A DNA stretch of 64,000 nt from Micromonospora siamensis (GTDB taxonomy: Bacteria; Actinomycetota; Actinomycetes; Mycobacteriales; Micromonosporaceae): assembly GCF_900090305.1 (NCBI RefSeq), contig NZ_LT607751.1:3348001-3412000 (forward strand), in the 5' to 3' direction. Positions 1 to 64,000 of this stretch are shown piece by piece. Position 1 is the first letter of the stretch. The number at the start of each line of letters is the position of its first letter. The translations under genes were made by a program, and so were the position numbers. The notes beneath the pieces were generated by a model. That model was not told the DNA's origin and did not search any database. It saw only the letters and a program-made list of their open reading frames with translations.

Positions 1-1280
1 TCGAGCAGCGTACGCAGGTGCGCGTGCAGCCGTTCGATGCTGCCCGCGTCGAACAGGGCGGCGTCGTACTCCCAGGCGGCGGCGAGGCCCGAGTCGGTGG
101 GCACCAGGGTCAGCGCCAGGTCGACGCCGGGGGCCTGGGTGTCCATCCGCACCACGTCGACGGTGAGCCCGTCGAGGTGGATGCTGTTCAGCGACACCTC
201 CGCCAGGTGCAGCACGGTCTGGAAGAAGGTCTGCCGGTCGCCGTCCCGGTCCGGGCGCAGCTCCTTCACCAGCCACTCCAGCGGCACCTCCTGGTGCCCG
301 ACGGCCTCCAGCGACACCTCCCGGACCTGCCCGAGCAGCCGGTCGAAGGTGGGGTCACCGGCCAGGTCGGTCCGGGCGACCACGGTGTTGACGAAGCAGC
401 CGATCAGCTCGCCGAGGCCCGGCTGGCCGCGGCCCGCCATCGGCACGCCGACCAGCACGTCGGTCTGGCCGGAGTACCGGTGCAGGAGCGTGTCGAACGC
501 GGCGAGCAGCACCATGAACACCGTCGCGCCGCGCCCGGCGGCGAAGGAGCGGACGTCCTCGATCAGGTCACCGGGGAGCGTGGCCAGCAGCAGGCGTCCC
601 TGGGCGGCCGTATCGGCGGTACGCGGCCGGTCGGTGGGCAGCCCGGTCGGGTCGCCGGCGCCCTTGAGCCGCTGGCGCCACACCTCCATGGACGGCCCGA
701 GCGTCTCCGGGGTGACGTTCTCCCGTTCCCAGGCGGCGAAGTCGGCGTACTGGATGGGCAGGTCGTCGCCGCGCGGCTCGGCGCCGGCGCGCAGCCGCCG
801 GTAGTTCTCCACGACCTCCCGGTAGAGCAGCTGGAGCGACCAGCCGTCGGCGATCAGGTGGTGCAGGCCCAGGGCCAGGCGGTGTTCCTCCTCGCCGAGG
901 CGCAGCAGCGCGGCGCGGAACAGCGGGCCGGCCTCGATGTCGAACGGCCGCTGCCAGGCCCCGGAGAGCCACTCGTCGGCGGTGCCGGCCGGGTCGTCGC
1001 GGTCGTCGCAGGCCACCCGCTCCAGCTCGATGCCGGACCAGGGCCACACCACCTGCACCGGATCGCCGTCGGCCGCGGCGAAGGTGGTGCGCAGCGCCTC
1101 GTGGCGGCGGACCACCGCGTTCACCGCCTCGTGCAGCAGCTCCGGGTCCAGGGCGCCGCGCAGCCGCAGGACGGCCTGGATGTTCCAGGCGGGTCCGCCG
1201 CCCTCCATCTGTTCCAGGAACCACAGCCGCCGCTGGGAGTACGACGTCGGGACGACGAACTTCTCCTCGGTGAGCTCCAT
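1..1280 (-). CDS. NRPS condensation-domain protein (3' part outside window)
   Basis: Condensation domain of a nonribosomal peptide synthetase, which joins the upstream carrier-bound aminoacyl or peptidyl group to the amine of the downstream substrate. The first 426 residues are visible. Motifs in order: SYSQRRLWFLEQ (C1, about residue 13), HHLIADGWS (C3 catalytic HHxxxDG, about 141), YADFAAWER (C4), IGCFVNT (C5) and GHQEVPLEWL (C7). The ATG at 1280 follows GGAG at six bases and lies 26 bases after the adenylation-carrier gene, so it is the third gene of the operon. The frame is still open at position 1, so any adenylation, carrier or thioesterase domain lies outside. Family assignment is certain; donor and acceptor are unknown. 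Confidence 0.95.
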   Translation of the reverse strand, partial: MELTEEKFVVPTSYSQRRLWFLEQMEGGGPAWNIQAVLRLRGALDPELLHEAVNAVVRRHEALRTTFAAADGDPVQVVWPWSGIELERVACDDRDDPAGTADEWLSGAWQRPFDIEAGPLFRAALLRLGEEEHRLALGLHHLIADGWSLQLLYREVVENYRRLRAGAEPRGDDLPIQYADFAAWERENVTPETLGPSMEVWRQRLKGAGDPTGLPTDRPRTADTAAQGRLLLATLPGDLIEDVRSFAAGRGATVFMVLLAAFDTLLHRYSGQTDVLVGVPMAGRGQPGLGELIGCFVNTVVARTDLAGDPTFDRLLGQVREVSLEAVGHQEVPLEWLVKELRPDRDGDRQTFFQTVLHLAEVSLNSIHLDGLTVDVVRMDTQAPGVDLALTLVPTDSGLAAAWEYDAALFDAGSIERLHAHLRTLL

Positions 1281-1306
1281 GCCTACTCCTTCGGGTCGGA
1301 CCTGCG

Positions 1307-3133
1307 TCAGCTCGGGACCGTGCGCCGGGCGGGGCGCGGGATGCGGGTGATGGGCGGGCGCCCGGTCCCCCCGCCGGCCGCCGCCCGGGACACCGCGTCG
1401 GCCAGGCCTTCGACCGTCCGTCCCTGCGCGAGCAGCGTCTCCAGCCGCAGCTGTACGCCGTGGGCCTTCTCGATCCGGGCGACCACCTGCGCGGCGAGCA
1501 GCGAGTGGCCGCCCAACTCGAAGAAGTCGTCCCGGATGCCGATCTCCGGCTGCCCCAGCACCTCCTGCCAGATCCGCAGCAGGTCCGCCTCGACCGGCGT
1601 GCGGGGCGCGACGACGGGCACGTCGCGTCGGCGCGGACCGGAACCCTGGGCCAGCAGGGCCGCGTGGTCGACCTTGTGGTTCGGGGTCAGCGGAAACTCC
1701 CGCACCAGGGTGATGGAGTTCGGGACCATGTAGTCGGGCAGCTCGTCGGCGAGGTGACGGCGCAGCAGCCCACCGGTCACCGCGTCCTGACCGGACGCCG
1801 GCAGGACGAACGCGAGGATCTGGCCGCCCAGCAGGCCGGTCTCCCCGACCAGCACCACAGCCTGGCTGACCCGGGGGTGGCGCTCCAGCGCCTGCCGGAT
1901 CTCGTTGAGCTCGATCCGGTGGCCGCGGATCTTGACCTGTCCGTCGGCGCGACCGGAGAACTCCAGGGCGCCGTCGGGCAGGAACCGGCCCAGGTCACCG
2001 GTGCGGTACAGGCGCGAGCCGGGCACCCCGGAGAACGGGTCGGGGACGAACGCCGCCGCGGTCAACGCCGGCCGGCCGAGGTAACCGCGGGCCACCCCGG
2101 CGCCGCCGATGCAGATTTCGCCGGTCCCGCCGGGCGGTGCGGCCGTACCCGCCGGGTCGTCCACGACGTACAGCGAGACGCCCGCGCACGGTGCCCCGAT
2201 CGGCACCGAGGGCAGCTCGCCGTGCTCCGGGGTGACCTCGAACAGGGATGCCGCGACCGTGGTCTCGGTCGGGCCGTAGCCGTTGACGAAGCGGTGCCGG
2301 GCGGCGAACGAGGCGGCCAGCTTGGGCGGGCAGGCCTCCCCGCCCGAACCGACCACCGCCAGGTCGGGGAACTCCTGGTCGACCAGGGTGGCCAGCACCG
2401 AGGGCGGCAGCGCCACCGTGTGGATGCGCTCGCCGCGCAGCCGGTCGGCCAGCCGCTCGGGCGAGGCCACCTCCTCCTTGGTGGCGATGACCAGCGTGCC
2501 GCCGTTGGTCAGGGTGGCCAGGGTGTCGAAGACCGAGATGTCGAAGCTGAACGACACGCACTGCAGGGTGCGCCGCCCCGGGCCGACCTCCAGCGCCGGC
2601 GTCAGCCCCGCCAGCATGTTGCCCAGCGAGGCGTGGGTTACCTGGACGCCCTTGGGGCGGCCGGTGGAGCCGGAGGTGTAGATGACGTACGCCAGGTTGT
2701 CCGGGTGGGCGCCGGGACCGGTCGCGCTGCTGGCGGTTTCCGCGTCCGGGGCCAGCAGGGGGACGTCGCAGGCCCCGGCGAGGTGCTCGGCGGTGGGCCC
2801 GGTGCCGACCAGGACGGTGGCGGCGGAGTCGGCGAGCATGTATTCGAGGCGGGCCGGCGGGTACTCCGGGTCCAGTGGCACGTAGGCGCCGCCGGCCTTG
2901 AAGACGGCGAGCAGTGCGGTGATCCAGTCGGCGGTGCGGGGCAGGCAGATGCCGACGCGGGTCTCGGGGCCGACGCCGTGGGCGCGCAGGGCGGCGGCGA
3001 GGCGGTCGGCCCGGTGGTCGAGCTGGGCGTAGGTGAGGGACCGTCGCTCGGAGCTGACGGCCACGGCGTCGGGCCTCTCCCGCGCCCAGCCTGCGACCAG
3101 CTCGTGTGCCAGAGTGCCGGGACCGCTGCGCAT
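1307..3133 (-). CDS. NRPS adenylation-carrier (A-T) didomain protein
   Basis: Activates an amino or aryl acid as adenylate and loads it on its own phosphopantetheine arm. In 608 residues it shows the A3 loop YTSGSTGRPKG (about 152-162), NGYGPTETT (A5), YRTGDL (A7), the A8 stretch GRADGQVKIRGHRIELNEI and A10 as NHKVD, then a carrier domain with LGGHSL (Ser near 555). Aligning by eye to the GrsA phenylalanine domain, the pocket residues read D, I, F, A, V, S, G, V, A, K; I do not recognise a substrate for this set. No condensation domain precedes it, so it can serve as an initiation module for the downstream condensation protein. Its ATG overlaps the MbtH stop as TGATG, so translation is coupled. 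Confidence 0.95.
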   Translation of the reverse strand: MRSGPGTLAHELVAGWARERPDAVAVSSERRSLTYAQLDHRADRLAAALRAHGVGPETRVGICLPRTADWITALLAVFKAGGAYVPLDPEYPPARLEYMLADSAATVLVGTGPTAEHLAGACDVPLLAPDAETASSATGPGAHPDNLAYVIYTSGSTGRPKGVQVTHASLGNMLAGLTPALEVGPGRRTLQCVSFSFDISVFDTLATLTNGGTLVIATKEEVASPERLADRLRGERIHTVALPPSVLATLVDQEFPDLAVVGSGGEACPPKLAASFAARHRFVNGYGPTETTVAASLFEVTPEHGELPSVPIGAPCAGVSLYVVDDPAGTAAPPGGTGEICIGGAGVARGYLGRPALTAAAFVPDPFSGVPGSRLYRTGDLGRFLPDGALEFSGRADGQVKIRGHRIELNEIRQALERHPRVSQAVVLVGETGLLGGQILAFVLPASGQDAVTGGLLRRHLADELPDYMVPNSITLVREFPLTPNHKVDHAALLAQGSGPRRRDVPVVAPRTPVEADLLRIWQEVLGQPEIGIRDDFFELGGHSLLAAQVVARIEKAHGVQLRLETLLAQGRTVEGLADAVSRAAAGGGTGRPPITRIPRPARRTVPS

Positions 3134-3345
3134 CAGGACCCCTGCTCGGCCATCCGTCGGCGCAGGCTCAGTGGACGCATGTCGGTCCAGACCTCCTCGA
3201 TGTGCGCCAGGCACTCCTCGCGGGTGCCGGTGGCGCCCTCGTCGCGCCAGCCCGGAGCGTTCTCCCGGCCGGCCGGCCAGATGGAGTACTGCTCCTCGTG
3301 GTTCAGCACGACCTTGTAGGGGCGGCTGTCCTGGTTGTCGCTCAT
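3133..3345 (-). CDS. MbtH-like NRPS accessory protein
   Basis: Small protein (70 residues) of the MbtH family, which binds adenylation domains and is needed for their folding or activity. The signature NHEEQYSIWP followed by PGW is present. The ATG at 3345 is preceded by GGAGGAGAG, the best ribosome site in the area, and longer upstream frames lack support. It is the first gene of the leftward operon, and the TGATG overlap with the next gene suggests the adenylation domain depends on it. The intergenic region to the divergent protease-like gene (3346-3624) probably carries the promoters for both directions. Confidence 0.95.
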   Translation of the reverse strand: MSDNQDSRPYKVVLNHEEQYSIWPAGRENAPGWRDEGATGTREECLAHIEEVWTDMRPLSLRRRMAEQGS

Positions 3346-3624
3346 CTCTCCTCCGTGGGTGGTGCCCGCTGCGGCACCCGGCGCCGGCGCGCGGCGGGGT
3401 GATCCGGGGCCCATTCGACCGTGGCGACGGCCGGTCACACCGCTGCCGGGGGAGGTACTAGAACAACACCTGGAACCTGTGGTGGAGCCACTGCGGACGG
3501 TGGCGTGGCTAGGTGAAGCCCTACACCTGCGGTCGGTACGACGACAGCGGCCGGGCCGGCGCGGACACTACGCATCGGACGCCCCGACCAGGGGCGATCC
3601 CACCGTTGGTCACGAGGAGGAACA
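3346..3624. promoter_or_regulatory. Divergent intergenic region, NRPS operon / subtilase-like gene
   Basis: 279 bases separate the leftward MbtH start from the rightward subtilase-like start. The part around 3455-3520 is less GC-rich than its flanks and is the likely place for the two promoters. I see no clear inverted-repeat operator. Confidence 0.4.
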
Positions 3625-4806
3625 GTGCCCGCAGCGTCGCTGACCGCCCGCCGCCGAGCCGGCGCCGTCCTGGTGGCCGCCGGGACCGTACTCGGGATGG
3701 GTGTCCTGGCGGTCCCCGGGCCCGCCGGGGCCGCCCGGCCCGTCGTCAACTCCGGCAGCGCCCGGGCCGTGCCCGGCAGCTACCTGGTGCTCTTCGCCGA
3801 GGGGGAGCGGCCCGACATCGCCGGCCGGTACGGCGTACGGGTCCGGGACAGCTACCACAGCGCGGTTCGCGGGGCGCTGGTCCAGGCGAGCGAGGAACAG
3901 GCGCGGCGGCTGGCGGCGGATCCGTCGGTGCGGCTGGTGGAGCAGGACACCAGGATCGAGCGGGTGGCGTCGCGCACCGGCACGCAGCAGGTCCCCTCCT
4001 GCGGCCTGGACCGGATCGACCAGCGGCAGCTACCGCTGGACGGCTCGTACACGTACCCGGCGGCGGCCGGCGCCGGCGTCGACGTCTACCTGGTCGACAC
4101 CGGCATCGACTACCGCCATCCCGACCTCGCCCCCCGTGCCCGGCCCGGCTTCGACGCCTTCGGCGGCGACGGCGCCGACGAGCTGGGCAACGGCACCCTG
4201 ATGGCCGGGATCGTCGGCGGCACCACGTACGGCGTGGCGAAGAAGGCCCGGTTGATCTCGGTGAAGGTGCTCGACGCGCAGGGCGGCGGCACCCTCGGTG
4301 GGGTGCTGGCCGGAATCGACTGGATCACCGCGCACGCCTCCGGCCCGTCGGTGGCCAACGTCGTCATCGGCGCCCCGGCCAGCGACGTGCTCGACGAGGC
4401 GGTACGCGCCTCCGTCGCCTCCGGTGTCACGTACGTGCTGTCGGCGGGGGCGAGCGCCGACGACGTCGACAACTCCTCTCCGGCCCGGGTACGCGAGGCG
4501 GTCACCGTCGGCTCGTCCGACTGCGCCGACACGGCGGCGTGGTTCAGCAACTACGGTCCGGGGCTGGACCTGTACGCTCCCGGGGTGGACATCACCTCCA
4601 CCTGGCCGGGCGGCGGCACCAGCTCCGACTCCGGCACCTCGGTCTCGGCCGCGCACGCCTCCGGGGCGGCGGCGCTCTATCTGGGCGGGCGTCCCATGGC
4701 CACCCCGGCGCAGGTAGCCGGGGCCCTGGACCGGGCGGCCGTTGACGGCGCGCTCACCGGCGTACCGGCCGGCACGCCGAACAAGCTGCTCCAGACGGTG
4801 CGCTGA
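3625..4806 (+). CDS. Secreted subtilisin-like protein lacking catalytic His (pseudoprotease)
   Basis: 393 residues: signal peptide (1-37, cleavage near AGAA), an I9-type propeptide (about 50-113) and an S8 fold. The Asp box VYLVDTGID (D158) and the Ser box SGTSVSAAH (S339) are kept. The His box, normally GHGTHVAG, reads GNGTLMAG, so the catalytic His is Asn189 and the second His is Leu. The oxyanion box, normally AAGNDN, reads SAGASAD, so the oxyanion Asn is Ala276. The frame is intact, with a normal GTG start behind GAGGAGG. A catalytically dead, secreted binding or decoy role is inferred. It is divergent from the NRPS operon and 25 bases upstream of a membrane M23 peptidase gene. Confidence 0.9.
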   Translation: MPAASLTARRRAGAVLVAAGTVLGMGVLAVPGPAGAARPVVNSGSARAVPGSYLVLFAEGERPDIAGRYGVRVRDSYHSAVRGALVQASEEQARRLAADPSVRLVEQDTRIERVASRTGTQQVPSCGLDRIDQRQLPLDGSYTYPAAAGAGVDVYLVDTGIDYRHPDLAPRARPGFDAFGGDGADELGNGTLMAGIVGGTTYGVAKKARLISVKVLDAQGGGTLGGVLAGIDWITAHASGPSVANVVIGAPASDVLDEAVRASVASGVTYVLSAGASADDVDNSSPARVREAVTVGSSDCADTAAWFSNYGPGLDLYAPGVDITSTWPGGGTSSDSGTSVSAAHASGAAALYLGGRPMATPAQVAGALDRAAVDGALTGVPAGTPNKLLQTVR

Positions 4807-4831
4807 CACCGGACGAGGTGACCCCGCCCCG

Positions 4832-5998
4832 ATGGCACTGGACCTGCTGACCGCCGCGACCGTCCTCGCCGTGCTGGCGGCCGTGCACTGGTACCTGTAC
4901 CGGCGACTGGTCCGCGACGTCTCGGCGACGGGCGGCCGGTGGCGGCGGGTCGGCACGGTCGTCGTGCTGCTGCTCGCGGCGGGCACCGCGCTGCTGCTCA
5001 CCGTCGGGCCGCTGGAGCCGCCCGTGCCGGTACGCCGCCTCGCGGCGGGGTGGGCCGCCTGGTGGCTGCCGCTGCTGCTGTACCTGATCCTGGCGCTGCT
5101 GCTGGGCGAGGTTGTCCGGCCGCTGCTGCGGCGTGCCCTCGCTCGCCGGGCGACCGACCCGCCGCATCGGCCCGCCGACGTGGACGACCGGCCCGACGCC
5201 TCCCGCCGGCTCTTCGTCGCCCGCACGGTCGCCGTCGGCGCCTCGGTGGTGGCCGTCGGTGGCGCCGTCGCCGGCCGGTCCGCTCCGGTGTCCGGCCAGG
5301 ACCCGGCGGCCGGGGGAGTGGAACTGGCGCTGCCGTTCACCGGGCTCTGGCTGGCCCGCAACAGTCCGGCCCGGCGGGTGCCGAGCCACGGCACCGACCT
5401 GCTCGGCGGTCGCTACGCCATCGACTTCGTCGCCGTGGACGCGGCGCACCGGACGTCCGGCCGCCACGACTGGCGGAGCCTGCTCACCAGCGAACCGCCG
5501 GAGCGGTTCCTGGCCTTCGGCCGGCCGATCCTGGCGCCCGCAGCCGGCACCGTCGTCGCGGCCCACGACGGCGAGCCGGACCACGAGGCGCGGCGGTCGC
5601 AGCCGGCGCTGGTGCCGTACACCCTGGGGCAGTCGGCGCGGCTGCGCCGGGGGGTGGCCGCGGTCGCCGGCAACCACGTGGTCATCGCGCTGCCCGGTGG
5701 CGGCTTCGTGGGACTGGCCCACTTCCGGTCCGGTTCCCTGCGGGTCCCGGTCGGCGCGCGGGTGGTCGAGGGCCAGCACCTCGCGGACTGCGGCAACTCC
5801 GGCAACTCCACCCAGCCGCACGTGCACATCCAGGCCATGGACAGCGCCGACCTCACGGTCGCCCGCGGGGTGCCGATGCTGTTCCGGCGCTTCCGCGAGT
5901 GGCCCGCCGGCCCCGGTCCGGGGCGGGTCAGGGAGCGGACCGTGCCCGGTGAGGAGGCGGTGGTGGAGCCGCTGCCGTCACCGCCCGTCGGGGGGTAG
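4832..5998 (+). CDS. Membrane-anchored M23 (LytM-like) peptidase domain protein
   Basis: 388 residues. The first 95 hold three membrane helices (about 5-24, 40-58, 72-92), and a fourth helix after a twin-Arg stretch (RRLFVAR) lies near 130-150. This N-terminal half resembles the membrane part seen in some metallophosphoesterases. The C-terminal half is an M23 domain with SHGTD...AIDF as the first metal-ligand region, NSGNS and the HVHIQ (HxH) motif. M23 enzymes cut peptide crosslinks in peptidoglycan; the domain should face outside. ATG 4832 is chosen because it follows GAGGTG and begins the hydrophobic segment. The 3' end overlaps the convergent HAD gene by 21 bases. Substrate is unknown. 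Confidence 0.8.
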   Translation: MALDLLTAATVLAVLAAVHWYLYRRLVRDVSATGGRWRRVGTVVVLLLAAGTALLLTVGPLEPPVPVRRLAAGWAAWWLPLLLYLILALLLGEVVRPLLRRALARRATDPPHRPADVDDRPDASRRLFVARTVAVGASVVAVGGAVAGRSAPVSGQDPAAGGVELALPFTGLWLARNSPARRVPSHGTDLLGGRYAIDFVAVDAAHRTSGRHDWRSLLTSEPPERFLAFGRPILAPAAGTVVAAHDGEPDHEARRSQPALVPYTLGQSARLRRGVAAVAGNHVVIALPGGGFVGLAHFRSGSLRVPVGARVVEGQHLADCGNSGNSTQPHVHIQAMDSADLTVARGVPMLFRRFREWPAGPGPGRVRERTVPGEEAVVEPLPSPPVGG

Positions 5999-7186
5999 CG
6001 CCCGGTCGCCGATGCGCAGCTGGCCGAGCCGGCGCCGGATCGCCACGACCTGGTCGGTACGTCCCCGCTCCTGGGCTATCCGCAGCAGCGACGACAGTGG
6101 AAGCACCGGAACCAGCCGGCCCCACGACGGGATCCACAGCCGGTCGTCCGGCGTCGCCGGGGCCGACCAGCCGCCGTCCTGTCGGCGGTTGCGGACGCCG
6201 ACGAGGATCTCGAACGGGGTTTCGTCCAGTGCGAGGCGGAGCCGGGCGCGCGCGGTCACCCCGACCGCCCGGAACGGCTCCGCCACGCTGACGTCCCCGA
6301 ACCTGCGGCGCAGCGCCACCAGCCCGGCCGGGTCGGTCACCACGTCGACGTCACGCGGGGTCACCGCCGCGCCGTGCAGCGCGACGGCGGCGCTTCCGGT
6401 GACCGCCCAGCGGGCCCGGGGGTCGATCAGGTCCGCGAACCGGTCCAGCGCCGCCCGCCAGGAAGCCGGGTGACCTCCGGCGGGCGTGGTGGCGGTGGTC
6501 GCGCGGAGTTCGGGCAGCCGGGTCAGCCGGTCGATCCGGATGGCCGACACGTCGGCGCGGCGGGCCGTACGGTCGAGCCAGGTGCCGTCGAGCCCGGCTC
6601 GAAGGGAGGCCCGGTGGTCGGTCTCCGGGTCGTCGCCCACGTACCGCAGGTGACGGGGAGGGTGGCCCAGTCGTTCGGCGGCGAGCCGGAAGGCGGCCGG
6701 GTCCGGTTTGGCCACGCCGAGCTCCGAGGAGCAGCAGACCACGTCGAAGGCGTCGCCCAGGCCGATCGCCGACAGCTTCCGCCGCTGCTGGCCGGCGTCA
6801 CCGTTGCTGAGCACACCCAGCCGGTACCCGCGGCAGCGCAGCCCGACCAGCGCGTCGACGACGTCGGGGTAGGGCCGCCAGGCCGCCTCGTAGTGCCGCA
6901 GGTAGTCGGCGAACTCGTCGTCGAGCCGCGCCTCGTCGACCGCCGACCCCAGCAGCGCGAGGACCGCCCGCATCCGGCGCCGCCGCTGCTCGGTGAACGA
7001 GCACTCCCCGGCCAGGTAGGCGGCGAAGTGTTCCCGTTCCAGGGCCGACCAGGCCGCGACGAGCGTCGGGTCGCCGCCCACGCCGGGCGCGACGGTCGCC
7101 GCCCAGGCGGTGACCGCCCGGCGGGCGGCCCCGGCGTGGTCGAGCATGGTGCCGTCCAGGTCGAACAGCACGCCGACGGTCACCAT
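5978..7186 (-). CDS. HAD hydrolase fused to a nucleotidyltransferase-like domain
   Basis: 402 residues. Residues 1-220 are a HAD-superfamily phosphatase: FDLDGT (nucleophile D9, acid D11), VLSNGD, AKPDPAAF and VGDDPETD. Residues about 240-402 have the pattern of the MNT/AbiEii nucleotidyltransferase fold: WAVTGSAAVALHGA followed by RDVDVVTD (GS then DxD). HAD enzymes hydrolyse phosphate esters; the second domain would transfer a nucleotide or merely bind one. I do not recall this fusion as common. It starts with ATG inside the end of the next HAD gene (7-base overlap) and is the last gene of a three-HAD operon. Confidence 0.85.
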   Translation of the reverse strand: MVTVGVLFDLDGTMLDHAGAARRAVTAWAATVAPGVGGDPTLVAAWSALEREHFAAYLAGECSFTEQRRRRMRAVLALLGSAVDEARLDDEFADYLRHYEAAWRPYPDVVDALVGLRCRGYRLGVLSNGDAGQQRRKLSAIGLGDAFDVVCCSSELGVAKPDPAAFRLAAERLGHPPRHLRYVGDDPETDHRASLRAGLDGTWLDRTARRADVSAIRIDRLTRLPELRATTATTPAGGHPASWRAALDRFADLIDPRARWAVTGSAAVALHGAAVTPRDVDVVTDPAGLVALRRRFGDVSVAEPFRAVGVTARARLRLALDETPFEILVGVRNRRQDGGWSAPATPDDRLWIPSWGRLVPVLPLSSLLRIAQERGRTDQVVAIRRRLGQLRIGDRALPPDGR

Positions 7187-7881
7187 GGGCCGGCCGGCCC
7201 ACGGGCCGGCGGATCGGTCCGCACGCCGAGCAGCCGGGCGGCCAGCCCCAATCGTTCGTCGCGGACACCGGTCAGCGGCGGCAGCAGCAGGGTCGGCATC
7301 CCGACCTCCACGGCGGCGCCGTCGTGCCCCTGACGATCGCCGACCATCAGGGTCTGCCCGGGTACGGTGCCGAGCCGGTCGAGGGTCAACCGGTAGATCC
7401 GCGGGTCGGGCTTCTGCACACCGTGCTCGTGGGACAGGACGAAGGTCGAGACCAGGTCGGCCAGGCCCGCGGCGGCGAAGGCCGGGCGTACGTCGAAGTG
7501 GATGTCACTGACCACGGCGATCCGCAGGCCGTGCCCGGCGATCGCCCGCAGCACCGGGTCGACGTCGACGGCGAACGGGTTCTGGGTGGCGTCGGACTCC
7601 ACGGCGTACAGGGCGCCCACCAGCGCGTCGTCGAGACCGGCGTCGGCGAGGACCCGGTGGTACGTCTCGCGGTGGAAGGCCGCGTCGCAGTCCAGCCCCG
7701 GCGGATCCAACCGGTCCGGCTCGCCGGCCGCCGCGTCGATGGCCGCCGCCACCTGGGCGACCACCACCGGCCGGGTGTCCCGACCGAGGCGCCGCAGCGC
7801 GGTACGCACCCACTCCTGCATGGAGAGCGTGGTGACCAGGGTGCCTCGCCAGTCGAAGGCGACCGCCCGGAACTCGACCAC
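7180..7881 (-). CDS. HAD-like hydrolase with altered motif I
   Basis: 233 residues. Motif I is FDWRGT, with nucleophile D10 but Arg at the position of the usual second Asp. Motif II is VVSD, then QKPDPRIY and MVGDRQGHD complete the Rossmann-like core. The second Asp is the general acid/base in phosphatases and is absent in haloacid dehalogenases, so standard phosphatase activity is doubtful. Start is GTG 7881, four bases after the upstream HAD gene ends. Middle gene of the three-HAD operon. Confidence 0.85.
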   Translation of the reverse strand: MVEFRAVAFDWRGTLVTTLSMQEWVRTALRRLGRDTRPVVVAQVAAAIDAAAGEPDRLDPPGLDCDAAFHRETYHRVLADAGLDDALVGALYAVESDATQNPFAVDVDPVLRAIAGHGLRIAVVSDIHFDVRPAFAAAGLADLVSTFVLSHEHGVQKPDPRIYRLTLDRLGTVPGQTLMVGDRQGHDGAAVEVGMPTLLLPPLTGVRDERLGLAARLLGVRTDPPARGPAGPW

Positions 7882-7884
7882 GGC

Positions 7885-8643
7885 TCAGCTCCCGATCCGG
7901 TGCGCTTCGGGCCGGTCTCCCGGTGCGGGCGCGACCACGGCGGTCACCGCCGTGCCGCCGGGTGGCCACCCGTCCCACGTGCCGATGACGTGGTCGACGG
8001 CCGCGCGCAGCGTCGCCACGACGGGCACGCCGAGGTCGGCGACGTGGTCGCGGGCGTGCAGCGCGTCCTCTCCCGGGTGGTAGACCACGCAGTGGGTGCC
8101 GCACTCCCGCGCGGCCAGCGCGTCGTCCACGCTGTCGCCGACCAGCACGGTCCGCTCCGGCCGCAGCCGCTGGATTTCCAGGTGGCGGCGCAGGTGCGGG
8201 GCCTTGCGCGGCACACCGGGCGGCGCCGTCCCGTCGACCCGGGTGAAGAACCGGTCGATGCCGGCGGCAGTCACCAGCGGAACGAGCCGCTCGTGCGGGT
8301 ACATGGACAGCAGTGACTGGCCGCGTCCGGTGGCGTCCCACCGGGTCAGGGCCTCGACGGCGTCCACGGTGAGCGTGACGCGTTCCCGGTGGCGGCCGTA
8401 CGCGGCGTGGAAGCACCGGTCCAGCTGTTCCTGCTCCTGGTCGGTCAGCTCCCGGCCGGCGAGGCGTTCGTAGAAGTGCGTGATCGGCTGGGTGTGGTGA
8501 CGCTGGTAGTCGGTGCGGGTCACCGGGGGCAGCCCGCAGGCGGCGAACGCCTCGATGGTCGCCTCGATGAGCGCCCGGCTGTCACCGAAGACGGTCCCGT
8601 TCCAGTCCCAGACGATGTGGTCGATGCCTGCCGTGGGATCCAT
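7885..8643 (-). CDS. HAD-like hydrolase with DWNGT motif I
   Basis: 252 residues. Motif I is VWDWNGT (nucleophile D13, Asn at position 15 in place of Asp). A cap region with helices (about 30-110) follows, then a Ser/Tyr region SLLSMYPHE, RKAPHLRRH and motif IV VLVGDSVDDALAA, which resembles phosphoglycolate-phosphatase-like proteins. The ATG at 8643 follows GGAGGG at good spacing and is preferred to a longer frame from 8739. First clear gene of the HAD operon. Asn for Asp in motif I is known from some HAD families but lowers confidence in a phosphatase role. Confidence 0.85.
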   Translation of the reverse strand: MDPTAGIDHIVWDWNGTVFGDSRALIEATIEAFAACGLPPVTRTDYQRHHTQPITHFYERLAGRELTDQEQEQLDRCFHAAYGRHRERVTLTVDAVEALTRWDATGRGQSLLSMYPHERLVPLVTAAGIDRFFTRVDGTAPPGVPRKAPHLRRHLEIQRLRPERTVLVGDSVDDALAARECGTHCVVYHPGEDALHARDHVADLGVPVVATLRAAVDHVIGTWDGWPPGGTAVTAVVAPAPGDRPEAHRIGS

Positions 8644-8796
8644 TGGTGCCCTCCTGCGCGGTTGCGGGACGGTGCACGCCGGGTGCGCCGGCGCTGCGCT
8701 GCCGGAACCGGGTCGCGGGCACACTGCCGCCCGGGGCATGAACCGTCGCTGTCGACGGCACGACCCGAAGCGGGCCCTGCGACCGGTGACGAGGCG

Positions 8797-8898
8797 TCAG
8801 GGGGCGAAGTCGGACCGCTCGTGGTCGTCGCCGTACAGCGGGAGGGCGGGCGTGATCCACCGGGCGTACGCGGCCGCGACGGCCTCCACCGGGGTCAC
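8797..8898 (-). CDS. Possible 33-residue leaderless small protein
   Basis: A GTG at 8898 opens a 33-codon frame with acidic and aromatic residues (ending in ERSDFAP). There is no Shine-Dalgarno sequence, but TACTGT (TANNNT) sits 7 bases before the start, the spacing seen at other leaderless starts here. It lies 153 bases upstream of the HAD operon, same strand. It could be a real small protein, a leader, or chance. Confidence 0.35.
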   Translation of the reverse strand: MTPVEAVAAAYARWITPALPLYGDDHERSDFAP

Positions 8899-9130
8899 GA
8901 TGTCGACAGTAGTGCATTCGTGGCGCCGACACCGCCCCGCCGGAACCGGTCGATCGGCCCGCGACGGGTGGGGCCCTTTCGGACGGACTCTCGGATCCGG
9001 CTGCCGCCCGCAGGCCCGTCGGATATGGTGCTTTTGACCGTTCTGGTGGCGTTTGTCGGAGCCGCCGGCCGGCCAATTTCCGGCCCACGGCGAGCCCGAC
9101 CGTCCATCCCACAGAGGTGTGTGAGCCACG

Positions 9131-10291
9131 ATGAAGGACGCGGAGACGCTCGTCCTGACCCCGGTCCCCGCGGCCGGGGCCGGCGTCGAGGACCCGTGGG
9201 GGGAGGACCACGACCCCGTGGTCCCACCGGAGGCGGACCCGCCCCGCCGGTCGATCACCCCGTGGCTGCTCCCGACGCTGCTGATGGGCGCCCTCGCCAC
9301 CACCGGCGCGCACCGGTCCGCCCCGGCCGGCGCCGACGTCGCCAGCCCGCTGCACCACCTGCTGCTGCGCGCCTGGGCCACCGTCTTCGGCCAGTCCGAC
9401 CTCGCGCTGCGTACGCCGTCGATCCTCGCCGTCACCGCCACCGCGGCCCTCGTCGCGGCCCTGGCCGCTCGGGTGTTCACCCCCCGGGTCGGCCTGCTGG
9501 CCGGACTCATCTTCGCCCTGCTGCCCGCGACCACCCGGTACGCCCAGCAGCCCCAGCCGTACGCGCTGGCCATGCTCGCCGCCGTGCTCGCCACCTGGTG
9601 CCTGGTGCGGTTCGTCGAGGCGCCCACGGCCCGCCGGCTGGCCGGCTACGGTGCCGCCGTACTCCTGTTGGGAACCTGTCACGCGCTGGCGTTGCTGCTG
9701 CTGGTCGGGCACGGCTGGGCGGTGGTCTTCTTCCGCCGCGGCCTGGCGCCTCGCTGGCTGCTCGTGGCGGCCCTGGGCGCGGCGCCCGCCGCGGCGCTGC
9801 TGCTGCTCGACGCGCGGCGCGGCGATCGGCTCGCCGCGGGTGTCGCACCGACCCTGGACGTGCTCGCCGCGACACCCGGGCAGCTGTTCGGGGTCACCGC
9901 CCTGGCCGGCGTCCTGGGCTGGCTGGCGCTGTTCAGCCTCCCGCTGCGCCGCTCCGCCGCCCTCTACACGGCATGGGCGGTCGCGCCGCCGCTCGCCCTG
10001 CTGCTGATCGCCCAGGCGACACCGGTCTGGCTGCCGTCGGTGCTGCTGTTCACCCTGCCCGCCTGGGCGACCCTCGGCGCGGTGGCCCTCGCCCGGGTCC
10101 GCGCCGGCTGGTGCGCCGCCGTGCTGGTGGCGGTCGCGGTGCTGGCCGCGCCGGTCCAGGTGGCCCTGCGCTCGCCCGACGCGGACCAGCGGGCCGACGG
10201 CCGGCTGACCCGGATCACCCGGCTGTGGACGCCGCCGTCCGGCGACGTCGCCGCCGTCCCGTCCGGCCCGCGGGGGGCCGGCGGCGGCTGA
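9131..10291 (+). CDS. GT-C type membrane glycosyltransferase (GT39-like)
   Basis: 386 residues with about nine hydrophobic helices. The pattern SPLHHLLLRAWATVFGQSDLALRTPS followed by RYAQQPQPYALAML is the conserved part of the PMT/ArnT-like group (dolichyl or polyprenyl-phosphate mannosyltransferase family), which moves a sugar from a lipid phosphate on the outer membrane face. The usual acidic pair in the first external loop is not obvious, and the protein lacks a large C-terminal external domain. No strong ribosome site is seen before ATG 9131. It lies upstream of the GT2 and GH26-like genes, suggesting an exopolysaccharide role. Confidence 0.75.
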   Translation: MKDAETLVLTPVPAAGAGVEDPWGEDHDPVVPPEADPPRRSITPWLLPTLLMGALATTGAHRSAPAGADVASPLHHLLLRAWATVFGQSDLALRTPSILAVTATAALVAALAARVFTPRVGLLAGLIFALLPATTRYAQQPQPYALAMLAAVLATWCLVRFVEAPTARRLAGYGAAVLLLGTCHALALLLLVGHGWAVVFFRRGLAPRWLLVAALGAAPAAALLLLDARRGDRLAAGVAPTLDVLAATPGQLFGVTALAGVLGWLALFSLPLRRSAALYTAWAVAPPLALLLIAQATPVWLPSVLLFTLPAWATLGAVALARVRAGWCAAVLVAVAVLAAPVQVALRSPDADQRADGRLTRITRLWTPPSGDVAAVPSGPRGAGGG

Positions 10292-10391
10292 GCGGCCGGC
10301 GGCTCGCACACGTCATCGTTCGTCACCGAGATGTCGACACGGCATCGGCCCGGCCGGGTCCACGGCGGGCAGATCTCTTCATGGGGGCAAT

Positions 10392-12299
10392 GTGGGCGTC
10401 GTCAGTGACACGCGCCTGGCTCGATCCACCGGGGAGGGTACGCCGGGCGGCGCCCCCGCCCCCGGCCCGTCCCGCCGGTCACCGTCCGTACGTCACCGCG
10501 ACCGGCGCCGGCTCAACGTCCGGGCACGACTGGCGTACGCGGCCTGCGGGGCGACCGCCGGACCGCTGACCGCGCCGGAGAGCCCGGACGCGCCGGTGCG
10601 CTTCCGCGCCGCCCTGACACCCGCGTCGCGGCTGGTCCTGACGCTGTTCGTCCTGCTCAACGCCGGCACCGGCCTGCTCTTCGTCGGCTGGCTGCTGATC
10701 CCCGCGCACGTGCCCGGCGCGGGGGTCGTCGGCCCGGGTGGTTGGCAGACCTTCGCCGCCCGGCTCGGCTTCTGCGTGGTGGTGGGCGTGGAGCTGATCC
10801 GCCTGGCGCAGAACGTCGTGGTCTGGGTCTTCGCCTTCCACGCGAAGGACCCGGTGCCGGTCGACCCGCCGGTCGGCCTGCGGGTGGCGCTGCTGACCAC
10901 GATCGTGCCGAGCAAGGAACCGATCGACGTGGCCGAGCGGACGCTGCGGCGGATGCGGCAGATCGTCTACTGCGGCCAGGTGGACGTCTGGATCCTCGAC
11001 GAGGGCGACGACCCGGCGGTGCGGGCGATGGCCGAGCGGCTGGGCGTACGACACTTCAGCCGCAAGGGCCGCCCCGAGTACAACCAGCCCAGCGGCGAGT
11101 TCCGGACCCGGACCAAGTCCGGCAACCACAACGCCTGGCGGGCCGAGCACGAGCACGACTACGACGTGGTGGCCAACGTGGACCCGGACCACGTGCCGCT
11201 GCCGGGCTTCTTGGAACGGACCCTCGGCTACTTCCGCGACCCGGACGTGGCGTTCGTGGTGACGCCGCAGGTCTACGGCAACATGCACCAGAACTGGGTG
11301 GCGCACGGCGCCTCGGTCCAGCAGTACCTCTACAACGGGCTGATCGCGCGCGGCGGCAACGGCCTGGACGCTCCGCTGCTCACCGGCACCGGGCACCTCT
11401 ACCGGCCGGCGGCCTGGCGGACCGTGGGCGGCTACCAGGACTCGATCATCGAGGACCACCTGACCAGCATCCGGGTGCACGCCGCGGTCAACCCCGGCAC
11501 CGGCAACCGGTGGAAGGGCGTCTACACCCCGGACGTGGTGGCGATCGGGGAGGGGCCCACCTCCTGGGCCGACTACTTCAACCAGCAGAAACGCTGGGCG
11601 GCCGGGATCTGCGAGATCCTGGTCCGGCCCGACCTGCGGACCCCCCGCGAGCTGGGGTCACGCCGTCGCTGGCAGTACCGGCTGCTCCAGTTCTACTACC
11701 CGAGCGTCGCGGTCAGCCTGCTGCTGGGCAACCTCGCCACCGTCCTGTACCTGTTCACCGGCGTGGGCATGAGCCGGCTCGACGTCGCCGTCTGGTCGGC
11801 GCTGTGGACCTCCACCATCGGCTCCTGGTTCCTGCTCTGGCTCTGGCTGCGCCGGTTCAACATCGCCCCCCACGAACGGGAGGAGATCGGCCTGGTCGGG
11901 ATGGCCCTGGCGCTGTTCACCGGGCCGATCTACGTGGCCGCCGCCGTCGGCGCGCTGCTGCGCCGCAAGCTGGCCTTCGTGGTGACCGCCAAGGGAACGC
12001 TGCGGACCAGCGAGTCCCTGGCCACCTTCCGGCTGCACTTCGCCTGGGCGGCCTTCGCTGCGGTGCTGCTCGGGGCGGGTTTCCTGCTCGACGACGGGCT
12101 CACCCCGCTGCGGGTGTGGCCCGTGGTGACCCTGCTGACCGGCCTGGGCCCGCCGTTGATCGCCATCGGCTCGGGTCTGGCCGCCCGCGCCGGGCGCCGC
12201 CGGCGCCCGGCCCACCTGGCGACCCGGACCACCGCGGGACGACGTCGCCCGCCCCGATCCCGGGTGCCGGCCGAGAGGAGCGTGCCGTGGCACGGCTGA
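10392..12299 (+). CDS. Processive family 2 glycosyltransferase (cellulose-synthase-like)
   Basis: 635 residues: a basic N-terminal tail, two helices (about 80-100, 120-145), a GT2 domain and four to five C-terminal helices. Catalytic signs are NVDPDH (DxD), IIEDH (ED) and QQKRW (QxxRW), the set of processive beta-polysaccharide synthases that also form the export channel. Start is GTG 10392 behind GGGGG. The stop overlaps the next gene by 13 bases, so synthase and GH26-like protein are translated together, as in other polysaccharide systems that pair a synthase with a glycosidase. The polymer is unknown. Confidence 0.9.
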   Translation: MGVVSDTRLARSTGEGTPGGAPAPGPSRRSPSVRHRDRRRLNVRARLAYAACGATAGPLTAPESPDAPVRFRAALTPASRLVLTLFVLLNAGTGLLFVGWLLIPAHVPGAGVVGPGGWQTFAARLGFCVVVGVELIRLAQNVVVWVFAFHAKDPVPVDPPVGLRVALLTTIVPSKEPIDVAERTLRRMRQIVYCGQVDVWILDEGDDPAVRAMAERLGVRHFSRKGRPEYNQPSGEFRTRTKSGNHNAWRAEHEHDYDVVANVDPDHVPLPGFLERTLGYFRDPDVAFVVTPQVYGNMHQNWVAHGASVQQYLYNGLIARGGNGLDAPLLTGTGHLYRPAAWRTVGGYQDSIIEDHLTSIRVHAAVNPGTGNRWKGVYTPDVVAIGEGPTSWADYFNQQKRWAAGICEILVRPDLRTPRELGSRRRWQYRLLQFYYPSVAVSLLLGNLATVLYLFTGVGMSRLDVAVWSALWTSTIGSWFLLWLWLRRFNIAPHEREEIGLVGMALALFTGPIYVAAAVGALLRRKLAFVVTAKGTLRTSESLATFRLHFAWAAFAAVLLGAGFLLDDGLTPLRVWPVVTLLTGLGPPLIAIGSGLAARAGRRRRPAHLATRTTAGRRRPPRSRVPAERSVPWHG

Positions 12300-13432
12300 C
12301 GGTCCCGCGCGGTGCGCTGCTGGTCACGGCCGCGCTCCTGCTGACGTACGTCTTCGTGATCGCGCCGGGCACCTCCGGTCAACCGACGCAGCCGTCGCCG
12401 GACCGGGTGGCGAACGCCGAACCGGGGCCCACCGCGACCGCCACCCCGAGCCCGCCGCCCCGACCGCCCTTCCCGCCGGCCGGCCGGACCTTCGTCGGCG
12501 TCGCCACCCGCGAGGGCCCCTACGACTTCCGCGCGGTGGACGACTTCACCGCGGCGACCCGGCACGCCCCACAGGTCATGCTCTTCAGCGTCGGCTGGAC
12601 GTCCGGCCCGTTCGACCGTGCGCTGTTCGACCGGATCCGCGACCGGGGCATGCTGCCGATGCTGGCCTGGGAGCCGTGGGACCACCGGCTGGACGAGGCG
12701 GCGCTGCGCAACCAGATCGCCACCGCGCAGATGAACCGGGAGCGGGCCACCCAGCCCCGCTACCGGCTCTCCCGCATCGCCGCCGGTGACTTCGACGACT
12801 ACCTGCGCTCCTGGGCCGAGGGCATCCGGTCGCTGGACTACCCGGTGGCCATCCGCTTCGCCCACGAGATGAACGGCGACTGGTACCCGTGGTGCGAACG
12901 GGCCAACGGCAACCGGCCGGGCGACTACGTCAGGGCCTGGCGGCACGTGCACGACCTGTTCCGGTCGGCCGGGGCGACGAACGTCACCTGGGTGTGGAGC
13001 CCCAACGCGCGGTGGAACAACTCCGCCCCGACGCTGCACGCGTACTACCCCGGCGACGACTACGTCGACTGGCTGGGGATCTCCGGCTACTACGGGATGG
13101 GCGCGTTCGCGACGTACCGGTCCTTCGACCAGATCTTCCGGGCGACCATCGTCCAGCTGCGCACCTTCAGCCATCGCCCGATGGTGATCACCGAGACGGC
13201 CGCCACCGACGCCGGCGGTCACAAGGCACGGTGGATCACCGAGGCGTTCCGGTCGCTGCCCCGATACCCCGAGCTGATCGGCCTGATCTGGTTCGAGGTG
13301 GACAAGGAGGTGGACTGGCGGGTCGCCGGCTCCCCGGCGTCGGCCAGGGCGTTCGCCCAGGCCGTGGCGGACCCCCGCTACGCGCTCACCTGGACACCGG
13401 ACTCGGTCGCGCGTACCCGGACCGGTGACTAG
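12287..13432 (+). CDS. Exported GH26-like glycoside hydrolase
   Basis: 381 residues: N-terminal membrane anchor or signal (about 8-27), a Pro/Thr linker (30-65) and a GH26-like barrel. RFAHEMNGDWYPW carries the likely acid/base Glu and VITETAATD the likely nucleophile Glu; VWSPNARW and DWLGISGYYG are typical barrel strands. GH26 enzymes cut beta-mannans or related beta-glycans. GTG 12287 follows GAGGAG and lies inside the end of the GT2 gene. A role in trimming or releasing the polymer made by the GT2 protein is inferred. Its stop codon shares CTAG with the convergent dehydratase gene. Confidence 0.85.
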   Translation: MARLTVPRGALLVTAALLLTYVFVIAPGTSGQPTQPSPDRVANAEPGPTATATPSPPPRPPFPPAGRTFVGVATREGPYDFRAVDDFTAATRHAPQVMLFSVGWTSGPFDRALFDRIRDRGMLPMLAWEPWDHRLDEAALRNQIATAQMNRERATQPRYRLSRIAAGDFDDYLRSWAEGIRSLDYPVAIRFAHEMNGDWYPWCERANGNRPGDYVRAWRHVHDLFRSAGATNVTWVWSPNARWNNSAPTLHAYYPGDDYVDWLGISGYYGMGAFATYRSFDQIFRATIVQLRTFSHRPMVITETAATDAGGHKARWITEAFRSLPRYPELIGLIWFEVDKEVDWRVAGSPASARAFAQAVADPRYALTWTPDSVARTRTGD

Positions 13433-14448
13433 GGCCGCGCGTCGCCCCAGGCGCTCTCCTGGACGGTCGAGGCGCGGGCGAGCAACGGTCGCCACCAGCT
13501 CTCGTTCTCCCGGTACCAGGAGATGGTCTCCCGCAGGCCGGCGGCGAACCCGATCCGCGGCGCCCAGCCCAGCTCGGTACGCACCTTGCCGGAGTCCAGC
13601 AGGTAGCGGCGGTCGTGCGACGGCCGGTCGGGCACCCGCGCCTTGAGTTCCGGGCCCAGCCCCAGCTCGGCGAGGACGCTGTCGGCCAGCGTCTCCACGT
13701 CGACCTCCACCCCGCTGCCGATGTTGTAGGTCTCGCCGGTCCGGCCGTGCAGGAGGACCGCCTCGACCGCCCGGCAGTGGTCCTCGACGTGCAGCCATTC
13801 CCGCCGGTTGCGGCTGGAGGCGTAGACCGGCAGGGGCCGACCCTGGAGTGCCTGGGTGACGAAGAGCGGGATGACCTTCTCCGGGAACTGGTAGGGCCCG
13901 TAGTTGTTGGCGCAGGTGGTGACGGTGAACGGGATGCCGTACGTGTAGCCGAAGGCCCGGGTGGCGTGGTCACCGCCGGCCTTGGCGGCGTTGTAGGGCG
14001 TACGGGGGAGGTAGGGCGACTGCTCGGTGAAGGCGCCCGGCGCGTCCAGGGCCATGTCCCCGTAGACCTCGCAGGTGGAGATCTGGTGAAAGCGGATCCC
14101 GCCGGACGAGACCGCGCGGACGGCCTCCAGCAGCGCGACCGGCCCCATGACGTTCGTCTCGAAGAAGGCGGCGGGCTCCAGCACCGCCCGCGAGTTGTGC
14201 GACTCCGCCGCGAAGTTGACGACGACATCGACGCCGCATCTGCGGAGCGTCCGCTCGACCGTCCGCCGGTCCCGGATGTCACCCTCGACGAAGTCGATGC
14301 CGGCGACGTCGGCGAGGTTGGCCCGGCACCCGGAATAGGTGAGCAGGTCGTAGGCGATCACCCGGTCGGCGGGGTGCGCACGCCGCCAGTGCCGGACGAA
14401 GTTGGAACCGATGAAGCCGGCGGCGCCGGTGACGAGAATGGCGTTCAC
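13429..14448 (-). CDS. NDP-sugar 4,6-dehydratase-like (RmlB family)
   Basis: 339 residues of the extended SDR family. GAAGFIGS binds NAD; PYNAAKAGGDH gives Tyr152 and Lys156; NNYGPYQFPEK and WLHVEDHCRAVEAVL are close to dTDP-glucose 4,6-dehydratase. Where RmlB has STDEVYG, this protein has STCEVYGD, so the Asp that protonates the leaving hydroxyl is Cys126, with Glu127 kept. That could mean altered chemistry, for example a decarboxylase or epimerase (UDP-xylose synthases have Ser here). Start is GTG 14448. It faces the GH26-like gene tail to tail and may supply a sugar nucleotide for the polysaccharide group. Confidence 0.85.
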   Translation of the reverse strand: MNAILVTGAAGFIGSNFVRHWRRAHPADRVIAYDLLTYSGCRANLADVAGIDFVEGDIRDRRTVERTLRRCGVDVVVNFAAESHNSRAVLEPAAFFETNVMGPVALLEAVRAVSSGGIRFHQISTCEVYGDMALDAPGAFTEQSPYLPRTPYNAAKAGGDHATRAFGYTYGIPFTVTTCANNYGPYQFPEKVIPLFVTQALQGRPLPVYASSRNRREWLHVEDHCRAVEAVLLHGRTGETYNIGSGVEVDVETLADSVLAELGLGPELKARVPDRPSHDRRYLLDSGKVRTELGWAPRIGFAAGLRETISWYRENESWWRPLLARASTVQESAWGDARP

Positions 14449-14523
14449 GACCCACGCTAGCAGGGCGGCCAGGACCGTCCGTTCCAGGTGGCAAATCCGG
14501 CTTCCCGGGGCCGCCCCGCCGCC

Positions 14524-14536
14524 TACGCTCGAACCC
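14524..14536 (+). promoter_or_regulatory. Leaderless -10 element of the LtrA gene
   Basis: TACGCT at 14524-14529 is followed by 7 bases and GTG 14537. No Shine-Dalgarno sequence is present. Confidence 0.5.
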
Positions 14537-15703
14537 GTGCCGCCGACGCCGGCCGCCCGGGACCACCGGGCCGTTCCGTTCGAGATCTTCTTCGACCTGG
14601 TCTTCGTCTTCGCGCTGACCCGGATCATGGCGTTGATGCAGCCGCCTACCGGACCGGCGATGGCCCGGGCGCTGCTCCTGCTGGTTCTCCTCTGGCTGGC
14701 CTGGTCGTCGTACGCGTGGCTGGGCAACCAGACCCGGCTCGACGTCGGCGGGGTCCGGGCCGGTGTGCTGGTGGCGATGGCGGCGCTCTTCATCGCCGCC
14801 CTGGTCATGCCGCGGTCGTGGACGCCGGCGCCGGGACTGGACGCGCCCGTGCTGCTGGCGCTGGCCTACATCCTGCTGCGCAGCGTGCACCTGGCGCTGT
14901 ACCACTGGGTGGCGGCCGGGCAACCCGACCTGCGCCGGCGGATCCGGCTGTTCGCCACGGTCAGCCTGGTCTCGTGGGCGCCACTGCTGCTCGGCGCCCT
15001 GCTCGGCGGTACCGCGCAGGCCGTGCTCTGGGTGGTCGCCTTCGTCGTCGAGGTGGTCGGGCAGCGCCTGTCGTACGCGCTGCGCGGCGGATGGCCCCTG
15101 CACAGCGTGGCCCACTTCGCCGAACGGCACGGGCTCGTGCTGATCATCGCGCTCGGTGAGTCGCTGGCCGCGGCCGGCGTCGGGGCCGGCAGGGCGGTGA
15201 CGGCACCACCGGTGCTCGGGGCCGCGCTGCTGGGCCTGACGGTGGTGGTGTGCCTGTGGTCGCTCTACTTCGACCGCGCCGCGCCGGCCGGCGCCCGAGC
15301 CCTCGGCGCCGCCACCGGAGGCCGGCGGGACCGGATGGCCGCCGACGCGTACAGCCAGGCCCACCTGCTGCTGATCGTCGGCGTGATCTATCTGGCGTGC
15401 GGCGTCGAGGAGGTGCTCGCCCAGGTCGCCGAGCCGTACGGCGGTGGCCACCACGGCCGCCGGGAGCTGAGCTGGCCGGCGGCCTTCGCCCTGTACGGCG
15501 GGGTGGCGATCTTCCTCGCCGGACGGCTGCTCTTCCTGCGGCTCTCCGCCGGGTCGGTCCGGCCGGTGCAGCTGGTGCCGGCCGGCGCGGCGTTGGCGCT
15601 GCTGCCGGTCGCCCGGCTGCTGCCCGCCGCCGGGGCGCTGGTGCTGCTGACGCTGCTGGTCGCCGCCGCCGCCGGCTACGAACGGCTGGCCCGGGCCCGC
15701 TGA
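14537..15703 (+). CDS. LtrA-family membrane protein (low temperature requirement A)
   Basis: 388 residues, almost entirely hydrophobic with about ten to twelve helices. The LtrA signature is clear: AVPFEIFFDLVFVFALTRI near the start, FAERHGLVLIIALGESL in the middle and YSQAHLLLIVGVIYLACGVEEVL further on. LtrA was first described in Listeria growth at low temperature; its biochemical function is unknown. GTG 14537 is chosen because the family starts just before the PFEIFFDLV block and a TANNNT element sits 7 bases upstream. Divergent from the dehydratase gene. Confidence 0.9.
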   Translation: MPPTPAARDHRAVPFEIFFDLVFVFALTRIMALMQPPTGPAMARALLLLVLLWLAWSSYAWLGNQTRLDVGGVRAGVLVAMAALFIAALVMPRSWTPAPGLDAPVLLALAYILLRSVHLALYHWVAAGQPDLRRRIRLFATVSLVSWAPLLLGALLGGTAQAVLWVVAFVVEVVGQRLSYALRGGWPLHSVAHFAERHGLVLIIALGESLAAAGVGAGRAVTAPPVLGAALLGLTVVVCLWSLYFDRAAPAGARALGAATGGRRDRMAADAYSQAHLLLIVGVIYLACGVEEVLAQVAEPYGGGHHGRRELSWPAAFALYGGVAIFLAGRLLFLRLSAGSVRPVQLVPAGAALALLPVARLLPAAGALVLLTLLVAAAAGYERLARAR

Positions 15704-15744
15704 GCGGACCGGGCCGCACCGGCGCCGGTGTGGGGCTCAGCGGG
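15696..15744. terminator. Bidirectional terminator-like stem between LtrA and SDR genes
   Basis: CCCGCTGAGC (15696-15705) pairs perfectly with GCTCAGCGGG (15735-15744), enclosing a perfect 14-base palindrome CACCGGCGCCGGTG. Both stop codons lie inside the arms. Confidence 0.55.
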
Positions 15745-16693
15745 CGGCCAGCTCCCGCTCGCCGTACGCCCAGAGCCGGTCCGCGGTCGCCGGGTCCACC
15801 GCGTGGGCCGCCACCCCACCGGTGGCCTCCGGCCCGCCGGGCACCACCTCGACCTCCTGGTTGTCCTGGAGGTACCGGCCGGTGACCCCGGCGGCCAGCG
15901 GCGACGCCGCCAGCAGTACGGAGGTGGCCGCGCCCTGGGCGGGGGTCTTGAAGTAGTCCGGCGGCTCGATCGGGTTGCCCGCGTCGTCCAGCACGCCGAA
16001 CGCGCGCAGGGTCCCGTCGTCCAGGTGCCGCTGGAGGTTGGTCATGACGTACCCCGGGTTCAGGGCGTTGGCGGTGATGCCGTCGGCGGCCCACCGCCGG
16101 GCGATGCCCACGGCCATCAGCACGTTCGCGGTCTTCGACCGCCCGTACGCGGCCCACGGGTCGTACGGCTGGCGGGCGAAGTGCGGGTCGTCGAAGTCGA
16201 AGGGCTGCCCCAGGTGTGCACCCGAGCTGACCAGCACCACCCGGGCCGAGCCGGCGGCGCGCAGCCGGTCGTGCAGGCCCCGGGCGAGCGCGAAGTGGCC
16301 CAGATGGTTGGTGGCGAGCTGCATCTCCCAGCCCTGCGCCGTGAGCTGCCTGGCGGGCAGCGCCATGATCCCCGCGTTGGTGACCAGCGCGTCCAGCGGC
16401 CCGTCCCACCCGGCGACGAAGGCGTCGACGCTGTCCGGGTCGGCCAGGTCCAGGGCGCCCGCCCGGACACGGCCGGCGAACTCGGCGACCAGCTCCTCGG
16501 CCGCCCCCGGCCTGCGGGTCGCCACGGATACCTCCGCCCCCGCCCCGGCGAGGGCCCGGACGGTCTCCGCGCCGATTCCGGACGCGCCGCCGGTGACGAT
16601 CATCCGACGGCCGGTGAGGTCGACGCCGGTCAGGATCTCGGTGGCCGTGGTGCGGGTGGTGAACGGGGTGCGTAGGCGAGAGGTGGTTGTCAT
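15737..16693 (-). CDS. Short-chain dehydrogenase/reductase
   Basis: 318 residues. TGGASGIG (NADP-binding), TNAGIM and the catalytic YGRSK (YxxxK) with the preceding VLVSSGA Ser define an active classical-type SDR, of the group often called retinol-dehydrogenase-like. The substrate is not predictable. ATG 16693 has no Shine-Dalgarno sequence but TAGCGT lies 7 bases upstream. It is divergent from an AraC regulator 82 bases away, which probably controls it. Confidence 0.9.
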   Translation of the reverse strand: MTTTSRLRTPFTTRTTATEILTGVDLTGRRMIVTGGASGIGAETVRALAGAGAEVSVATRRPGAAEELVAEFAGRVRAGALDLADPDSVDAFVAGWDGPLDALVTNAGIMALPARQLTAQGWEMQLATNHLGHFALARGLHDRLRAAGSARVVLVSSGAHLGQPFDFDDPHFARQPYDPWAAYGRSKTANVLMAVGIARRWAADGITANALNPGYVMTNLQRHLDDGTLRAFGVLDDAGNPIEPPDYFKTPAQGAATSVLLAASPLAAGVTGRYLQDNQEVEVVPGGPEATGGVAAHAVDPATADRLWAYGERELAAR

Positions 16694-16775
16694 GCCGTCC
16701 ACGCTAGGGTCGCCAGCCTGGACTTCTCGTACGATGACGTCCAGCACTCTTCAGCGATCGTCCAGAGGAGGTCGG

Positions 16776-17687
16776 GTGGATCCCCTGGCGGACGTGCTGG
16801 CCATGGTCGGTGCCACCAGCCGGATCTCCGCCGCCCTGGCAGCCGGCGGCCGGTGGGCGGTCCGGTTCGCGCCACCGGCGGGCGTGAAGTTCAACGCCGT
16901 GCGGCGCGGGGGCTGCCTGCTGCGGGTCGACGGGGTCCCCGAGCCGATCACCCTGGCCGAGGGGGACTGCTACCTGCTCACCCGGCCGCTGGGCTTCACG
17001 TTGGCCAGCGATCTCGACACGGCGCCCGAACCTGCCGAGCCGCTGTTCCGGGCGGCCGTCGACGGGGTGGCCCGGGCCGGCGCCGGCACCGACCTGTTCC
17101 TCGTCGGCGGTGCGTTCTCCTTCACCGAGCGGGGCCGCGACCTGCTGCTGGACGCTTTGCCCCCGGTCATCCACGTGCCCGCGGCCACCCCGGCGGCCGC
17201 CACCCTGCGCTGGGCCGTCGCGGAGATCGACGCCGAGCTGCGGACGTCGGCGCCGGCCGCCGGCCTGGTCGCCGAGCACCTGGCCATGGTGATGCTGATC
17301 CGGATCCTGCGCCTGCACCTCGCCCGGAGTGGGACGTCCGGCTGGCTGGCCGGCCTGGCCGACCCCGTGGTCGCCCCCGCCCTGCGGGCCATGCACGCCG
17401 CGCCGGCGCACCCGTGGACCGTCGCCGAGCTGGCCCGGGTGGCCGCGGTGTCCCGCTCCACCCTGGCCGCCCGGTTCAAGCAGGTCGTCGGCCGGGGGCC
17501 GCTCGACTACCTCACCGGCTGGCGGATCGAACTCGCCGCCGACCGGATCCGGCGCGGCGACGGCACCTTGGCCGGCATCGCGCGGGCCGTCGGGTACGGA
17601 TCGGAGAGCGCGCTCAGCGTGGCCTTCAAGCGCAGCACCGGCCGTTCCCCGCGCGACTACCGCGCGTCGGTCGCCCGGTCCACCTGA
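16776..17687 (+). CDS. AraC-family transcriptional regulator with cupin sensor
   Basis: 303 residues. The N-terminal half is a cupin-type ligand domain (cupin_6, starting DVLAMVGATSRISAAL, with GDCYLLTRP). The C-terminal two helix-turn-helix units are typical AraC: WTVAELARVAAVSRSTLAARFKQVVG and IARAVGYGSESALSVAFKRSTGRSPRDYR. GTG 16776 follows GAGGAG. It is divergent from the SDR gene and likely regulates it and itself. The 3' end overlaps the convergent membrane gene by 31 bases. Confidence 0.92.
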   Translation: MDPLADVLAMVGATSRISAALAAGGRWAVRFAPPAGVKFNAVRRGGCLLRVDGVPEPITLAEGDCYLLTRPLGFTLASDLDTAPEPAEPLFRAAVDGVARAGAGTDLFLVGGAFSFTERGRDLLLDALPPVIHVPAATPAAATLRWAVAEIDAELRTSAPAAGLVAEHLAMVMLIRILRLHLARSGTSGWLAGLADPVVAPALRAMHAAPAHPWTVAELARVAAVSRSTLAARFKQVVGRGPLDYLTGWRIELAADRIRRGDGTLAGIARAVGYGSESALSVAFKRSTGRSPRDYRASVARST

Positions 17688-18196
17688 TCCCGGGATGGCA
17701 CCTGGCCCAGCGCCGCCCGCAGCCGGTCCACCCCGGGCCGGATCCCGAACAGGGGGAGCTGGATCTCGTGCGGCCGCGGCCTGCGGGACTGGTTCCAGAA
17801 GCCCAGCTCGCCCCACTCGTACGCCGACAGCACCGGCCGGGTGCGCTGCGGGTCGGCCACCACCAGCACCAGGTGCCGGCGGCGCACCTCGGTCACCGCG
17901 AGCGCCGCGCGCTCGATCACCAGCGGGCTGCCGTCGGGCCGGGTGAGCACCAGCTCCTGCGGGGTCACCAGCAGCGGCAGGCCCTTCTGCCGGCCGATCC
18001 GGACGTACGACCCGACGGTGCCGAGCAGGAAGACGGGCAGCACCGTCCAGAGGTCCCACCACGGCTCGTCGAAGACCAGCGCGTTGACCGCCCCGGCGGC
18101 AGCCGTGACCGCGACCAGGGTCCCGGCCAGCCACGCCAGCATCCGCGCCCGCGACCGTTCGAACCGCACCCCGCCCGCAGCATCGACCCCCGTCAT
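17657..18196 (-). CDS. Two-helix membrane protein with a PH-like C-terminal domain
   Basis: 179 residues. Two helices (about 20-40, 48-65) are followed by a soluble part of beta strands (ELVLTRPDGSPLVIERAALAVTEV, RRHLVLVVAD). This layout matches actinobacterial membrane proteins annotated as PH-domain-like, of unknown role. ATG 18196 is chosen because it directly precedes the first basic and hydrophobic segment; upstream codons are low-complexity. Confidence 0.7.
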   Translation of the reverse strand: MTGVDAAGGVRFERSRARMLAWLAGTLVAVTAAAGAVNALVFDEPWWDLWTVLPVFLLGTVGSYVRIGRQKGLPLLVTPQELVLTRPDGSPLVIERAALAVTEVRRRHLVLVVADPQRTRPVLSAYEWGELGFWNQSRRPRPHEIQLPLFGIRPGVDRLRAALGQVPSRDQVDRATDAR

Positions 18197-18406
18197 GGCG
18201 CGGGAGATTCCCGTCGCCAGTGGACGGCAAACGTCTGCGGTGGCCCGATGGGTGTCGACGTCGACGCGTACCTCGTCTGCGCCGCCCCGCGCACCGGCGG
18301 CAGGCCGACGCGCTGAACGCGGCGTGGATCGCCCGCCACCGCCTCCGGTGACTGAGCGGCCCACCGGGTAGGAATGGGGGCAACCGTCCTACGGAGGTGT
18401 GTGTCC

Positions 18407-19261
18407 ATGACCCGCGTCGCGGTCACCGGTGGCAGTGGCAAGCTCGGCCGTGCCGTCGTCGACGAACTGCTCGACCACGGCTACGAGGTGGTGAACCTCG
18501 ATCTCGCGCCGCCGGCGCAGCCCCGCTGCCCGTTCACCCGGATCGACCTGGGTGACTACGGCCAGGTGCTGGAGGCGTTGACCGGCATCGACAGCCGGTA
18601 CGACCACGTGGACGCCGTGGTGCACCTGGCGGCCGTCCCGGGGCCCGGGGTGACCGGCAACGCCGCCACCTTCACCCACAACATCACCGCCACCCACCAC
18701 GTCTTCGCCGCCGCCCGCGCCGCCGGCATCCACAACGTGGTCTGGGCGTCCAGCGAGACGCTGCTCGGCCTGCCCTTCGACGAGAGCCCGCCGCCGTACG
18801 TGCCGGTCGACGAGGAGTACCCGGCCCGGCCGGAGACCTCCTACGCCCTGGCCAAGCACCTGGAGGAGCAGATGGTGGCCCAGTTCTGCCGCTGGGAGCC
18901 GCGGCTCAAGGCGATCGGGCTGCGCTTCTCCAACGTGATGGAGCCGGCCGACTACGCCGACTTCCCCGGCTACGACGCGGACCCGCGGCTGCGCGCCTGG
19001 AACATGTGGGGTTACATCGACGCCCGCGACGGCGCCCAGGCCGTGCGCCGCGCCCTGGAGCACCAGGCCACCGGGATGGACGTCTTCGTCATCGCCAACG
19101 CCGACACGGTGATGAGCCGGCCGAGCGGGGAGCTGGTCGCCGAGTACTTCCCCGACGTGCCGGTCCGCCGGGCCGTCACCGGCACCGGCACGCTGCTCAG
19201 CATCGACAAGGCCCGCCGGGTACTGGGCTACGAGCCCCGGCACGGCTGGCGCAACGGCTGA
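18407..19261 (+). CDS. NAD(P)-dependent epimerase/dehydratase
   Basis: 284 residues of the extended SDR family. VTGGSGKLGRAVV binds the cofactor, VVHLAAVPGP is the conserved strand 4 region, and SYALAKHLEE gives the catalytic Tyr and Lys. The family includes uronate dehydrogenase-like and sugar epimerase-like proteins; I cannot choose. GGAGG precedes ATG 18407 by about nine bases. A strong terminator follows. Confidence 0.88.
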   Translation: MTRVAVTGGSGKLGRAVVDELLDHGYEVVNLDLAPPAQPRCPFTRIDLGDYGQVLEALTGIDSRYDHVDAVVHLAAVPGPGVTGNAATFTHNITATHHVFAAARAAGIHNVVWASSETLLGLPFDESPPPYVPVDEEYPARPETSYALAKHLEEQMVAQFCRWEPRLKAIGLRFSNVMEPADYADFPGYDADPRLRAWNMWGYIDARDGAQAVRRALEHQATGMDVFVIANADTVMSRPSGELVAEYFPDVPVRRAVTGTGTLLSIDKARRVLGYEPRHGWRNG

Positions 19262-19270
19262 GACACGGAA

Positions 19271-19299
19271 CCGGCCCGCCGCGGTGTGCGGCGGGCCGG
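19271..19299. terminator. Bidirectional intrinsic terminator
   Basis: CCGGCCCGCCGC (19271-19282) and GCGGCGGGCCGG (19288-19299) form a perfect 12-bp stem with a 5-base loop between two convergent genes. Confidence 0.85.
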
Positions 19300-19312
19300 T
19301 CACGAGTCGGGG

Positions 19313-19582
19313 TCAGTGGCGACGGCGGCCGTACGCCCCGGCGGCCAGCCACACGCCGGCGGCGGCGAAGAGCACCTGCAGGAGCAGCTCGATCCAGTCG
19401 ATGCCCGCGGTTTCGGCCACGCCGAACGCGGCGGCGACCAACGTGCCGAGGATCGCGGCGACCACACCGATCAGCAGGGTGAGCCAGATCGGGATGTTCT
19501 GCTTGCCCGGCACCACCAGCCGGCCCAGCGCGCCGATGATCAGACCGATGATGATGGCGGTGAAGATGCCGGTGATTTCCAC
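19313..19582 (-). CDS. GlsB/YeaQ/YmgE-family stress membrane protein
   Basis: 89 residues with three helices: a first helix IFTAIIIGLIIGALGRLVVPG, whose GLIxGALGRLxxPG pattern is the hallmark of the transglycosylase-associated (GlsB/YeaQ) family, then IGVVAAILGTLVAAAFG and LLLQVLFAAAGVWLAAGAYG. These small proteins are induced in stress in several bacteria; molecular role unknown. GTG 19582 follows AAGGA at good spacing. Confidence 0.92.
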   Translation of the reverse strand: MEITGIFTAIIIGLIIGALGRLVVPGKQNIPIWLTLLIGVVAAILGTLVAAAFGVAETAGIDWIELLLQVLFAAAGVWLAAGAYGRRRH

Positions 19583-19683
19583 GAGATCGTCCTTCCGAGG
19601 AGTTGAGGTCGACGAGCTGATGCCCCCGGCCGGAAGCCGCCAAAACGGTTCGCACCCGTTCCCGGCGACTTGTCACGCGACTG

Positions 19684-20700
19684 TCATGGCGTCGTCGTGG
19701 GACCGTCACCGAACTCGATGACCTCGGCCCCCGACCGGCGCGGCACGGCCGGCAGGTCGGCCGCCGGCTGGCCGTAACCCAGCCGCACCACCAGGTACGG
19801 CTCGCCCACCCCGGCCAGCAGGTCGCGCATCACCCGGCGCGGCCAGGCCAGCTCGATGGCGTCGCTGATCGGGGCGGTCGACAGGCCCTCGGCGGTGGCC
19901 GAGAGCAGCAGCGCGGAGAGCGCCTCGCCGCCGCGCAGCCAACCCACCGCGTCGTCCCGGTCCCCGAAGAGCAGCACGTACGCGGCCCCGCGGTCGAAGT
20001 CGGCGCCCGGGCTCAGCCCGGCCGCCTCGCCCGGTGCGTGGTCCCGGACCGGCACCCGACGCGGCGCCGGGCGGACCGCCGTGGCCGTCGGCACCCCGTC
20101 CCCGCTGCCGTCCGGCCGGTGCGTCCACTCGTGCAGCTCACCCCGGTAACCCGGGTCGGCCAGCTCGGCGGCGGCCGCCCGGGCGGTGGAGACGGCCAGC
20201 ATCGGCATCTGGTCCAGCCGCACCACGTGCAGGAAGGCGCCCTCGTCCTCCACCGTCGCCCGCAGCCGGGCCAGCAGTTCCCGGGACACCGGGCGGTCGC
20301 CGTACGCCCGGCGGTCGGTGCGCCGGCGGGGGATCGCCTCGACCAGCCGCGCGGCGGCCAGGTCCAGCGGCACCGGGCCGGCCGGCGTGAGCCGGGCCAG
20401 CAGCGCCGGGTCCGAGCGATCCGGGAAGCGCTCCACGCAGACCGTCCAGCCGGCGGCGGCCAGCGAGACCCGGGCGTGGTGCAGTGCGGCGCCGCAGCTG
20501 AGGGTGAGCAGCCGGCCGTCCGGGTCGGTGACGGTGAGCTGGCGCCCCGGGTCGGCACGCAGCTCCAGCGAACCGGCGGTGACCCGCCATCGCCACGGCT
20601 GGGTGTTGAACACCGACGGGGCGTACAGGGACTGGCGGGCGGCGGCCTCCAGCACCCGTACCAGCGGCGGCTGGTCGGTCCAGGTCGACGGCTGCGTCAT
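19684..20700 (-). CDS. Acg-like FMN-binding nitroreductase-family protein
   Basis: 338 residues. PSVFNTQPWRWRV near the N-terminus, RRRTDRRAYG in the middle and a C-terminal repeat of the fold with GEALSALLLSATAEGLSTAPISDAIE place it with Acg-type proteins, in which two nitroreductase halves fuse into one chain. In mycobacteria these are dormancy-regulated and are thought to sequester FMN rather than act as enzymes. GAGGAGG precedes ATG 20700. Confidence 0.88.
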   Translation of the reverse strand: MTQPSTWTDQPPLVRVLEAAARQSLYAPSVFNTQPWRWRVTAGSLELRADPGRQLTVTDPDGRLLTLSCGAALHHARVSLAAAGWTVCVERFPDRSDPALLARLTPAGPVPLDLAAARLVEAIPRRRTDRRAYGDRPVSRELLARLRATVEDEGAFLHVVRLDQMPMLAVSTARAAAAELADPGYRGELHEWTHRPDGSGDGVPTATAVRPAPRRVPVRDHAPGEAAGLSPGADFDRGAAYVLLFGDRDDAVGWLRGGEALSALLLSATAEGLSTAPISDAIELAWPRRVMRDLLAGVGEPYLVVRLGYGQPAADLPAVPRRSGAEVIEFGDGPTTTP

Positions 20701-20873
20701 GGTGGCCTCCTCGATGCGCGTCCCCCTTCACCCTGGGTGACGCGGCCGGCAGCCGACCAGGGCCGGACGGCCCTGGTCCGCGGGCCCCGGCGACCGGGCC
20801 CGGGTCCGCCGCGGCCCGGCTCCACCGCCGAGGCCAGCCGCCGTGCTGCGACCGCCCGGGTCGGCCGCGCGGC

Positions 20874-22106
20874 TCAGTCGCCCGGCTCGGCGGGCGGTGG
20901 CATGGCCAGCGCGAGGGTCAGGTCCAGCACGACGGACGGGTCGTGCAGCCGGTCACCGTACAGCTCCCGCAGCTTGCCCATCCGGTAGCGCACGGTCTGC
21001 GGGTGCACGAACAGGTCGGCGGCGACGTCGTCGCGCCTGCCCTGGTGCAGCAGCCAGGAGCGCAGCGTCTCGGCCAGCCGCGCCGCGGTGGCCGGGGGCA
21101 GCCCGGCCAGCGGCTCCAGCACCTGGGCGCGCAGGTCGGCCAGCCCTTCCGGATCCATGCTGAGCACCAGTTCGGCCAGGTGCTGCTCGGTGTCGAGCAC
21201 CGGGCCGCCGTCCACCGGGCCCAGCCCGAGGGCCAGTGCCCGGGCGGCCCGCCGGTAGGAGTGGGCGACCCGGGTCCAGGGCCGCACCGGGCCGAGCACC
21301 GCCCGGTGCCCGTGCAGCACCCGGGCGAGCTGCCGGCGCCGGGCCCCGTGCATGTCCGGCACCAGCAGCACCGCCATCTCCTCGGCCAGGTCGACCCCGG
21401 GCCGGTCCTCCTCGCTCTCCAGGGTGTGCGGGCTGAGCAGGGCCAGCACCGACCGGACGTTGCTGCGGGGCAGCAGCACCACGGTGAGGGTCTGCGGCGC
21501 CGGCCAGTCGGCCCGCTCGGCGCTGCGCCGCAGGGTCTCCTCGACCTCGCCGGCCAGCAGTTGCTGGGTGAGCCGTTCCAGGTAGCGCCGCCGGACCCGG
21601 CCTGCGCTGGCCAGTTCGTCGGCGTGCCCGGCGACGCTGGCCGCGGAGAGCTCGTCGATGTAGGCGAACATCAGCTCGGCGAACTCGGCCACCGTCTCGG
21701 CGGACAGGCCGCTGCGCACGGTGGTGGTGGAGACCTCCCGCCAGGCCACCCGGGCACCCACCCGGTACGCGGCCAGCAGCGCGTCCATGCTCCGCCCGGA
21801 GCGGGCCTCCCCGCTGCCCAGCGCGTACGCCGCCTCCAGGGCGGGGGTGAGCGGGGTGCTCGGGTCGGCCGACGACTGGGTACCCTCGATGAGCTGGAGG
21901 AACGTGCCCAGAGCGATGCGCACCGCGTTCTGGATCTTCTCCCGCATCGAGCCGGTGAGGGCACCCGAATAGCTGGGCACCTCGGCGGTGATCGCGCTGA
22001 CCGTCCGCTCGGCGACCATCGGCAGCCGGTCGCGCAGTCGGCCGGCCACCCACTCGTCGAGTTCGAGGTGGGCGGCGCGCCGCGTCGTGGTCGACTCGTC
22101 GGACAT
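20874..22106 (-). CDS. PucR-family transcriptional regulator
   Basis: 410 residues. The central region is a GGDEF-like sensor typical of CdaR/PucR proteins; the C-terminal 55 residues are the PucR-type helix-turn-helix (RRDDVAADLFVHPQTVRYRMGKLRELYG). It is divergent from the ferredoxin reductase-desaturase operon with 86 bases between the starts, so control of that operon is likely. ATG 22106 follows GGAGAG; that site lies in the loop of an inverted repeat (22108-22128). Confidence 0.92.
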   Translation of the reverse strand: MSDESTTTRRAAHLELDEWVAGRLRDRLPMVAERTVSAITAEVPSYSGALTGSMREKIQNAVRIALGTFLQLIEGTQSSADPSTPLTPALEAAYALGSGEARSGRSMDALLAAYRVGARVAWREVSTTTVRSGLSAETVAEFAELMFAYIDELSAASVAGHADELASAGRVRRRYLERLTQQLLAGEVEETLRRSAERADWPAPQTLTVVLLPRSNVRSVLALLSPHTLESEEDRPGVDLAEEMAVLLVPDMHGARRRQLARVLHGHRAVLGPVRPWTRVAHSYRRAARALALGLGPVDGGPVLDTEQHLAELVLSMDPEGLADLRAQVLEPLAGLPPATAARLAETLRSWLLHQGRRDDVAADLFVHPQTVRYRMGKLRELYGDRLHDPSVVLDLTLALAMPPPAEPGD

Positions 22107-22107
22107 C

Positions 22108-22182
22108 TTTTGTACTCTCCGAACAAAAACCTGCGAGTAATTCACCTTTGCCGGTCAAGATGTTATGCGATTCGGCCGGTCA
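22108..22182. promoter_or_regulatory. PucR / desaturase divergent control region
   Basis: Two features lie between the divergent starts: an inverted repeat TTTTGT (22108-22113) / ACAAAA (22123-22128), and a direct repeat GCCGGTCA at 22150-22157 and 22175-22182, 25 bases apart. Either may bind the PucR protein. Confidence 0.45.
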
Positions 22183-22192
22183 CGCTGGTCGT

Positions 22193-23284
22193 ATGACCAC
22201 AACTGTCCCGCGTCCTCCCGAGAAGGTGACCCTCCGGGACAGGATGCTGCGCCTCGCCGAGATGGTGACCACCCCGCTGCTGCCGCAGGACTACCTCGAC
22301 CTGGTGGCACCGCTGCGCTCCGGCGCCGACCTGCGCGGCCGGATCGTCGCCGTCGAGCCGGAGACCCCGGACGCGGCGACCCTGGTCATCCGCCCCGGCC
22401 GCGGCTGGCGCGGGCACACCCCCGGCCAGTACGTCCGGCTCGGCGTGGACGTCGACGGGGTCCGCCAGTGGCGGGCGTACTCGGTGACCTCGCCGACCGA
22501 CCGGCCCGACGGCTGCATCACCGTGACCGTCAAGGCCATCCCGGACGGCAAGGTCAGCAACCACCTGGTCCGCCGGGTCCGGCCCGGCACGCTGATCCAC
22601 CTCGACCAGGCGCAGGGCGACTTCGTGCTGCCCCCGGCCACGCCGGAGCGACTGCTCTTCGTCACCGCCGGCAGCGGCGTCACCCCGGTGATGGGGATGC
22701 TGCGCTCCGGGGCGCACCGCGGAGCGGACGTCGTGCTGGTGCACTCCGCGCCCCGGCCCGAGGACGTCATCTTCGGCGCGGAGCTGCGCGACCTCGCCGA
22801 CCGGGGCGAGATCCGGCTCGTGGAGCGGCACACCGACGTCCACGGCCTGCTCGGCGTCGACGAGCTGGCCGAGCTGGTCCCCGACCACCTCGACCGGCAG
22901 ACCTGGGCCTGCGGCCCGGTCGGGCTGCTCGACGCGCTGGGGGAGCGCTGGACCACCCGGGACGTCGCCGACCGGCTGCACGTCGAGCGGTTCCGCCGCT
23001 CGGTCGTCGCCGTCGGCGAGGGGGGCACGGTGACCTTCGCCCGTTCGACGGTGACCGTGACGGCCGACGGCGCCACCCCCATCCTCGAAGCCGGTGAGCA
23101 GGCCGGGGTCCTGATGCCGTCGGGCTGCCGGATGGGCATCTGCTTCGGCTGCGTGGTCCCGCTGCGCGAAGGCTCCGTGCGGGACCTGCGCAACGGGGAC
23201 CTGACCACCGCCGAACCCGGCGACGGCGTCCTCATCCAGACCTGCGTGTCGGCGGCGGCCGGCCCCTGCGACATCGAACTCTGA
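22193..23284 (+). CDS. Ferredoxin reductase (FAD/NAD and 2Fe-2S domains)
   Basis: 363 residues. RAYSVTSP binds FAD, VTAGSGVTPVMGML binds the nicotinamide nucleotide, and the C-terminal ferredoxin domain has SGCRMGICFGC plus a distal Cys in IQTC for a plant-type 2Fe-2S cluster. It should pass electrons from NAD(P)H to the desaturase encoded 14 bases downstream, as Rv3230c does for DesA3 in mycobacteria. ATG 22193 is chosen because the upstream bases hold the control region. Confidence 0.93.
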   Translation: MTTTVPRPPEKVTLRDRMLRLAEMVTTPLLPQDYLDLVAPLRSGADLRGRIVAVEPETPDAATLVIRPGRGWRGHTPGQYVRLGVDVDGVRQWRAYSVTSPTDRPDGCITVTVKAIPDGKVSNHLVRRVRPGTLIHLDQAQGDFVLPPATPERLLFVTAGSGVTPVMGMLRSGAHRGADVVLVHSAPRPEDVIFGAELRDLADRGEIRLVERHTDVHGLLGVDELAELVPDHLDRQTWACGPVGLLDALGERWTTRDVADRLHVERFRRSVVAVGEGGTVTFARSTVTVTADGATPILEAGEQAGVLMPSGCRMGICFGCVVPLREGSVRDLRNGDLTTAEPGDGVLIQTCVSAAAGPCDIEL

Positions 23285-23298
23285 CGGAGGAACCGGAC

Positions 23299-24468
23299 GT
23301 GACCGTGATCCAGAAGAAGGCCGACAACCCGATCGCGCACCTGACCGCCGAGGACATCGAGTCGCTCGGCAAGGAACTCGACGCCATCCGCGACGAGGTC
23401 ATCGCGAGCCGGGGTGAGAGCGACGCGGCGTACATCCGCAAGGTGATCAAGACGCAGCGGACGCTGGAGATCAGCAGCCGCGCGGTGCTGCTCTTCTCGC
23501 TGTTCCCGCCGGCCTGGCTGGTCGGCACCGCCGGCCTGTCGGTGGCCAAGATCCTGGAGAACATGGAGATCGGCCACAACATCCTGCACGGCCAGTACGA
23601 CTTCATGCGCGACCCGAAGATCCACTCCACCACCTGGGAGTGGGACCACGTCTCCCCGGCCGACCAGTGGAAGCACTCGCACAATCAGCTGCACCACACG
23701 TACACCAACGTGCTCGGCAAGGACAACGACCTCGGGTACGGCATCATGCGGGTCGACGAGGACCAGAAGTGGCACCCGATGCACCTCGGTCAGCCACTGT
23801 GGAACTTCCTCAACGCCTGCTTCTTCGAGTACGGCATCGCCGCGTACGACCTGGAGCTGGGCCGCAACCTCCAGAAGGGCCGGCACAGGTCGCCCGAGTT
23901 CCGGGCCCGCGCCCGCGCCGTCGGCCGCAAGATCCGCAAGCAGGTCCTCAAGGACTACGTCGTGCACCCGCTGCTCTCGGGTCCGTCGTTCCTGAGCACC
24001 CTCGCCGCCACCTTCACCGCGAACCTGATCCGCAACGTGTGGAGCCACTCGGTGATCATGTGCGGGCACTTCCCCAACGGTGTCGAGACCTTCGAGAAGA
24101 AGTCCATCGAGGGGGAGACCAAGGGGGAGTGGTACCTGCGGCAGATGCTCGGCTCGGCCAACATCAGCGGCAGCCGGCTGATGCACATCATGACCGGCAA
24201 CCTCTCCTTCCAGATCGAGCACCACCTCTTCCCCGACCTGCCCAGCAAGCGTTACCAGGAGATCGCCCCCAAGGTCCGCGACCTGTTCGACCGGTACGGC
24301 CTGACGTACACCACCGGCCCGCTGCCCAAGCAGGTCGCCTCCGCCTGGTGGAAGGTCATCCGGCTCTCGCTGCCGAACCGGCGCGACGCCCGCCCGGCGC
24401 AGGACCGGCCGGTCGATGGCGGCCCGGCGCAGTCCCGGGTGCCGGCGCTGGCCGGGACCGGCGCCTGA
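23299..24468 (+). CDS. Membrane fatty acid desaturase
   Basis: 389 residues. The three histidine boxes of acyl-lipid/acyl-CoA desaturases are HNILH (about 94), HSHNQLHH (about 132) and IEHHLFPDLP (about 316). These bind the di-iron centre that introduces a cis double bond. The closest known relatives are DesA3-type delta-9 desaturases. GTG 23299 follows GGAGG. The C-terminal 25 residues are Pro/Arg-rich. Works with the reductase just upstream. Confidence 0.95.
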   Translation: MTVIQKKADNPIAHLTAEDIESLGKELDAIRDEVIASRGESDAAYIRKVIKTQRTLEISSRAVLLFSLFPPAWLVGTAGLSVAKILENMEIGHNILHGQYDFMRDPKIHSTTWEWDHVSPADQWKHSHNQLHHTYTNVLGKDNDLGYGIMRVDEDQKWHPMHLGQPLWNFLNACFFEYGIAAYDLELGRNLQKGRHRSPEFRARARAVGRKIRKQVLKDYVVHPLLSGPSFLSTLAATFTANLIRNVWSHSVIMCGHFPNGVETFEKKSIEGETKGEWYLRQMLGSANISGSRLMHIMTGNLSFQIEHHLFPDLPSKRYQEIAPKVRDLFDRYGLTYTTGPLPKQVASAWWKVIRLSLPNRRDARPAQDRPVDGGPAQSRVPALAGTGA

Positions 24469-24508
24469 CCCGGACCCACGCCTGACCCGGACCCACGCCT
24501 GACCCGGG
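24463..24508 (+). repeat. 17-bp tandem repeat at the end of the desaturase gene
   Basis: The unit GCCTGACCCGGACCCAC begins at 24463, 24480 and 24497; the third copy is partial. The first copy contains the desaturase TGA, so repeat expansion would not alter the protein. Confidence 0.8.
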
Positions 24509-24544
24509 CCGGCATGGGCCCGTCGGCAGCCGAAAGGACATTCT

Positions 24545-24594
24545 CGAGCGTGATACCTGACAGGTATCACTATTCCTCTGAGGTATCACGCTCG
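24545..24594. repeat. Palindromic intergenic element, copy 1
   Basis: Arms CGAGCGTGATACCT (24545-24558) and AGGTATCACGCTCG (24581-24594) are perfectly complementary, 50 bases end to end. Inside is a third copy of the half-site AGGTATCAC (24562-24570), which can pair with the left arm as a 9-bp hairpin with a 3-base loop. The same outer arms occur at 49984-50033. It lies in the 300-base gap between the desaturase and AAA ATPase genes, which otherwise shows only the tandem repeat. Confidence 0.85.
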
Positions 24595-24768
24595 TCGGAG
24601 GTTTCGCTCCCCGCGCCATCACCGTCGGTGACTGTCACCGTGTCGACCGCCGTCCGCCACCTGGCGCCGCTCCCGGTCGGGCTGTCCTTCCGGCTGGCGG
24701 TGGCAGGTGTCGGGGGCGGGTGTCAGACTTGCCCCGGGTCACCACCGTGACGCGAGGAGCTGGTTGGC

Positions 24769-26280
24769 ATGACGCAGCAGGGACACGACCTTCGACCCGA
24801 CGCCGAACGCTTCGAGCTGTTCGGCGCCGAGGTGACGATCCTGGATCCCGTCGCCCTGCTCGCCGAGGCGGGGTCGCACCCGGTGGAGCTCTTCGCCGGC
24901 TGCTTCTTCCCGGCGCCGGTGCGCGAGGTCCGGCTCACGGTCCGGGTCGACGAGACGGCCGGCTCCCCGGTCCACCGCTTCGACGCGGAGGTCCGCGCCG
25001 CCAACAGCCTCGCCGGCGGGCTGCTCGCCCTGGGCGCCGTCGGACCGGTCGGGGTGCTGCTCGCCCGCCGACTCGCCGCCGCCGACCCGGCGGCCGGGCG
25101 GGTGGTGGCCGGCGCCGGCCGGATGGCCGCCGAGGCCACCCGGCGGCTCGGCCTGGTCGTCCCGGCGGCCACCGCGGTCGCCGAGCGCGGGCCCGACCCG
25201 GCTGGCGCGGAGGTGCTGCGTACCGCGGAGGAGCTGGGCCTGCGACCGGAGGTCGACCAGCAGGAGGGCCCGAACGGCGCGCGTACCGCCACCGTCCGGG
25301 CGGCCGTCGCCAGCGACCAGGTCACCCCCGCCCACCTGCGGGCCGCCGTCGGGCTGGTCCTGCAGACGGTACGCGAGCTGGCCGGCGACGACCCGCAGCC
25401 GCGGGTGCTGCGCGGGCGGAGCTACGTGCTGGGCCGGGCGGTGGCGCCGACGGTGTCGGCGAACGCGCCGCGCAGCGAGACGGTGACCCTGGACATGGTG
25501 GGTGGCCTGGACGAGGTGGTCGCCCGGTTCCGGGAGATCGCGGTCTCGTTCCGCCACCCGGCGGTGATGGCTCGCTGGGGCGCCCGCCGGCCGCAGGGCA
25601 TCCTGATGTACGGCCCGCCCGGCACCGGCAAGACCATGCTGGCCCGGGCGCTGGCCAACGAGATCGGCGCCGAGTTCGTCGAGATCCGCACCCCGGAGAT
25701 CCTCGACAAGTATCTCGGCGGCTCGGAACGCAACATCAAGCAGATCTTCCGCGACGCCCGCCACTACCGGGAGCCGACGGTGATGCTCTTCGACGAGTTC
25801 GACAGCATCATCAGCTACGCCGGCGCCGGTGGGGACGCCGCGAGTCAGGCCGTCAACGCGGTCGCCGGGATCTTCAAGCAGGAGATGAACACCCTCATCG
25901 AGGAGAACCCGAACGTCATCGTGGTGGCCACCACCAACTTCCCGCACCGGGTGGACGCCTCGCTGACCCGCTCCGGACGCTTCGACATCAAGGTGGCCAT
26001 CCCGCTGCCCGACGAGGGCGGCCGGGCGGCCATCATCGCCAAGATGATCCGCGAGCTGATCGTCCGGCACGAGCGCGCCGGGTTCCGGATGTTCGGCGAC
26101 GACGTCGACCCGGCCGAGCTGGCCGCCCTCACCCCGGGCCTCACCGGCGCCGACATCCGGGAGATCCTGCGCCGGGTGCAGCTGGCCAAGGCGATGGCCG
26201 AGGCGACCGGCGGTGGACCGGTCGGCCCGATCAGCCAGCACGACCTGCGCGAGGGCGTCGCGGGCCTGCGCCAAGGTTGA
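24769..26280 (+). CDS. AAA-family ATPase
   Basis: 503 residues. The N-terminal 240 are not recognisable. One AAA module follows: Walker A GPPGTGKT (about 285), Walker B VMLFDEFD (about 343), sensor-1 VVATTNFP and the arginine-finger region LTRSGRFD, then a C-terminal helical lid. This is the classic clade that includes FtsH, proteasomal ATPases and katanin-like proteins, but no protease or membrane segment is attached, so it probably remodels a protein partner via the N-terminal domain. GAGGAG precedes ATG 24769. 61 bases upstream of the acyl-CoA dehydrogenase gene. Confidence 0.9.
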   Translation: MTQQGHDLRPDAERFELFGAEVTILDPVALLAEAGSHPVELFAGCFFPAPVREVRLTVRVDETAGSPVHRFDAEVRAANSLAGGLLALGAVGPVGVLLARRLAAADPAAGRVVAGAGRMAAEATRRLGLVVPAATAVAERGPDPAGAEVLRTAEELGLRPEVDQQEGPNGARTATVRAAVASDQVTPAHLRAAVGLVLQTVRELAGDDPQPRVLRGRSYVLGRAVAPTVSANAPRSETVTLDMVGGLDEVVARFREIAVSFRHPAVMARWGARRPQGILMYGPPGTGKTMLARALANEIGAEFVEIRTPEILDKYLGGSERNIKQIFRDARHYREPTVMLFDEFDSIISYAGAGGDAASQAVNAVAGIFKQEMNTLIEENPNVIVVATTNFPHRVDASLTRSGRFDIKVAIPLPDEGGRAAIIAKMIRELIVRHERAGFRMFGDDVDPAELAALTPGLTGADIREILRRVQLAKAMAEATGGGPVGPISQHDLREGVAGLRQG

Positions 26281-26341
26281 GGCGTACGGTCGGGAGGCCG
26301 TCCCGTCCCCGCCGCCCGGGCGGGTGTTGGAGAGGAGACCC

Positions 26342-28156
26342 GTGTCGTCCACCCTGCTGTCCCGCCGTGACCTGCGCTTCCTGCTGCACGACTGGCTCGA
26401 CGTCACCCGCCTCACCGAGCGGCCCCGCTATGCCGAGCACTCCCGGGAGACCTTCGACGACGCCCTGGACCTGGCCGAGCGGGTCGCCACCGCGCACTTC
26501 GCCCCGCACAACCGGGCCGCGGACCTCGCCGAGCCGACCTTCGACGGTCGCCGGGTGCACACCATCCCCGAGGTGCGGGCCGCCCTGGACGCCTTCGCCG
26601 ACACCGGCCTGCTCGCCGCCGCGATGGACCAGCGGGTCGGCGGGATGCAGCTGCCGCAGGTGGTCTCCGCGGCCTGCTTCGCCTGGTTCCAGGCCGCCAA
26701 CGTGGGCACCTCGGCGTACCCCTTCCTGACCCTGGGCAACGCCAACCTGCTGCTCGCCCACGGCAGCGACGAGCAGATCGACACCTGGGTGCGCCCGATG
26801 CTCGAGGGTCGGTTCTTCGGCACCATGTGCCTGTCCGAGCCGCAGGCCGGCAGCTCGCTGGCCGACGTCACCACCCGGGCCGAGCCGCGCGACGACGGGA
26901 CGTACCGGCTCTTCGGCACCAAGATGTGGATCTCGGCGGGGGACCACGAGCTCTCCGAGAACATCGTCCACCTGGTGCTGGCGCGCATCCCCGGAGGTCC
27001 GCCCGGCGTCAAGGGGATCTCGCTGTTCATCGTGCCGAAGGTGCTGCTCGGCCCGGACGGCACGCCCGGCGCCCGCAACGACGTGGTGCTGGTCGGCCTC
27101 AACCACAAGATGGGCTACCGGGGCACCACCAACACGCTGCTGAACTTCGGCGAGGGCGTACACCGGCCGGCGGGTGAGCCCGGCGCGGTCGGCTACCTGG
27201 TCGGCGAGGCGCACCAGGGTCTGGCGCAGATGTTCCACATGATGAACGAGGCACGGATCGGAGTGGGTGCCGGCGCGACCGCGCTGGGCTACACCGGCTA
27301 CCTGAAGTCCCTGGCGTACGCCCGCACGCGCCCGCAGGGCCGTCCGGTCGCCGACAAGGACCCGACCGCCCCGCAGGTGCCGATCATCGCCCACCCCGAC
27401 GTACGCCGGATGCTGCTGGCGCAGAAGAGCTACGTCGAGGGGGCCCTGGCGCTGGTGCTCTACTGCGGACGGCTGCTCGACGAGGAACGATCGGCGCCCA
27501 CTGAGGAGGACCGGCGCCGCGCGCACCTGCTGCTGGACCTGCTCACCCCGATCGCCAAGAGCTGGCCGTCGCAGTGGTGCCTGGCCGCCAACGACCTGGC
27601 CATCCAGGTGCACGGCGGGTACGGCTACACCCGCGACTACGACGTGGAGCAGCACTGGCGGGACAACCGGCTCAACCCGATCCATGAGGGCACCCACGGC
27701 ATCCAGGCCCTCGACCTGCTCGGCCGCAAGGTCACCATGCAGGGCGGGGCCGGCCTGGAGCTGCTGCTGGAGACCGTCCGGGCCACGGTGAACCGGGCCT
27801 GGAAGGCGGACGGCCTCCCGGCTGAGCTGGCCGGGCAGCTCGGCGCGGCGGTCGACCGGATCGCCCTGGTCACCCGGCGGCTGTGGGGCGGCGGGGACCC
27901 GGAGGTCGCCCTGGCCAACGCCTCGGTCTACCTGGAGGCCGTCGGGCACGTGGTGGTCGCCTGGATGTGGCTGGAGCAGCTGCTCGCGGTGGAGGCGCTG
28001 GGCTCACCGGACGGCCCGGAGGGGGACTTCCTGGCCGGGAAGCGGCAGGCGGCGCGGTACTTCTTCCGCTACGAGCTGCCCCGGACCGGCCCGCAGTTCG
28101 ACCTGCTGGAGAGCCTGGACCGGACCACCCTGGACGCCCGGGAGAGCTGGTTGTAG
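26342..28156 (+). CDS. Acyl-CoA dehydrogenase (large, DmdC-like)
   Basis: 604 residues, longer than the usual 380, with a C-terminal extension of the type seen in DmdC and related FadE proteins. MCLSEPQAGSSLADV and TKMWISAGDHE form the FAD and substrate pocket; NPIHEGTHGIQALDLLGRK holds the catalytic Glu. It oxidises an acyl-CoA at C2-C3 and feeds electrons to ETF. GTG 26342 follows GAGGAG; an upstream in-frame stretch overlaps the AAA gene and is not used. Possible cargo is the fatty acids shaped by the nearby desaturase, which is only inference. Confidence 0.93.
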   Translation: MSSTLLSRRDLRFLLHDWLDVTRLTERPRYAEHSRETFDDALDLAERVATAHFAPHNRAADLAEPTFDGRRVHTIPEVRAALDAFADTGLLAAAMDQRVGGMQLPQVVSAACFAWFQAANVGTSAYPFLTLGNANLLLAHGSDEQIDTWVRPMLEGRFFGTMCLSEPQAGSSLADVTTRAEPRDDGTYRLFGTKMWISAGDHELSENIVHLVLARIPGGPPGVKGISLFIVPKVLLGPDGTPGARNDVVLVGLNHKMGYRGTTNTLLNFGEGVHRPAGEPGAVGYLVGEAHQGLAQMFHMMNEARIGVGAGATALGYTGYLKSLAYARTRPQGRPVADKDPTAPQVPIIAHPDVRRMLLAQKSYVEGALALVLYCGRLLDEERSAPTEEDRRRAHLLLDLLTPIAKSWPSQWCLAANDLAIQVHGGYGYTRDYDVEQHWRDNRLNPIHEGTHGIQALDLLGRKVTMQGGAGLELLLETVRATVNRAWKADGLPAELAGQLGAAVDRIALVTRRLWGGGDPEVALANASVYLEAVGHVVVAWMWLEQLLAVEALGSPDGPEGDFLAGKRQAARYFFRYELPRTGPQFDLLESLDRTTLDARESWL

Positions 28157-28160
28157 ACCG

Positions 28161-30758
28161 TCAGCTCAGCAACTCCACGTAGCCGTCGGCGCCGTGCACC
28201 CGGATCCGCTGCCCGTCCCGGATCAGTCGGGTCGCGTCGGCCACCCCGACGACGGCGGGCAGGCCGTACTCCCGGGCGACCACCGCGCCGTGGGTCATCA
28301 GGCCACCCACCTCCGTCACCAGCCCGGCGACCGCGACGAACAGGGGTGACCAGCTCGGGTCGGTGTACGCGGTGACCAGGATGTCGCCGGGCTGGAGGTC
28401 GGCCGCGGCGATGTCCGGTACGACCCGGGCCCGGCCCTCCACCACTCCGGTGGAGACGGGCAGCCCGACCAGCGCGCCGGCCGGCACGTCGTCGCGCCGG
28501 TACGCCCCGTTGAGGCACTCCCCGTCGGAGGTGAGCACCCGGGGCGGGGTGAGCGCCTGGTACGACCGGAACTCCTCGCGGCGCCGGCTGATCAGCCCGC
28601 GATCCACCCGCCCGGTGCGTACGGCGTCGTGCAGCTCGGCGAAGGTGAGGAAGTAGCTGTCCTCCCCGCTGGCGAGCACGCCGTCCCGGACGAGGTGGGC
28701 GACCTCCGCCAGCAGGGCCTGCTTGTAGACCAGGTAGCGGCTGACGATGGCGTACTTCGGATACTCCCGGTAACCGATGAAGGTGCGGACCCGGTCGATC
28801 ATCCGCTTGGTCTCGTCGGCCTTGCGCTGTCCGTCCGGCAGGGCCCGCAGCCGGGCCAGCACGTCCCGTTCCTTCTCCGCCGCAGCCCGTCGGCCCTGGT
28901 CGAAGCGCCGCTCCCGTTCGCCGGGCGGGAAGTTCCGGACGTCGTCCAACAGCAGGGGAAGCAGCGAGCCGGGGCGTTCGCTCCACCGCGGCCTGGTGAT
29001 GTCGATCTCGCCGACGCAGCGCATGCCGTACCGGTCGAGCCAGCCGCGGATGGCGTCCCGGGCCCGCTCCCCGCCGGGCAGGGTGGGCAGCTCGTCCAGG
29101 AAGCCGTCGTCGGTGGCCTTCTCCAGGAAGGCCACCACCGCCGGATGGGGGCGGACGACGTCGGCGACGTCCAGCAGGGCCAGCCCCATCTCCGAGGTGA
29201 TGTTGCCGGGCGCGGAGAGGGTGAGGGTGTCGGCGGCGTTCTTCTCGCCCAGCCACTCCCGCAGGTTCTCGTTGAGCCACCAGGAGGCGTCCATCCCCGC
29301 CATGAGCACCTGCATGCTCAGCGGATCGCGCAGCAGCCGCTTGTGCTCCTCGAAGGCGGCCAGCAGGAAGTCGAACCGCGCCGGCCCGGACGTCGCCGCG
29401 ATGTCGCGGCGCAGGGCGGCGAGGGCCGTCTCGCTGCGGTCGACCAGCTCGGCGACGATCGCCGGATCGGCCTCGACCGGCGCGGGCGGACCGGCCGGCG
29501 GCGGTGGGGGCGTGGGCTGGTCGGTCAGCTCGGGCAGGAACTCGCCGCGGTCGACGACGGTCTCCAGCGCGTCCCGCACCAGCGGGTCGCCCCGGCCCAC
29601 CAGTTCCAGCAGGCCGGCGCGGCGGGCCGGCGACGCCAGGGTCGCGGTGACGTCGACGAAGAGCCGTCCACCGGCGGCGTGCATCGGCGCGATCGCGGTC
29701 AGCTGCCACATCGACCAGCCCAGGGGCTTCATCGCGTCGGTCATCATCTGCTGGTGTCCCACGGAGACGTACACGTGGTTCGCCCCGTCGCCGGCCTCGG
29801 GGACCGGGAAGAGCGTGGTGACCGGCCGGCTCTGCACCACGTGGAACTCGTCGTCGACCAGGCACCACTCGATGTCCTGTGGGCGGCCGAAGTGGGCCTC
29901 GATCCGCCGGCCGAGCCGCACCAGCCGCAGCACCTGCTCGTCGGTCAGCGCCGGTTCCCGCTGCTGCCGCGGCTCGATCGCCGCCCGCGTGGTGCCGCCG
30001 CCGGTTCGGGGGCGCACGGCGAGCCGCTTGGCGGCGATCGAACGCTCGACGATCCGGCCGTCGCGTACCCGGTAGATGTCCGGGTCGACCAGGCCCGCGA
30101 CCAGCGCCTCGCCGAGGCCGAAGCCGGCCTCCACCGAGGCGACCTTCCGGTCCGAGGTGACCGGGTCGGCGGTGAACAGGACGCCCGCCACCCGCGGGAA
30201 GAGCATCTTCTGCACGACCACGGCCATCCGCACCGCCCGGTGGTCGATGCCGTTGCGCTGCCGGTAGGCCACCGCGCGTTCGGTGAAGAGCGAGGCCCAG
30301 CAGCGACGGACGTCCCGCAGGACAGCCGCCGTCCCGACGACGTTGAGGTAGGTGTCCTGCTGGCCGGCGAAGGAGGCCGTGGGCAGGTCCTCCGCCGTCG
30401 CGCTGGACCGCACGGCGTACGCGTCGTGCTCGCCCAGCTCGCCCAGCGCCCGGGTGACCGCCGCCGCCAGGTCCTCGGGGAGGGCGCTCTCCTCGACGTC
30501 CCGCCGGATCTCCGCCGCGAGCGTGCGGGCCGCCCTCCGGTCGTCCGGGTCGAGGCGGGACAGCTGGTCGAGCCGCTCCTCGACCGACGGAACGCCGGCC
30601 AGCATCCGCCCGAAGGCGTGCGTCGTCACGCAGAAACCGGGCGGCACCGGGAGACCGTCGATCCGCGACAGCGCCCCCAGGTGCGCGCCCTTGCCGCCGA
30701 CCAGCGTCAGCTGCGTCTCGTCGACCTCGTGCAGCCCGCACACGTACCGCTGGTTCAT
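28161..30758 (-). CDS. rph: Rifampin phosphotransferase (RPH)
   Basis: 865 residues, almost exactly the length of Listeria RPH (867). Domain order is ATP-grasp (1-320, with GGKGAHLGAL and AYAVRSSATAEDL), rifampin-binding domain (about 330-750) and swivelling phosphohistidine domain (GGLMTHGAVVAREYG, His823). The enzyme uses ATP to phosphorylate rifamycins at C21 and gives AMP and phosphate, protecting RNA polymerase. It is separated from PEP synthase by this layout and the motif context. ATG 30758 follows GGAGG. A 25-base palindrome matching the rifamycin-associated element lies 130 bases upstream, supporting induction by rifamycins. Confidence 0.93.
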   Translation of the reverse strand: MNQRYVCGLHEVDETQLTLVGGKGAHLGALSRIDGLPVPPGFCVTTHAFGRMLAGVPSVEERLDQLSRLDPDDRRAARTLAAEIRRDVEESALPEDLAAAVTRALGELGEHDAYAVRSSATAEDLPTASFAGQQDTYLNVVGTAAVLRDVRRCWASLFTERAVAYRQRNGIDHRAVRMAVVVQKMLFPRVAGVLFTADPVTSDRKVASVEAGFGLGEALVAGLVDPDIYRVRDGRIVERSIAAKRLAVRPRTGGGTTRAAIEPRQQREPALTDEQVLRLVRLGRRIEAHFGRPQDIEWCLVDDEFHVVQSRPVTTLFPVPEAGDGANHVYVSVGHQQMMTDAMKPLGWSMWQLTAIAPMHAAGGRLFVDVTATLASPARRAGLLELVGRGDPLVRDALETVVDRGEFLPELTDQPTPPPPPAGPPAPVEADPAIVAELVDRSETALAALRRDIAATSGPARFDFLLAAFEEHKRLLRDPLSMQVLMAGMDASWWLNENLREWLGEKNAADTLTLSAPGNITSEMGLALLDVADVVRPHPAVVAFLEKATDDGFLDELPTLPGGERARDAIRGWLDRYGMRCVGEIDITRPRWSERPGSLLPLLLDDVRNFPPGERERRFDQGRRAAAEKERDVLARLRALPDGQRKADETKRMIDRVRTFIGYREYPKYAIVSRYLVYKQALLAEVAHLVRDGVLASGEDSYFLTFAELHDAVRTGRVDRGLISRRREEFRSYQALTPPRVLTSDGECLNGAYRRDDVPAGALVGLPVSTGVVEGRARVVPDIAAADLQPGDILVTAYTDPSWSPLFVAVAGLVTEVGGLMTHGAVVAREYGLPAVVGVADATRLIRDGQRIRVHGADGYVELLS

Positions 30759-30887
30759 CCCCGTGCCTCCGATGCCGTCAGCGGTTCAACGACGCTGCGC
30801 CCGCGGTGGTCGGGCCCCCGCGTGCGTACGTCGTCCCCCCGTTCACCCCGCCCGTTTCCCGGTCCGGCGGACGATTCTGCGCCCGGA

Positions 30888-30912
30888 CCCGGGTCTTGCG
30901 GCAAGACCCGGG
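30888..30912. promoter_or_regulatory. Rifamycin-associated element (RAE)-like palindrome
   Basis: CCCGGGTCTTGC-G-GCAAGACCCGGG is a perfect palindrome of 12-base arms around one G. Its core CTTGCGGCAAG equals the core of the element known upstream of rifamycin-inactivating genes in actinomycetes. The remaining 474-base gap (30759-31232) holds no convincing gene. Confidence 0.85.
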
Positions 30913-31232
30913 GTGCGATATATGTTCAAGTGGGAGGAGTTGCCGCGCCCTCGTGGCGCGCGCCCCGGCCTGACCGGGCCGTCCTACCGCCTCTCGTCGA
31001 CGGCGCGCACGGTGTGCCGGAAGCCCACCATCTCGTGCCCGACCACCTCCACGATCGCCGCCTGGGGATGAGCGAGAGCACCAGCAGCGGCACGGGAGCG
31101 ACTGAATCCGTTGCCGGGGAGAAGAACCACCCGGAGAATCGCGACGGCGGGTGTCCGATCCGGGGGGAGGCGGTCGTAGCAGCGGTGAACGGCGGCCCGA
31201 CCGGGCGGCCGACGGTGCACAGGAGATGATCG

Positions 31233-31568
31233 GTGATGGCGCAGTACCTGATGTCCGTGCTCCACGACTCGACCGACCTGGCCACCGCCGAGGAGATGGC
31301 GGCGATCGACGTCTTCAACGCGAGGCTCCGGGCCGACGGCCACTGGGTGTTCGCCGGTGGCCTGACCTCGCCCCACACGGCCACCGTCGTCGACGGCCGG
31401 CAGGGGGAACCGGTCTTCACCGACGGCCCCTACGTCGAGTCGAAGGAGCACGTCATCGGCTTCTGGATCGTCGACGCGCCCCACCTCGACGTGGCGCTGC
31501 GGCTCGCCGCCCAGGGGTCGAGGAGCTGCAACCGGCGGATCGAGCTGCGGCCGTTCCTCGGCGAATGA
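31233..31568 (+). CDS. DGPF/YCII-domain protein
   Basis: 111 residues. The name-giving motif is present as TDGPYVESKEHVIGFWIVD. DGPF proteins are small dimeric proteins of unknown activity, typically encoded next to ECF42 sigma factors. GTG 31233 and ATG 31236 are in the same frame; AGGAG at 31221-31225 gives 7 bases to GTG and 10 to ATG. The stop overlaps the sigma gene start by 4 bases (ATGA). Confidence 0.92.
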   Translation: MMAQYLMSVLHDSTDLATAEEMAAIDVFNARLRADGHWVFAGGLTSPHTATVVDGRQGEPVFTDGPYVESKEHVIGFWIVDAPHLDVALRLAAQGSRSCNRRIELRPFLGE

Positions 31569-32785
31569 CCGACGCCGGTGCGGTGATCACCCGGGTCCAC
31601 CGCGAGGAGTGGGCCCGGCTGGTCGCCACCCTCGCCCGCCGCCTCGGGGACCTCGACGTCGCCGAGGAGATGGCCGCCGAGGCGTTCGCCTCGGCGGTGC
31701 GGCGCTGGCCGGTCGACGGCGTCCCGCCCAATCCCGGCGCGTGGCTCACCACCACCGCGTACCGCAGGGCCGTCGACCGGCTCCGGCGCGAGGCCCGGCG
31801 CGAGGAGAAGCACCGGGAGGCGTTGATGCTGTTCCACCCCGCCGAACCGCTCGGGGCCGTCGACGACGACCGGCTGCGCCTGATCTTCACCTGCTGCCAT
31901 CCCGCCCTGTCCATGGAGGCCCGGGTCGCGCTGACCCTGCGGATGGTCGGCGGGCTCACGGTGGGGGAGATCGCCCGCGCGTTCCTGGTCGAGGAGGCCA
32001 CCATGGGCCGCCGGATCACCCGGGCGAAGGCGAAGATCAGAGCCGCCCGGATCCCGTACGGTGTGCCGTTGCGGGAGGATCTGCCGGCCCGGGTCACCGG
32101 CGTGCTCGCCGTCCTCTACCTGATTTTCAACGAGGGCTACCTGGCCTCGGACCCCGGGCGGGGACCGATCCGCGCCGAGCTGACCGCCGAGGCGATCCGG
32201 CTGACCCGGCTGGTCCGGGCCCTGCTGCCGGCCGACGGCGAAACCGCCGGGCTGCTGGCGCTGATGCTGCTGACCGAGGCCCGCCGCGAGGCGCGGGTGT
32301 CGGCCGACGGCGAACTCGTCACGCTGGACGAGCAGGACCGCGGGCTCTGGGACCGCCGGCGGATCGCCGAGGGGCACGCGCTGGTCCGCGCGCTCGTCGC
32401 CGCCGGCCGGCCGCCCGGCCGCTACCAGATCCTCGCCGCCGTCAACGCCGTCCACACCGACGCCGCCGACGTCCGGCAGACCGACTGGTCGCAGGTGGTC
32501 GTCCTCTACGACCAGCTCACCCGCCTCGACCCCTCGCCGATCGTACGGCTGAACCGGGCGATCGCGGTCGCCGAACTCGACGGCCCGCAGGTCGCCCTGG
32601 CGCAGGTCGACGGGCTGCCGCTGGAGGGCTACCGCGCCTTCCACGCCACCCGCGCCGAACTGCTGCGCCGGCTGGGCCGCGTCGAGGAGTCCCGGGCGGC
32701 GTACGACCGGGCGGTCGGGTCGGCCGGGAACGCCGCCGAGACGGCGTACCTGGTCCGTCGCCGCGACCAGTTGGCTGGCCCGTGA
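31565..32785 (+). CDS. ECF sigma factor, ECF42-type with C-terminal extension
   Basis: 406 residues. Sigma region 2 (about 15-80, EEMAAEAFASAVRRWP), region 4 (about 105-160, EARVALTLRMVGGLTVGEIARAFLVEEATMGRRITRAKAKI) and a long helical C-terminal domain that includes a TPR-like part (RLNRAIAVAELDGP). This is the ECF42 layout, which needs no anti-sigma factor and is genetically tied to DGPF proteins. ATG 31565 overlaps the DGPF stop, so both are made from one message. Likely controls its own operon. Confidence 0.92.
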   Translation: MTDAGAVITRVHREEWARLVATLARRLGDLDVAEEMAAEAFASAVRRWPVDGVPPNPGAWLTTTAYRRAVDRLRREARREEKHREALMLFHPAEPLGAVDDDRLRLIFTCCHPALSMEARVALTLRMVGGLTVGEIARAFLVEEATMGRRITRAKAKIRAARIPYGVPLREDLPARVTGVLAVLYLIFNEGYLASDPGRGPIRAELTAEAIRLTRLVRALLPADGETAGLLALMLLTEARREARVSADGELVTLDEQDRGLWDRRRIAEGHALVRALVAAGRPPGRYQILAAVNAVHTDAADVRQTDWSQVVVLYDQLTRLDPSPIVRLNRAIAVAELDGPQVALAQVDGLPLEGYRAFHATRAELLRRLGRVEESRAAYDRAVGSAGNAAETAYLVRRRDQLAGP

Positions 32786-32797
32786 AAGGCGTCGCGT

Positions 32798-33397
32798 TCA
32801 GCGGTTCGGTGCGCGCAGGCCGTCGACGAGGATCGACAGCAGACGCGGCCCCCGGGCGTCGAGCTCGGCGTCGTCCAGGCGGGTCAGCCAACTGATGAGA
32901 ACGATCACGTCGCGGGCGTCGGCGTCGGCGCGGATGCTGCCGGCGGAGCGGCCGGCGGCCAGCAGCAGTTCGATCGACTCGCCGATCGGGCCGAGGCTGT
33001 GGGCGGCGAGGTCACGCCAGGTCGCCGCCTCGACGGCGGCGAAGACGTCGCGCTTGACCCTGGCGTAGGCGGCCACCCGGTCGAACCAGGCCGCCAACGC
33101 CTGCAGCGGCGGGCGGGCCGCCAGCAGTCGCGGTGCCTCGGCGACCAGCTCGTCGACCTCCTGGCGGTACACCTCGGCGAGCAGGTCCTCCCGGGTGGGA
33201 AAGTGCCGGTACAAGGTGCCCTGTCCGATTCCGCAGGCTTTCGCGACGGCGTTTAGCTTCAGCTCGCCCGGCTCGTGCACGAGTTCGCGGGCCGCGTGGA
33301 GGATCCGTTCGCGGTTGCGCCGCGCGTCGGCGCGTGGCGCGGTGCCGCTGGCGGAAGCGGACACGTGTCCGCTAGAGTGGTCGAAGTAACCGGACAT
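32798..33397 (-). CDS. TetR-family repressor
   Basis: 199 residues. RERILHAARELV and GIGQGTLYRHFPTREDLLAEVY form the TetR DNA-binding domain; the rest is an all-helical ligand and dimer domain of the SbtR-like group. It faces the SDR gene at 33424. ATG 33397 has no ribosome site but TAGACT lies 6 bases before it; GTG 33364 is an alternative in-frame start. Two operator-like sites overlap this start, so it should repress itself and the SDR gene. Confidence 0.92.
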   Translation of the reverse strand: MSGYFDHSSGHVSASASGTAPRADARRNRERILHAARELVHEPGELKLNAVAKACGIGQGTLYRHFPTREDLLAEVYRQEVDELVAEAPRLLAARPPLQALAAWFDRVAAYARVKRDVFAAVEAATWRDLAAHSLGPIGESIELLLAAGRSAGSIRADADARDVIVLISWLTRLDDAELDARGPRLLSILVDGLRAPNR

Positions 33398-33403
33398 GTG
33401 TCC
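33359..33403. promoter_or_regulatory. Twin TetR operators
   Basis: GGACACGTGTCC (33359-33370, perfect palindrome) and GGACATGTGTCC (33392-33403, one mismatched pair) lie 33 bases apart, about three helical turns. The second covers the TetR start codon and both flank the SDR promoter region. Confidence 0.75.
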
Positions 33404-33423
33404 AGTCTAGCTTGAGGAGCCTC

Positions 33424-34164
33424 ATGACCATCCAGGGTAAGGTCGTCGCGATCACCGGCGCCAGCAGCGGGATCGGCGAAGCCACGGCTCGCCACCTCGC
33501 CGCACTCGGCGCGTCCGTCGTCCTCGGCGCTCGCCGCACGGACCGGCTCGACCGCCTGGTCGCCGAGCTCGAAGCCGCCGGCGGCAGGGCGGCCGCCACC
33601 CGGGTGGACGTCACGACACCCGCCGACCTCCAGTCGCTGGTCGACCTCGCCGTCGAGCGCTTCGGCCGGCTGGACGTCCTGGTCGGCAACGCCGGGATCA
33701 GCAGGATCAGCCCCGTCGCGGACCTGGACGTCGAGGGCTGGTCGGCGATGGTCGACGTGAACGTCAAGGGCATCCTGCACGGGATCGCCGCCGCCCTGCC
33801 CGTGTTCACCCGCCAGGGCAGTGGCCATCTCGTCACGGTCGTCTCGACGTCCGGCCTGAAGATCGTCCCCACCCAGGCGGTGTACGCCGGGACGAAGAAC
33901 GCCGTCCGCACCCTGCTGGAAGGCCTACGGCAGGAGAGTACGACCGGGGTCCTGCGGACGACGTCGATCTCCCCCGGCTACGTCCGCACCGAACTGATCG
34001 ACAACGCCGTGGACGACCCCGCCGTGCGGGAGCGGACCAGGCAGAACATGGCCGACCTCGGGATCGACCCCAGGGCAGTGGCCCACGCGATCGCCTTCGT
34101 GATCGACCAGCCCCACGACGTCGAGATCGGCGACCTGACCATCCGACCGACCCGGCAGGGCTGA
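33424..34164 (+). CDS. Short-chain dehydrogenase/reductase
   Basis: 246 residues, a classical SDR: TGASSGIG for NADP, GNAGIS, and YAGTK as the catalytic Tyr and Lys. GAGGAG precedes ATG 33424. Likely target of the divergent TetR repressor; natural substrate unknown. SDR/TetR divergent pairs often detoxify the ligand that the repressor senses. Confidence 0.92.
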   Translation: MTIQGKVVAITGASSGIGEATARHLAALGASVVLGARRTDRLDRLVAELEAAGGRAAATRVDVTTPADLQSLVDLAVERFGRLDVLVGNAGISRISPVADLDVEGWSAMVDVNVKGILHGIAAALPVFTRQGSGHLVTVVSTSGLKIVPTQAVYAGTKNAVRTLLEGLRQESTTGVLRTTSISPGYVRTELIDNAVDDPAVRERTRQNMADLGIDPRAVAHAIAFVIDQPHDVEIGDLTIRPTRQG

Positions 34165-34181
34165 CGGCCCCCGCCCCTCGG

Positions 34182-34844
34182 TCAGCGCCGGCCGGGAAGC
34201 CGTTCGGCCAGAGCGTCCCGCAGGCCGTCGGGCAGCCCGTCGACCGCGAGCAGCTCCGGCAACAGCTCCGGCTCGGTCAGGTAGGCCCGGAACGCCCGCG
34301 CGACGGTCACCCCGTGCGCCGGACGATCCTCCACGGTCACCGGATCACCGGCCCGCACCTCGCCCGGCTCCAACACCCGCAGGTACGCGCCGGGCCGGCC
34401 CGCTGAGGCGAAGGTCTTCACCCAGCGGGGCTCACCCATCTTGTGCTGGAACGTCGCGCACGGGATGCGGCCGAAGGTGGGCTGGAGCACCAACCGGGGA
34501 CCGACGCGCCACCGCTCGCCGATCACCGCGCCGTTGACGTCCACCCCCTCGGTGGTCAGGTTCTCCCCGAAGAGCCCGTCGGGGAGCGGGCGACCCAGCC
34601 GCGCCTGCCACCAGTCGTAGTCCTCCCGCGCGTACGCGTAGACCGCCTGGTCGTCACCGCCGTGGTGCTCGACGTCGAAGATCTGGTCACCGACCAGGCC
34701 GCTGTGCAGCCCGATGGTCTTCGGCCCGGGCGCCCGCACCTGGACGGGGTGGTCGACCGGCCGCTTGTTGATGCCGGTCACCCCGACGCCCTTGGCCGGG
34801 TTGGGCTCCGGCACCGCCAGGTTGACCGAGAGGATCGTCGACAC
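34182..34844 (-). CDS. MOSC-domain protein (YiiM-like)
   Basis: 220 residues. LFGENLTTEG and the Cys in GRIPCATFQHKMG are the MOSC signature; the MOSC fold binds the molybdenum cofactor, and YiiM reduces 6-hydroxylaminopurine. GTG 34844 has no Shine-Dalgarno sequence but TAGGCT lies 7 bases upstream. It ends 17 bases from the convergent SDR stop. Confidence 0.88.
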   Translation of the reverse strand: MSTILSVNLAVPEPNPAKGVGVTGINKRPVDHPVQVRAPGPKTIGLHSGLVGDQIFDVEHHGGDDQAVYAYAREDYDWWQARLGRPLPDGLFGENLTTEGVDVNGAVIGERWRVGPRLVLQPTFGRIPCATFQHKMGEPRWVKTFASAGRPGAYLRVLEPGEVRAGDPVTVEDRPAHGVTVARAFRAYLTEPELLPELLAVDGLPDGLRDALAERLPGRR

Positions 34845-34881
34845 GGCCGGAAGCCTAGCGGTGCGCGCTCCCGAACGCCGA

Positions 34882-34929
34882 CCGGTTTCCTGAACCGGTG
34901 TCGCAGGTTGAATCCTGCCGGGGGCACCA
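34882..34929 (+). tRNA. 3' half of tRNA-Arg(CCU), att-site remnant
   Basis: CCGGT-TTCCTGA-ACCGG forms a perfect anticodon stem with a 7-base loop whose anticodon is CCU (Arg). Four variable bases follow, then a T stem GCAGG/CCTGC with loop TTGAAT, one base short of the usual TTCGAAT, then CGGGGGC, discriminator A and CCA. The 5' half (acceptor GCCCCCG and D arm) is not upstream. A 3' tRNA fragment beside a recombinase remnant is the usual trace of an integrated element; the missing C56 means it is not a working gene. Confidence 0.8.
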
Positions 34930-35007
34930 CTACTAGCAGGGCAGGCGCCAGGAATCCATCGATTCTGGCAAGATCCTGGGTCCGTTCCTGGTCCGTCAGC
35001 TTCAGCT

Positions 35008-35235
35008 CGGCATGCTGTCGCCGGAGGCTCGGGCGCGCTCTGGCTCGACGCGGGCGGAAAGATCGAGCGGCTTTCGGAGCAGATGGGCCACGCCAGCTAT
35101 GAGACCACGCAGAAGTTCTACGCCCACCTGATCCTGCCGGATGAGTATGCGCCGCACATCTTCGCGGCTCGACCTGCGGTGCCCAAGCCCCAGCCGAGCA
35201 ACGTACGACCTCTGCGGCCGACCGGTACGCAGTAG
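35008..35235 (+). pseudogene. C-terminal remnant of a tyrosine recombinase (integrase)
   Basis: 76 codons ending at TAG 35235 translate to a stretch with WLDAGGKIERLSEQMGHAS and ETTQKFYAHL: the second catalytic His of GHAS and the region of the nucleophile Tyr (KFYAHL) are recognisable. The N-terminal core and most catalytic residues are missing and no start is credible. Located 78 bases after the tRNA fragment. Confidence 0.8.
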
Positions 35236-35256
35236 CCCCAACAGAAGGAGAAAGAG

Positions 35257-35519
35257 ATGACCCACCGACCCGCACCGAGGTCAACCTCAACGTCGCGCTG
35301 GTCAGCGCGAAGTGGGTGACCACCTACGGCCCTGGCCGGGCAGTGAAGGAGCTGGTGCTGACGTTCGCCGGCGCGGGCGATCCGACCAAGAGGTTTGAGG
35401 CCATGCTCTCGGCGGACCGCCCCGGGCCTACACCGGCTGACGCTCGCACCCCCAACCCGAGGCGGTTGGGGGTGCAGCACATGTCACTCCGTACCGGGAG
35501 CGGACTCCAGCGAGTCTGA
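35257..35519 (+). pseudogene. Frameshifted small gene of unknown family
   Basis: AGAAGGAGA precedes ATG 35257, but that frame stops after 20 codons. A shift at the start codon joins a frame encoding TRTEVNLNVALVSAKW and onward to TGA 35519. A strong terminator hairpin at 35446-35475 sits inside this frame, so the original protein probably ended before it or the 3' end is foreign. Function unknown. Confidence 0.5.
35446..35475. terminator. Intrinsic terminator
   Basis: GCACCCCCAACC (35446-35457) and GGTTGGGGGTGC (35464-35475) form a perfect 12-bp stem with a 6-base loop, at the junction of the rightward remnants and the leftward gene at 35484. Confidence 0.8.
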
Positions 35520-36182
35520 CGAGCTTCCCGCCTGAGGTGGGACCGCCGTAGCGGGTAGGTGGCCAGCTATCTTCTTCTGCTGCTGCAATGCGATCTTGTC
35601 GAGCGCCTTGCGCGCCTTCTCCAGTTCATTCGCGATCTTCTTCGGAGCTGGGGCAGCCGAATCGCTGCGCCGGACATCGTTGAGGTTGATGACGTAGCTC
35701 AGCTCCTCGACCGGGCCGAACGGACCGTCAGCGTTGATGGTGACGGTGTACTGCCGAGGGGCATCCGGTGAGTTCAAAAGCTGGAAGCTGATGTCAAAGA
35801 ACCACTTGACAGTCCGGCCGGGCGGGAGGGTGGCGATTTGGCCATCAAGCACCTCCTCCATCTCCTCTGTGAACTCGGGCATGGCGACCGAGGAGAGCGG
35901 CGGATCGAACCGCACCCGGACGTTCTTGGCGACGGTCGCGCCGGTGTTCTGAACGACCAGCATGACCTTCACTGGCTCTTGCTCGTCCGAGCGGAGGTCG
36001 GCGAAGACATACGGTTGGGCCTGGTCCTTGCGGACCTGCTCGGCGAGCGTGAGCTGTTGTTGGGCGTAGCGGGACTGCTCAGTTGCGGCGACTGCCTGTG
36101 AACCGGCGAAGAGTGCCGCCACGATGGCGGTCAATGCGCTCACCACCGCGACCAGCAGCGTGATCGCTTCCGATGTGTCCAT
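35484..36182 (-). CDS. Hypothetical protein: one membrane helix, coiled coil, beta domain
   Basis: 232 residues. One helix (about 5-28, AITLLVAVVSALTAIVAALF), a short coiled coil (about 35-52), a probable beta-sandwich (about 60-175, with VKVMLVVQNTGATVAKNVRVRF) and a charged helical tail (ANELEKARKALDKIALQQQKK). I recognise no named family. GGGGAGGG precedes ATG 36182. It follows the gene at 36217-36855 by 34 bases and is probably co-transcribed. Base composition is lower in GC than the neighbours, consistent with transfer. Confidence 0.8.
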   Translation of the reverse strand: MDTSEAITLLVAVVSALTAIVAALFAGSQAVAATEQSRYAQQQLTLAEQVRKDQAQPYVFADLRSDEQEPVKVMLVVQNTGATVAKNVRVRFDPPLSSVAMPEFTEEMEEVLDGQIATLPPGRTVKWFFDISFQLLNSPDAPRQYTVTINADGPFGPVEELSYVINLNDVRRSDSAAPAPKKIANELEKARKALDKIALQQQKKIAGHLPATAVPPQAGSSSDSLESAPGTE

Positions 36183-36216
36183 GCGGCCCTCCCCGTGAAG
36201 CTTCGCAGATGTGGAT

Positions 36217-36855
36217 CTAGGGCCAAGGAATGGTGAGGATGCCGGCAGCGGCAGCGGTACCGGCCGCCTTGACCAAGCTGTCGCGGACGGACGTGCCGAA
36301 CATCTGGAGGATTGGCCACCGAGGAGTCGGGCTCTCCAGCTCACGGCTCATGACCGCTAGATCCGCCTCCGTCTGAGCTCTGGTGCCCGAGTCCAAGTTG
36401 TCATTTCCCAGGATCTTCCGCGCGGCCGTGATGAACGCCTCGGCGTTGTCGCGCTGGTTGACCTCGATGTGCCCGGTCTGCGTCGCGCCTGGGCTGCCCT
36501 GCTGGATCTGCGAGCCGATCACCGAGCCGTGGATGTTGGTGATGTTTACCAGCGGCACGAAGTGCTCCGTCCGCTCGGTCGGCTCGGAGAGCAGCTGCTC
36601 CATCTCCCGGATGCCCTCGTGGGTTAGCTGCACCGACGGCAACTCGCCCATGCTCCAGTGGGCCTGGACCAGATACTCGCCCTCCAGGAATCTGATCACG
36701 TCCTCTATGTCGCTCTCGCTGGGCCTCTCGCCCGCCCATCCGTGCGGCACTCGGAACTCCGACGCCTCGCCTAGTTGCAACTGACTGCCGCCCGTGGTCG
36801 CGAACAGCCAGTTCATGAAGGCCGTTCGTAGCTTCCGCTTGGTGTTGATGTCCAC
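36217..36855 (-). CDS. Hypothetical protein with winged-helix-like N-terminus and SQIQQGS motif
   Basis: 212 residues. Residues 38-95 (ESDIEDVIRFLEGEYLVQAH and SVQLTHEGIREMEQL) look like a winged helix. The middle has NITNIHGSVIGSQIQQGS, a Gly/Asn/Gln beta-repeat motif that I associate with phage-like and defence-associated proteins. A hydrophobic C-terminus (about 195-212) may be a membrane or oligomer segment. GTG 36855 follows AGGAGA. First gene of a two-gene leftward operon in the island. No function can be assigned. Confidence 0.75.
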   Translation of the reverse strand: MDINTKRKLRTAFMNWLFATTGGSQLQLGEASEFRVPHGWAGERPSESDIEDVIRFLEGEYLVQAHWSMGELPSVQLTHEGIREMEQLLSEPTERTEHFVPLVNITNIHGSVIGSQIQQGSPGATQTGHIEVNQRDNAEAFITAARKILGNDNLDSGTRAQTEADLAVMSRELESPTPRWPILQMFGTSVRDSLVKAAGTAAAAGILTIPWP

Positions 36856-37028
36856 AGCTCTCCTAGGGTATCTGGCCTTGCCGTGGTGAACCCCGCCCAC
36901 GGAATGCCAAGTACCGATCATATGTACGACTGCAACGACTGCCGGATACCGACACGTGCCGCCGCGCGGGGCTGTATGGTGGCGGGCGGGTATAGCTCTG
37001 CACCCCGTCCCACCCGGAGGAGTCCCGG

Positions 37029-37217
37029 ATGTCCGAGGATGGCCAGAACCCGCAGCCGGCACCACCCCCGCCTGCACCGCCAAAGCCTGAGGCGGTGCCA
37101 CCGCAGCCGGACCCGGAGATCTGGATGACTACCGAACTCGTCCGCAACACCCGGCCGCCAAGCAGGGCCAACTTTGGCGACCGGAGTCCGCGGCAGGAGC
37201 AGAGGTCTGAGGATTGA
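37029..37217 (+). CDS. Proline-rich small protein
   Basis: 62 residues, of which the first 30 are mostly Pro, Glu and Ala; the tail is basic and acidic (SRANFGDRSPRQEQ). GGAGGA precedes ATG 37029. Its TGA overlaps the TTG start of the next gene by 4 bases, which argues that both are real and coupled. Divergent from the gene starting at 36855. Confidence 0.65.
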   Translation: MSEDGQNPQPAPPPPAPPKPEAVPPQPDPEIWMTTELVRNTRPPSRANFGDRSPRQEQRSED

Positions 37218-37705
37218 CCGACGGCGGAGCGAAGTTGGCCGCCTTTGTCGAGCAGGAACTCAAGGCTGAGCGTGACCGCCGGGTGTCGATTGACGCTCGC
37301 GGGCAGTCCGTCGTAACCACGTCCGGTAGCCTGGTAACCCTACTGGCGGCGTTGGGTGCCTTCGTCACCAGCCAGGACAAGTACCAGCTTCCGCAAGCCG
37401 CGTTGCTGCCGCTGGTCGTGACGCTGACTCTGTTCGCTGTAGCAGCGTTTCTGGGGATCCTCGCTACGTACAACTTCGCGTATCGGGTGGCCGATGGCTC
37501 GACCCTGTCCGCGATACCCCAGCACATGAAGGACAGCGAGGAAGTCGCCAGCAAGAACATCACGAACACGAACGTCTTGACCGTCCTCACCATGCGCGCG
37601 GGCAACAACAAGAAGGCGTTACTGCTTCTCATTGCGATGTTCATTCAATTGGGCGCGCTGGTCGCCTTGGCCACGACCCTGTATGTCGTGCTGGCGTACG
37701 CCTAG
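37214..37705 (+). CDS. Three-helix membrane protein of unknown function
   Basis: 163 residues. A charged N-terminus with AFVEQELKAERDRRVSIDARG leads into helix 1 (about 35-54, VVTTSGSLVTLLAALGAFVT), helix 2 (about 62-88) and, after a polar stretch of 45 residues, helix 3 (about 134-160). Similar proteins occur in other actinomycetes without known function. The layout recalls SLATT and Pycsar-type membrane effectors, but no sequence motif proves it. TTG 37214 overlaps the upstream stop. The next feature is a broken hydrolase. Confidence 0.75.
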   Translation: MTDGGAKLAAFVEQELKAERDRRVSIDARGQSVVTTSGSLVTLLAALGAFVTSQDKYQLPQAALLPLVVTLTLFAVAAFLGILATYNFAYRVADGSTLSAIPQHMKDSEEVASKNITNTNVLTVLTMRAGNNKKALLLLIAMFIQLGALVALATTLYVVLAYA

Positions 37706-37988
37706 CGTAGTCGCCCAAGTACCCCGACCGAGGCGGTTGGTGCTCGCTGGTGGAACGCGGCGACGTCGGATATGTAGTCGTCACGCTCGTAGCTCTCGGC
37801 GCGGTCCGACGCTCCGTGCCCGCGCTGATCGAGTGCGATCACCCGCCAACGGGGGCCAACGCCTCGGCCAGCGGTGCGAATGCCGACGCTTCGTTGTAGT
37901 GCCCGTGAAGAGCCAGGAGCGGGGCGCCCACACCAGCACAGTCCAGATTGGAAAGCCTTCGACTCCCAACCGCGAAGAACCCACGCAT
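37703..37988 (-). pseudogene. Alpha/beta hydrolase, frameshifted and truncated
   Basis: From ATG 37988 the frame reads LDCAGVGAPLLALHGHYNEASAFAPLAEALAP, the typical oxyanion-loop region, then stops near 37847. A one-base shift continues as WRVIALDQRGHGASD, YERDDYISDVAAF, the next conserved block, and runs to a stop at 37703. The nucleophile elbow and the rest are missing. A disabled 95-codon fragment. Confidence 0.8.
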
Positions 37989-38239
37989 GCCCAGGATGCC
38001 AGACCCGCTCGTTGTCGGCGGTCGGGCAGCGCTGAGTGGTCGGTCGCCGTGCCCGATGGTAGGGGCGGCGGCGGTTGACGGTGGCCAGCTCCGTGCGGGC
38101 TCAGGACGGCAGCGTCGCAACGACCACTTCAGATGGTGGGTGTCGAGGTGACCCGGTGTACCGTGCGAGTGATGGCCGATCGAGCCGAGCGAGGCTCGTC
38201 GGTTCTCTACACACCTCCAGCAGGGAGGCGGGCGAAGGT

Positions 38240-39427
38240 ATGGGCGACAGGGCCGAGACGATCGGCGCGCGGATCCGCTACTGGAGGATGCGCCGGGGCG
38301 GTATGAGCCAGGCCGTTCTCGCCGGACTGGCGGGAGTGAGCCAGTCGTACGTCTCACAGGTCGAATCCGGCCGCAAGGCCGTCGACCGGCGCTCGACCCT
38401 GGTGGCCATCGCGGCCGCACTGCAGGTGACCGTGGCCGACCTGCTAGGCCAGGGCAGCGAGACCGGGGATCCGGCCCGGGAGCGGGCCGCCGACTGCGTT
38501 CCGGCGATCTGGTCGGCGCTCATCGAGATCGAGGATGGCGAACGCCGGCCGCTGACCCGGAGCCGGGACGAGCTGGCCGCCAATATCGCGCGCAGCGACC
38601 AGCTCCGCAACCGTTCCAACTATCCGGCCATGGCCCGGATGCTGCCTGGCCTGCTGCTGGAGGCCGCCGCCGTCGGCGGAACCGTGCTCGCTCAAGTCGC
38701 GTACCAGGCTTCGACGTGTCTGAGGAATCTCGGCTATCGGCACCTAGCGCTCAATGCCGCACGGGTGGCGGTGGCCGCCGCCGAGCACGCCGAGGATCAG
38801 GCGTGGCTTGGCGCGTCCCGGTTCGCCTACACGCAGAGCCTCCCGATCGAGTCGGCGGCGTTGGCCGCCCGGGCTGCCGACCGGTCGCTTGCCGAGCTCC
38901 AGACCGGTGCCGAAGACGAGCGGGTCCGGCAGATGCTCGGCCAGCTGCATCTCTCCGCCGCGCTCACCTCGACGGTCAGTGGGCGGTCGGACATTGCTCA
39001 GGACCATCTCGTCGAGGCCGCTCGCGAGGCGGCCACGCTGGGGGATCCGCCCGACGGCGCCGGATTCAACGGCTGCGGATTCGGGCCGACCAACGTCGGG
39101 CTGTGGCAGATGTCCATTGCGGCCGAGTCGGGCGAGCCCGGCCGGGTCATCGAGCTGTCCAGGACGGTACGGCCGCAGGTGCTCACCGCGTCGATCCGGC
39201 AGTCGTCGTACTGGCTCGACCTCGGCCGGGCGCTTACCGAGTCCGGCCGAGACCCGGAGGCGCTGGCGGCCTTCGTCCGCGCCGAGCAGGCGGCACCCGT
39301 GCCGTTCGCGCTGAACCCGCTGGCGCAGGACGCCGTCGTGACGATGGCGCAGCGGGTGAAGCGGCGTGCCGTCCCCCACGAGCTGCGCCTGCTCGCAAGT
39401 CGTCTGGGCATCAACCTGGCGTCATAA
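38240..39427 (+). CDS. XRE-family regulator with TPR-like sensor
   Basis: 395 residues. Residues 5-65 are an HTH (QAVLAGLAGVSQSYVSQVESGRKAVDRRSTLVAIAAAL). The remaining 320 are helical repeats in pairs (AALAARAADRSLAELQTGAEDERV, AAREAATLGDPP), like the TPR part of actinobacterial regulators that sense peptides or partner proteins. ATG 38240 follows GAAGG/GGAGG sequences. Three small overlapping genes follow after 107 bases and are the likely targets or partners. Confidence 0.88.
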   Translation: MGDRAETIGARIRYWRMRRGGMSQAVLAGLAGVSQSYVSQVESGRKAVDRRSTLVAIAAALQVTVADLLGQGSETGDPARERAADCVPAIWSALIEIEDGERRPLTRSRDELAANIARSDQLRNRSNYPAMARMLPGLLLEAAAVGGTVLAQVAYQASTCLRNLGYRHLALNAARVAVAAAEHAEDQAWLGASRFAYTQSLPIESAALAARAADRSLAELQTGAEDERVRQMLGQLHLSAALTSTVSGRSDIAQDHLVEAAREAATLGDPPDGAGFNGCGFGPTNVGLWQMSIAAESGEPGRVIELSRTVRPQVLTASIRQSSYWLDLGRALTESGRDPEALAAFVRAEQAAPVPFALNPLAQDAVVTMAQRVKRRAVPHELRLLASRLGINLAS

Positions 39428-39534
39428 CCAGCGGTAATTCCGCGATCACCGAACCGCCCTAGTGTCCGGTTCGGGTGCGACGCGGTCAGGCCCTCTGCCG
39501 ACCGGCTGTCGTGCCCTTACCTGCGGAGGTGGGG

Positions 39535-39846
39535 ATGGGTGGTCGGAGAAACGCTTTCCGGCGAGGTGTGGGACAGCAGATCCAGAGAGCTGAGCAGGAA
39601 GCGGCGAAACGCCGGATCCTCGCCCTGGCCGAAGCGGGTCAGATGGAGCCCGAACAGGCCAGCGGGCGCGTCATGTATGACGCTTTCCTGCTCGCGGTGG
39701 CGCTCACCCTGGCCCGGCGGCACCGGCCCGTCTGGTCCTGGCGCAGGTGGCGGCGGGTCTGCCGGTGCGGGGCCGACCTGCCCTGCCACGTCCGGCACCG
39801 GCTGCCGATCGGTCGCGGTCACTGGCCCGGCGGGGAGACCCGGTGA
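39535..39846 (+). CDS. Small basic protein with CxC-type cysteines
   Basis: 103 residues. A charged helix (about 10-45, QIQRAEQEAAKRRILALAEAGQM) is followed by ARRHRPVWSWRRWRRVCRCGADLPCHVRHR with three Cys and two His that could hold a metal. No family recognised. GGAGGTGGGG precedes ATG 39535. Overlaps the next gene by 4 bases (GTGA). Confidence 0.65.
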   Translation: MGGRRNAFRRGVGQQIQRAEQEAAKRRILALAEAGQMEPEQASGRVMYDAFLLAVALTLARRHRPVWSWRRWRRVCRCGADLPCHVRHRLPIGRGHWPGGETR

Positions 39847-40019
39847 TCGACCAGGAGCGACGGATCCTCGCCGTGCACGTACGCGGGATCGACGGGATGT
39901 GCGCGGGGTGCCGGGCGTGGTGGGCGCGGCTGACTCCGTACCCCTGCTGGCAGGTGGAGTGGGTGACCAGCCGGCAGGCCCGCGCGGTGACCGCCCGGTT
40001 CCTGGGGGTCGGGACGTGA
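39843..40019 (+). CDS. Small CxxC protein
   Basis: 58 residues starting at GTG 39843. MCAGCRAWWARLTPYPC has a CxxC pair and a third Cys, and the protein ends in a short basic helix. Overlaps both neighbours by 4 bases (GTGA), so translation of the three is coupled. Function unknown. Confidence 0.65.
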   Translation: MIDQERRILAVHVRGIDGMCAGCRAWWARLTPYPCWQVEWVTSRQARAVTARFLGVGT

Positions 40020-40234
40020 GCGTCCACGGGCCGGTGCTGCCGATCTGGACCTGCGGTGGTTGCGGCGCGCCGTGGCCGTGCGCGACCCGACGACGGGAAC
40101 TGCGAGCCGAGTACGCGGACGCGCCCGTCTCCCTGGCGCTGTATCTGGGCGCGCAACTGGTACGCGCCACGGCCGACCTGAGCTGGGCGCCGGCTGGCAC
40201 GCTGCACCGGCGTTTCCTCGGTTGGCTGCGGTGA
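40016..40234 (+). CDS. Small zinc-ribbon-like protein
   Basis: 72 residues starting at GTG 40016. TCGGCGAPWPC is a CxxC...C knuckle, then a helical part (SLALYLGAQLVRATADL). Third gene of the coupled trio behind the XRE regulator. Similar small proteins accompany XRE regulators in other actinomycetes; their role is not known to me. Confidence 0.65.
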   Translation: MSVHGPVLPIWTCGGCGAPWPCATRRRELRAEYADAPVSLALYLGAQLVRATADLSWAPAGTLHRRFLGWLR

Positions 40235-40269
40235 GCGCCGAACGCCCCACCGGCGGGTACGGTCGTTGC

Positions 40270-40566
40270 ATGCGTGTTCCCACCGCCGCGACCACCGCCG
40301 GCTCCCTCATCGGTGGCTGGCAGCTCGCCCGCCGCACCGGCAACCGCCCGCTGGGCGGCCTCGTCCTCGCCGCCGGCGGTGTGCTGGCCGGCCGGGAGTG
40401 GGCCCGGCGGACCAGCCCGGCGGTCACGGCGGCGCTGGTCGTCACGTACGTCGGTGCCTTCGGCCTGTCCCACCCGCTGGCCCGGCGGATCGGTTCCTGG
40501 CCCTCGGTGCTGGCGGTCTCGGCCCTCACCGCCGCGGCCTCCTACGCCCTCGCGGACCGCCGCTGA
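40270..40566 (+). CDS. Small membrane protein
   Basis: 98 residues with two to three hydrophobic segments (about 5-20, 28-45, 50-70, 75-95). No Shine-Dalgarno sequence; TACGGT at 40258-40263 is 6 bases before ATG 40270, so it is probably leaderless and outside the island operon. Unknown function. Confidence 0.7.
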   Translation: MRVPTAATTAGSLIGGWQLARRTGNRPLGGLVLAAGGVLAGREWARRTSPAVTAALVVTYVGAFGLSHPLARRIGSWPSVLAVSALTAAASYALADRR

Positions 40567-40693
40567 GGTGATGTTCGAGCGGTTCCACGCGTAGGGCGAG
40601 GGCCTGTGGCGGACCTGTGACGGATCTGTGGCGGGCCGGCGGATGATTCCCCCGGCGGCCACCCGGCCGCCCATCCCCGCGAAAAGGAGAGAC

Positions 40694-41872
40694 ATGCGCC
40701 GACTGATGGCCATGTTCGCCGCCGCCGCCGTCGCCCTGGTCACCCTGCCGACACCCGCGCACGCCAGCACCCCCACCGTGTTCGGGGCGTCGGTGTACCA
40801 GCCGTCGGGGCAGACGTTCACGCAGGCGCTGGCCAACGCCGTCTCCCGCTACGGCACGCTGCCTGTGCTGCGGGTGTTCTACCCCGGCGCGCCGGGTGCC
40901 TGGACGGACGCGAAGCTGAACACCCCGGGCCGCTCGACCGTGGTGTCCTTCAAGTACGACGCGGACACCGTTCTCACCGGTGCCGCCGACGACTACCTGC
41001 GCTCCTGGTTCGCCGCCGCGCCCCGTGACCGGGACATCTTCTGGTCCTACTACCACGAGCCGGAGGACGACATCCGCGACGGCGCGTTCACCGCCGCCGC
41101 GTACCGGGCCGCCTGGCAGCGCATCGCGGGGCTGGCCGACCAGGCGGGCAACTCGCGCCTGTACGCGACCACCATCTGGATGGACTGGACGCTCGACCCG
41201 AAGAGCGGCCGCAACTGGCGGGACTACTACCCCGGCGCCGCGTTCGTCGACGTGATGGCGTGGGACGTCTACAACTTCGACGTGGCCAACTCGGAGACCA
41301 TGGCGACGCACAACGCGAACCGTCCGGGTCTCGAGGTGGCCCGCTCGGAGGGCAAGCCGTACGCGGTCGCCGAGATCGGCGTCGACGACCACGCGAACCG
41401 TCCGGCGATGCTCCGGGAGATCGCCCGGTGGATGCGCGGAACGGCCGACGCCCGCTTCGTCACGTACTTCGACGCCACCGGCTGGCCGCAGTACGACCTC
41501 AACGGCGACACCGCGAGCATCCAGTCGTGGAAGGAGGCGGTGACCGGCACGCTCTTCGCGGGCACCCCGACCATGACCACGACCGCGGGACCGGCCGCCC
41601 CGACGGCCTCGACGATCCAGTGGAGCACCCGGGTCGACCCGGCGCAGAAGGTGGGCTGGGTGTCCTGCGCCTCCTGGCGTACCAGCGGATCCGACTTCCT
41701 GGAAGGTCCCCGGCAGTACGTGGCGGGCAACCCGGAGACGGTCACCTGCGACCGCACCGGCCTGCCGGCGAACACGTCCTACCGGGCGCGGATCAAGTGG
41801 TGGGACGCCCAGACCGGGGGCTCCCTGCTCTACACCAGCAACACCGTCGACCAGGTGACCGCCGCGAGTTGA
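40694..41872 (+). CDS. Secreted GH26-like glycoside hydrolase
   Basis: 392 residues. Signal peptide to about residue 26 (AHA-S), a GH26-like barrel (about 28-290) and a short beta-rich C-terminal domain with two Cys. Possible catalytic Glu residues are in FWSYYHEPEDD and in YAVAEIGVDD. AAAGGAGA precedes ATG 40694. It is the second GH26-like gene in the window, but is secreted rather than anchored and is not near a synthase. A terminator follows 14 bases after the stop. Confidence 0.8.
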   Translation: MRRLMAMFAAAAVALVTLPTPAHASTPTVFGASVYQPSGQTFTQALANAVSRYGTLPVLRVFYPGAPGAWTDAKLNTPGRSTVVSFKYDADTVLTGAADDYLRSWFAAAPRDRDIFWSYYHEPEDDIRDGAFTAAAYRAAWQRIAGLADQAGNSRLYATTIWMDWTLDPKSGRNWRDYYPGAAFVDVMAWDVYNFDVANSETMATHNANRPGLEVARSEGKPYAVAEIGVDDHANRPAMLREIARWMRGTADARFVTYFDATGWPQYDLNGDTASIQSWKEAVTGTLFAGTPTMTTTAGPAAPTASTIQWSTRVDPAQKVGWVSCASWRTSGSDFLEGPRQYVAGNPETVTCDRTGLPANTSYRARIKWWDAQTGGSLLYTSNTVDQVTAAS

Positions 41873-42707
41873 CGGCGGGACCGGGCGACCGGCCGGGTGC
41901 CCCGCGAGGGTCACCCGGCCGGTCCACCGCCGGATCGGCGTCCCGGACCGCCGGGGCGCTCTCCCCGCGCAGCAACGCCTCGTGCAGGGTACGGATCCGT
42001 GCGCCCGGCTCCACCCCGATCTGCTCGCCGAGCATCGCCCGGAGCCGGCGGTAGGCGTTCAGCGCCGCGACCCGCTGACCCGAGCGGTGCAGCGCCAGCA
42101 TGAGCAGCGCATGCACCTCCTCCCGGAACGGGTGCGCGCCGGCCAGCTCGGTCAGCTCCGGCACCAGGTCACGATGCCGGCCCAGGTCCAGGTCGAGGTG
42201 GATGCGGCGTTCCAGCGCCGTCAGCCGGCGTTCCTCCAGGCGTACGGCGGCAGCCGCCAGCGGTGGGGTCTCCAGGCCGTCCAGCGCCGGCCCCCGCCAG
42301 AGCTTCAGCGCGGCCCCCAGGGCCGCTCTGGCCTCGGCGACGCGGCGGGCGGCGGACAACACCTCGGCCCGGCGGATCTCCTCGTCGAACCGGCGCAGGT
42401 CGAGCTCCCAGCCGTCGAGGTCGACCAGGTAGCCGGTGCCCTCGGTGACGATGATGTCGCCTCCCGGGCGCGCGGCCCGCAACGCCCGACGCAGGGTGCC
42501 CACCCGGTTCTGCACCTGGGCTCGGGCACTGGTCGGTGGATGGTCACCCCAGCCGGCCGCGATCAGCCGGTCGATCGAGACCGTCCGCCCCGGGTCGAGC
42601 AGCAGGGCCGCCAGGATGCACTCGCTGCGGGTGCCGCCGAGCGGCACCCGCTCGCCGCCGACCCGCACCCGCAGCGGACCCAGCAGCGCCAACGTCTTCG
42701 ATGCCAA
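41793..42707 (-). CDS. SARP/AfsR-type transcriptional regulator
   Basis: 304 residues. An OmpR-like winged helix (about 5-95, LGPLRVRVGGERVPLGGTRSECILAALLL) and a bacterial transcriptional activation domain (about 100-250, WELDLRRFDEEIRRAE to HPFREEVHALLMLALHRSGQRVAALNAYRRL). SARPs often activate antibiotic clusters. TTG 42707 is supported by GGGGAGGG four to five bases away. The last 45 codons are low-complexity and overlap both the terminator and the end of the convergent GH26-like gene, so the natural C-terminus may have been shorter. Confidence 0.88.
   Translation of the reverse strand: MASKTLALLGPLRVRVGGERVPLGGTRSECILAALLLDPGRTVSIDRLIAAGWGDHPPTSARAQVQNRVGTLRRALRAARPGGDIIVTEGTGYLVDLDGWELDLRRFDEEIRRAEVLSAARRVAEARAALGAALKLWRGPALDGLETPPLAAAAVRLEERRLTALERRIHLDLDLGRHRDLVPELTELAGAHPFREEVHALLMLALHRSGQRVAALNAYRRLRAMLGEQIGVEPGARIRTLHEALLRGESAPAVRDADPAVDRPGDPRGAPGRSPGPAVNSRRSPGRRCCWCRAGSPRSGRPTT
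41887..41924. terminator. Intrinsic terminator after the GH26-like gene
   Basis: GACCGGCCGGGTG (41887-41899) pairs perfectly with CACCCGGCCGGTC (41912-41924); CCC/GGG extends the stem to a GCGA loop. Confidence 0.75.
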
Positions 42708-42999
42708 CAGGCCCTCCCCGTGTGACCGCCCGCCATCGCGCCCGCGAAGGGAACACCGGCCGGAGGTCGAGGTCCATCGACTTCCTGTCCGGGCGCCCGA
42801 GACGCCCGGCCACTGACCGGCAGCCTACAAAGCTTCGGCGCTGACCGTGGACCCGTCGGGGTGGTGGCCCGGCCGGCGACGGGCCGGGAACCACCGGTTG
42901 GCCGTCGCCGAGCCGGGGCCCTCCCGGCGCGGGCCGCTGGTCTATCCTGCTGTCGCCGTCGTGAGTGGACACGCGGGCGGCGAACGGGGGAGCGGGACA

Positions 43000-43674
43000 T
43001 TGAGCACGTCGATCACGGCGGGGGACACCCTGCCGCTGCGGCTGTGGGCGACGAGGGTGCTGCTCGGCGTCGGCGTGGTGCTGACGCTGTGCGCGGGGAA
43101 CACCTGGCTGTTCGGTGCGATCGGCGTGGCGCTGGCGATCGGCGCGGTCGCGTACCTCGCCCAGCTCAAGGTGGTCGCCGCGGGCCCGCCGGACCGTGCC
43201 GCCTCGGTCGCCACGGTGGCGCTCTTCGTCGGGCTCGCGCTCGCGCTGGCCGCCGGCGCCGGCCTGCTGGCCCGCTGGCAGTTCGGGTACGAGTACGCCG
43301 CCCGCTACGGCACCCGCACCACGGTGACGCTCTCCGACCGGTGCACCGTCCACGAGAAGGTCTACCGGGGCAGCATCCACGCCTCCGACCACACCGAGTG
43401 CGAAGGGTCGACGTGGACGGCCGACGGGCGGCGGCACACCGGTGACGCCGTGCTGCGCTGGGACTCCTTCGACGGGGCGAAGCCCCCACGGCAGGTCGAG
43501 GCGAACGCGGTGGGCGACGAGGCGTACAGCGTCATCCCCGACCGGGAACGGTCCTCGGCCGCCCTCTGGGGTGGCGTCCCGCTCTGGGTGCTCTGGGCCG
43601 GCCTGGCCGGCGCCGGCGTCGGCCTGGTCGTGCTCGGCGCCCGGGGCCGGCTGGGCCTGCGCGACCTGGACTGA
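43000..43674 (+). CDS. Membrane protein with extracellular loop, unknown function
   Basis: 224 residues. Helices at about 14-50 (two) and 68-88, an external domain with two Cys (SDRCTVHEKVYRG, DHTECEGSTW) and a last helix at about 190-212. No family recognised. TTG 43000 follows GGGGGAG; GTG 42961 is an alternative. TATCCT at 42943-42948 is a good -10 element. Convergent with the HD-domain gene. Confidence 0.75.
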   Translation: MSTSITAGDTLPLRLWATRVLLGVGVVLTLCAGNTWLFGAIGVALAIGAVAYLAQLKVVAAGPPDRAASVATVALFVGLALALAAGAGLLARWQFGYEYAARYGTRTTVTLSDRCTVHEKVYRGSIHASDHTECEGSTWTADGRRHTGDAVLRWDSFDGAKPPRQVEANAVGDEAYSVIPDRERSSAALWGGVPLWVLWAGLAGAGVGLVVLGARGRLGLRDLD

Positions 43675-43709
43675 ACCGGCCGCGGGCGGTGCCGCCCGGA
43701 ACAGGCCCG

Positions 43710-44324
43710 TCAGCTGATCCGGTGCCCGTGGCGGCGCGCCAGGCCGGTCAGGTCCGGCTCGCCGAACTTCTCCACCAGCGCCGCGAAGCCGGCGACCTTG
43801 TCCGCGCCGAACCGGCTCACCTTCGCCGCGTACGACGCGCAGGTGAGGAAGGCGGGCGGCGTCGACTTGCTGTGGAACTTGTCGGCGTACATCACCAGCT
43901 GCTCCTCCTCGCTGTCGGCGGTGTAGTCGTCCACGGGCAGCGGCAGGCCCTGGCGTCGCACGTCCTCGCGGGTCAGTCCGACCCCGGTGTGGTGGGAACA
44001 GAACCGGCCCAGCTCGTCGGGCAGCCCGAGGTCCCGCAGCAGCGCGTGCCCCAGCACGCCGTGCCGCAGGTAGTTCGCGTGGTCCAGGCGCCCGGTCGAG
44101 TCGTAGAGGCGGTAGACGCCGATGTCGTGCAGCAGGGCGCCGGCGCGTACCAGCTCGACGTCCAGCGGTGCGCCGTGCCGGTCGAGCAGCTGCTCGGCGA
44201 CCTCGCAGACGATCCGGCAGTGGGTGTGGACCAGCTCGAACGCCTCCTCGCTCGGCGCGAACCGCTCGTGCAACGCCCGGATCTGCTCGTCGGTCGGAAG
44301 CACCGACGTGCGTTCGATCGTCAC
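43710..44324 (-). CDS. HD-domain phosphohydrolase-like protein
   Basis: 204 residues. The metal-binding HD pattern is H36 region VHTHCRIV, LLHDIGVYRLYD and FCSHHTGVG. HD proteins hydrolyse nucleotides or phosphate esters; this short form has no partner domain. GTG 44324 start without strong ribosome site. 77 bases downstream of the fadD-like gene, same direction. Confidence 0.85.
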   Translation of the reverse strand: MTIERTSVLPTDEQIRALHERFAPSEEAFELVHTHCRIVCEVAEQLLDRHGAPLDVELVRAGALLHDIGVYRLYDSTGRLDHANYLRHGVLGHALLRDLGLPDELGRFCSHHTGVGLTREDVRRQGLPLPVDDYTADSEEEQLVMYADKFHSKSTPPAFLTCASYAAKVSRFGADKVAGFAALVEKFGEPDLTGLARRHGHRIS

Positions 44325-44401
44325 CTGCCGTCACCCGTCCCGCGTCGCCGTCACCGCCGGCAACACCATACGGGTCGGGCCGCCGGCCGGCAGCGGGCCG
44401 G

Positions 44402-46084
44402 TCAGTCGCCGGCGAGGAGGCGGTCGCGGACCTCGCGGCGCAGGACCTTGCCGATCTGGGAGCGGGGCAGCTCCTCCACCGGCACCACCCGGCGGGGCAC
44501 CTTGTAGCCGGCCAGGTGCTGGCGGCAGGCGGCCCGGATCTCCTCCGGCTCGCCCGCGGCGTCGGGGTCCAGCACCACGGCGGCCACCACTTCTTCGGCC
44601 CCGTCCGGGCCGGGCATCCCCACCGCGGCGGCGTCGCGTACGCCGGGCAGCCGGCGCAGCGCCTCCTCCACCTCCGACGGGTAGACGTTGAACCCGCCGG
44701 TGATGATCATTTCCTTGATCCGGTCGACCACGCTGACGAAGCCGTCGTCGTCCATCACCACCACGTCGCCGGTACGCAGCCACCCGTCGGCCAACAGCAC
44801 CTGCGCGGTCTCCTCGGTGCGACGCCAGTAGCCGCCGAACACCTGCGGTCCGCGGACCAGCAGTTCGCCGGGCTCACCGGTGGGCCGGTCCCGGGACGGG
44901 TCCTCCGGGTCGACGATCCGCACGTCGGTGGAGGGGAACGGGATCCCGACCGTGCCGGGGCGGCGGGCGGGGGAGACCGGGTTGCCCAGCGCGATCGGGG
45001 ACGCCTCGGTCATCCCGTACCCCTCGACCAGCAGCCCACCGGTCACCGACTCCCACAACTCGACCGTGGCCGGAGGCAGGGACATCGCACCGGAGAGGGC
45101 GTACCGGGCCGAGGTGAGGTCGACGCCCCGCTCCCGGGCCGCCGTGGCCAGCCGCTCGTAGATCGGCGGCACCGCGGGCAGGAACGTCGGCGGCCGGCGG
45201 CCGACGGCGTCGAGCACCTGGTCGAGGTCGAAGCGGGGGAAGAGCACCATGGTCGCGCCGATGCCCACCGAGAAGGTGAGGCAGAGGGTGAGCCCGTACG
45301 CGTGGAACAGCGGCAGCACCGCGTACACGGTCTCCTCGCCGTCGCGCAGGCCCGGCACCCAGGCGCGGCCCTGCGCGGCGTTGGCCCGCAGGTTGCGGTG
45401 GCTGAGCACGGCGCCCTTCGGGGTGCCGGTGGTGCCGCCGGTGTACTGGAGCAGCGCGGTGTCCCCGGCGCCCGGCGCCGGGTGGTCGGCGGCCAGCGGG
45501 GTGGCCGCCGCGAGCAGCTCCGCCCAGGACAGCGCGCCGGGGGCCGGCGCGGTCATCGCCGCCCGGGCGGCGCGGGCCTTCGCCAGCGGCAGCCGCAACG
45601 CCCAGCGCTTGCGCCGGGGCAGCGCCCGGGTCAGGTCGACCGCGATCACCGTCCGCACCTCGGCCCGGCCGGTCACCGCCGGGGCGATCTTGTCCCACAC
45701 CACGGCGACCCGCGCGCCGTGGTCGGCGAGCTGGTGTTCCAGCTCCTGCGGGGTGTAGAGCGGGTTGTGCTCGACCACCACCGCGCCCAGCCGCAGCACG
45801 GCGTAGAAGGCGACCACGTGCTGGGGGCAGTTCGGCAGCACCAGCGCCACCCGGTCGCCGCGACCGACGCCGAGGCGGCGCAGCGCCTCCGCGGCGCGGG
45901 ACACCTGCCCGGCCAGCTCGGCGTACGTGGTGGTGGCGCCGAAGAAGTCCAGCGCCACCCGGGGGCCGAAGCGGTGTGCGGCGTCGGTCAGCAGGTCGAC
46001 CAGCGAGCCGTCCGGCAGGTCGATCTCCGCTGGTACGCCGGGGGCGTAGCTGCGCAGCCAGGGCCTCTGGTCGGTACGGTCCAT
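44402..46084 (-). CDS. Fatty acyl-CoA ligase (FadD-like)
   Basis: 560 residues of the AMP-binding superfamily. LLQYTGGTTGTPKGAVLSH (P loop), VEGYGMTEASP, GWLRTGDVV and the C-terminal GKVLRREVRD Lys region are all present. It makes acyl-AMP and then acyl-CoA from a fatty acid, ATP and CoA; medium or long chain is likely. GAGGAGG precedes ATG 46084. A palindromic site in its promoter suggests repression by a TetR-type fatty acid regulator. Confidence 0.93.
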   Translation of the reverse strand: MDRTDQRPWLRSYAPGVPAEIDLPDGSLVDLLTDAAHRFGPRVALDFFGATTTYAELAGQVSRAAEALRRLGVGRGDRVALVLPNCPQHVVAFYAVLRLGAVVVEHNPLYTPQELEHQLADHGARVAVVWDKIAPAVTGRAEVRTVIAVDLTRALPRRKRWALRLPLAKARAARAAMTAPAPGALSWAELLAAATPLAADHPAPGAGDTALLQYTGGTTGTPKGAVLSHRNLRANAAQGRAWVPGLRDGEETVYAVLPLFHAYGLTLCLTFSVGIGATMVLFPRFDLDQVLDAVGRRPPTFLPAVPPIYERLATAARERGVDLTSARYALSGAMSLPPATVELWESVTGGLLVEGYGMTEASPIALGNPVSPARRPGTVGIPFPSTDVRIVDPEDPSRDRPTGEPGELLVRGPQVFGGYWRRTEETAQVLLADGWLRTGDVVVMDDDGFVSVVDRIKEMIITGGFNVYPSEVEEALRRLPGVRDAAAVGMPGPDGAEEVVAAVVLDPDAAGEPEEIRAACRQHLAGYKVPRRVVPVEELPRSQIGKVLRREVRDRLLAGD

Positions 46085-46122
46085 CGCCGCCTCCTCGCTC
46101 ACCGCCAACGCCGCCCAGATTA

Positions 46123-46155
46123 ACCTACGCGTTGGTAACCTACGGGAGCGTAGGT
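46123..46155. promoter_or_regulatory. Operator-like repeats upstream of the fadD-like gene
   Basis: ACCTACGCGTTGGT (46123-46136) is a 14-base palindrome with one mismatch pair. It is followed by ACCTACG (46138-46144) and its inverted copy CGTAGGT (46149-46155). The three ACCTACG half-sites are typical of a TetR-family operator. Confidence 0.6.
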
Positions 46156-46172
46156 GGGCGTGGTGGTCGGGA

Positions 46173-46340
46173 TCAGCGCCGGGAACGCACCGACTGGCGA
46201 CCCTTGACGAAGGCCAGGACGATCACCGCGACCAGGGCGATCAAACCGATGATCACCAGCCAGCGGGCCGCCTCCAGCAGCAACCCGAGCAGGATGAGCG
46301 CGCCGCCGACGACGCCGACGACCCAGAGCAGGGCCCGCAT
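46173..46340 (-). CDS. Two-helix small membrane protein
   Basis: 55 residues, hydrophobic except for the basic tail (KGRQSVRSRR). GGAGG precedes ATG 46340. Similar small proteins of unknown role are common in actinomycetes. Confidence 0.75.
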   Translation of the reverse strand: MRALLWVVGVVGGALILLGLLLEAARWLVIIGLIALVAVIVLAFVKGRQSVRSRR

Positions 46341-46424
46341 GTTCGCCTCCCGTGACCGACGTGTCCCCGGCGGGGACACCCGGCCCCGCCTTCCCGCTCC
46401 GGCCGCGCCCATGCCGGCCGCCGG

Positions 46425-47150
46425 TCAGCGGCGGGCGACGTACACCGTGTTGGCCGACTCGCGGCGCTGCAACGGGTTGGGGAAGCGGACGACGTGGGCC
46501 AGCGAGGTCGGGAACACCTCGGTCAGGATCCGCTGGAACTCCCGGTCCGGCGGGTCGTTCGACCAGAGCGCGAAGACCCCCTCCGGGCGCAGGTGGCGGG
46601 CCATCCGGTGCAGCCCCTCCACGGTGTAGAAACCGGCGTGCGACGGATGCAGCACGTGCCGGGGGGAGTGGTCCACGTCGAGCAGGATCGCGTGGAAGAG
46701 CCGGTCCGGGTCGTCCGGGTCGAAGCCCGCCCCGCTCTCCACCGCCGCGAAGAAGTCGGACCGCACGAACCGGGTACGCGGGTCCGCCGCCAGCCCCTCG
46801 GCGAAGGGCAGCAGGCCCCGCCGGTGCCAGTCGATGACGTCCTCGATCGCCTCGACCACCACCATCGAGCGGACCCGGGCCTCCTCCAGCACCGTACGGG
46901 CGGTGTAGCCGAGGCCCAGGCCGCCGACCACCACGTCCAGACCGTCACCGGTCAGCGGCGCGAGCCCCAGCCGGGCCAGCTCGATCTCCGCCACCGGGAA
47001 CAGGCTCGACATCAGGAACTCGTCGTCGAGCTTGACCTCGTACACGTCCAGGTCGAGCGACGGGTCCCGGCGCCGGCGCAGGCTGATCTCCCCGATCGGG
47101 GTCTCCCGCCAGGCCAGTTCTTCGAATCGGATGCCCACGCGGTCCCTCAT
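46425..47150 (-). CDS. Spermidine synthase-like protein
   Basis: 241 residues. VVVGGLGLGYTARTVLEEARVRSMVVVEAIEDVIDWHRRGL is the SAM-type Rossmann part; LFHAILLDVDHSPRHVLHPSHAGFYT is typical of the actinobacterial spermidine synthase-like branch. Polyamine synthase activity is unproven for this branch, which lacks an obvious DxxD substrate site. ATG 47150 has weak support from GGAA; downstream GTG starts are possible. Confidence 0.8.
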   Translation of the reverse strand: MRDRVGIRFEELAWRETPIGEISLRRRRDPSLDLDVYEVKLDDEFLMSSLFPVAEIELARLGLAPLTGDGLDVVVGGLGLGYTARTVLEEARVRSMVVVEAIEDVIDWHRRGLLPFAEGLAADPRTRFVRSDFFAAVESGAGFDPDDPDRLFHAILLDVDHSPRHVLHPSHAGFYTVEGLHRMARHLRPEGVFALWSNDPPDREFQRILTEVFPTSLAHVVRFPNPLQRRESANTVYVARR

Positions 47151-47268
47151 TTCCGGCCGGTTCCGTCGTCGGATGCTACCGGCCCGACCATCCCGCCCGG
47201 GCCGGCATGCGGCCACACGACCTGGACGGATGCCGCCCGGGCCATCCCCGGCCGGGTACGCCCGCCGA

Positions 47269-47649
47269 TCACCACCGCCAGAGCGCGGCCCCCGCCACCC
47301 CGGCCAACGCGACGGCCCCGAACACCGACGCCGGCCCGGAGGCGCCCCGGCAGCGCAGGGTGACCGCCGCCGTGGCGGTGAGCAGCAGGGCAACCGGTCC
47401 GGTCACGACCAGCCAGGGCTCCCAGCCGGCCGCCTCCCCGCTGCCCGAACCCACCGGCCCGGCGGTCAGCAACCACCCGCCGAAGAGCGTGCCCGCCCAG
47501 CTCACCGGGGTCAGCGCCGAGGTGGCGGCGGCCAGCGCCGCGAGCGTCGGCGCCGGCCGAGAGGAGTCGGGGCCACGAGTGGCGTCGGCGATCGGGCCGC
47601 GGCGGGGCACGGCGGGTCGGAGTCCCGGTCGGCGGGCGGCGGTGATCAC
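47269..47649 (-). CDS. Membrane protein of unknown function
   Basis: 126 residues with three hydrophobic segments (about 38-62, 76-98, 105-124). GTG 47649 has no Shine-Dalgarno sequence but TAGCGT lies 6 bases upstream. Divergent from eccB. No family recognised. Confidence 0.6.
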   Translation of the reverse strand: MITAARRPGLRPAVPRRGPIADATRGPDSSRPAPTLAALAAATSALTPVSWAGTLFGGWLLTAGPVGSGSGEAAGWEPWLVVTGPVALLLTATAAVTLRCRGASGPASVFGAVALAGVAGAALWRW

Positions 47650-47887
47650 GCGGCGACGCTACGCCCCGGCCGGCCCGGTCCGGATCAGCCGTGGGGTCCG
47701 GCCGGGTGGACCGGCGTGCCGGCTGCCTCGCCGCTTCGTCCGGCCGCCCCGACCGGCGGGTGGGTCGTGTTCGGCCCGAGGGGCTTCGGGCGGGCCGGGT
47801 GGCGGCGGCTCGGCGGACACGCAGGGTCCCCGGGATGTCGACGGAACGCTTATCCTGTGCGCCGACCGTATCGCCGGAAGGGACCGC

Positions 47888-49276
47888 ATGCCGTCGCGGC
47901 AGGACCAGCTGCACTCGTACCAGTTCACCGTCCAGCGGGCGGTCGCCGCCCTGGTGATGCGGGAGACGGACCCGGCCAGGTCGCCGTTTCGCCGGCTCGC
48001 CGGCGCCGGGCTGGCCAGCGTCCTGGTCGCCGCGATCGCCCTGGGCGGCTCGACACTGTACGGACTCTTCGCCAGCGGTGGCACCAAGTGGCGGGACTCG
48101 GACGCGGTGATCGTGGAGAAGGAGTCCGGCGCCCGGTTCGTCTACCGGCAGGACAAGCTGCACCCGGTGCTCAACTACGCGTCGGCGCTGCTGATCATCG
48201 GCGCGGAGCAGCCGAGGACCGTGCTGGTCTCCCGCCGGTCGATCGAGGGGGTGCCGCGCGGGCTGCCGCTCGGCATCGCCGACGCCCCCGACTCACTCCC
48301 CGCCCCCGGACGGCTCGCCACCAGCGGCTGGACGGTCTGCTCGGTGCCCGGCGCCGACCCGGACCGCCCGGGTGCCCGCTCGGCGCTGCTGATCGGCCGG
48401 GACGTCACCGGAGGCCGACCGCTGCGCGAGGACGGGCTGCTGGTGCGGCACCCCGACGGCACCCTGCACCTGGTCTGGCACCAGCGGCGACACCTGATCC
48501 GCGACCCCGACCGGGTGCTCGCCGCGCTGGCCGCAACCCGGGAACGGGCCGTCCCGGTGGCGCCCGCCCTGCTCAACACCCTCACCGCGGGCGTCGACCT
48601 GGCCCCGCTGGCCGTACCAGGGCTGGGTGGGCCGTCCCGCAGGGTGCCGGGGGCCACCGTCGGCACCGTCTACCTGGTCCGCAACACCGGCGGTGGCCGC
48701 CAGTACGCGGTGGTCGAGCGGGAGGGCCTGGCCGGGATCACCGAGCTCCAGGCGAGCCTGCTGCTCGCCCGTACCGGCCAGGGTGCGCCCGAGCAGCTCA
48801 GCCTCGGTCGCTTCGCCGAACTGCCCAAACTGCGCGACCGGGTGCCCCGGGGCGCCGCCGCCCCGCCGTCCTCACCACCCCGGCTGGCCGGCACGGAGGG
48901 GGGCAGCGTCTGCGCCCGTACCGGCGACGACGGTGGCGCCCGGGAGTTGCGGCTGGGCGGCTCGCTGCCGGATCTCACCGGCGCCGCGCGGACCACGCCG
49001 TCGGCCGGTGGTCCACCGCTGGCCGACCACGTCCTGGTGGAGCCGGGCCGGGGCGCGGTGGTGGAGAGCGTCGCCGCGCCGGGCGCCACCGGGGGCGCCG
49101 TCTCCGTGGTGACCGATCTCGGGCGCCGGTACGTCCTGGCCGACCGGGCCGTGCTCGGCATGCTCGGCTACCGCGACGTGCGGCCGGTACGCCTGCCCGC
49201 CGGGCTGGTCAGCCTGGTGCCGGCCGGTAGTCCGCTCGACCCGGAGGCGGCCCGCGCGGTCGCCGCACCCGGCTGA
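47888..49276 (+). CDS. eccB: EccB-family type VII secretion protein
   Basis: 462 residues, near the family norm. MPSRQDQLHSYQFTVQRAVAALV at the N-terminus is the EccB hallmark, followed by one membrane helix (about 40-62) and a large periplasmic domain with the repeats typical of the family (YASALLIIG, VSRRSIEGVPRG, RYVLADRAVLGMLGY). EccB is a core part of the ESX membrane complex. No eccC, eccD, eccE, mycP or esx genes adjoin it, so the gene is an orphan in this window. GGAAGGGA precedes ATG 47888. Confidence 0.93.
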   Translation: MPSRQDQLHSYQFTVQRAVAALVMRETDPARSPFRRLAGAGLASVLVAAIALGGSTLYGLFASGGTKWRDSDAVIVEKESGARFVYRQDKLHPVLNYASALLIIGAEQPRTVLVSRRSIEGVPRGLPLGIADAPDSLPAPGRLATSGWTVCSVPGADPDRPGARSALLIGRDVTGGRPLREDGLLVRHPDGTLHLVWHQRRHLIRDPDRVLAALAATRERAVPVAPALLNTLTAGVDLAPLAVPGLGGPSRRVPGATVGTVYLVRNTGGGRQYAVVEREGLAGITELQASLLLARTGQGAPEQLSLGRFAELPKLRDRVPRGAAAPPSSPPRLAGTEGGSVCARTGDDGGARELRLGGSLPDLTGAARTTPSAGGPPLADHVLVEPGRGAVVESVAAPGATGGAVSVVTDLGRRYVLADRAVLGMLGYRDVRPVRLPAGLVSLVPAGSPLDPEAARAVAAPG

Positions 49277-49280
49277 CGGG

Positions 49281-49886
49281 TCAGTCGGCCGGGCGGCGCA
49301 GGGCGGTGACCGCGAAGGTGGCCTCGTCGTGCCAGGGGCGCAGGTCCCAGGTGGCGAAGCGGTGTTCGAGGCGCAGGCCGACCGCGGCGGTGTCGGCGTC
49401 GAAGTCGGGCAGCCGGTAGCCGCGGTCGGTGCCGAAGCCGACCACCAGCAGCCCGTCGGGGCGCAGGTGGGCGGCGATCCGGCCGAGCACCTGCCGCTCG
49501 GTGCCCGGCGCCACGAAGGCCATCACGTTGCCCGCGCAGACCGCCGCGTCGAACGGCTCGGCCTCGCCGTCCGCCGGCAGGTCCAGCTCGGCCAGGTCAC
49601 CGACCAGCCAGCGCGGCCCGGGATGGTCGGCGCGGGCGGCCTCGACCAGAGCGGGATCGGCGTCCACGCCGACGACGGTGTGGCCCCGCTGGGCCAGTGC
49701 CGCGCCCACTCGACCCGTGCCGCAGCCGGCGTCGAGGATCCGCGAACCCGGGGCCACCATCGCGTCGATGAGTCGCCCCTCACCGGCCAGGTCCACCCCT
49801 TCGGCGGCCAGCCGGCGGAACCGGTCGATGTACCACTGCGAGTGCTCGGGACCGGTCTCGGTCACCCAGCGGGTCGGGTTCGCCAT
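49281..49886 (-). CDS. SAM-dependent methyltransferase
   Basis: 201 residues, class I fold. ILDAGCGTGRVGAALAQRGHTVVGVD is motif I, FDAAVCAGNVMAFV motif II region. Substrate unknown. ATG 49886 has no Shine-Dalgarno sequence but TACCGT is 6 bases upstream; an extended frame reaching back into the palindromic element is not used. Confidence 0.88.
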   Translation of the reverse strand: MANPTRWVTETGPEHSQWYIDRFRRLAAEGVDLAGEGRLIDAMVAPGSRILDAGCGTGRVGAALAQRGHTVVGVDADPALVEAARADHPGPRWLVGDLAELDLPADGEAEPFDAAVCAGNVMAFVAPGTERQVLGRIAAHLRPDGLLVVGFGTDRGYRLPDFDADTAAVGLRLEHRFATWDLRPWHDEATFAVTALRRPAD

Positions 49887-49983
49887 GCCGCCACGGTAAC
49901 CGCCCCGCCGGCCGGGCCCACGGCGGAGCCGGGCCTCCGGGTCGGAGTCGGCGTGCCGGACCGTTGGGGCCATGGGAGTCGTC

Positions 49984-50033
49984 CGAGCGTGATACCTCAG
50001 AGTCATATCGATGACTCTGAGGTATCACGCTCG
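49984..50033. repeat. Palindromic intergenic element, copy 2
   Basis: Perfect 23-base arms (49984-50006 and 50011-50033) with a 4-base loop ATCG. The outer 14 bases, CGAGCGTGATACCT and its complement, are identical to copy 1 at 24545. It lies 34 bases after the stop of the sugar permease gene and could terminate that operon. Confidence 0.9.
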
Positions 50034-50067
50034 ACCGGCTTGTTTCCTCCGCCGCCCGGCCCTGGGC

Positions 50068-50934
50068 TCAGCCCTTCTCGGCGCCGCTGGTGAGGCCCTC
50101 GGTGAGCAGGCGTTCGCTGGCGAAGAAGAGGATGACGATGGGGAGGGTGAGCAGCACCGACCCCGCCATCAGCACCGTCTTCGGCACCTCGACGCCGTCG
50201 GAGAGCAGGGACAAGCCCAGCGACACCGTCCACCGGTCGGGCTTGTCGACCAGGAACAGCAGGGCGAAGAAGAACTCGTTCCAGGCGATCATGAAGTCGT
50301 AGAGCGCGACCGCCATGATCGACGGAGCGGCGAGCGGCAGGCTTACCCGACGGATGATGCCGAGCCGGCCGGCGCCGTCGATCGCCGCGGACTCCTCCAG
50401 GCTGACCGGGATCGTCTCGAAGTAGTTCTTCAACATGTAGACCGACACCGGCAGGGTCTGCGAGATGTAGACCAGCACCAGCCCGAGCAGCGAACCACGC
50501 AGCCCGGCCCGGGTGAAGACCACGAAGAGCGGGATCGCGATGACGATCGACGGGAACAGGTAGACCGCCAGGAACAGGAAGCTCACCTGCCGCCGGCCGA
50601 AGAACCGCAGCCGGGACACCGCGTACGCGCCGGGGATGGAGACCAGCAGGGTGAGCAGGGTCGCGCTGACCGCGACGATGCCGCTGTTGCGGATGAAGGT
50701 GAGGAAGCCCTGCCCGCCCTCCTCGACGGACTTCAACACCTCGGCGTACGTCGAGACGGTCAGCTCGCCGAACGGCACGAGCAGCGCCCCCGGGTCGAGC
50801 AGCAGCCGCTCGATCGGGCGTACCGACAGCACCAGCATGTAGTAGAAGGGCAGCACGGTGACCAGCAGGAAGGCCACGATCACCACCCGGCGCAGCCAGC
50901 GCAGGGTCACCGTCTCGATCTGGTCCCGGTCCAT
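50068..50934 (-). CDS. Carbohydrate ABC transporter permease (MalG-type)
   Basis: 288 residues, six helices. The EAA loop reads EESAAIDGAGRLGIIRRVSLPL and contacts the ATPase. ATG 50934 overlaps the upstream stop as TGATG; GTG 50937 is an alternative. Third gene of the uptake operon. No ATPase gene is nearby, so a shared MsiK-type ATPase elsewhere is expected. Confidence 0.93.
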   Translation of the reverse strand: MDRDQIETVTLRWLRRVVIVAFLLVTVLPFYYMLVLSVRPIERLLLDPGALLVPFGELTVSTYAEVLKSVEEGGQGFLTFIRNSGIVAVSATLLTLLVSIPGAYAVSRLRFFGRRQVSFLFLAVYLFPSIVIAIPLFVVFTRAGLRGSLLGLVLVYISQTLPVSVYMLKNYFETIPVSLEESAAIDGAGRLGIIRRVSLPLAAPSIMAVALYDFMIAWNEFFFALLFLVDKPDRWTVSLGLSLLSDGVEVPKTVLMAGSVLLTLPIVILFFASERLLTEGLTSGAEKG

Positions 50935-51890
50935 CACGCCTCCTTCCGTGCGGTGAAGAAGCGCAGGTAGATGCCGACGAAGATGATCAGCACGACGGCC
51001 AGGACGACCGCCTGGGCGGCAGCCGCCCCGATGTCGGTACGCGCGGTGAGGAACTGGTAGACCCGGACGCTGACCACCTCGGTGCCCGCCGCGCCGCCGG
51101 TGAGCAGGTAGACGTCGTCGAACTTGTTGAAGGTCATGATGAACCGCAGCAGCGACAGCAGCGCGATCACCGGCAGCAGCTGCGGGAACAGGATGTGCCG
51201 GAACCGCTGGGTCGGGGTGGCCCCGTCGACCCGGGCGGCCTCCTCCAGTTCACCGGGGACCGCCTGGAGGCGGGCCAGCAGGAAGAGGAAGGCGAACGGG
51301 AAGTACCGCCACGCCTCGAAGCCGATCACCGTCCACAGCGCGGTCGAGTCCTGGGACAGGAACGGGATGGGGGTGTCCCAGCCGAGGAACCGCTGCCCCC
51401 AGTTGTTGACCAGGCCGAGCTGCGGGTCGAGCAGCACCTGCCAGAGGAAGGCGACGGCCACCACCGGCGCCACGTACGGCAGCAGCATCGACGCCCGGAC
51501 CAGGGTGCGGCCCTTGAACGGCCGGCGCACCACCAGCGCGGCGACCAGGCCGATCGCGATCGAGCCGAAGGTCGACCCGATCGCGTAGAGCAGGGTGGTC
51601 CAGAGCGTGTCGGCGAACCCGGGGGTGTGCAGCACCCGGTCGAAGTTGGACATGGTGAACTCGCCGAAGAGCCCGGTCTTGCGCAGCGTGGCCAGGCGTA
51701 CCCGCTGGAAGGCCAGGACCACCGTCCAGACGATCGGGACGCCGATCACCGCGACCACGACGAGCAGGGTCGGCGCGACCAGCGCGAGCCCGGCGCGGGC
51801 CTCGCGCTGGCGCAGCGTCACCGGCTTGCGGCCGGTGGGCGGCCGCTCCCGGGTGGGGGAGCGGCCCGCCTCCGGCGCGGTGGTGGTCAA
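50934..51890 (-). CDS. Carbohydrate ABC transporter permease (MalF-type)
   Basis: 318 residues, six helices after a basic cytoplasmic tail. EAA loop: LEEAARVDGATPTQRFRHILFPQL. Start is TTG 51890, overlapping the stop of the binding-protein gene as TTGA, so the three genes are translationally coupled. Confidence 0.93.
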   Translation of the reverse strand: MTTTAPEAGRSPTRERPPTGRKPVTLRQREARAGLALVAPTLLVVVAVIGVPIVWTVVLAFQRVRLATLRKTGLFGEFTMSNFDRVLHTPGFADTLWTTLLYAIGSTFGSIAIGLVAALVVRRPFKGRTLVRASMLLPYVAPVVAVAFLWQVLLDPQLGLVNNWGQRFLGWDTPIPFLSQDSTALWTVIGFEAWRYFPFAFLFLLARLQAVPGELEEAARVDGATPTQRFRHILFPQLLPVIALLSLLRFIMTFNKFDDVYLLTGGAAGTEVVSVRVYQFLTARTDIGAAAAQAVVLAVVLIIFVGIYLRFFTARKEA

Positions 51891-53281
51891 TTCACACCGG
51901 CCTTGATCGCCTCGACGTCCTTCTTGGCCCGCTTGGCCGCCGCGGCGGCGTCGGACTTGCCGCCGACCACGTCGGCCAGCGCCTTGGGTACGGGCAGCTC
52001 ACCGAGGATCGCCCCGACCAGCTTGCCCTGCCCCTGCGGCAGCCCCCACCGGGTGAAGGTGTCCGGGCTGCGGCCCAGGGTGTCGAGCACGTCCTTGCCG
52101 TAGACGTCGGAGAGGGGCTTCTTGGCGTCCACCCCGGCCTGGCTGGTCCGCCAGGCGGTCAGGAACTTCTCCTTGTCGTCGGCGGTGCCCTTGCGGACCG
52201 GGAACCGGCCCTCGGGGGACATGCCGAACCAGCGCGGGTAACCGTCGGAGAGCATGTACTCCACGAAGGACTTCGCCGGGTCGCTGGCCGCGCCGTCGAG
52301 GACCGCCCACGAGCTGATCTCGCCGTACTGGGCCGGCTCGGTGGCGTTCGGGCCCTTGATCGCGGTGACGAAACCGCTGTTCTTGGCCAGGAACGTCGGG
52401 TCGGCCACGCACTGCGGGCAGGTCGGCTTGGCGTCGTTGCGCAGCCCCGCCATCTCGTCGAGGATGAACGGCGACCAGACCACCATGGCCGCCTTGCCGG
52501 CGAAGTAGGTGGCCCGGGTGGTGTCGACGTCCTGCGCGCCCTTGACCGAGTGGTTCTTCATCAGGTCGCCGTAGAACCGGAACGCCTCCACGCACTCCGG
52601 CGAGTCCAGCTTCACGTCGCCCGCGTCGTCGGTGAGCTGGCAGTTGTTCGCCAGCGCCAGGTGCTCGAAGGTCTGCTGGGTGAAGACGTCGCCGGGGGCG
52701 GTGGCCGCGGTGATGCCGGCGACGCCGCCGGTGTTCAGCCTGGTCGCGGCGGCGGTGATCTTCTCGTACGTGTCGGGGGCGGGCAGGCCGGCCGCGTCGA
52801 ACAGGTCCTTGCGGTAGACCAGCAGTTGGCCCCACCCGTCACTGGGGACGGAGAGCTGCTTGCCGTCGTCGGAGGTCAGCTCCAGGGCGCGGGGCGAGAA
52901 GGTCTCCTTGCCGAGCTTGTCGACGATCTGCGCGTTGGCGTCCGGGTGCAGCAGTTCGTTGCCGGCGAGCGTACGGATGCCGGCCAGCGAGACCGAGCCC
53001 ACCACGTCGGGCAGCTCACCGGCCGCCGCGCTGGAGGCGATGAGGGAGGGGAACTGGTCCTCGTTGACGGGGACCAGGTTGACCTTGACGCCGGTCTTGG
53101 CGGTGTAGTCCGCGATGATCGCCTTGGTGGCGTTCACCCGGTCGGCCACATCCTCGAGGCTCCAGACGGTGATCTGGGAGTTGTCGCTCTTGGGCTCGTC
53201 GTTGCCGCAGGCCAGCAGGCTGGCCCCGGCCAATGCCATGATCAGGGTTGAGGCGAGGATCCGCGTCGGAGGGGATGACAC
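51887..53281 (-). CDS. Carbohydrate ABC transporter solute-binding lipoprotein
   Basis: 464 residues. Signal peptide with lipobox LLAC (mature Cys about residue 25), then a two-lobe binding protein of the family that binds oligosaccharides. GTG 53281 is chosen because GAGGAG is eight bases upstream; the frame could also begin at 53308. First gene of the uptake operon, divergent from the catabolic genes; its control region has a perfect inverted repeat. The sugar is unknown. Confidence 0.92.
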   Translation of the reverse strand: MSSPPTRILASTLIMALAGASLLACGNDEPKSDNSQITVWSLEDVADRVNATKAIIADYTAKTGVKVNLVPVNEDQFPSLIASSAAAGELPDVVGSVSLAGIRTLAGNELLHPDANAQIVDKLGKETFSPRALELTSDDGKQLSVPSDGWGQLLVYRKDLFDAAGLPAPDTYEKITAAATRLNTGGVAGITAATAPGDVFTQQTFEHLALANNCQLTDDAGDVKLDSPECVEAFRFYGDLMKNHSVKGAQDVDTTRATYFAGKAAMVVWSPFILDEMAGLRNDAKPTCPQCVADPTFLAKNSGFVTAIKGPNATEPAQYGEISSWAVLDGAASDPAKSFVEYMLSDGYPRWFGMSPEGRFPVRKGTADDKEKFLTAWRTSQAGVDAKKPLSDVYGKDVLDTLGRSPDTFTRWGLPQGQGKLVGAILGELPVPKALADVVGGKSDAAAAAKRAKKDVEAIKAGVN

Positions 53282-53320
53282 CGGTGGCACTCCTCTCGAA
53301 GGGTACATGAAGGATTCAAC

Positions 53321-53345
53321 GTCTTGTACTGATCAATTACAAGAC
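53321..53345. promoter_or_regulatory. Operator in the sugar locus
   Basis: GTCTTGTA (53321-53328) and TACAAGAC (53338-53345) are perfect inverted repeats around a 9-base spacer holding TGATCA. The site is AT-rich within a GC-rich genome and sits in the 116 bases between the divergent operons. A GntR- or LacI-type regulator is likely. Confidence 0.75.
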
Positions 53346-53397
53346 ATATAACTATTTTTGTCATTCGCACCAACCCGGCGCTTCCGGGAAGTGACTC

Positions 53398-54438
53398 ATG
53401 GGCAATTGGGTTGTCTCACTCGCCGGGCCCCGACGGATCAGTCTGGAGCCCTGCGCCTCCGATCCGCTCGGCCCCGGCCAGGTGCGGGTCCGCACCTGCT
53501 ACTCCGGCATCTCGGCCGGCACCGAGCTCACTCTCTACCGGGGCAGCAATCCCCGGCTCAGCAAGGACTGGGACGACGTCACCCGGATGTTCGTACCCCG
53601 TCAGACCCCCGTGCCATACCCGCTGGTGGGTTTCGGCTACGAAGAGGTCGGCGAGGTGGTCGAGGTGGCCTCCGACGTCTCCGACCGACATCCGGGCCAG
53701 ACCGTCTGGGGCATCTGGGGGCACCGGGCCCAAGCGGTCGTACCGGCCGGCGCGGTCACCCCGCTGCCGTCCGGAATGGACCCGCTGGCCGCGGTCTTCG
53801 CCCGCCCCGGCGCCATCGCACTCACCGCCGTCCTCGCCGCCGACCTGCACCTCGGGGACTGGGTGGGGGTGTTCGGGCAGGGCGTCATCGGGCTGCTCGC
53901 CACCCGGCTCGGCATGCTCTCCGGCGCCCGGGTGGTCGCCGTCGACCGGGTGCCCGCCCGGCTGGCCATGGCCGCCCGGCTCGGCGCCCGGCTCACCGTC
54001 GACGCCGGTGTCGAGTCGGCCGCCGGCATCCTGCACAAGGCCACCGACGGCCGCGGCGCGGACGTCTGCCTCGAGCTGTCCGGGGCGTACCCGGCCCTGC
54101 ACGAGGCGATCCGGGCCACCACCCACGCCGGCCGCGTGGTGGCAGCCGGCTTCTACCAGGGCCCCGCCGACGCTCTCGGCCTCGGCGAGGAGTTCCACCA
54201 CAACCGCATCCAGCTGGTGGCGGCGCAGGTCTCCGGCCCCACCCCCGCGCCGGGCATGGCCGGGCGGTGGACCGGCACCCGTGTCGCGCACACCTTCATG
54301 GAACTGGTGGCCGAGGGCAACGTCGACCCGTTGCCGCTGGTGAGCCACGTCGTCGACGCGAGCGCGGTGGCCGACGCGCTGGCGCTGCTCGACCACGGGG
54401 CCGGTGACGTCCTACAAGTCGTGCTGAGGTTCTCATGA
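53398..54438 (+). CDS. Medium-chain dehydrogenase (MDR family)
   Basis: 346 residues. The N-terminal catalytic domain has TCYSGISAGTELTLYRG and GFGYEEVGEVVEV; the nucleotide domain has GVFGQGVIGLLATRL. The usual zinc-ligand pattern GHE is not evident, so it may be zinc-free. Likely oxidises a sugar or polyol at the locus. Its stop overlaps the next gene by 4 bases (ATGA). Confidence 0.88.
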   Translation: MGNWVVSLAGPRRISLEPCASDPLGPGQVRVRTCYSGISAGTELTLYRGSNPRLSKDWDDVTRMFVPRQTPVPYPLVGFGYEEVGEVVEVASDVSDRHPGQTVWGIWGHRAQAVVPAGAVTPLPSGMDPLAAVFARPGAIALTAVLAADLHLGDWVGVFGQGVIGLLATRLGMLSGARVVAVDRVPARLAMAARLGARLTVDAGVESAAGILHKATDGRGADVCLELSGAYPALHEAIRATTHAGRVVAAGFYQGPADALGLGEEFHHNRIQLVAAQVSGPTPAPGMAGRWTGTRVAHTFMELVAEGNVDPLPLVSHVVDASAVADALALLDHGAGDVLQVVLRFS

Positions 54439-55253
54439 CCATTCCCATCGCCTGCCAGGAACAGCTGCTCCCCGGCACCGACCTGATCCAGAAGTACGCC
54501 CTGGCCGCCTCCCTCGGCTACGACGGCATCGAACTGCGCGGCCGCGCCGACTTCGCCCTCGCCCGCCGACTGCCCGAGCTGCGCCGGGCCCGGGCCGCCG
54601 GGGTGGCCATGCCCACCGTCTGCGTCGAGATGGACCACTTCATCGGCGACTTCGACCCGGCCCGCTCCCGCGACGCCGTGGCCAACCTGCGCTCCCAGCT
54701 GTCGGTGATCGCCGAGCTCGGCGGCATCGGGGCGATGACCCCGGCCGCCTGGGGCATGTTCTCCCGCCGGCTGCCGCCGTTCGAACCGCCCCGCTCGCCC
54801 GCCGGCGACCGGCAGGTGCTCGTCGACGCCTTGGGCGAGCTGGGCGAGCACGCCCGGGCCGAGGGAGTCACCCTCTTCCTGGAACCCCTCAACCGGTACG
54901 AGGACCACATGGTCAACCGGCTGGAGGACGCGGTCGCGCTCTGCGCCACGGTGGGGCTGCCCTCGGTACGGGTGGTGGCCGACACCTTCCACATGAACAT
55001 CGAGGAGGACGACGTGCACCGGGCGCTGCGCGCCGCCGCGCCGTACCTCGGCCACGTGCAGGTCAGCGACTCCAACCGGTGCCAGCCCGGTGCGGGTCAC
55101 CTGGACTGGGCGGCGCTGCTGCGCACCCTGCTGGAGCTGGACTACCGGGGCTGGCTCGCCCTGGAGTGCCGGCTGCGCGGCGACCCCGTACGCGCCCTGC
55201 AACAGGCCGCCACCGTGCTCCGGCACGCCCAGCCCCGGCAGGCCGCCGCGTGA
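54435..55253 (+). CDS. Sugar isomerase/epimerase (xylose isomerase-like TIM barrel)
   Basis: 272 residues of the AP-endonuclease/isomerase family. FLEPLNRYEDHMVN, VVADTFHMNIEEDD and HVQVSDSNRCQPGAGHLDW give the Glu, Asp, His metal ligands. Coupled to both neighbours by 4-base overlaps. Likely isomerises or epimerises the keto-sugar produced by the dehydrogenase. Confidence 0.9.
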   Translation: MTIPIACQEQLLPGTDLIQKYALAASLGYDGIELRGRADFALARRLPELRRARAAGVAMPTVCVEMDHFIGDFDPARSRDAVANLRSQLSVIAELGGIGAMTPAAWGMFSRRLPPFEPPRSPAGDRQVLVDALGELGEHARAEGVTLFLEPLNRYEDHMVNRLEDAVALCATVGLPSVRVVADTFHMNIEEDDVHRALRAAAPYLGHVQVSDSNRCQPGAGHLDWAALLRTLLELDYRGWLALECRLRGDPVRALQQAATVLRHAQPRQAAA

Positions 55254-56638
55254 CCGCCCCGGGACCGGCCGCGCCCATGGTGACCGGCGACGGGGGCGGG
55301 CCGGCCGAGGCGGACCAGCTGCGCCGGCTCGCCGTGGCCACCCTGGACGGCAACTGGGAACACGACCACACCGTGCCGTCGCGCACCCTCTACCCGCACC
55401 AGTGGAGCTGGGACTCGGCGTTCATCGCGATCGGACTGGCCCACGTCCGCCCCGACCGCGCCTGGCAGGAGCTGCGGACCCTCTTCGCGGCCCAGTGGGC
55501 CGACGGCCGGGTGCCGCACATCGTGTTCAACCCGCGGCTGCGGGTCGGGGCGTACTTCCCGGGGCCGCAGTTCTGGGGATCGGAGCGCGCCGACGGCGCC
55601 CCGGCCGCGGCCACCTCGGGGATCGTGCAGCCGCCCGTGCACGCGCTCGCCGCCTGGCTGGTGCACCGCCGCGCGCCCTCGACCGCCTCGCGGGCGGCGC
55701 TGACCGAGCTCTATCCCGCCCTGGTGGCCCAGCAGAGTTACCTGACCGAGCGGCGGGACGTCGCCCGCGGCGGGCTGGCCTGCGTTGTCCACCCCTGGGA
55801 GTCCGGGCTGGACAACAGCCCCGCCTGGGACGAGCCGATGGCGGCGGTACCCGCCGACGCCGCCGTGATGCGCGCGTACACCCGGCACGACACCGCGCAC
55901 GCCGACGCCGCGCACCGCCCCACGGACCTCGACTACGCGCGCTACCTGGCGATGGTCGAGTCGTACCGCCGGCACGACTACCGCGACGACGGCCTGGCCG
56001 ACCGCCACCCGTTCCTGGTCGAGTGCCCGCTGTTCAACGCCGCCCGGGGCGCCGCCGAACACGCCCTCGCCGACATCGCCGGGGTGATCGGCGCCGACCC
56101 CGTTCCGCACCGCGACCGCGCGCGGCGGATCACCGAGGCCCTGGTCGACCGCCTCTTCGACCCGGTCACCGGCACCTTCCAGCCCCGCGACGTCCGCGCC
56201 GACCGGTTGGTGAGCGCGCGGACCGCGCTCGGCCTCACCCCGCTCATCCTGCCCGACCTGCCGCCCCGGCAGGTCGCGGCGGTGGTGACCGAGGCGGGCT
56301 CGGCCCGGTTCGGGCTGGCCCGCCGGATGGACCGGCCACTGCCCAGCCACGACCGGACCGCCGGCGACTTCGAGCCGCTGCGCTACTGGCGGGGGCCGAG
56401 CTGGATGAACCTCAACTGGCTTCTCTGGCGGGGACTGCGCACGCACGGCCGCCCCGACCTGGCCGCCGGACTGCGCCGGTCGATGATCGGCCTGGTGGCC
56501 GGGGCCGGCTGCCACGAGTACTTCCACCCGGACACCGGCGCCGGCCTCGGCTCGGCCGCGTTCGGCTGGACCGCCGCCCTGCTGCTGGACGCCCTCGCCT
56601 CAGGCGATGCCGGCCGGGGTGGAGCCGCCGAGGCGTAG
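55250..56638 (+). CDS. GH63/MGH1-like glycoside hydrolase
   Basis: 462 residues of the (alpha/alpha)6 barrel type. HQWSWDSAFIAIGLAH with the catalytic Asp, VVHPWESGLDNSPAWDEP, and YWRGPSWMNLNWLLWRGL are the landmarks of mannosylglycerate-hydrolase-like and glucosidase GH63 proteins. No signal peptide, so it acts on imported sugar. GTG 55250 overlaps the previous stop. Its 3' end overlaps the convergent CBS gene by 39 bases. Substrate may be a glucosyl or mannosyl glycoside taken up by the adjoining transporter. Confidence 0.85.
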   Translation: MTAPGPAAPMVTGDGGGPAEADQLRRLAVATLDGNWEHDHTVPSRTLYPHQWSWDSAFIAIGLAHVRPDRAWQELRTLFAAQWADGRVPHIVFNPRLRVGAYFPGPQFWGSERADGAPAAATSGIVQPPVHALAAWLVHRRAPSTASRAALTELYPALVAQQSYLTERRDVARGGLACVVHPWESGLDNSPAWDEPMAAVPADAAVMRAYTRHDTAHADAAHRPTDLDYARYLAMVESYRRHDYRDDGLADRHPFLVECPLFNAARGAAEHALADIAGVIGADPVPHRDRARRITEALVDRLFDPVTGTFQPRDVRADRLVSARTALGLTPLILPDLPPRQVAAVVTEAGSARFGLARRMDRPLPSHDRTAGDFEPLRYWRGPSWMNLNWLLWRGLRTHGRPDLAAGLRRSMIGLVAGAGCHEYFHPDTGAGLGSAAFGWTAALLLDALASGDAGRGGAAEA

Positions 56639-57304
56639 CGCGGCCATCGGCGCGTCGTCCACCGCGTACCCGAGCGCGTCGACCACCTGCACCACGCCGC
56701 TGACCTGCGCGGTCAGCCGCAACGCGAGGTGCACCGTGGACCAGCGGTCGAGCTGGCCGGTCAGCGTCACCACGCCCTCGTGCACCGTCACGTCGACGGC
56801 GGTGTCCGGCACCGCGAGCACCCGGTGCAGCACCTCCTGCACCACGTCCCGGCGGATGTCGTCGTCCGGGCGCAGATGCACCGCGAGCAGGTCACCGCGG
56901 GTCACGATGCCGACCAGCCGACCCAGGTCGTCCACTACCGGCAGCCGCTTGACCCGCCGCCCGGTCATCAGTCGGGCCGCCTCGACCAGCGTGGCGTCCG
57001 GCCCGACGGTGATCGCCGGGGCGGTCATCAGGTCCGCGGCCAGGGTCGCGCCCGCCTTGATCCGGGCCTGCCGCCGCCGGCGGCCCGGGAACACCCGGCG
57101 CTCGTGCGGCTGTCCCAGCAGCTCCACCTTGTGCAGCAGGTCCGCCTCGGAGACCACCCCGAGCACCCGCCGGCCGCCGTCCACCACCGGCACCGCGGTC
57201 ACCCGCCGGCCGGTCAGCACGTCCACGACCTCCCGGTACGCGGTGTTCTCCCGTACCGTCGCGACGTCCGTCGTCATCACGTCCCGCACCTGCCACGTCC
57301 GCAT
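56600..57304 (-). CDS. CBS-pair protein with BON domain
   Basis: 234 residues. Two CBS motifs (about 1-60 and 90-145; TVRENTAYREVVDVLTGRRVTAVPVVD and TLVEAARLMTGRRVKRLPVVD) are followed by a BON domain (about 160-225, VDVTVHEGVVTLTGQL). CBS pairs bind adenine nucleotides; BON often attaches to membranes. Such proteins are dormancy or stress related in actinomycetes. GAGGAGG precedes ATG 57304. Confidence 0.92.
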   Translation of the reverse strand: MRTWQVRDVMTTDVATVRENTAYREVVDVLTGRRVTAVPVVDGGRRVLGVVSEADLLHKVELLGQPHERRVFPGRRRRQARIKAGATLAADLMTAPAITVGPDATLVEAARLMTGRRVKRLPVVDDLGRLVGIVTRGDLLAVHLRPDDDIRRDVVQEVLHRVLAVPDTAVDVTVHEGVVTLTGQLDRWSTVHLALRLTAQVSGVVQVVDALGYAVDDAPMAALRLGGSTPAGIA

Positions 57305-57425
57305 GGTGACCTCCTCGGTTCCCCCTTCGACGCTAGGAGCCGGGCGGCCGGCCCGGCAGGGGCGCACGGACCCCGTCGGAACGGGACCCGTCCCGGTCCA
57401 CCCGGGCCGGAGGTCCCGCCCGGAC

Positions 57426-58664
57426 TCACTCCGGCCGGTCGCCGGCCTCGGCCGCCGGCAGCTCCGCCGGCTCGGCCACCCAGGCGGAGAAGACCGGCAG
57501 GCCGTGCCACGGGCCCGACCCGTCGCCGCGCCGGTCGGTGGCCACCGCGAGCACCGCGTACGGGTGACCGAAGCGCAGCTCGGCGGTGCGGGCGACCCCC
57601 TCGGGCGGCAGCGACACCAACCCCATCAGCCCGGTCACCGCGGCGGCCTCGAAGCCGTACCGCGAGTAGCGGGCCACCGCGGCCTGCCGCGCGGCAAGCT
57701 CCGCTCCGGGCGCGCCCACCAGCGCCGCCAGGGCCCGCCCGACGGTGGTGAAGCCCAGCCCGTCGGCGGTCAGGTCGTGCTCGTCGGCCGCCGACCAGCA
57801 GGGCAGCGTGGCGACGTGCCGCTCCTCCCGCCCACCGGGGGCGTTGGTCGGGACGGTCTCCTCGCGCAGCGTCCACAGCGGTGTGTCGCCCAGCGGCAGC
57901 TCGAACAGGGACCGACGCCCGGGCGGGCCGTCCCCGTCGAGCACGGTGGGGGCCAGCTCGTGGGCGGCGGCCAGCACGTCCCGGGCGGGCACCCCGGGGG
58001 CGGCGGCGACCGACACCACGGTCAGGCCGCCGCCGTCGGCGTCCCGGGCGTCGGCGGCGTGCACGGCCACGTCGCCGGCCCGCCCGGTGGCGACGATCCA
58101 GGCCCGGTGGCCGTGCCGGGGCGTCCGCAGCACCCGGGTGAGCCGCCCCGACCAGCGGCTGCCCGGACCGAGGGCGTCGGCGCGGACCACCTCGAACGGC
58201 TGCTCCCAGGAGACCCGGGTGGCCACCGTGCCGGCCAGGGCGAACAGCACGTCCGGGCCGACCGGCAGCGGGAACCTCTCCATCAGGCCGAGGGTGTGCT
58301 CGCGTACCCAGGCGTCCAGCTCGTCCCGCCCGGGCAGCGGGCCGGTCCCGGTCGCCTCGGGCAGCGCGGCCCGCCAGCCCGCCCAGCCGGCGGTGTCGTA
58401 CCCGGGCCGGTGCCAGGCGGCGGTCGCGGCCGCGACCAAGGGGTGCGGGTGGTCGAGCAGCGCGGCGGCCCACCGGCCCGCCGTCGCCGGGTCGGCGCCC
58501 AGCAGGTCGGTCAGCTCGTCCCGGTCGGGACCGGTGGCCGCGCCGGCGCCGAGCGCCAGCAGCAGCCAGGCCCCGAGCGGCGAGGCGACGTGGTGCCGGT
58601 CGCCGACCGAACCGTGCAGCCGGGCGGCGTAGCGGGCGAGAGCGGCGTGCGGAGTCTGGGTCAT
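57426..58664 (-). CDS. Serpin-like protein
   Basis: 412 residues. ASPLGAWLLLALGAGAATGPDRDELTDLLG matches serpin helix B and start; the C-terminus LRFGHPYAVLAVA and GLPVFSAWV match the final serpin strands. The hinge of the reactive loop, normally EGTEAAAATG, reads YGFEAAAVTG followed by LMGLVSLPPEG, so an inhibitory loop is plausible. No signal peptide is seen. The exact scissile bond cannot be set. Only weak overall similarity, so degenerate or divergent serpin. Confidence 0.8.
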   Translation of the reverse strand: MTQTPHAALARYAARLHGSVGDRHHVASPLGAWLLLALGAGAATGPDRDELTDLLGADPATAGRWAAALLDHPHPLVAAATAAWHRPGYDTAGWAGWRAALPEATGTGPLPGRDELDAWVREHTLGLMERFPLPVGPDVLFALAGTVATRVSWEQPFEVVRADALGPGSRWSGRLTRVLRTPRHGHRAWIVATGRAGDVAVHAADARDADGGGLTVVSVAAAPGVPARDVLAAAHELAPTVLDGDGPPGRRSLFELPLGDTPLWTLREETVPTNAPGGREERHVATLPCWSAADEHDLTADGLGFTTVGRALAALVGAPGAELAARQAAVARYSRYGFEAAAVTGLMGLVSLPPEGVARTAELRFGHPYAVLAVATDRRGDGSGPWHGLPVFSAWVAEPAELPAAEAGDRPE

Positions 58665-58705
58665 CCCTCCACTCTGCCCACCCGGCGGCCGGTCGGCACG
58701 GCTCG

Positions 58706-59218
58706 TCACGACCAGAGTTCGAACGGCTCGTCGATCTGTCCACCGGCCAGGAGGTCCTCGATCAGCAGCGGCAGGCGGCCGGGATAGAACCGGGCCGACG
58801 CCGCGACGATCTCGGCGACCGGCCACCAGCGGAATCCGAAGTAGTCCTCGATCTCGTAGTCGAGCCGCTCGGCGCCGTCCACCTCCGGGCCGGGGCCGGC
58901 CAGGCGTACCGTCAGCACCACCTCGTCCTGCACGTGCCGCAGCTGCCGGTGCACGAAACTGGCCCGGCGCCGCCAGGTCGGCGGCCCGAGCTGGTCCGCG
59001 GTGGCCCGGATGCCGGTCTCCTCGCGCAGCTCGCGCAGGGCGGTGTCGAGGTACGTCTCACCGGGGTCCATCCCGCCGCCGGGCAGCTCCCACCAGGTGC
59101 CGAGCCGAGGATGGTCGGGGTCGCGGGTGTGGAAGAGCAGCACCCGCCCGTCGCCGTCGAGCACCACCAGGCGGACCGCCCGGCGTTCGATGACGGGCAG
59201 GTCGTCCGGGAGCTCCAT
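58706..59218 (-). CDS. Nudix hydrolase
   Basis: 170 residues. The Nudix box is complete: GGGMDPGETY...RELREETGI, with all catalytic Glu. Hydrolyses a nucleoside diphosphate linked to X; substrate unknown. ATG 59218 is chosen over a longer frame because the family begins just before VIERRAVRLVVLD. Divergent from the toxin-like gene. Confidence 0.92.
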   Translation of the reverse strand: MELPDDLPVIERRAVRLVVLDGDGRVLLFHTRDPDHPRLGTWWELPGGGMDPGETYLDTALRELREETGIRATADQLGPPTWRRRASFVHRQLRHVQDEVVLTVRLAGPGPEVDGAERLDYEIEDYFGFRWWPVAEIVAASARFYPGRLPLLIEDLLAGGQIDEPFELWS

Positions 59219-59291
59219 CCGGCCAGTCAAGCACGGTTCGGGTGACCACCGCCCGCTGCGCGGTCGACCGGCTGCGGTTAGGCTGCCCGCC

Positions 59292-59786
59292 GTGGCGAAC
59301 CTGTTGAGGAACGTGGCGTCGAGGCTTGGCCGGGTCACCGGGAGGGGTGCGCCGTCGGCCGGTGTCCCGGCGGTGATCCCGGCGCAGGCCGCCCGTCGGC
59401 GCCAGGTGGCCGCCCTGCAACGCCGGGAGCTGACGTACGCCCCGGAGCTGGACGGGCAGGCCGACCCGGGGGAGATCGTCTGGACCTGGGTGAACTACGA
59501 GGACGATCCCCGGCAGGGCAAGGACCGGCCGGTGCTCGTGGTCGGGCGCTCCAGCCGCACCCTGTTCGGGCTGATGCTCTCCAGCCAGAGTGAGCGGGAC
59601 GGCCAGCGGCACTGGCTCGCGCTCGGCCCCGGCGAGTGGGACCGCGACCACCGACCCAGCTGGGTACGCCTCGACCGGGTGCTCACGATGCGCGAGGACG
59701 GCATCCGGCGCGAGGGCGCGGTGCTGGACCGGGCGCGGTTCGAGCGGGTGGGGCAGGCGCTCCGCGCCGGCTACGGCTGGCGCTGA
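59292..59786 (+). CDS. PemK/MazF-family toxin-like protein, no antitoxin
   Basis: 164 residues. After about 55 residues of basic N-terminal extension, GEIVWTWVNYEDDPRQGKDRPVLVVG is the MazF/PemK beta-barrel start and HWLALGPGEWDRD, SWVRLDRVLTMRED follow. MazF toxins cut RNA at short motifs. No antitoxin gene adjoins on either side. GTG 59292 has no ribosome site but TAGGCT is 7 bases upstream. The family member may not be toxic. Confidence 0.82.
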   Translation: MANLLRNVASRLGRVTGRGAPSAGVPAVIPAQAARRRQVAALQRRELTYAPELDGQADPGEIVWTWVNYEDDPRQGKDRPVLVVGRSSRTLFGLMLSSQSERDGQRHWLALGPGEWDRDHRPSWVRLDRVLTMREDGIRREGAVLDRARFERVGQALRAGYGWR

Positions 59787-59844
59787 CCCGTCCGGGTGGC
59801 GGTTCGGCTCGGCGTGCCGGGAGGCCGGCGCGCCGAGGGCCGCT

Positions 59845-60507
59845 TCAGCACTCGGCGAGGCGTGCGGTCTCCAGCAGTGCCCGCCGGGGCCGGGTGGCGC
59901 CGAGGCTCTTGGCTCGGTACATCGCCTCGTCGGCCCGGCAGAGCGCCTCGGCGAGCTGGGTCTGGCCGGTCACCGGCGCCAGTCCGACCGAGGCGGTGAC
60001 CCGCAGGCTCAGTGAGCCCAGTGGGATCGGCGCGGCCATGGAGTCGCAGAGCCGGCGGGTGGCGTGGTCGATCCACCGCCGGTCCACGGTGGGGGTGGTC
60101 AGCAGGCCGGCGAACTCGTCGCCGCCGAGCCGGGCCACCAGGTTGTCGCCGGCGAAGGCGGCCAGCCGCTGCGCCACGCAGATCAGCACCTGGTCACCGG
60201 CGGCGTGCCCGTAGCGGTCGTTGATCTGTTTGAAGTCGTCGAGGTCCAGGACCACGGCGATCAGCGGCTGGCCGGCGGAGTCGGTGAGCAGGGTGGCGGC
60301 GAGGCGGTGGAAGGCCCGCCGGTTGGGCAGCCCGGTCAACGGGTCGTGGCTGGCGGCGTGCCGCTCGGCGGCCAGCTCCGCCTGGAGGTGCCCGATCTTC
60401 TCCTCGGCCCGCAGGGCACGGGTGCGCAGCTGCCAGGCGGAGATCAGCGCGCCCGCCGCCGAGATCCCGGACGCGACGGTCAACGGATCCGGCACGAGCC
60501 CTCCCAT
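59845..60507 (-). CDS. GGDEF-domain diguanylate cyclase
   Basis: 220 residues. An N-terminal hydrophobic/coiled part (about 5-50) and one GGDEF domain: DPLTGLPNRRAF, VLDLDDFKQINDRYGH, LVARLGGDEFAGLL. The intact GGDEF suggests c-di-GMP synthesis. The inhibitory site RxxD before it is absent (AGDN). ATG 60507 or GTG 60492 are possible; GGAGGG is close to the second. Confidence 0.88.
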   Translation of the reverse strand: MGGLVPDPLTVASGISAAGALISAWQLRTRALRAEEKIGHLQAELAAERHAASHDPLTGLPNRRAFHRLAATLLTDSAGQPLIAVVLDLDDFKQINDRYGHAAGDQVLICVAQRLAAFAGDNLVARLGGDEFAGLLTTPTVDRRWIDHATRRLCDSMAAPIPLGSLSLRVTASVGLAPVTGQTQLAEALCRADEAMYRAKSLGATRPRRALLETARLAEC

Positions 60508-60626
60508 CACCGGCTGTCTCCGGCCCGCGACGGTGGCGTCCGCCCCCGCGTCAGGCCACGTTTTCCCTGCGTGTCGCCAGGTTGGGGGTAACCCAAAGTG
60601 AACGGATGGGTACCGGTCCCGTGCGT

Positions 60627-60675
60627 TATCATGCTCGCTGTCCGATGCAGATGCAATAGCAGATGCACGTGCATC
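60627..60675 (+). promoter_or_regulatory. GATGCA-repeat control region of the DUF397 gene
   Basis: A -10-like TATCAT lies at 60627-60632. GATGCA occurs at 60644, 60650 and 60662, with the inverted TGCATC at 60670-60675; the last two form the perfect palindrome GATGCACGTGCATC. The XRE regulator encoded downstream is the likely binder. Confidence 0.6.
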
Positions 60676-60751
60676 CAGGTCCACATTCGACGTTCCCGGC
60701 CACCACCGCCCCTCCCCGCGGCATCGGCAGGCTCTTCACGAAGGACGCGCC

Positions 60752-60991
60752 ATGCAGCAGCCTCAGAACGGCGTTCCGGTCACCCTCCTGCCCGTGCTCA
60801 AGTGGCAGAAGAGTCGGCGGAGCAACCCGAGCGGCAACTGTGTCGAGCTGGCCGAGCTGCCCGGTGGCGCCGGCATCGCGATGCGCAACTCGCGACATCC
60901 CGAGGGACCGGCCCTGATCTACACGGTGGACGAGATCGCCGCCTTCGTCCTGGGCGCCCGCGACGGGGACTTCGACCATCTGATCAACTGA
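60752..60991 (+). CDS. DUF397 small protein
   Basis: 79 residues. WQKSRRSNPSGNCVELAEL and AIAMRNSRHPEGPALIYTVDEIAAFVLGARDGDFDHL are the DUF397 signature. These proteins pair with WhiJ-like XRE regulators in actinomycete development and may act as their partner or antitoxin-like factor. AAGGA precedes ATG 60752. Confidence 0.93.
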   Translation: MQQPQNGVPVTLLPVLKWQKSRRSNPSGNCVELAELPGGAGIAMRNSRHPEGPALIYTVDEIAAFVLGARDGDFDHLIN

Positions 60992-61118
60992 CCGTCCCGT
61001 CCACGGGACCGAAAGTCCGTCCGGAGGAGTTCTTCTCACTGACCGTTCATGGCATGCTTACACGTCGGCCGGGCTGGGGCGCCCGGCGGCGCGTCTGCAG
61101 GCATCCGGAGGGCGGCAC

Positions 61119-62006
61119 GTGACGATGGTTCCCGCCGAGGGCGGCCCGGCCACCGGCCCGACCGTGCTGCGCATGCTGCTCGGCGCCCAGCTGCGCCGGC
61201 TGCGCGAGACCGCCGGTGTGACCCGCGAGGGCGCCGGCTGGGAGATCCGCTCCTCCGAATCCAAGATCAGCCGGATGGAGCTCGGTCGGGTCGGTTTCAA
61301 GGAGCGTGACGTCTCCGACCTGCTCACCCTCTACGGGGTCAAGGACCCCGACGAGCGGGCCGCCCTGCTGAAGCTGGCCCGCGACGCGAACAGCCCCGGT
61401 TGGTGGCACCGCTACGGCGACGTCCTGCCGCCCTGGTTCCAGTCGTACCTCGGGCTGGAGGCCGCCGCCGCGCTGATCCGCACCTACGAGGTCCAGTTCG
61501 TGCCGGGCCTGCTGCAGACCGCCGACTACGCCCGCGCCGTGGTGCTGCTCGGTCACCCGTCGGCCACCCCGGACGAGCTGGACCGCCGGGTCGGCCTGCG
61601 CATCCAGCGCCAGGAGCTGCTGCGCCGCAGCGACCCGCCGCAGCTCTGGGCGGTGGTCGACGAGGCCGCGCTGCGCCGGCCGATCGGCGGCGCGGCGGTG
61701 ATGCGTGGGCAGATCACCGCGCTCATCGAGGCCACCCGCTCGCCGAACGTGCGCCTCCAGGTGATCCCCTTCGACGCCGGCGGCCACGCCGCCGCCGGTG
61801 GCGCCTTCACCATCCTGCGCTTCGGCGACCAGGACCTGCCGGACATCGTCTACATCGAACAGCTCACCAGCGCCATCTACCTGGACAAGCGCGAGGACCT
61901 CGACTTCTACGCGCTGGCCATGGAACGGCTCTGCGTGGAGGCCGAGCCGCCGGAGCGTACCCCGGAGATCCTCGGCCGGCTGCTGGCGGAGCGGTACCCC
62001 GGCTGA
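61119..62006 (+). CDS. XRE-family regulator (DUF5753, WhiJ-like)
   Basis: 295 residues. HTH at about 16-70 (LGAQLRRLRETAGVTREGAGWEIRSSESKISRMELGR), then the DUF5753 sensor (GLEAAAALIRTYEVQFVPGLLQTADYARA). Pairs with the DUF397 gene 127 bases upstream. GTG 61119 follows GGAGGG; ATG 61125 is in frame. Confidence 0.93.
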   Translation: MTMVPAEGGPATGPTVLRMLLGAQLRRLRETAGVTREGAGWEIRSSESKISRMELGRVGFKERDVSDLLTLYGVKDPDERAALLKLARDANSPGWWHRYGDVLPPWFQSYLGLEAAAALIRTYEVQFVPGLLQTADYARAVVLLGHPSATPDELDRRVGLRIQRQELLRRSDPPQLWAVVDEAALRRPIGGAAVMRGQITALIEATRSPNVRLQVIPFDAGGHAAAGGAFTILRFGDQDLPDIVYIEQLTSAIYLDKREDLDFYALAMERLCVEAEPPERTPEILGRLLAERYPG

Positions 62007-62039
62007 CCGGGTCACCGGCGGTGGGGGAGGAGCATTAGC

Positions 62040-62939
62040 ATGGTCCGACCAGTGACAGTGGACATACCGCGCAGCGTGACGGAGGCCCCCTTGACCACCG
62101 ACGTTCCGGGCAGCCCGGCTACCGCCCCGCACCCCAGCGACCGGATCGACACGTCGGTGGCGCATCCCGCCCGCCGCTACAACTACTGGCTCGGCGGCAA
62201 GGACAACTTCCAGGCCGACCGGGAGTCCGGCGACGCGATGGCGGCTCGCTTCCCGACCATCCGCACCAGCGCCCTGGAGAACCGCCGGTTCCTGCGGCGC
62301 GCGGTCGGCTACCTGGCCCGCGAGGCCGGGATCCGGCAGTTCCTCGACATCGGCACCGGCATCCCCACGGCCGACAACACCCACGAGGTGGCGCAGGCCG
62401 TCGCCCCGGAGTCCCGGGTGGTCTACGTCGACAACGACCCGATCGTGCTGGCCCACGCGCGGGCGCTGCTCACCAGCTCGCCGGAGGGGGCGACCGCCTA
62501 CCTCGACGCCGACGTCCGCGATCCGGAGCGGATCCTGAGCCACCCCGACCTGCTGCGCACCATCGACCTGTCCCGCCCGGTGGCGCTGATGCTGGTGGCG
62601 GTGCTGCACTTCGTGCCGGACGCCGACGACCCGTACGCCGCGGTGACCCGCCTGCTGGACGCGCTGCCGGCGGGCAGCTACCTGGTCGCCTCGCACGCCA
62701 CCCACGAATACCTTCCGCCGCACATCGCCGAGGAGGCCAAGGCGGCGGCGAAGGGCGGCGGTCCGCACGGTGTGATCAACCTTCGGACCCGCAAGGAGTT
62801 CACCCGCTTCCTCGAGAGGCTGGAGCTGATCGAGCCGGGCGTCACGTCGGTGGCGGAGTGGCGCGCCGACGACGAGCCGCAGCCCCGGCCGTCGGTGGTC
62901 GACGTGAGCATGTACGGCGCGGTGGCCCGCAAGAACTGA
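62040..62939 (+). CDS. SAM-dependent methyltransferase (DUF574)
   Basis: 299 residues. IDTSVAHPARRYNYWLGGKDNF is the family signature, followed by FLDIGTGIPTADNTHEVAQ and VVYVDNDPIVLAHARALL. The family (Methyltransf_19) is frequent beside DUF397/XRE genes and its target is unknown. GGAGGAG precedes ATG 62040. A terminator follows at 62957. Confidence 0.92.
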   Translation: MVRPVTVDIPRSVTEAPLTTDVPGSPATAPHPSDRIDTSVAHPARRYNYWLGGKDNFQADRESGDAMAARFPTIRTSALENRRFLRRAVGYLAREAGIRQFLDIGTGIPTADNTHEVAQAVAPESRVVYVDNDPIVLAHARALLTSSPEGATAYLDADVRDPERILSHPDLLRTIDLSRPVALMLVAVLHFVPDADDPYAAVTRLLDALPAGSYLVASHATHEYLPPHIAEEAKAAAKGGGPHGVINLRTRKEFTRFLERLELIEPGVTSVAEWRADDEPQPRPSVVDVSMYGAVARKN

Positions 62940-62956
62940 CGTCCCCCGTTCGTTTT

Positions 62957-62985
62957 GGCCCGGTGGTGCCCTGCGCCGCCGGGCC
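62957..62985 (+). terminator. Intrinsic terminator
   Basis: GGCCCGGTGG (62957-62966) pairs with CCGCCGGGCC (62976-62985) with one G-U pair and a 9-base loop, 17 bases after the methyltransferase stop. Confidence 0.65.
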
Positions 62986-63014
62986 GTTCCATGTCTGTCC
63001 TCCGCCGTTCTCCA

Positions 63015-63074
63015 TTGACGTACGCCGACGAGCGCGCGTAGTCTCTGAATCGATACAGTTCTGAATCGATTCAG
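63015..63074 (+). promoter_or_regulatory. Promoter and twin LacI operators
   Basis: TTGACG (63015-63020), 18-base spacer, TAGTCT (63039-63044). Immediately after lie CTGAATCGATACAG (63045-63058, near-palindrome) and CTGAATCGATTCAG (63061-63074, perfect palindrome), covering the start point, so autorepression is likely. Confidence 0.8.
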
Positions 63075-63085
63075 AAGGGGATCCG

Positions 63086-64000
63086 GTGAAGCCCACCCTG
63101 CAAGCCGTGGCGGACGCCGTCGGTGTCTCCCGCAGCACCGTCTCCAACGCCTACAGCCGGCCCGACCAGCTCTCGCCGGCGCTGCGCGAGCGGATCCTGG
63201 CGGCGGCCCGGGAGCTCGGCTACGCCGGCCCCAACCCCACCGCGCGGTCACTGCGCCGGGGCTTCGTCGGCGCTATCGGCGTCCTGTTCACCTCGCAGCT
63301 GTCGTACGCGTTCACCGACCCGTTCGCCGTCCGTTTCCTGGCCGGGGTCAGCCGGGCGGCCGAGCGGCACGGCACGAGCCTGCTGCTGGTGCCCCTGCCG
63401 GACGACCCGGCCGGCGCGCGCCGGGCGGTCGAGAACGCCGCCGTCGACGGCTTCTGCGTCTACTGCGCCGGCGACGAGAGCTGGGCGCTGGACGTGATCG
63501 GTGAGCGCGGCCTGCCGTACGTCACCACCGCCGCCCGGATCGGCGCGGGCGGCGACCATCGGTACGTGGCCATCGACGAGCGGGCCGCGGCTCGCTCCGC
63601 CGCCGAGCACGTGGCCGCCCTCGGGCACCGGCGGGTGGCGTTCCTCGGCGACAGCGTCCTGCCCGACAGCCCGTCGGGCCCGCTGCGACTGTCCGGCGTG
63701 GACGACGTGCCGCACCCCACCACCCGGGGCCGGCTCGCCGGTTTCCACGACGCGTTCGCCGCGGTCGGCGTCGAGTGGTCCGAGGTCATCCTGCTCACCG
63801 CCACCGACAACAGCCGGGCCGCCGGCGCCGATGCCGTCCGCGCCCTGCTCGCCCACGACGCGCCACCGACCGCCGTGCTGGCCTGCTCCGACGTGCTGGC
63901 GCTCGGGGTGCTCGACGCCCTGGCCGCCCGGGACCGGCGGACCGCCGACCGGCATCCCGTCTCGGTGACCGGCTTCGACGACGTCGCCGAGGCCGCCGAG
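63086..64000 (+). CDS. LacI-family regulator (3' end outside window)
   Basis: 305 residues visible. HTH LQAVADAVGVSRSTVSNAYSRP at residues 4-25, the hinge helix region LSPALRERILAAARELGY, then a periplasmic-binding-type ligand domain (AIGVLFTSQLSYAFTDPF, LGHRRVAFLGD, AVLACSDVLALGVLDAL, VTGFDDV). GTG 63086 follows AAGGGG. The operators described upstream match its own type. Target genes other than itself are not in view. Confidence 0.93.
   Translation, partial: MKPTLQAVADAVGVSRSTVSNAYSRPDQLSPALRERILAAARELGYAGPNPTARSLRRGFVGAIGVLFTSQLSYAFTDPFAVRFLAGVSRAAERHGTSLLLVPLPDDPAGARRAVENAAVDGFCVYCAGDESWALDVIGERGLPYVTTAARIGAGGDHRYVAIDERAAARSAAEHVAALGHRRVAFLGDSVLPDSPSGPLRLSGVDDVPHPTTRGRLAGFHDAFAAVGVEWSEVILLTATDNSRAAGADAVRALLAHDAPPTAVLACSDVLALGVLDALAARDRRTADRHPVSVTGFDDVAEAAE

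Follow-up and report, generated by a model that had tools for sequence, protein, structure and literature searches.

The window analysed here, a stretch of 64,000 nucleotides, belongs to the 6.25-Mb chromosome of Micromonospora siamensis and contains two copies of a palindromic element (Table 1). The initial annotation had described both as exactly 50 bp long, with identical 14-bp outer arms and different interiors, a short way behind a gene. This description was accurate: lengths, outer arms and coordinates were reproduced, the arms of copy 2 are perfect whereas those of copy 1 are imperfect inside, and our own gene caller placed each copy behind a stop codon at the distance given in the table. 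Copy 1 is followed in turn by an AAA ATPase gene, and copy 2 adjoins a methyltransferase gene as well as the ABC permease gene. For copy 2, taken as 84 bp, the predicted single-strand DNA fold has an energy of -31.3 kcal/mol (z -8.9).

The start of the methyltransferase gene is uncertain, as in-frame upstream start codons enter the left arm of copy 2 (window 49973-50006). A tandem repeat of a 17-bp unit (acccggacccacgcctg) follows directly upon the desaturase gene, ahead of copy 1 (window 24470-24503), and a palindrome resembling a regulator operator, TCTGAATCGATACAGTTCTGAATCGATTCAGA, lies between two plus-strand genes (window 63044-63075).

Table 1. Positions in the window of the two palindromic elements, their parts and the genes that they follow
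Feature	Positions	Strand	Remark
Fatty acid desaturase gene (PF00487)	23299..24468	+	copy 1 is 76 bp behind its stop
Copy 1, left flank	24528..24544	.	17 bp; weak mirror-symmetric family consensus
Copy 1, palindromic core	24545..24594	.	14-bp outer arms perfect, imperfect inside
Copy 1, outer 14-bp arms	24545-24558 / 24581-24594
Copy 1, outer left half-site	24553..24557	+	ATACC
Copy 1, inner left half-site	24563..24567	-	ATACC
Copy 1, inner right half-site	24572..24576	+	ATTCC
Copy 1, outer right half-site	24582..24586	-	ATACC
Copy 1, right flank	24595..24611	.	17 bp
Copy 2, left flank	49967..49983	.	17 bp
Copy 2, palindromic core	49984..50033	.	perfect 23-bp arms around 4 nt
Copy 2, outer 14-bp arms	49984-49997 / 50020-50033
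Copy 2, outer left half-site	49992..49996	+	ATACC
Copy 2, inner left half-site	50002..50006	-	ATGAC
Copy 2, inner right half-site	50011..50015	+	ATGAC
Copy 2, outer right half-site	50021..50025	-	ATACC
Copy 2, right flank	50034..50050	.	17 bp
ABC transporter permease gene (PF00528)	50068..50937	-	copy 2 is 34 bp behind its stop

Anatomy and distribution of the family

Two copies in one window had been taken to imply many in the genome, and many were found. The 14-base arm, with at most one mismatch, occurs 34+31 times in the whole genome versus 0+0 for a reversed control pattern, and GATACC-N18..30-GGTATC is present at 31 places, whereas its control gave 0. Single arms with three or fewer mismatches are about as frequent as chance would give (7 observed, 5.4 expected in shuffles), but exact paired arms would rarely arise in this way. 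A covariance model, which was built from 39 copies and rewards pairing, located 47 sites genome-wide (94 matches on the two strands). The weakest strand match of these sites has E=7.8e-10, and scoring 150 of the 1720 first-look candidates gave no other match with E up to 1; the count of 47 is thus a lower bound.

The length of the core is nearly fixed: 50 bp exactly in 37 of the first 39 copies of this genome and in 129 of 132 non-redundant copies from a scan permitting 48-52 bp. Duplicate copies were removed by sequence, and cores of 49 or 51 bp were left out (2 of 39 in the early set and 2 of 47 in the later set of this genome). With arm positions counted inwards from 0 to 24, A8, T9, C12, G18, A21 and T22 are conserved at 98-100% over 167 unique cores. 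These letters form four 5-bp half-sites, ATNMC, whose orientation alternates and whose centres are spaced by 10, 9 and 10 bp, about one helical turn. Five words (ATACC, ATGCC, ATTCC, ATCCC and ATGAC) cover 99% of the outer and 97% of the inner half-sites in the 167 cores, part of which came from scans requiring the motif; in the 45 cores of this genome the same words cover 97% and 98%, respectively. At the centre, 115 of the 167 cores carry the dinucleotide AA/TT, and self-complementary dinucleotides are avoided (23 observed versus 72 expected). Outside the core, a weak mirror-symmetric consensus was seen at positions -17 to -7. Another genome, G259, has two intergenic regions that each contain a pair of elements, about 145-190 bp from one another and differing in their half-site words, ATGCC and ATCCC (L258:2808-3046; L263:2934-3128).

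Positions 19-20 behave differently in this genome, where they are matched below expectation (29/90 versus 41.9 expected; same word in 5/45). A general preference for mismatched words at this place was considered and rejected, 31/68 being matched in other Micromonospora with 26.3 expected. As the preference is real here and absent in the other species, we read it as lineage history.

The covariance model matched the element in 105 of 160 Micromonospora genomes and left 55 without a match under strict filters, with 28 candidates scored per genome. In a sample of the family, 48 of 200 genomes and 10 of 44 genera were positive, own genus included, one of the ten genera only weakly (E 0.004). Because the filters were strict, these genus and family counts are lower bounds. 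Copies from other genera differ greatly in their arms but still have a core of 50 bp, and a 9-bp-arm pattern was found in none of 24 genomes of other families. One locus set of 76 stretches had been chosen by complementary 9-mers; 47 of these were Micromonospora and the other 29 were left out. Another scan required palindromy and the half-site letters. We conclude that the family is genuine, that it is widespread and that its structure is constrained.

A plasmid or phage home was considered and set aside, as the 84-bp copy 2 had no match in the plasmid and phage collections; a scan of viral contigs with the neighbouring desaturase likewise returned nothing. In the accessible parts of the open-licence literature searched, including PMC3733652, PMC12306157, PMC1590033, PMC5765111, PMC13155455 and PMC1525189, no description of the element was found. 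Separately, the Bacteriovoracales MAG BWSM_117 contains 11 palindromes of the form AAAAGTGCGTGATACCTTTT...AAAAGGTATCACGCACTTTT with variable interior (L104, L112, L113, L118, L141, L146, L156, L163, L173 and L176); the GCGTGATACC common to both families may be due to chance.

Arm covariation and the age of the sites

Seventy-five cores from six genera align gap-free, and their arms diverge yet remain complementary. In this set both sides change in 18 of 23 pairs, two-sided cells number 228 versus 69 in shuffles, and none of 500 shuffles attained the covariation score of 0.402 (0.131 in shuffles); slid controls gave 0.096 at most. When letters were shuffled within groups, excess matching was observed at positions 0, 2-7, 9-11 and 13-17 (z 3.2 to 12.8; position 1, z 1.9); it was absent at positions 19, 20 and 23 and at flank positions -40 to -2.

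The least biased sets are the copies of this genome and those of G184, of which 20 were located by a 24-bp flank alone so as to avoid selecting for pairing. The core register in G184 was picked by best pairing; 19 of the 20 copies fell at one offset, and L278, off by one, was left out. Arm positions 0-7 of these 19 copies are matched in 119 of 152 cells versus 81.6 expected (z 9.0). The 45 cores of this genome gave z 3.7 at positions 0-7, 5.2 at 10-11, 3.3 at 13-17 and -3.0 at 19-20. Among nine groups of orthologous sites, two-sided Watson-Crick exchanges were present in six (at 3, 5, 5, 1, 1 and 6 positions) and absent from three (L053, L094 and L100).

The comparison with the sister species M. 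mirobrigensis (DSM 44830; G035) demonstrates that the sites are old. This species has 23 sites, 20 of which are orthologous to sites of M. siamensis. Over the 20 pairs, mean identity falls from 0.907 in the core to 0.747 over the adjoining 17 bp and 0.653 over the 60 bp beyond, as obtained from global alignments, in which unrelated DNA would score above zero. Some sites are also common to more distant species. Nevertheless, 27 of the 47 sites of this genome were not matched to a sister-species site. At 12 of these 27, the corresponding G035 region is without the element (the region being matched on both sides at 10 and on one side at 2), which indicates that single sites are dispensable. Among the 12 is L039, to which a site of M. 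acroterricola (L174) corresponds, suggesting loss.

Other palindromes were encountered in the two genomes. A second family, AT-richer and of the form GTTGATCATGAAGTTAGC...GCTAACTTCATGATCAAC with variable spacer, is present in both (L061:5896-5968; L203:9696-9756; L205:10930-10998; L208:12349-12418; L213:10651-10717), and its L203 copy occupies the position at which M. siamensis has a main-family element (L058). A third, around GAAGATGCTGCCTCG / CGAGGC...AACTTC, also occurs in both species (L055:3709-3764; L051:5121-5179; L200:6772-6852; L201:15636-15674), and a fourth type, TTAAGAAGGGGCCCCTTCTTAA-like, was found in M. mirobrigensis (L201:12092-12142; L203:615-668; L205:568-623).

If the element acts at the DNA level, as argued below, the covariation means either that the DNA folds back on itself or that mutation copies one arm into the other. 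Mutational arm-to-arm copying is a serious rival source of the covariation: in quasipalindrome correction, replication template switching keeps the arms of a palindrome matched. The repeat might then be neutral or under weak selection, its covariation reflecting mutation and not function. The distribution of the signal, strongest mid-arm and absent at tip positions 19-20, fits such a process. So do the two-sided changes, which affect 15 pair positions in 19 sister pairs where 2.9 would be expected if the sides changed independently (the 51-bp pair L046/L181 was left out, and 5 of 7 Watson-Crick pair-to-pair exchanges come from the single pair L056/L199). However, one-sided changes are common in the same pairs (41), mismatches at 19-20 are kept in many of them, the half-sites are near-invariant, the length is fixed, and the flanks are conserved without covariation. 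We therefore consider template switching an improbable explanation of the family as a whole.

Gene ends, transcription and mobility

Genes around the elements were predicted with a codon-usage script written for the analysis. Of 182 copies, 175 had two predicted neighbours and the remaining 7 were left out of the orientation counts: 82 copies lie between convergent genes, 79 between tandem genes and 14 between divergent genes, versus 77, 204 and 111 for comparison gaps of at least 84 bp, element gaps included. Behind at least one gene stand 161 of the 175, and in tandem cases the element is closer to the upstream 3' end in 45 of 58. Along the chromosome, 117 sites pooled from five single-contig genomes (47/47, 28/29, 21/~24, 12/21 and 9/~21 of their sites being listed) fall into the quarters from dnaA to the terminus as 22, 46, 36 and 13. 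The depletion of the last quarter (13/117, p=2.5e-4 pooled) was tested post hoc, after the gaps had been seen, and only G119 is significant alone; it may be explained by core-gene density. The 14 largest clusters among 725 neighbour proteins, inspected without a family search, represent mainly orthologous loci plus ABC ATPases and revealed no recurrent associated gene.

A location downstream of genes, often of two convergent ones, would also suit an RNA hairpin at mRNA 3' ends, whether as a bidirectional terminator, an RNase III substrate or a stabiliser, with complementarity selected in the RNA. Stable predicted RNA folds (z -5.0 for copy 1 and -8.6 for copy 2), the two-sided arm changes and the frequent T further behind the core (50% at +7, 45% at +9 and 59% at +10) are in line with this explanation, and the initial annotation had called the element terminator-like and proposed a check of strand asymmetry. 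A hairpin acting in mRNA would be expected to tolerate G.U better than A.C on the transcribed strand. No such asymmetry of mismatches was seen: on that strand of 79 tandem copies, G.U pairs number 45 and A.C pairs 43 (p=0.92), and an early hint of G.U excess in a smaller set (37 versus 24) disappeared with more copies. Directly behind the stem, T amounts to 31, 22, 12, 8 and 12% at +1 to +5 (78 half-elements), and in G184 this stretch is A-rich. Hairpins as strong as those of control 3' ends already lie between stop codon and element (medians -23.8 versus -22.3 kcal/mol, 45 versus 68 segments, p=0.36), and in G184 the element occurs in either orientation relative to transcription (6 and 3 tandem cases). 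As G.U and A.C are equal and no T-run stands behind the stem, an RNA terminator is unlikely; together with the scarcity of T at +3 to +5, the prior hairpins and the unfixed G184 orientation, this favours a DNA-level element, and we give the RNA hairpin only a small chance. Intrinsic (Rho-independent) terminators resemble the element as hairpin-forming sequences behind genes; unlike them, it has no T-run at the stem, a conserved internal sequence and other hairpins ahead of it. A known RNA family was also discarded as a candidate, Rfam giving no match at gathering score in the window; at six element loci all Rfam hairpin matches were sub-threshold (best, mir-192, 38.8 of 54 bits).

As for the suggestion of a REP/MITE-like mobile palindrome, the part describing a dispersed, extragenic, many-copy family behind genes stands, whereas a link to RAYT transposases and current mobility are not supported. 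A mobile element of this kind would be moved by a transposase elsewhere in the lineage. In favour of it, dispersed copies are similar, those of G184 have about 35 bp of flank in common, 27 of the 47 sites are without a sister match and the sister counterpart of L058 carries an unrelated palindrome in place of the element. From the similarity of the copies and the unmatched sites, it follows that spread by copying must have occurred in the past. However, a search for Y1 (RAYT/IS200) transposases found none in this genome and some in 45 of the 160 genomes of the genus, with the element in 28 of 45 Y1-positive and 77 of 115 Y1-negative genomes (Fisher p=0.58); a RAYT/REP origin was thus rejected. 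No transposase was noticed among the 14 largest neighbour clusters, 20 of 23 sister copies are orthologous, the M. acroterricola counterpart of L039 suggests loss, and no target duplication was seen by eye at four empty sites, sister intergenic DNA being too diverged for exact junctions. We regard a mobile element as unlikely.

According to the available parts of PMC3733652 and PMC1525189, REPs, or GTAG-tagged repeats with RAYT transposases, are short extragenic palindromes in many copies. The element shares these traits and, as an extragenic palindrome, sits mostly in convergent or same-direction gaps (82 + 79 of 175), as they do (PMC3733652, PMC1525189, same parts). It differs in its symmetric, near-fixed 50-bp core, in arms that change compensatorily, in the many sites kept between species, and in having neither Y1 here nor a GTAG tag in columns up to 80 bp outside 39 cores. 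CGTC-tagged repeats, palindromic repeats without a dedicated transposase in the part of PMC3733652 available, are alike in being palindromic with no evident transposase; the element, however, has no CGTC in its flank and end columns and has near-invariant internal half-sites. As Y1 is absent or unrelated, no transposase was noticed in the largest neighbour clusters and most sister-species sites are shared, we do not file the family as REP/RAYT.

A putative protein-bound chromosomal site

Integrase attP sites are likewise imperfect 50-bp palindromes with a non-palindromic central dinucleotide, and the length, the dyad and the AA/TT centre would suit crossover sites of a serine-type recombinase, an explanation that we hold very improbable given tens of resident copies per chromosome and the complementary change of otherwise free arm letters, which it does not predict.

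With its near-fixed length and jointly changing arms, the family resembles a long-established chromosomal site rather than a repeat that has jumped in recent times, and a protein-bound site is the best fit to the four phased half-sites, the near-fixed length and the conserved, non-covarying flanks. The element is best read as an old DNA-level dyad site at gene 3' ends, probably bound by a putative multimeric protein. For the fuller statement, that these are old, mostly vertically inherited chromosomal DNA sites of the Micromonosporaceae, bound by such a protein and palindromic for reasons that lie in the DNA, we see the chances as evenly balanced. The four ATNMC half-sites would lie on one helix face and be bound by a putative dimeric or tetrameric protein, and the palindromy would matter not in mRNA but in the DNA, which could form a cruciform or a single-strand hairpin. 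Against the protein-bound site stand the lack of a recurrent gene in the neighbour clusters inspected, the predominance of one-sided over two-sided sister changes, the missing covariation at positions 19-20, the 55 genomes of the genus with no match, the 12 sites without the element in the sister species, and the possibility that the arms covary through copying from one to the other instead of selection.

What the complex might do is a matter of conjecture; it could serve chromosome organisation or insulation where transcription ends, with possible parallels in the REP/BIME clusters that bind gyrase or in nucleoid-occlusion sites. BIME clusters of REPs are likewise palindromic and stand at gene 3' ends, places at which supercoils accumulate; unlike them, the element occurs in single copies, with another sequence and in another phylum. 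Noc or SlmA nucleoid-occlusion sites are tens of palindromic sites over the chromosome, scarce near the terminus. The element is similarly spread and, going by a pooled, post hoc test, may be similarly scarce there, but the Noc and SlmA sites are much shorter and are not tied to gene 3' ends. We tentatively propose, as a possibility clearly less likely than the protein-bound site itself, a chromosome-organising or insulating system throughout the Micromonosporaceae, in which tens of dyad sites at transcription ends and away from the terminus would be read by a putative multimeric protein through the four ATNMC half-sites, with DNA fold-back and compensatory arms.

Dispersed palindromes in bacteria are mostly classed as REPs or terminators. 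In this family, structure can be told apart from mobility by the near-fixed length, the covariation, the near-invariant half-sites and the retention at orthologous positions, which point towards a role in the DNA itself and a putative protein partner; a site so defined makes the putative binding protein directly fishable.
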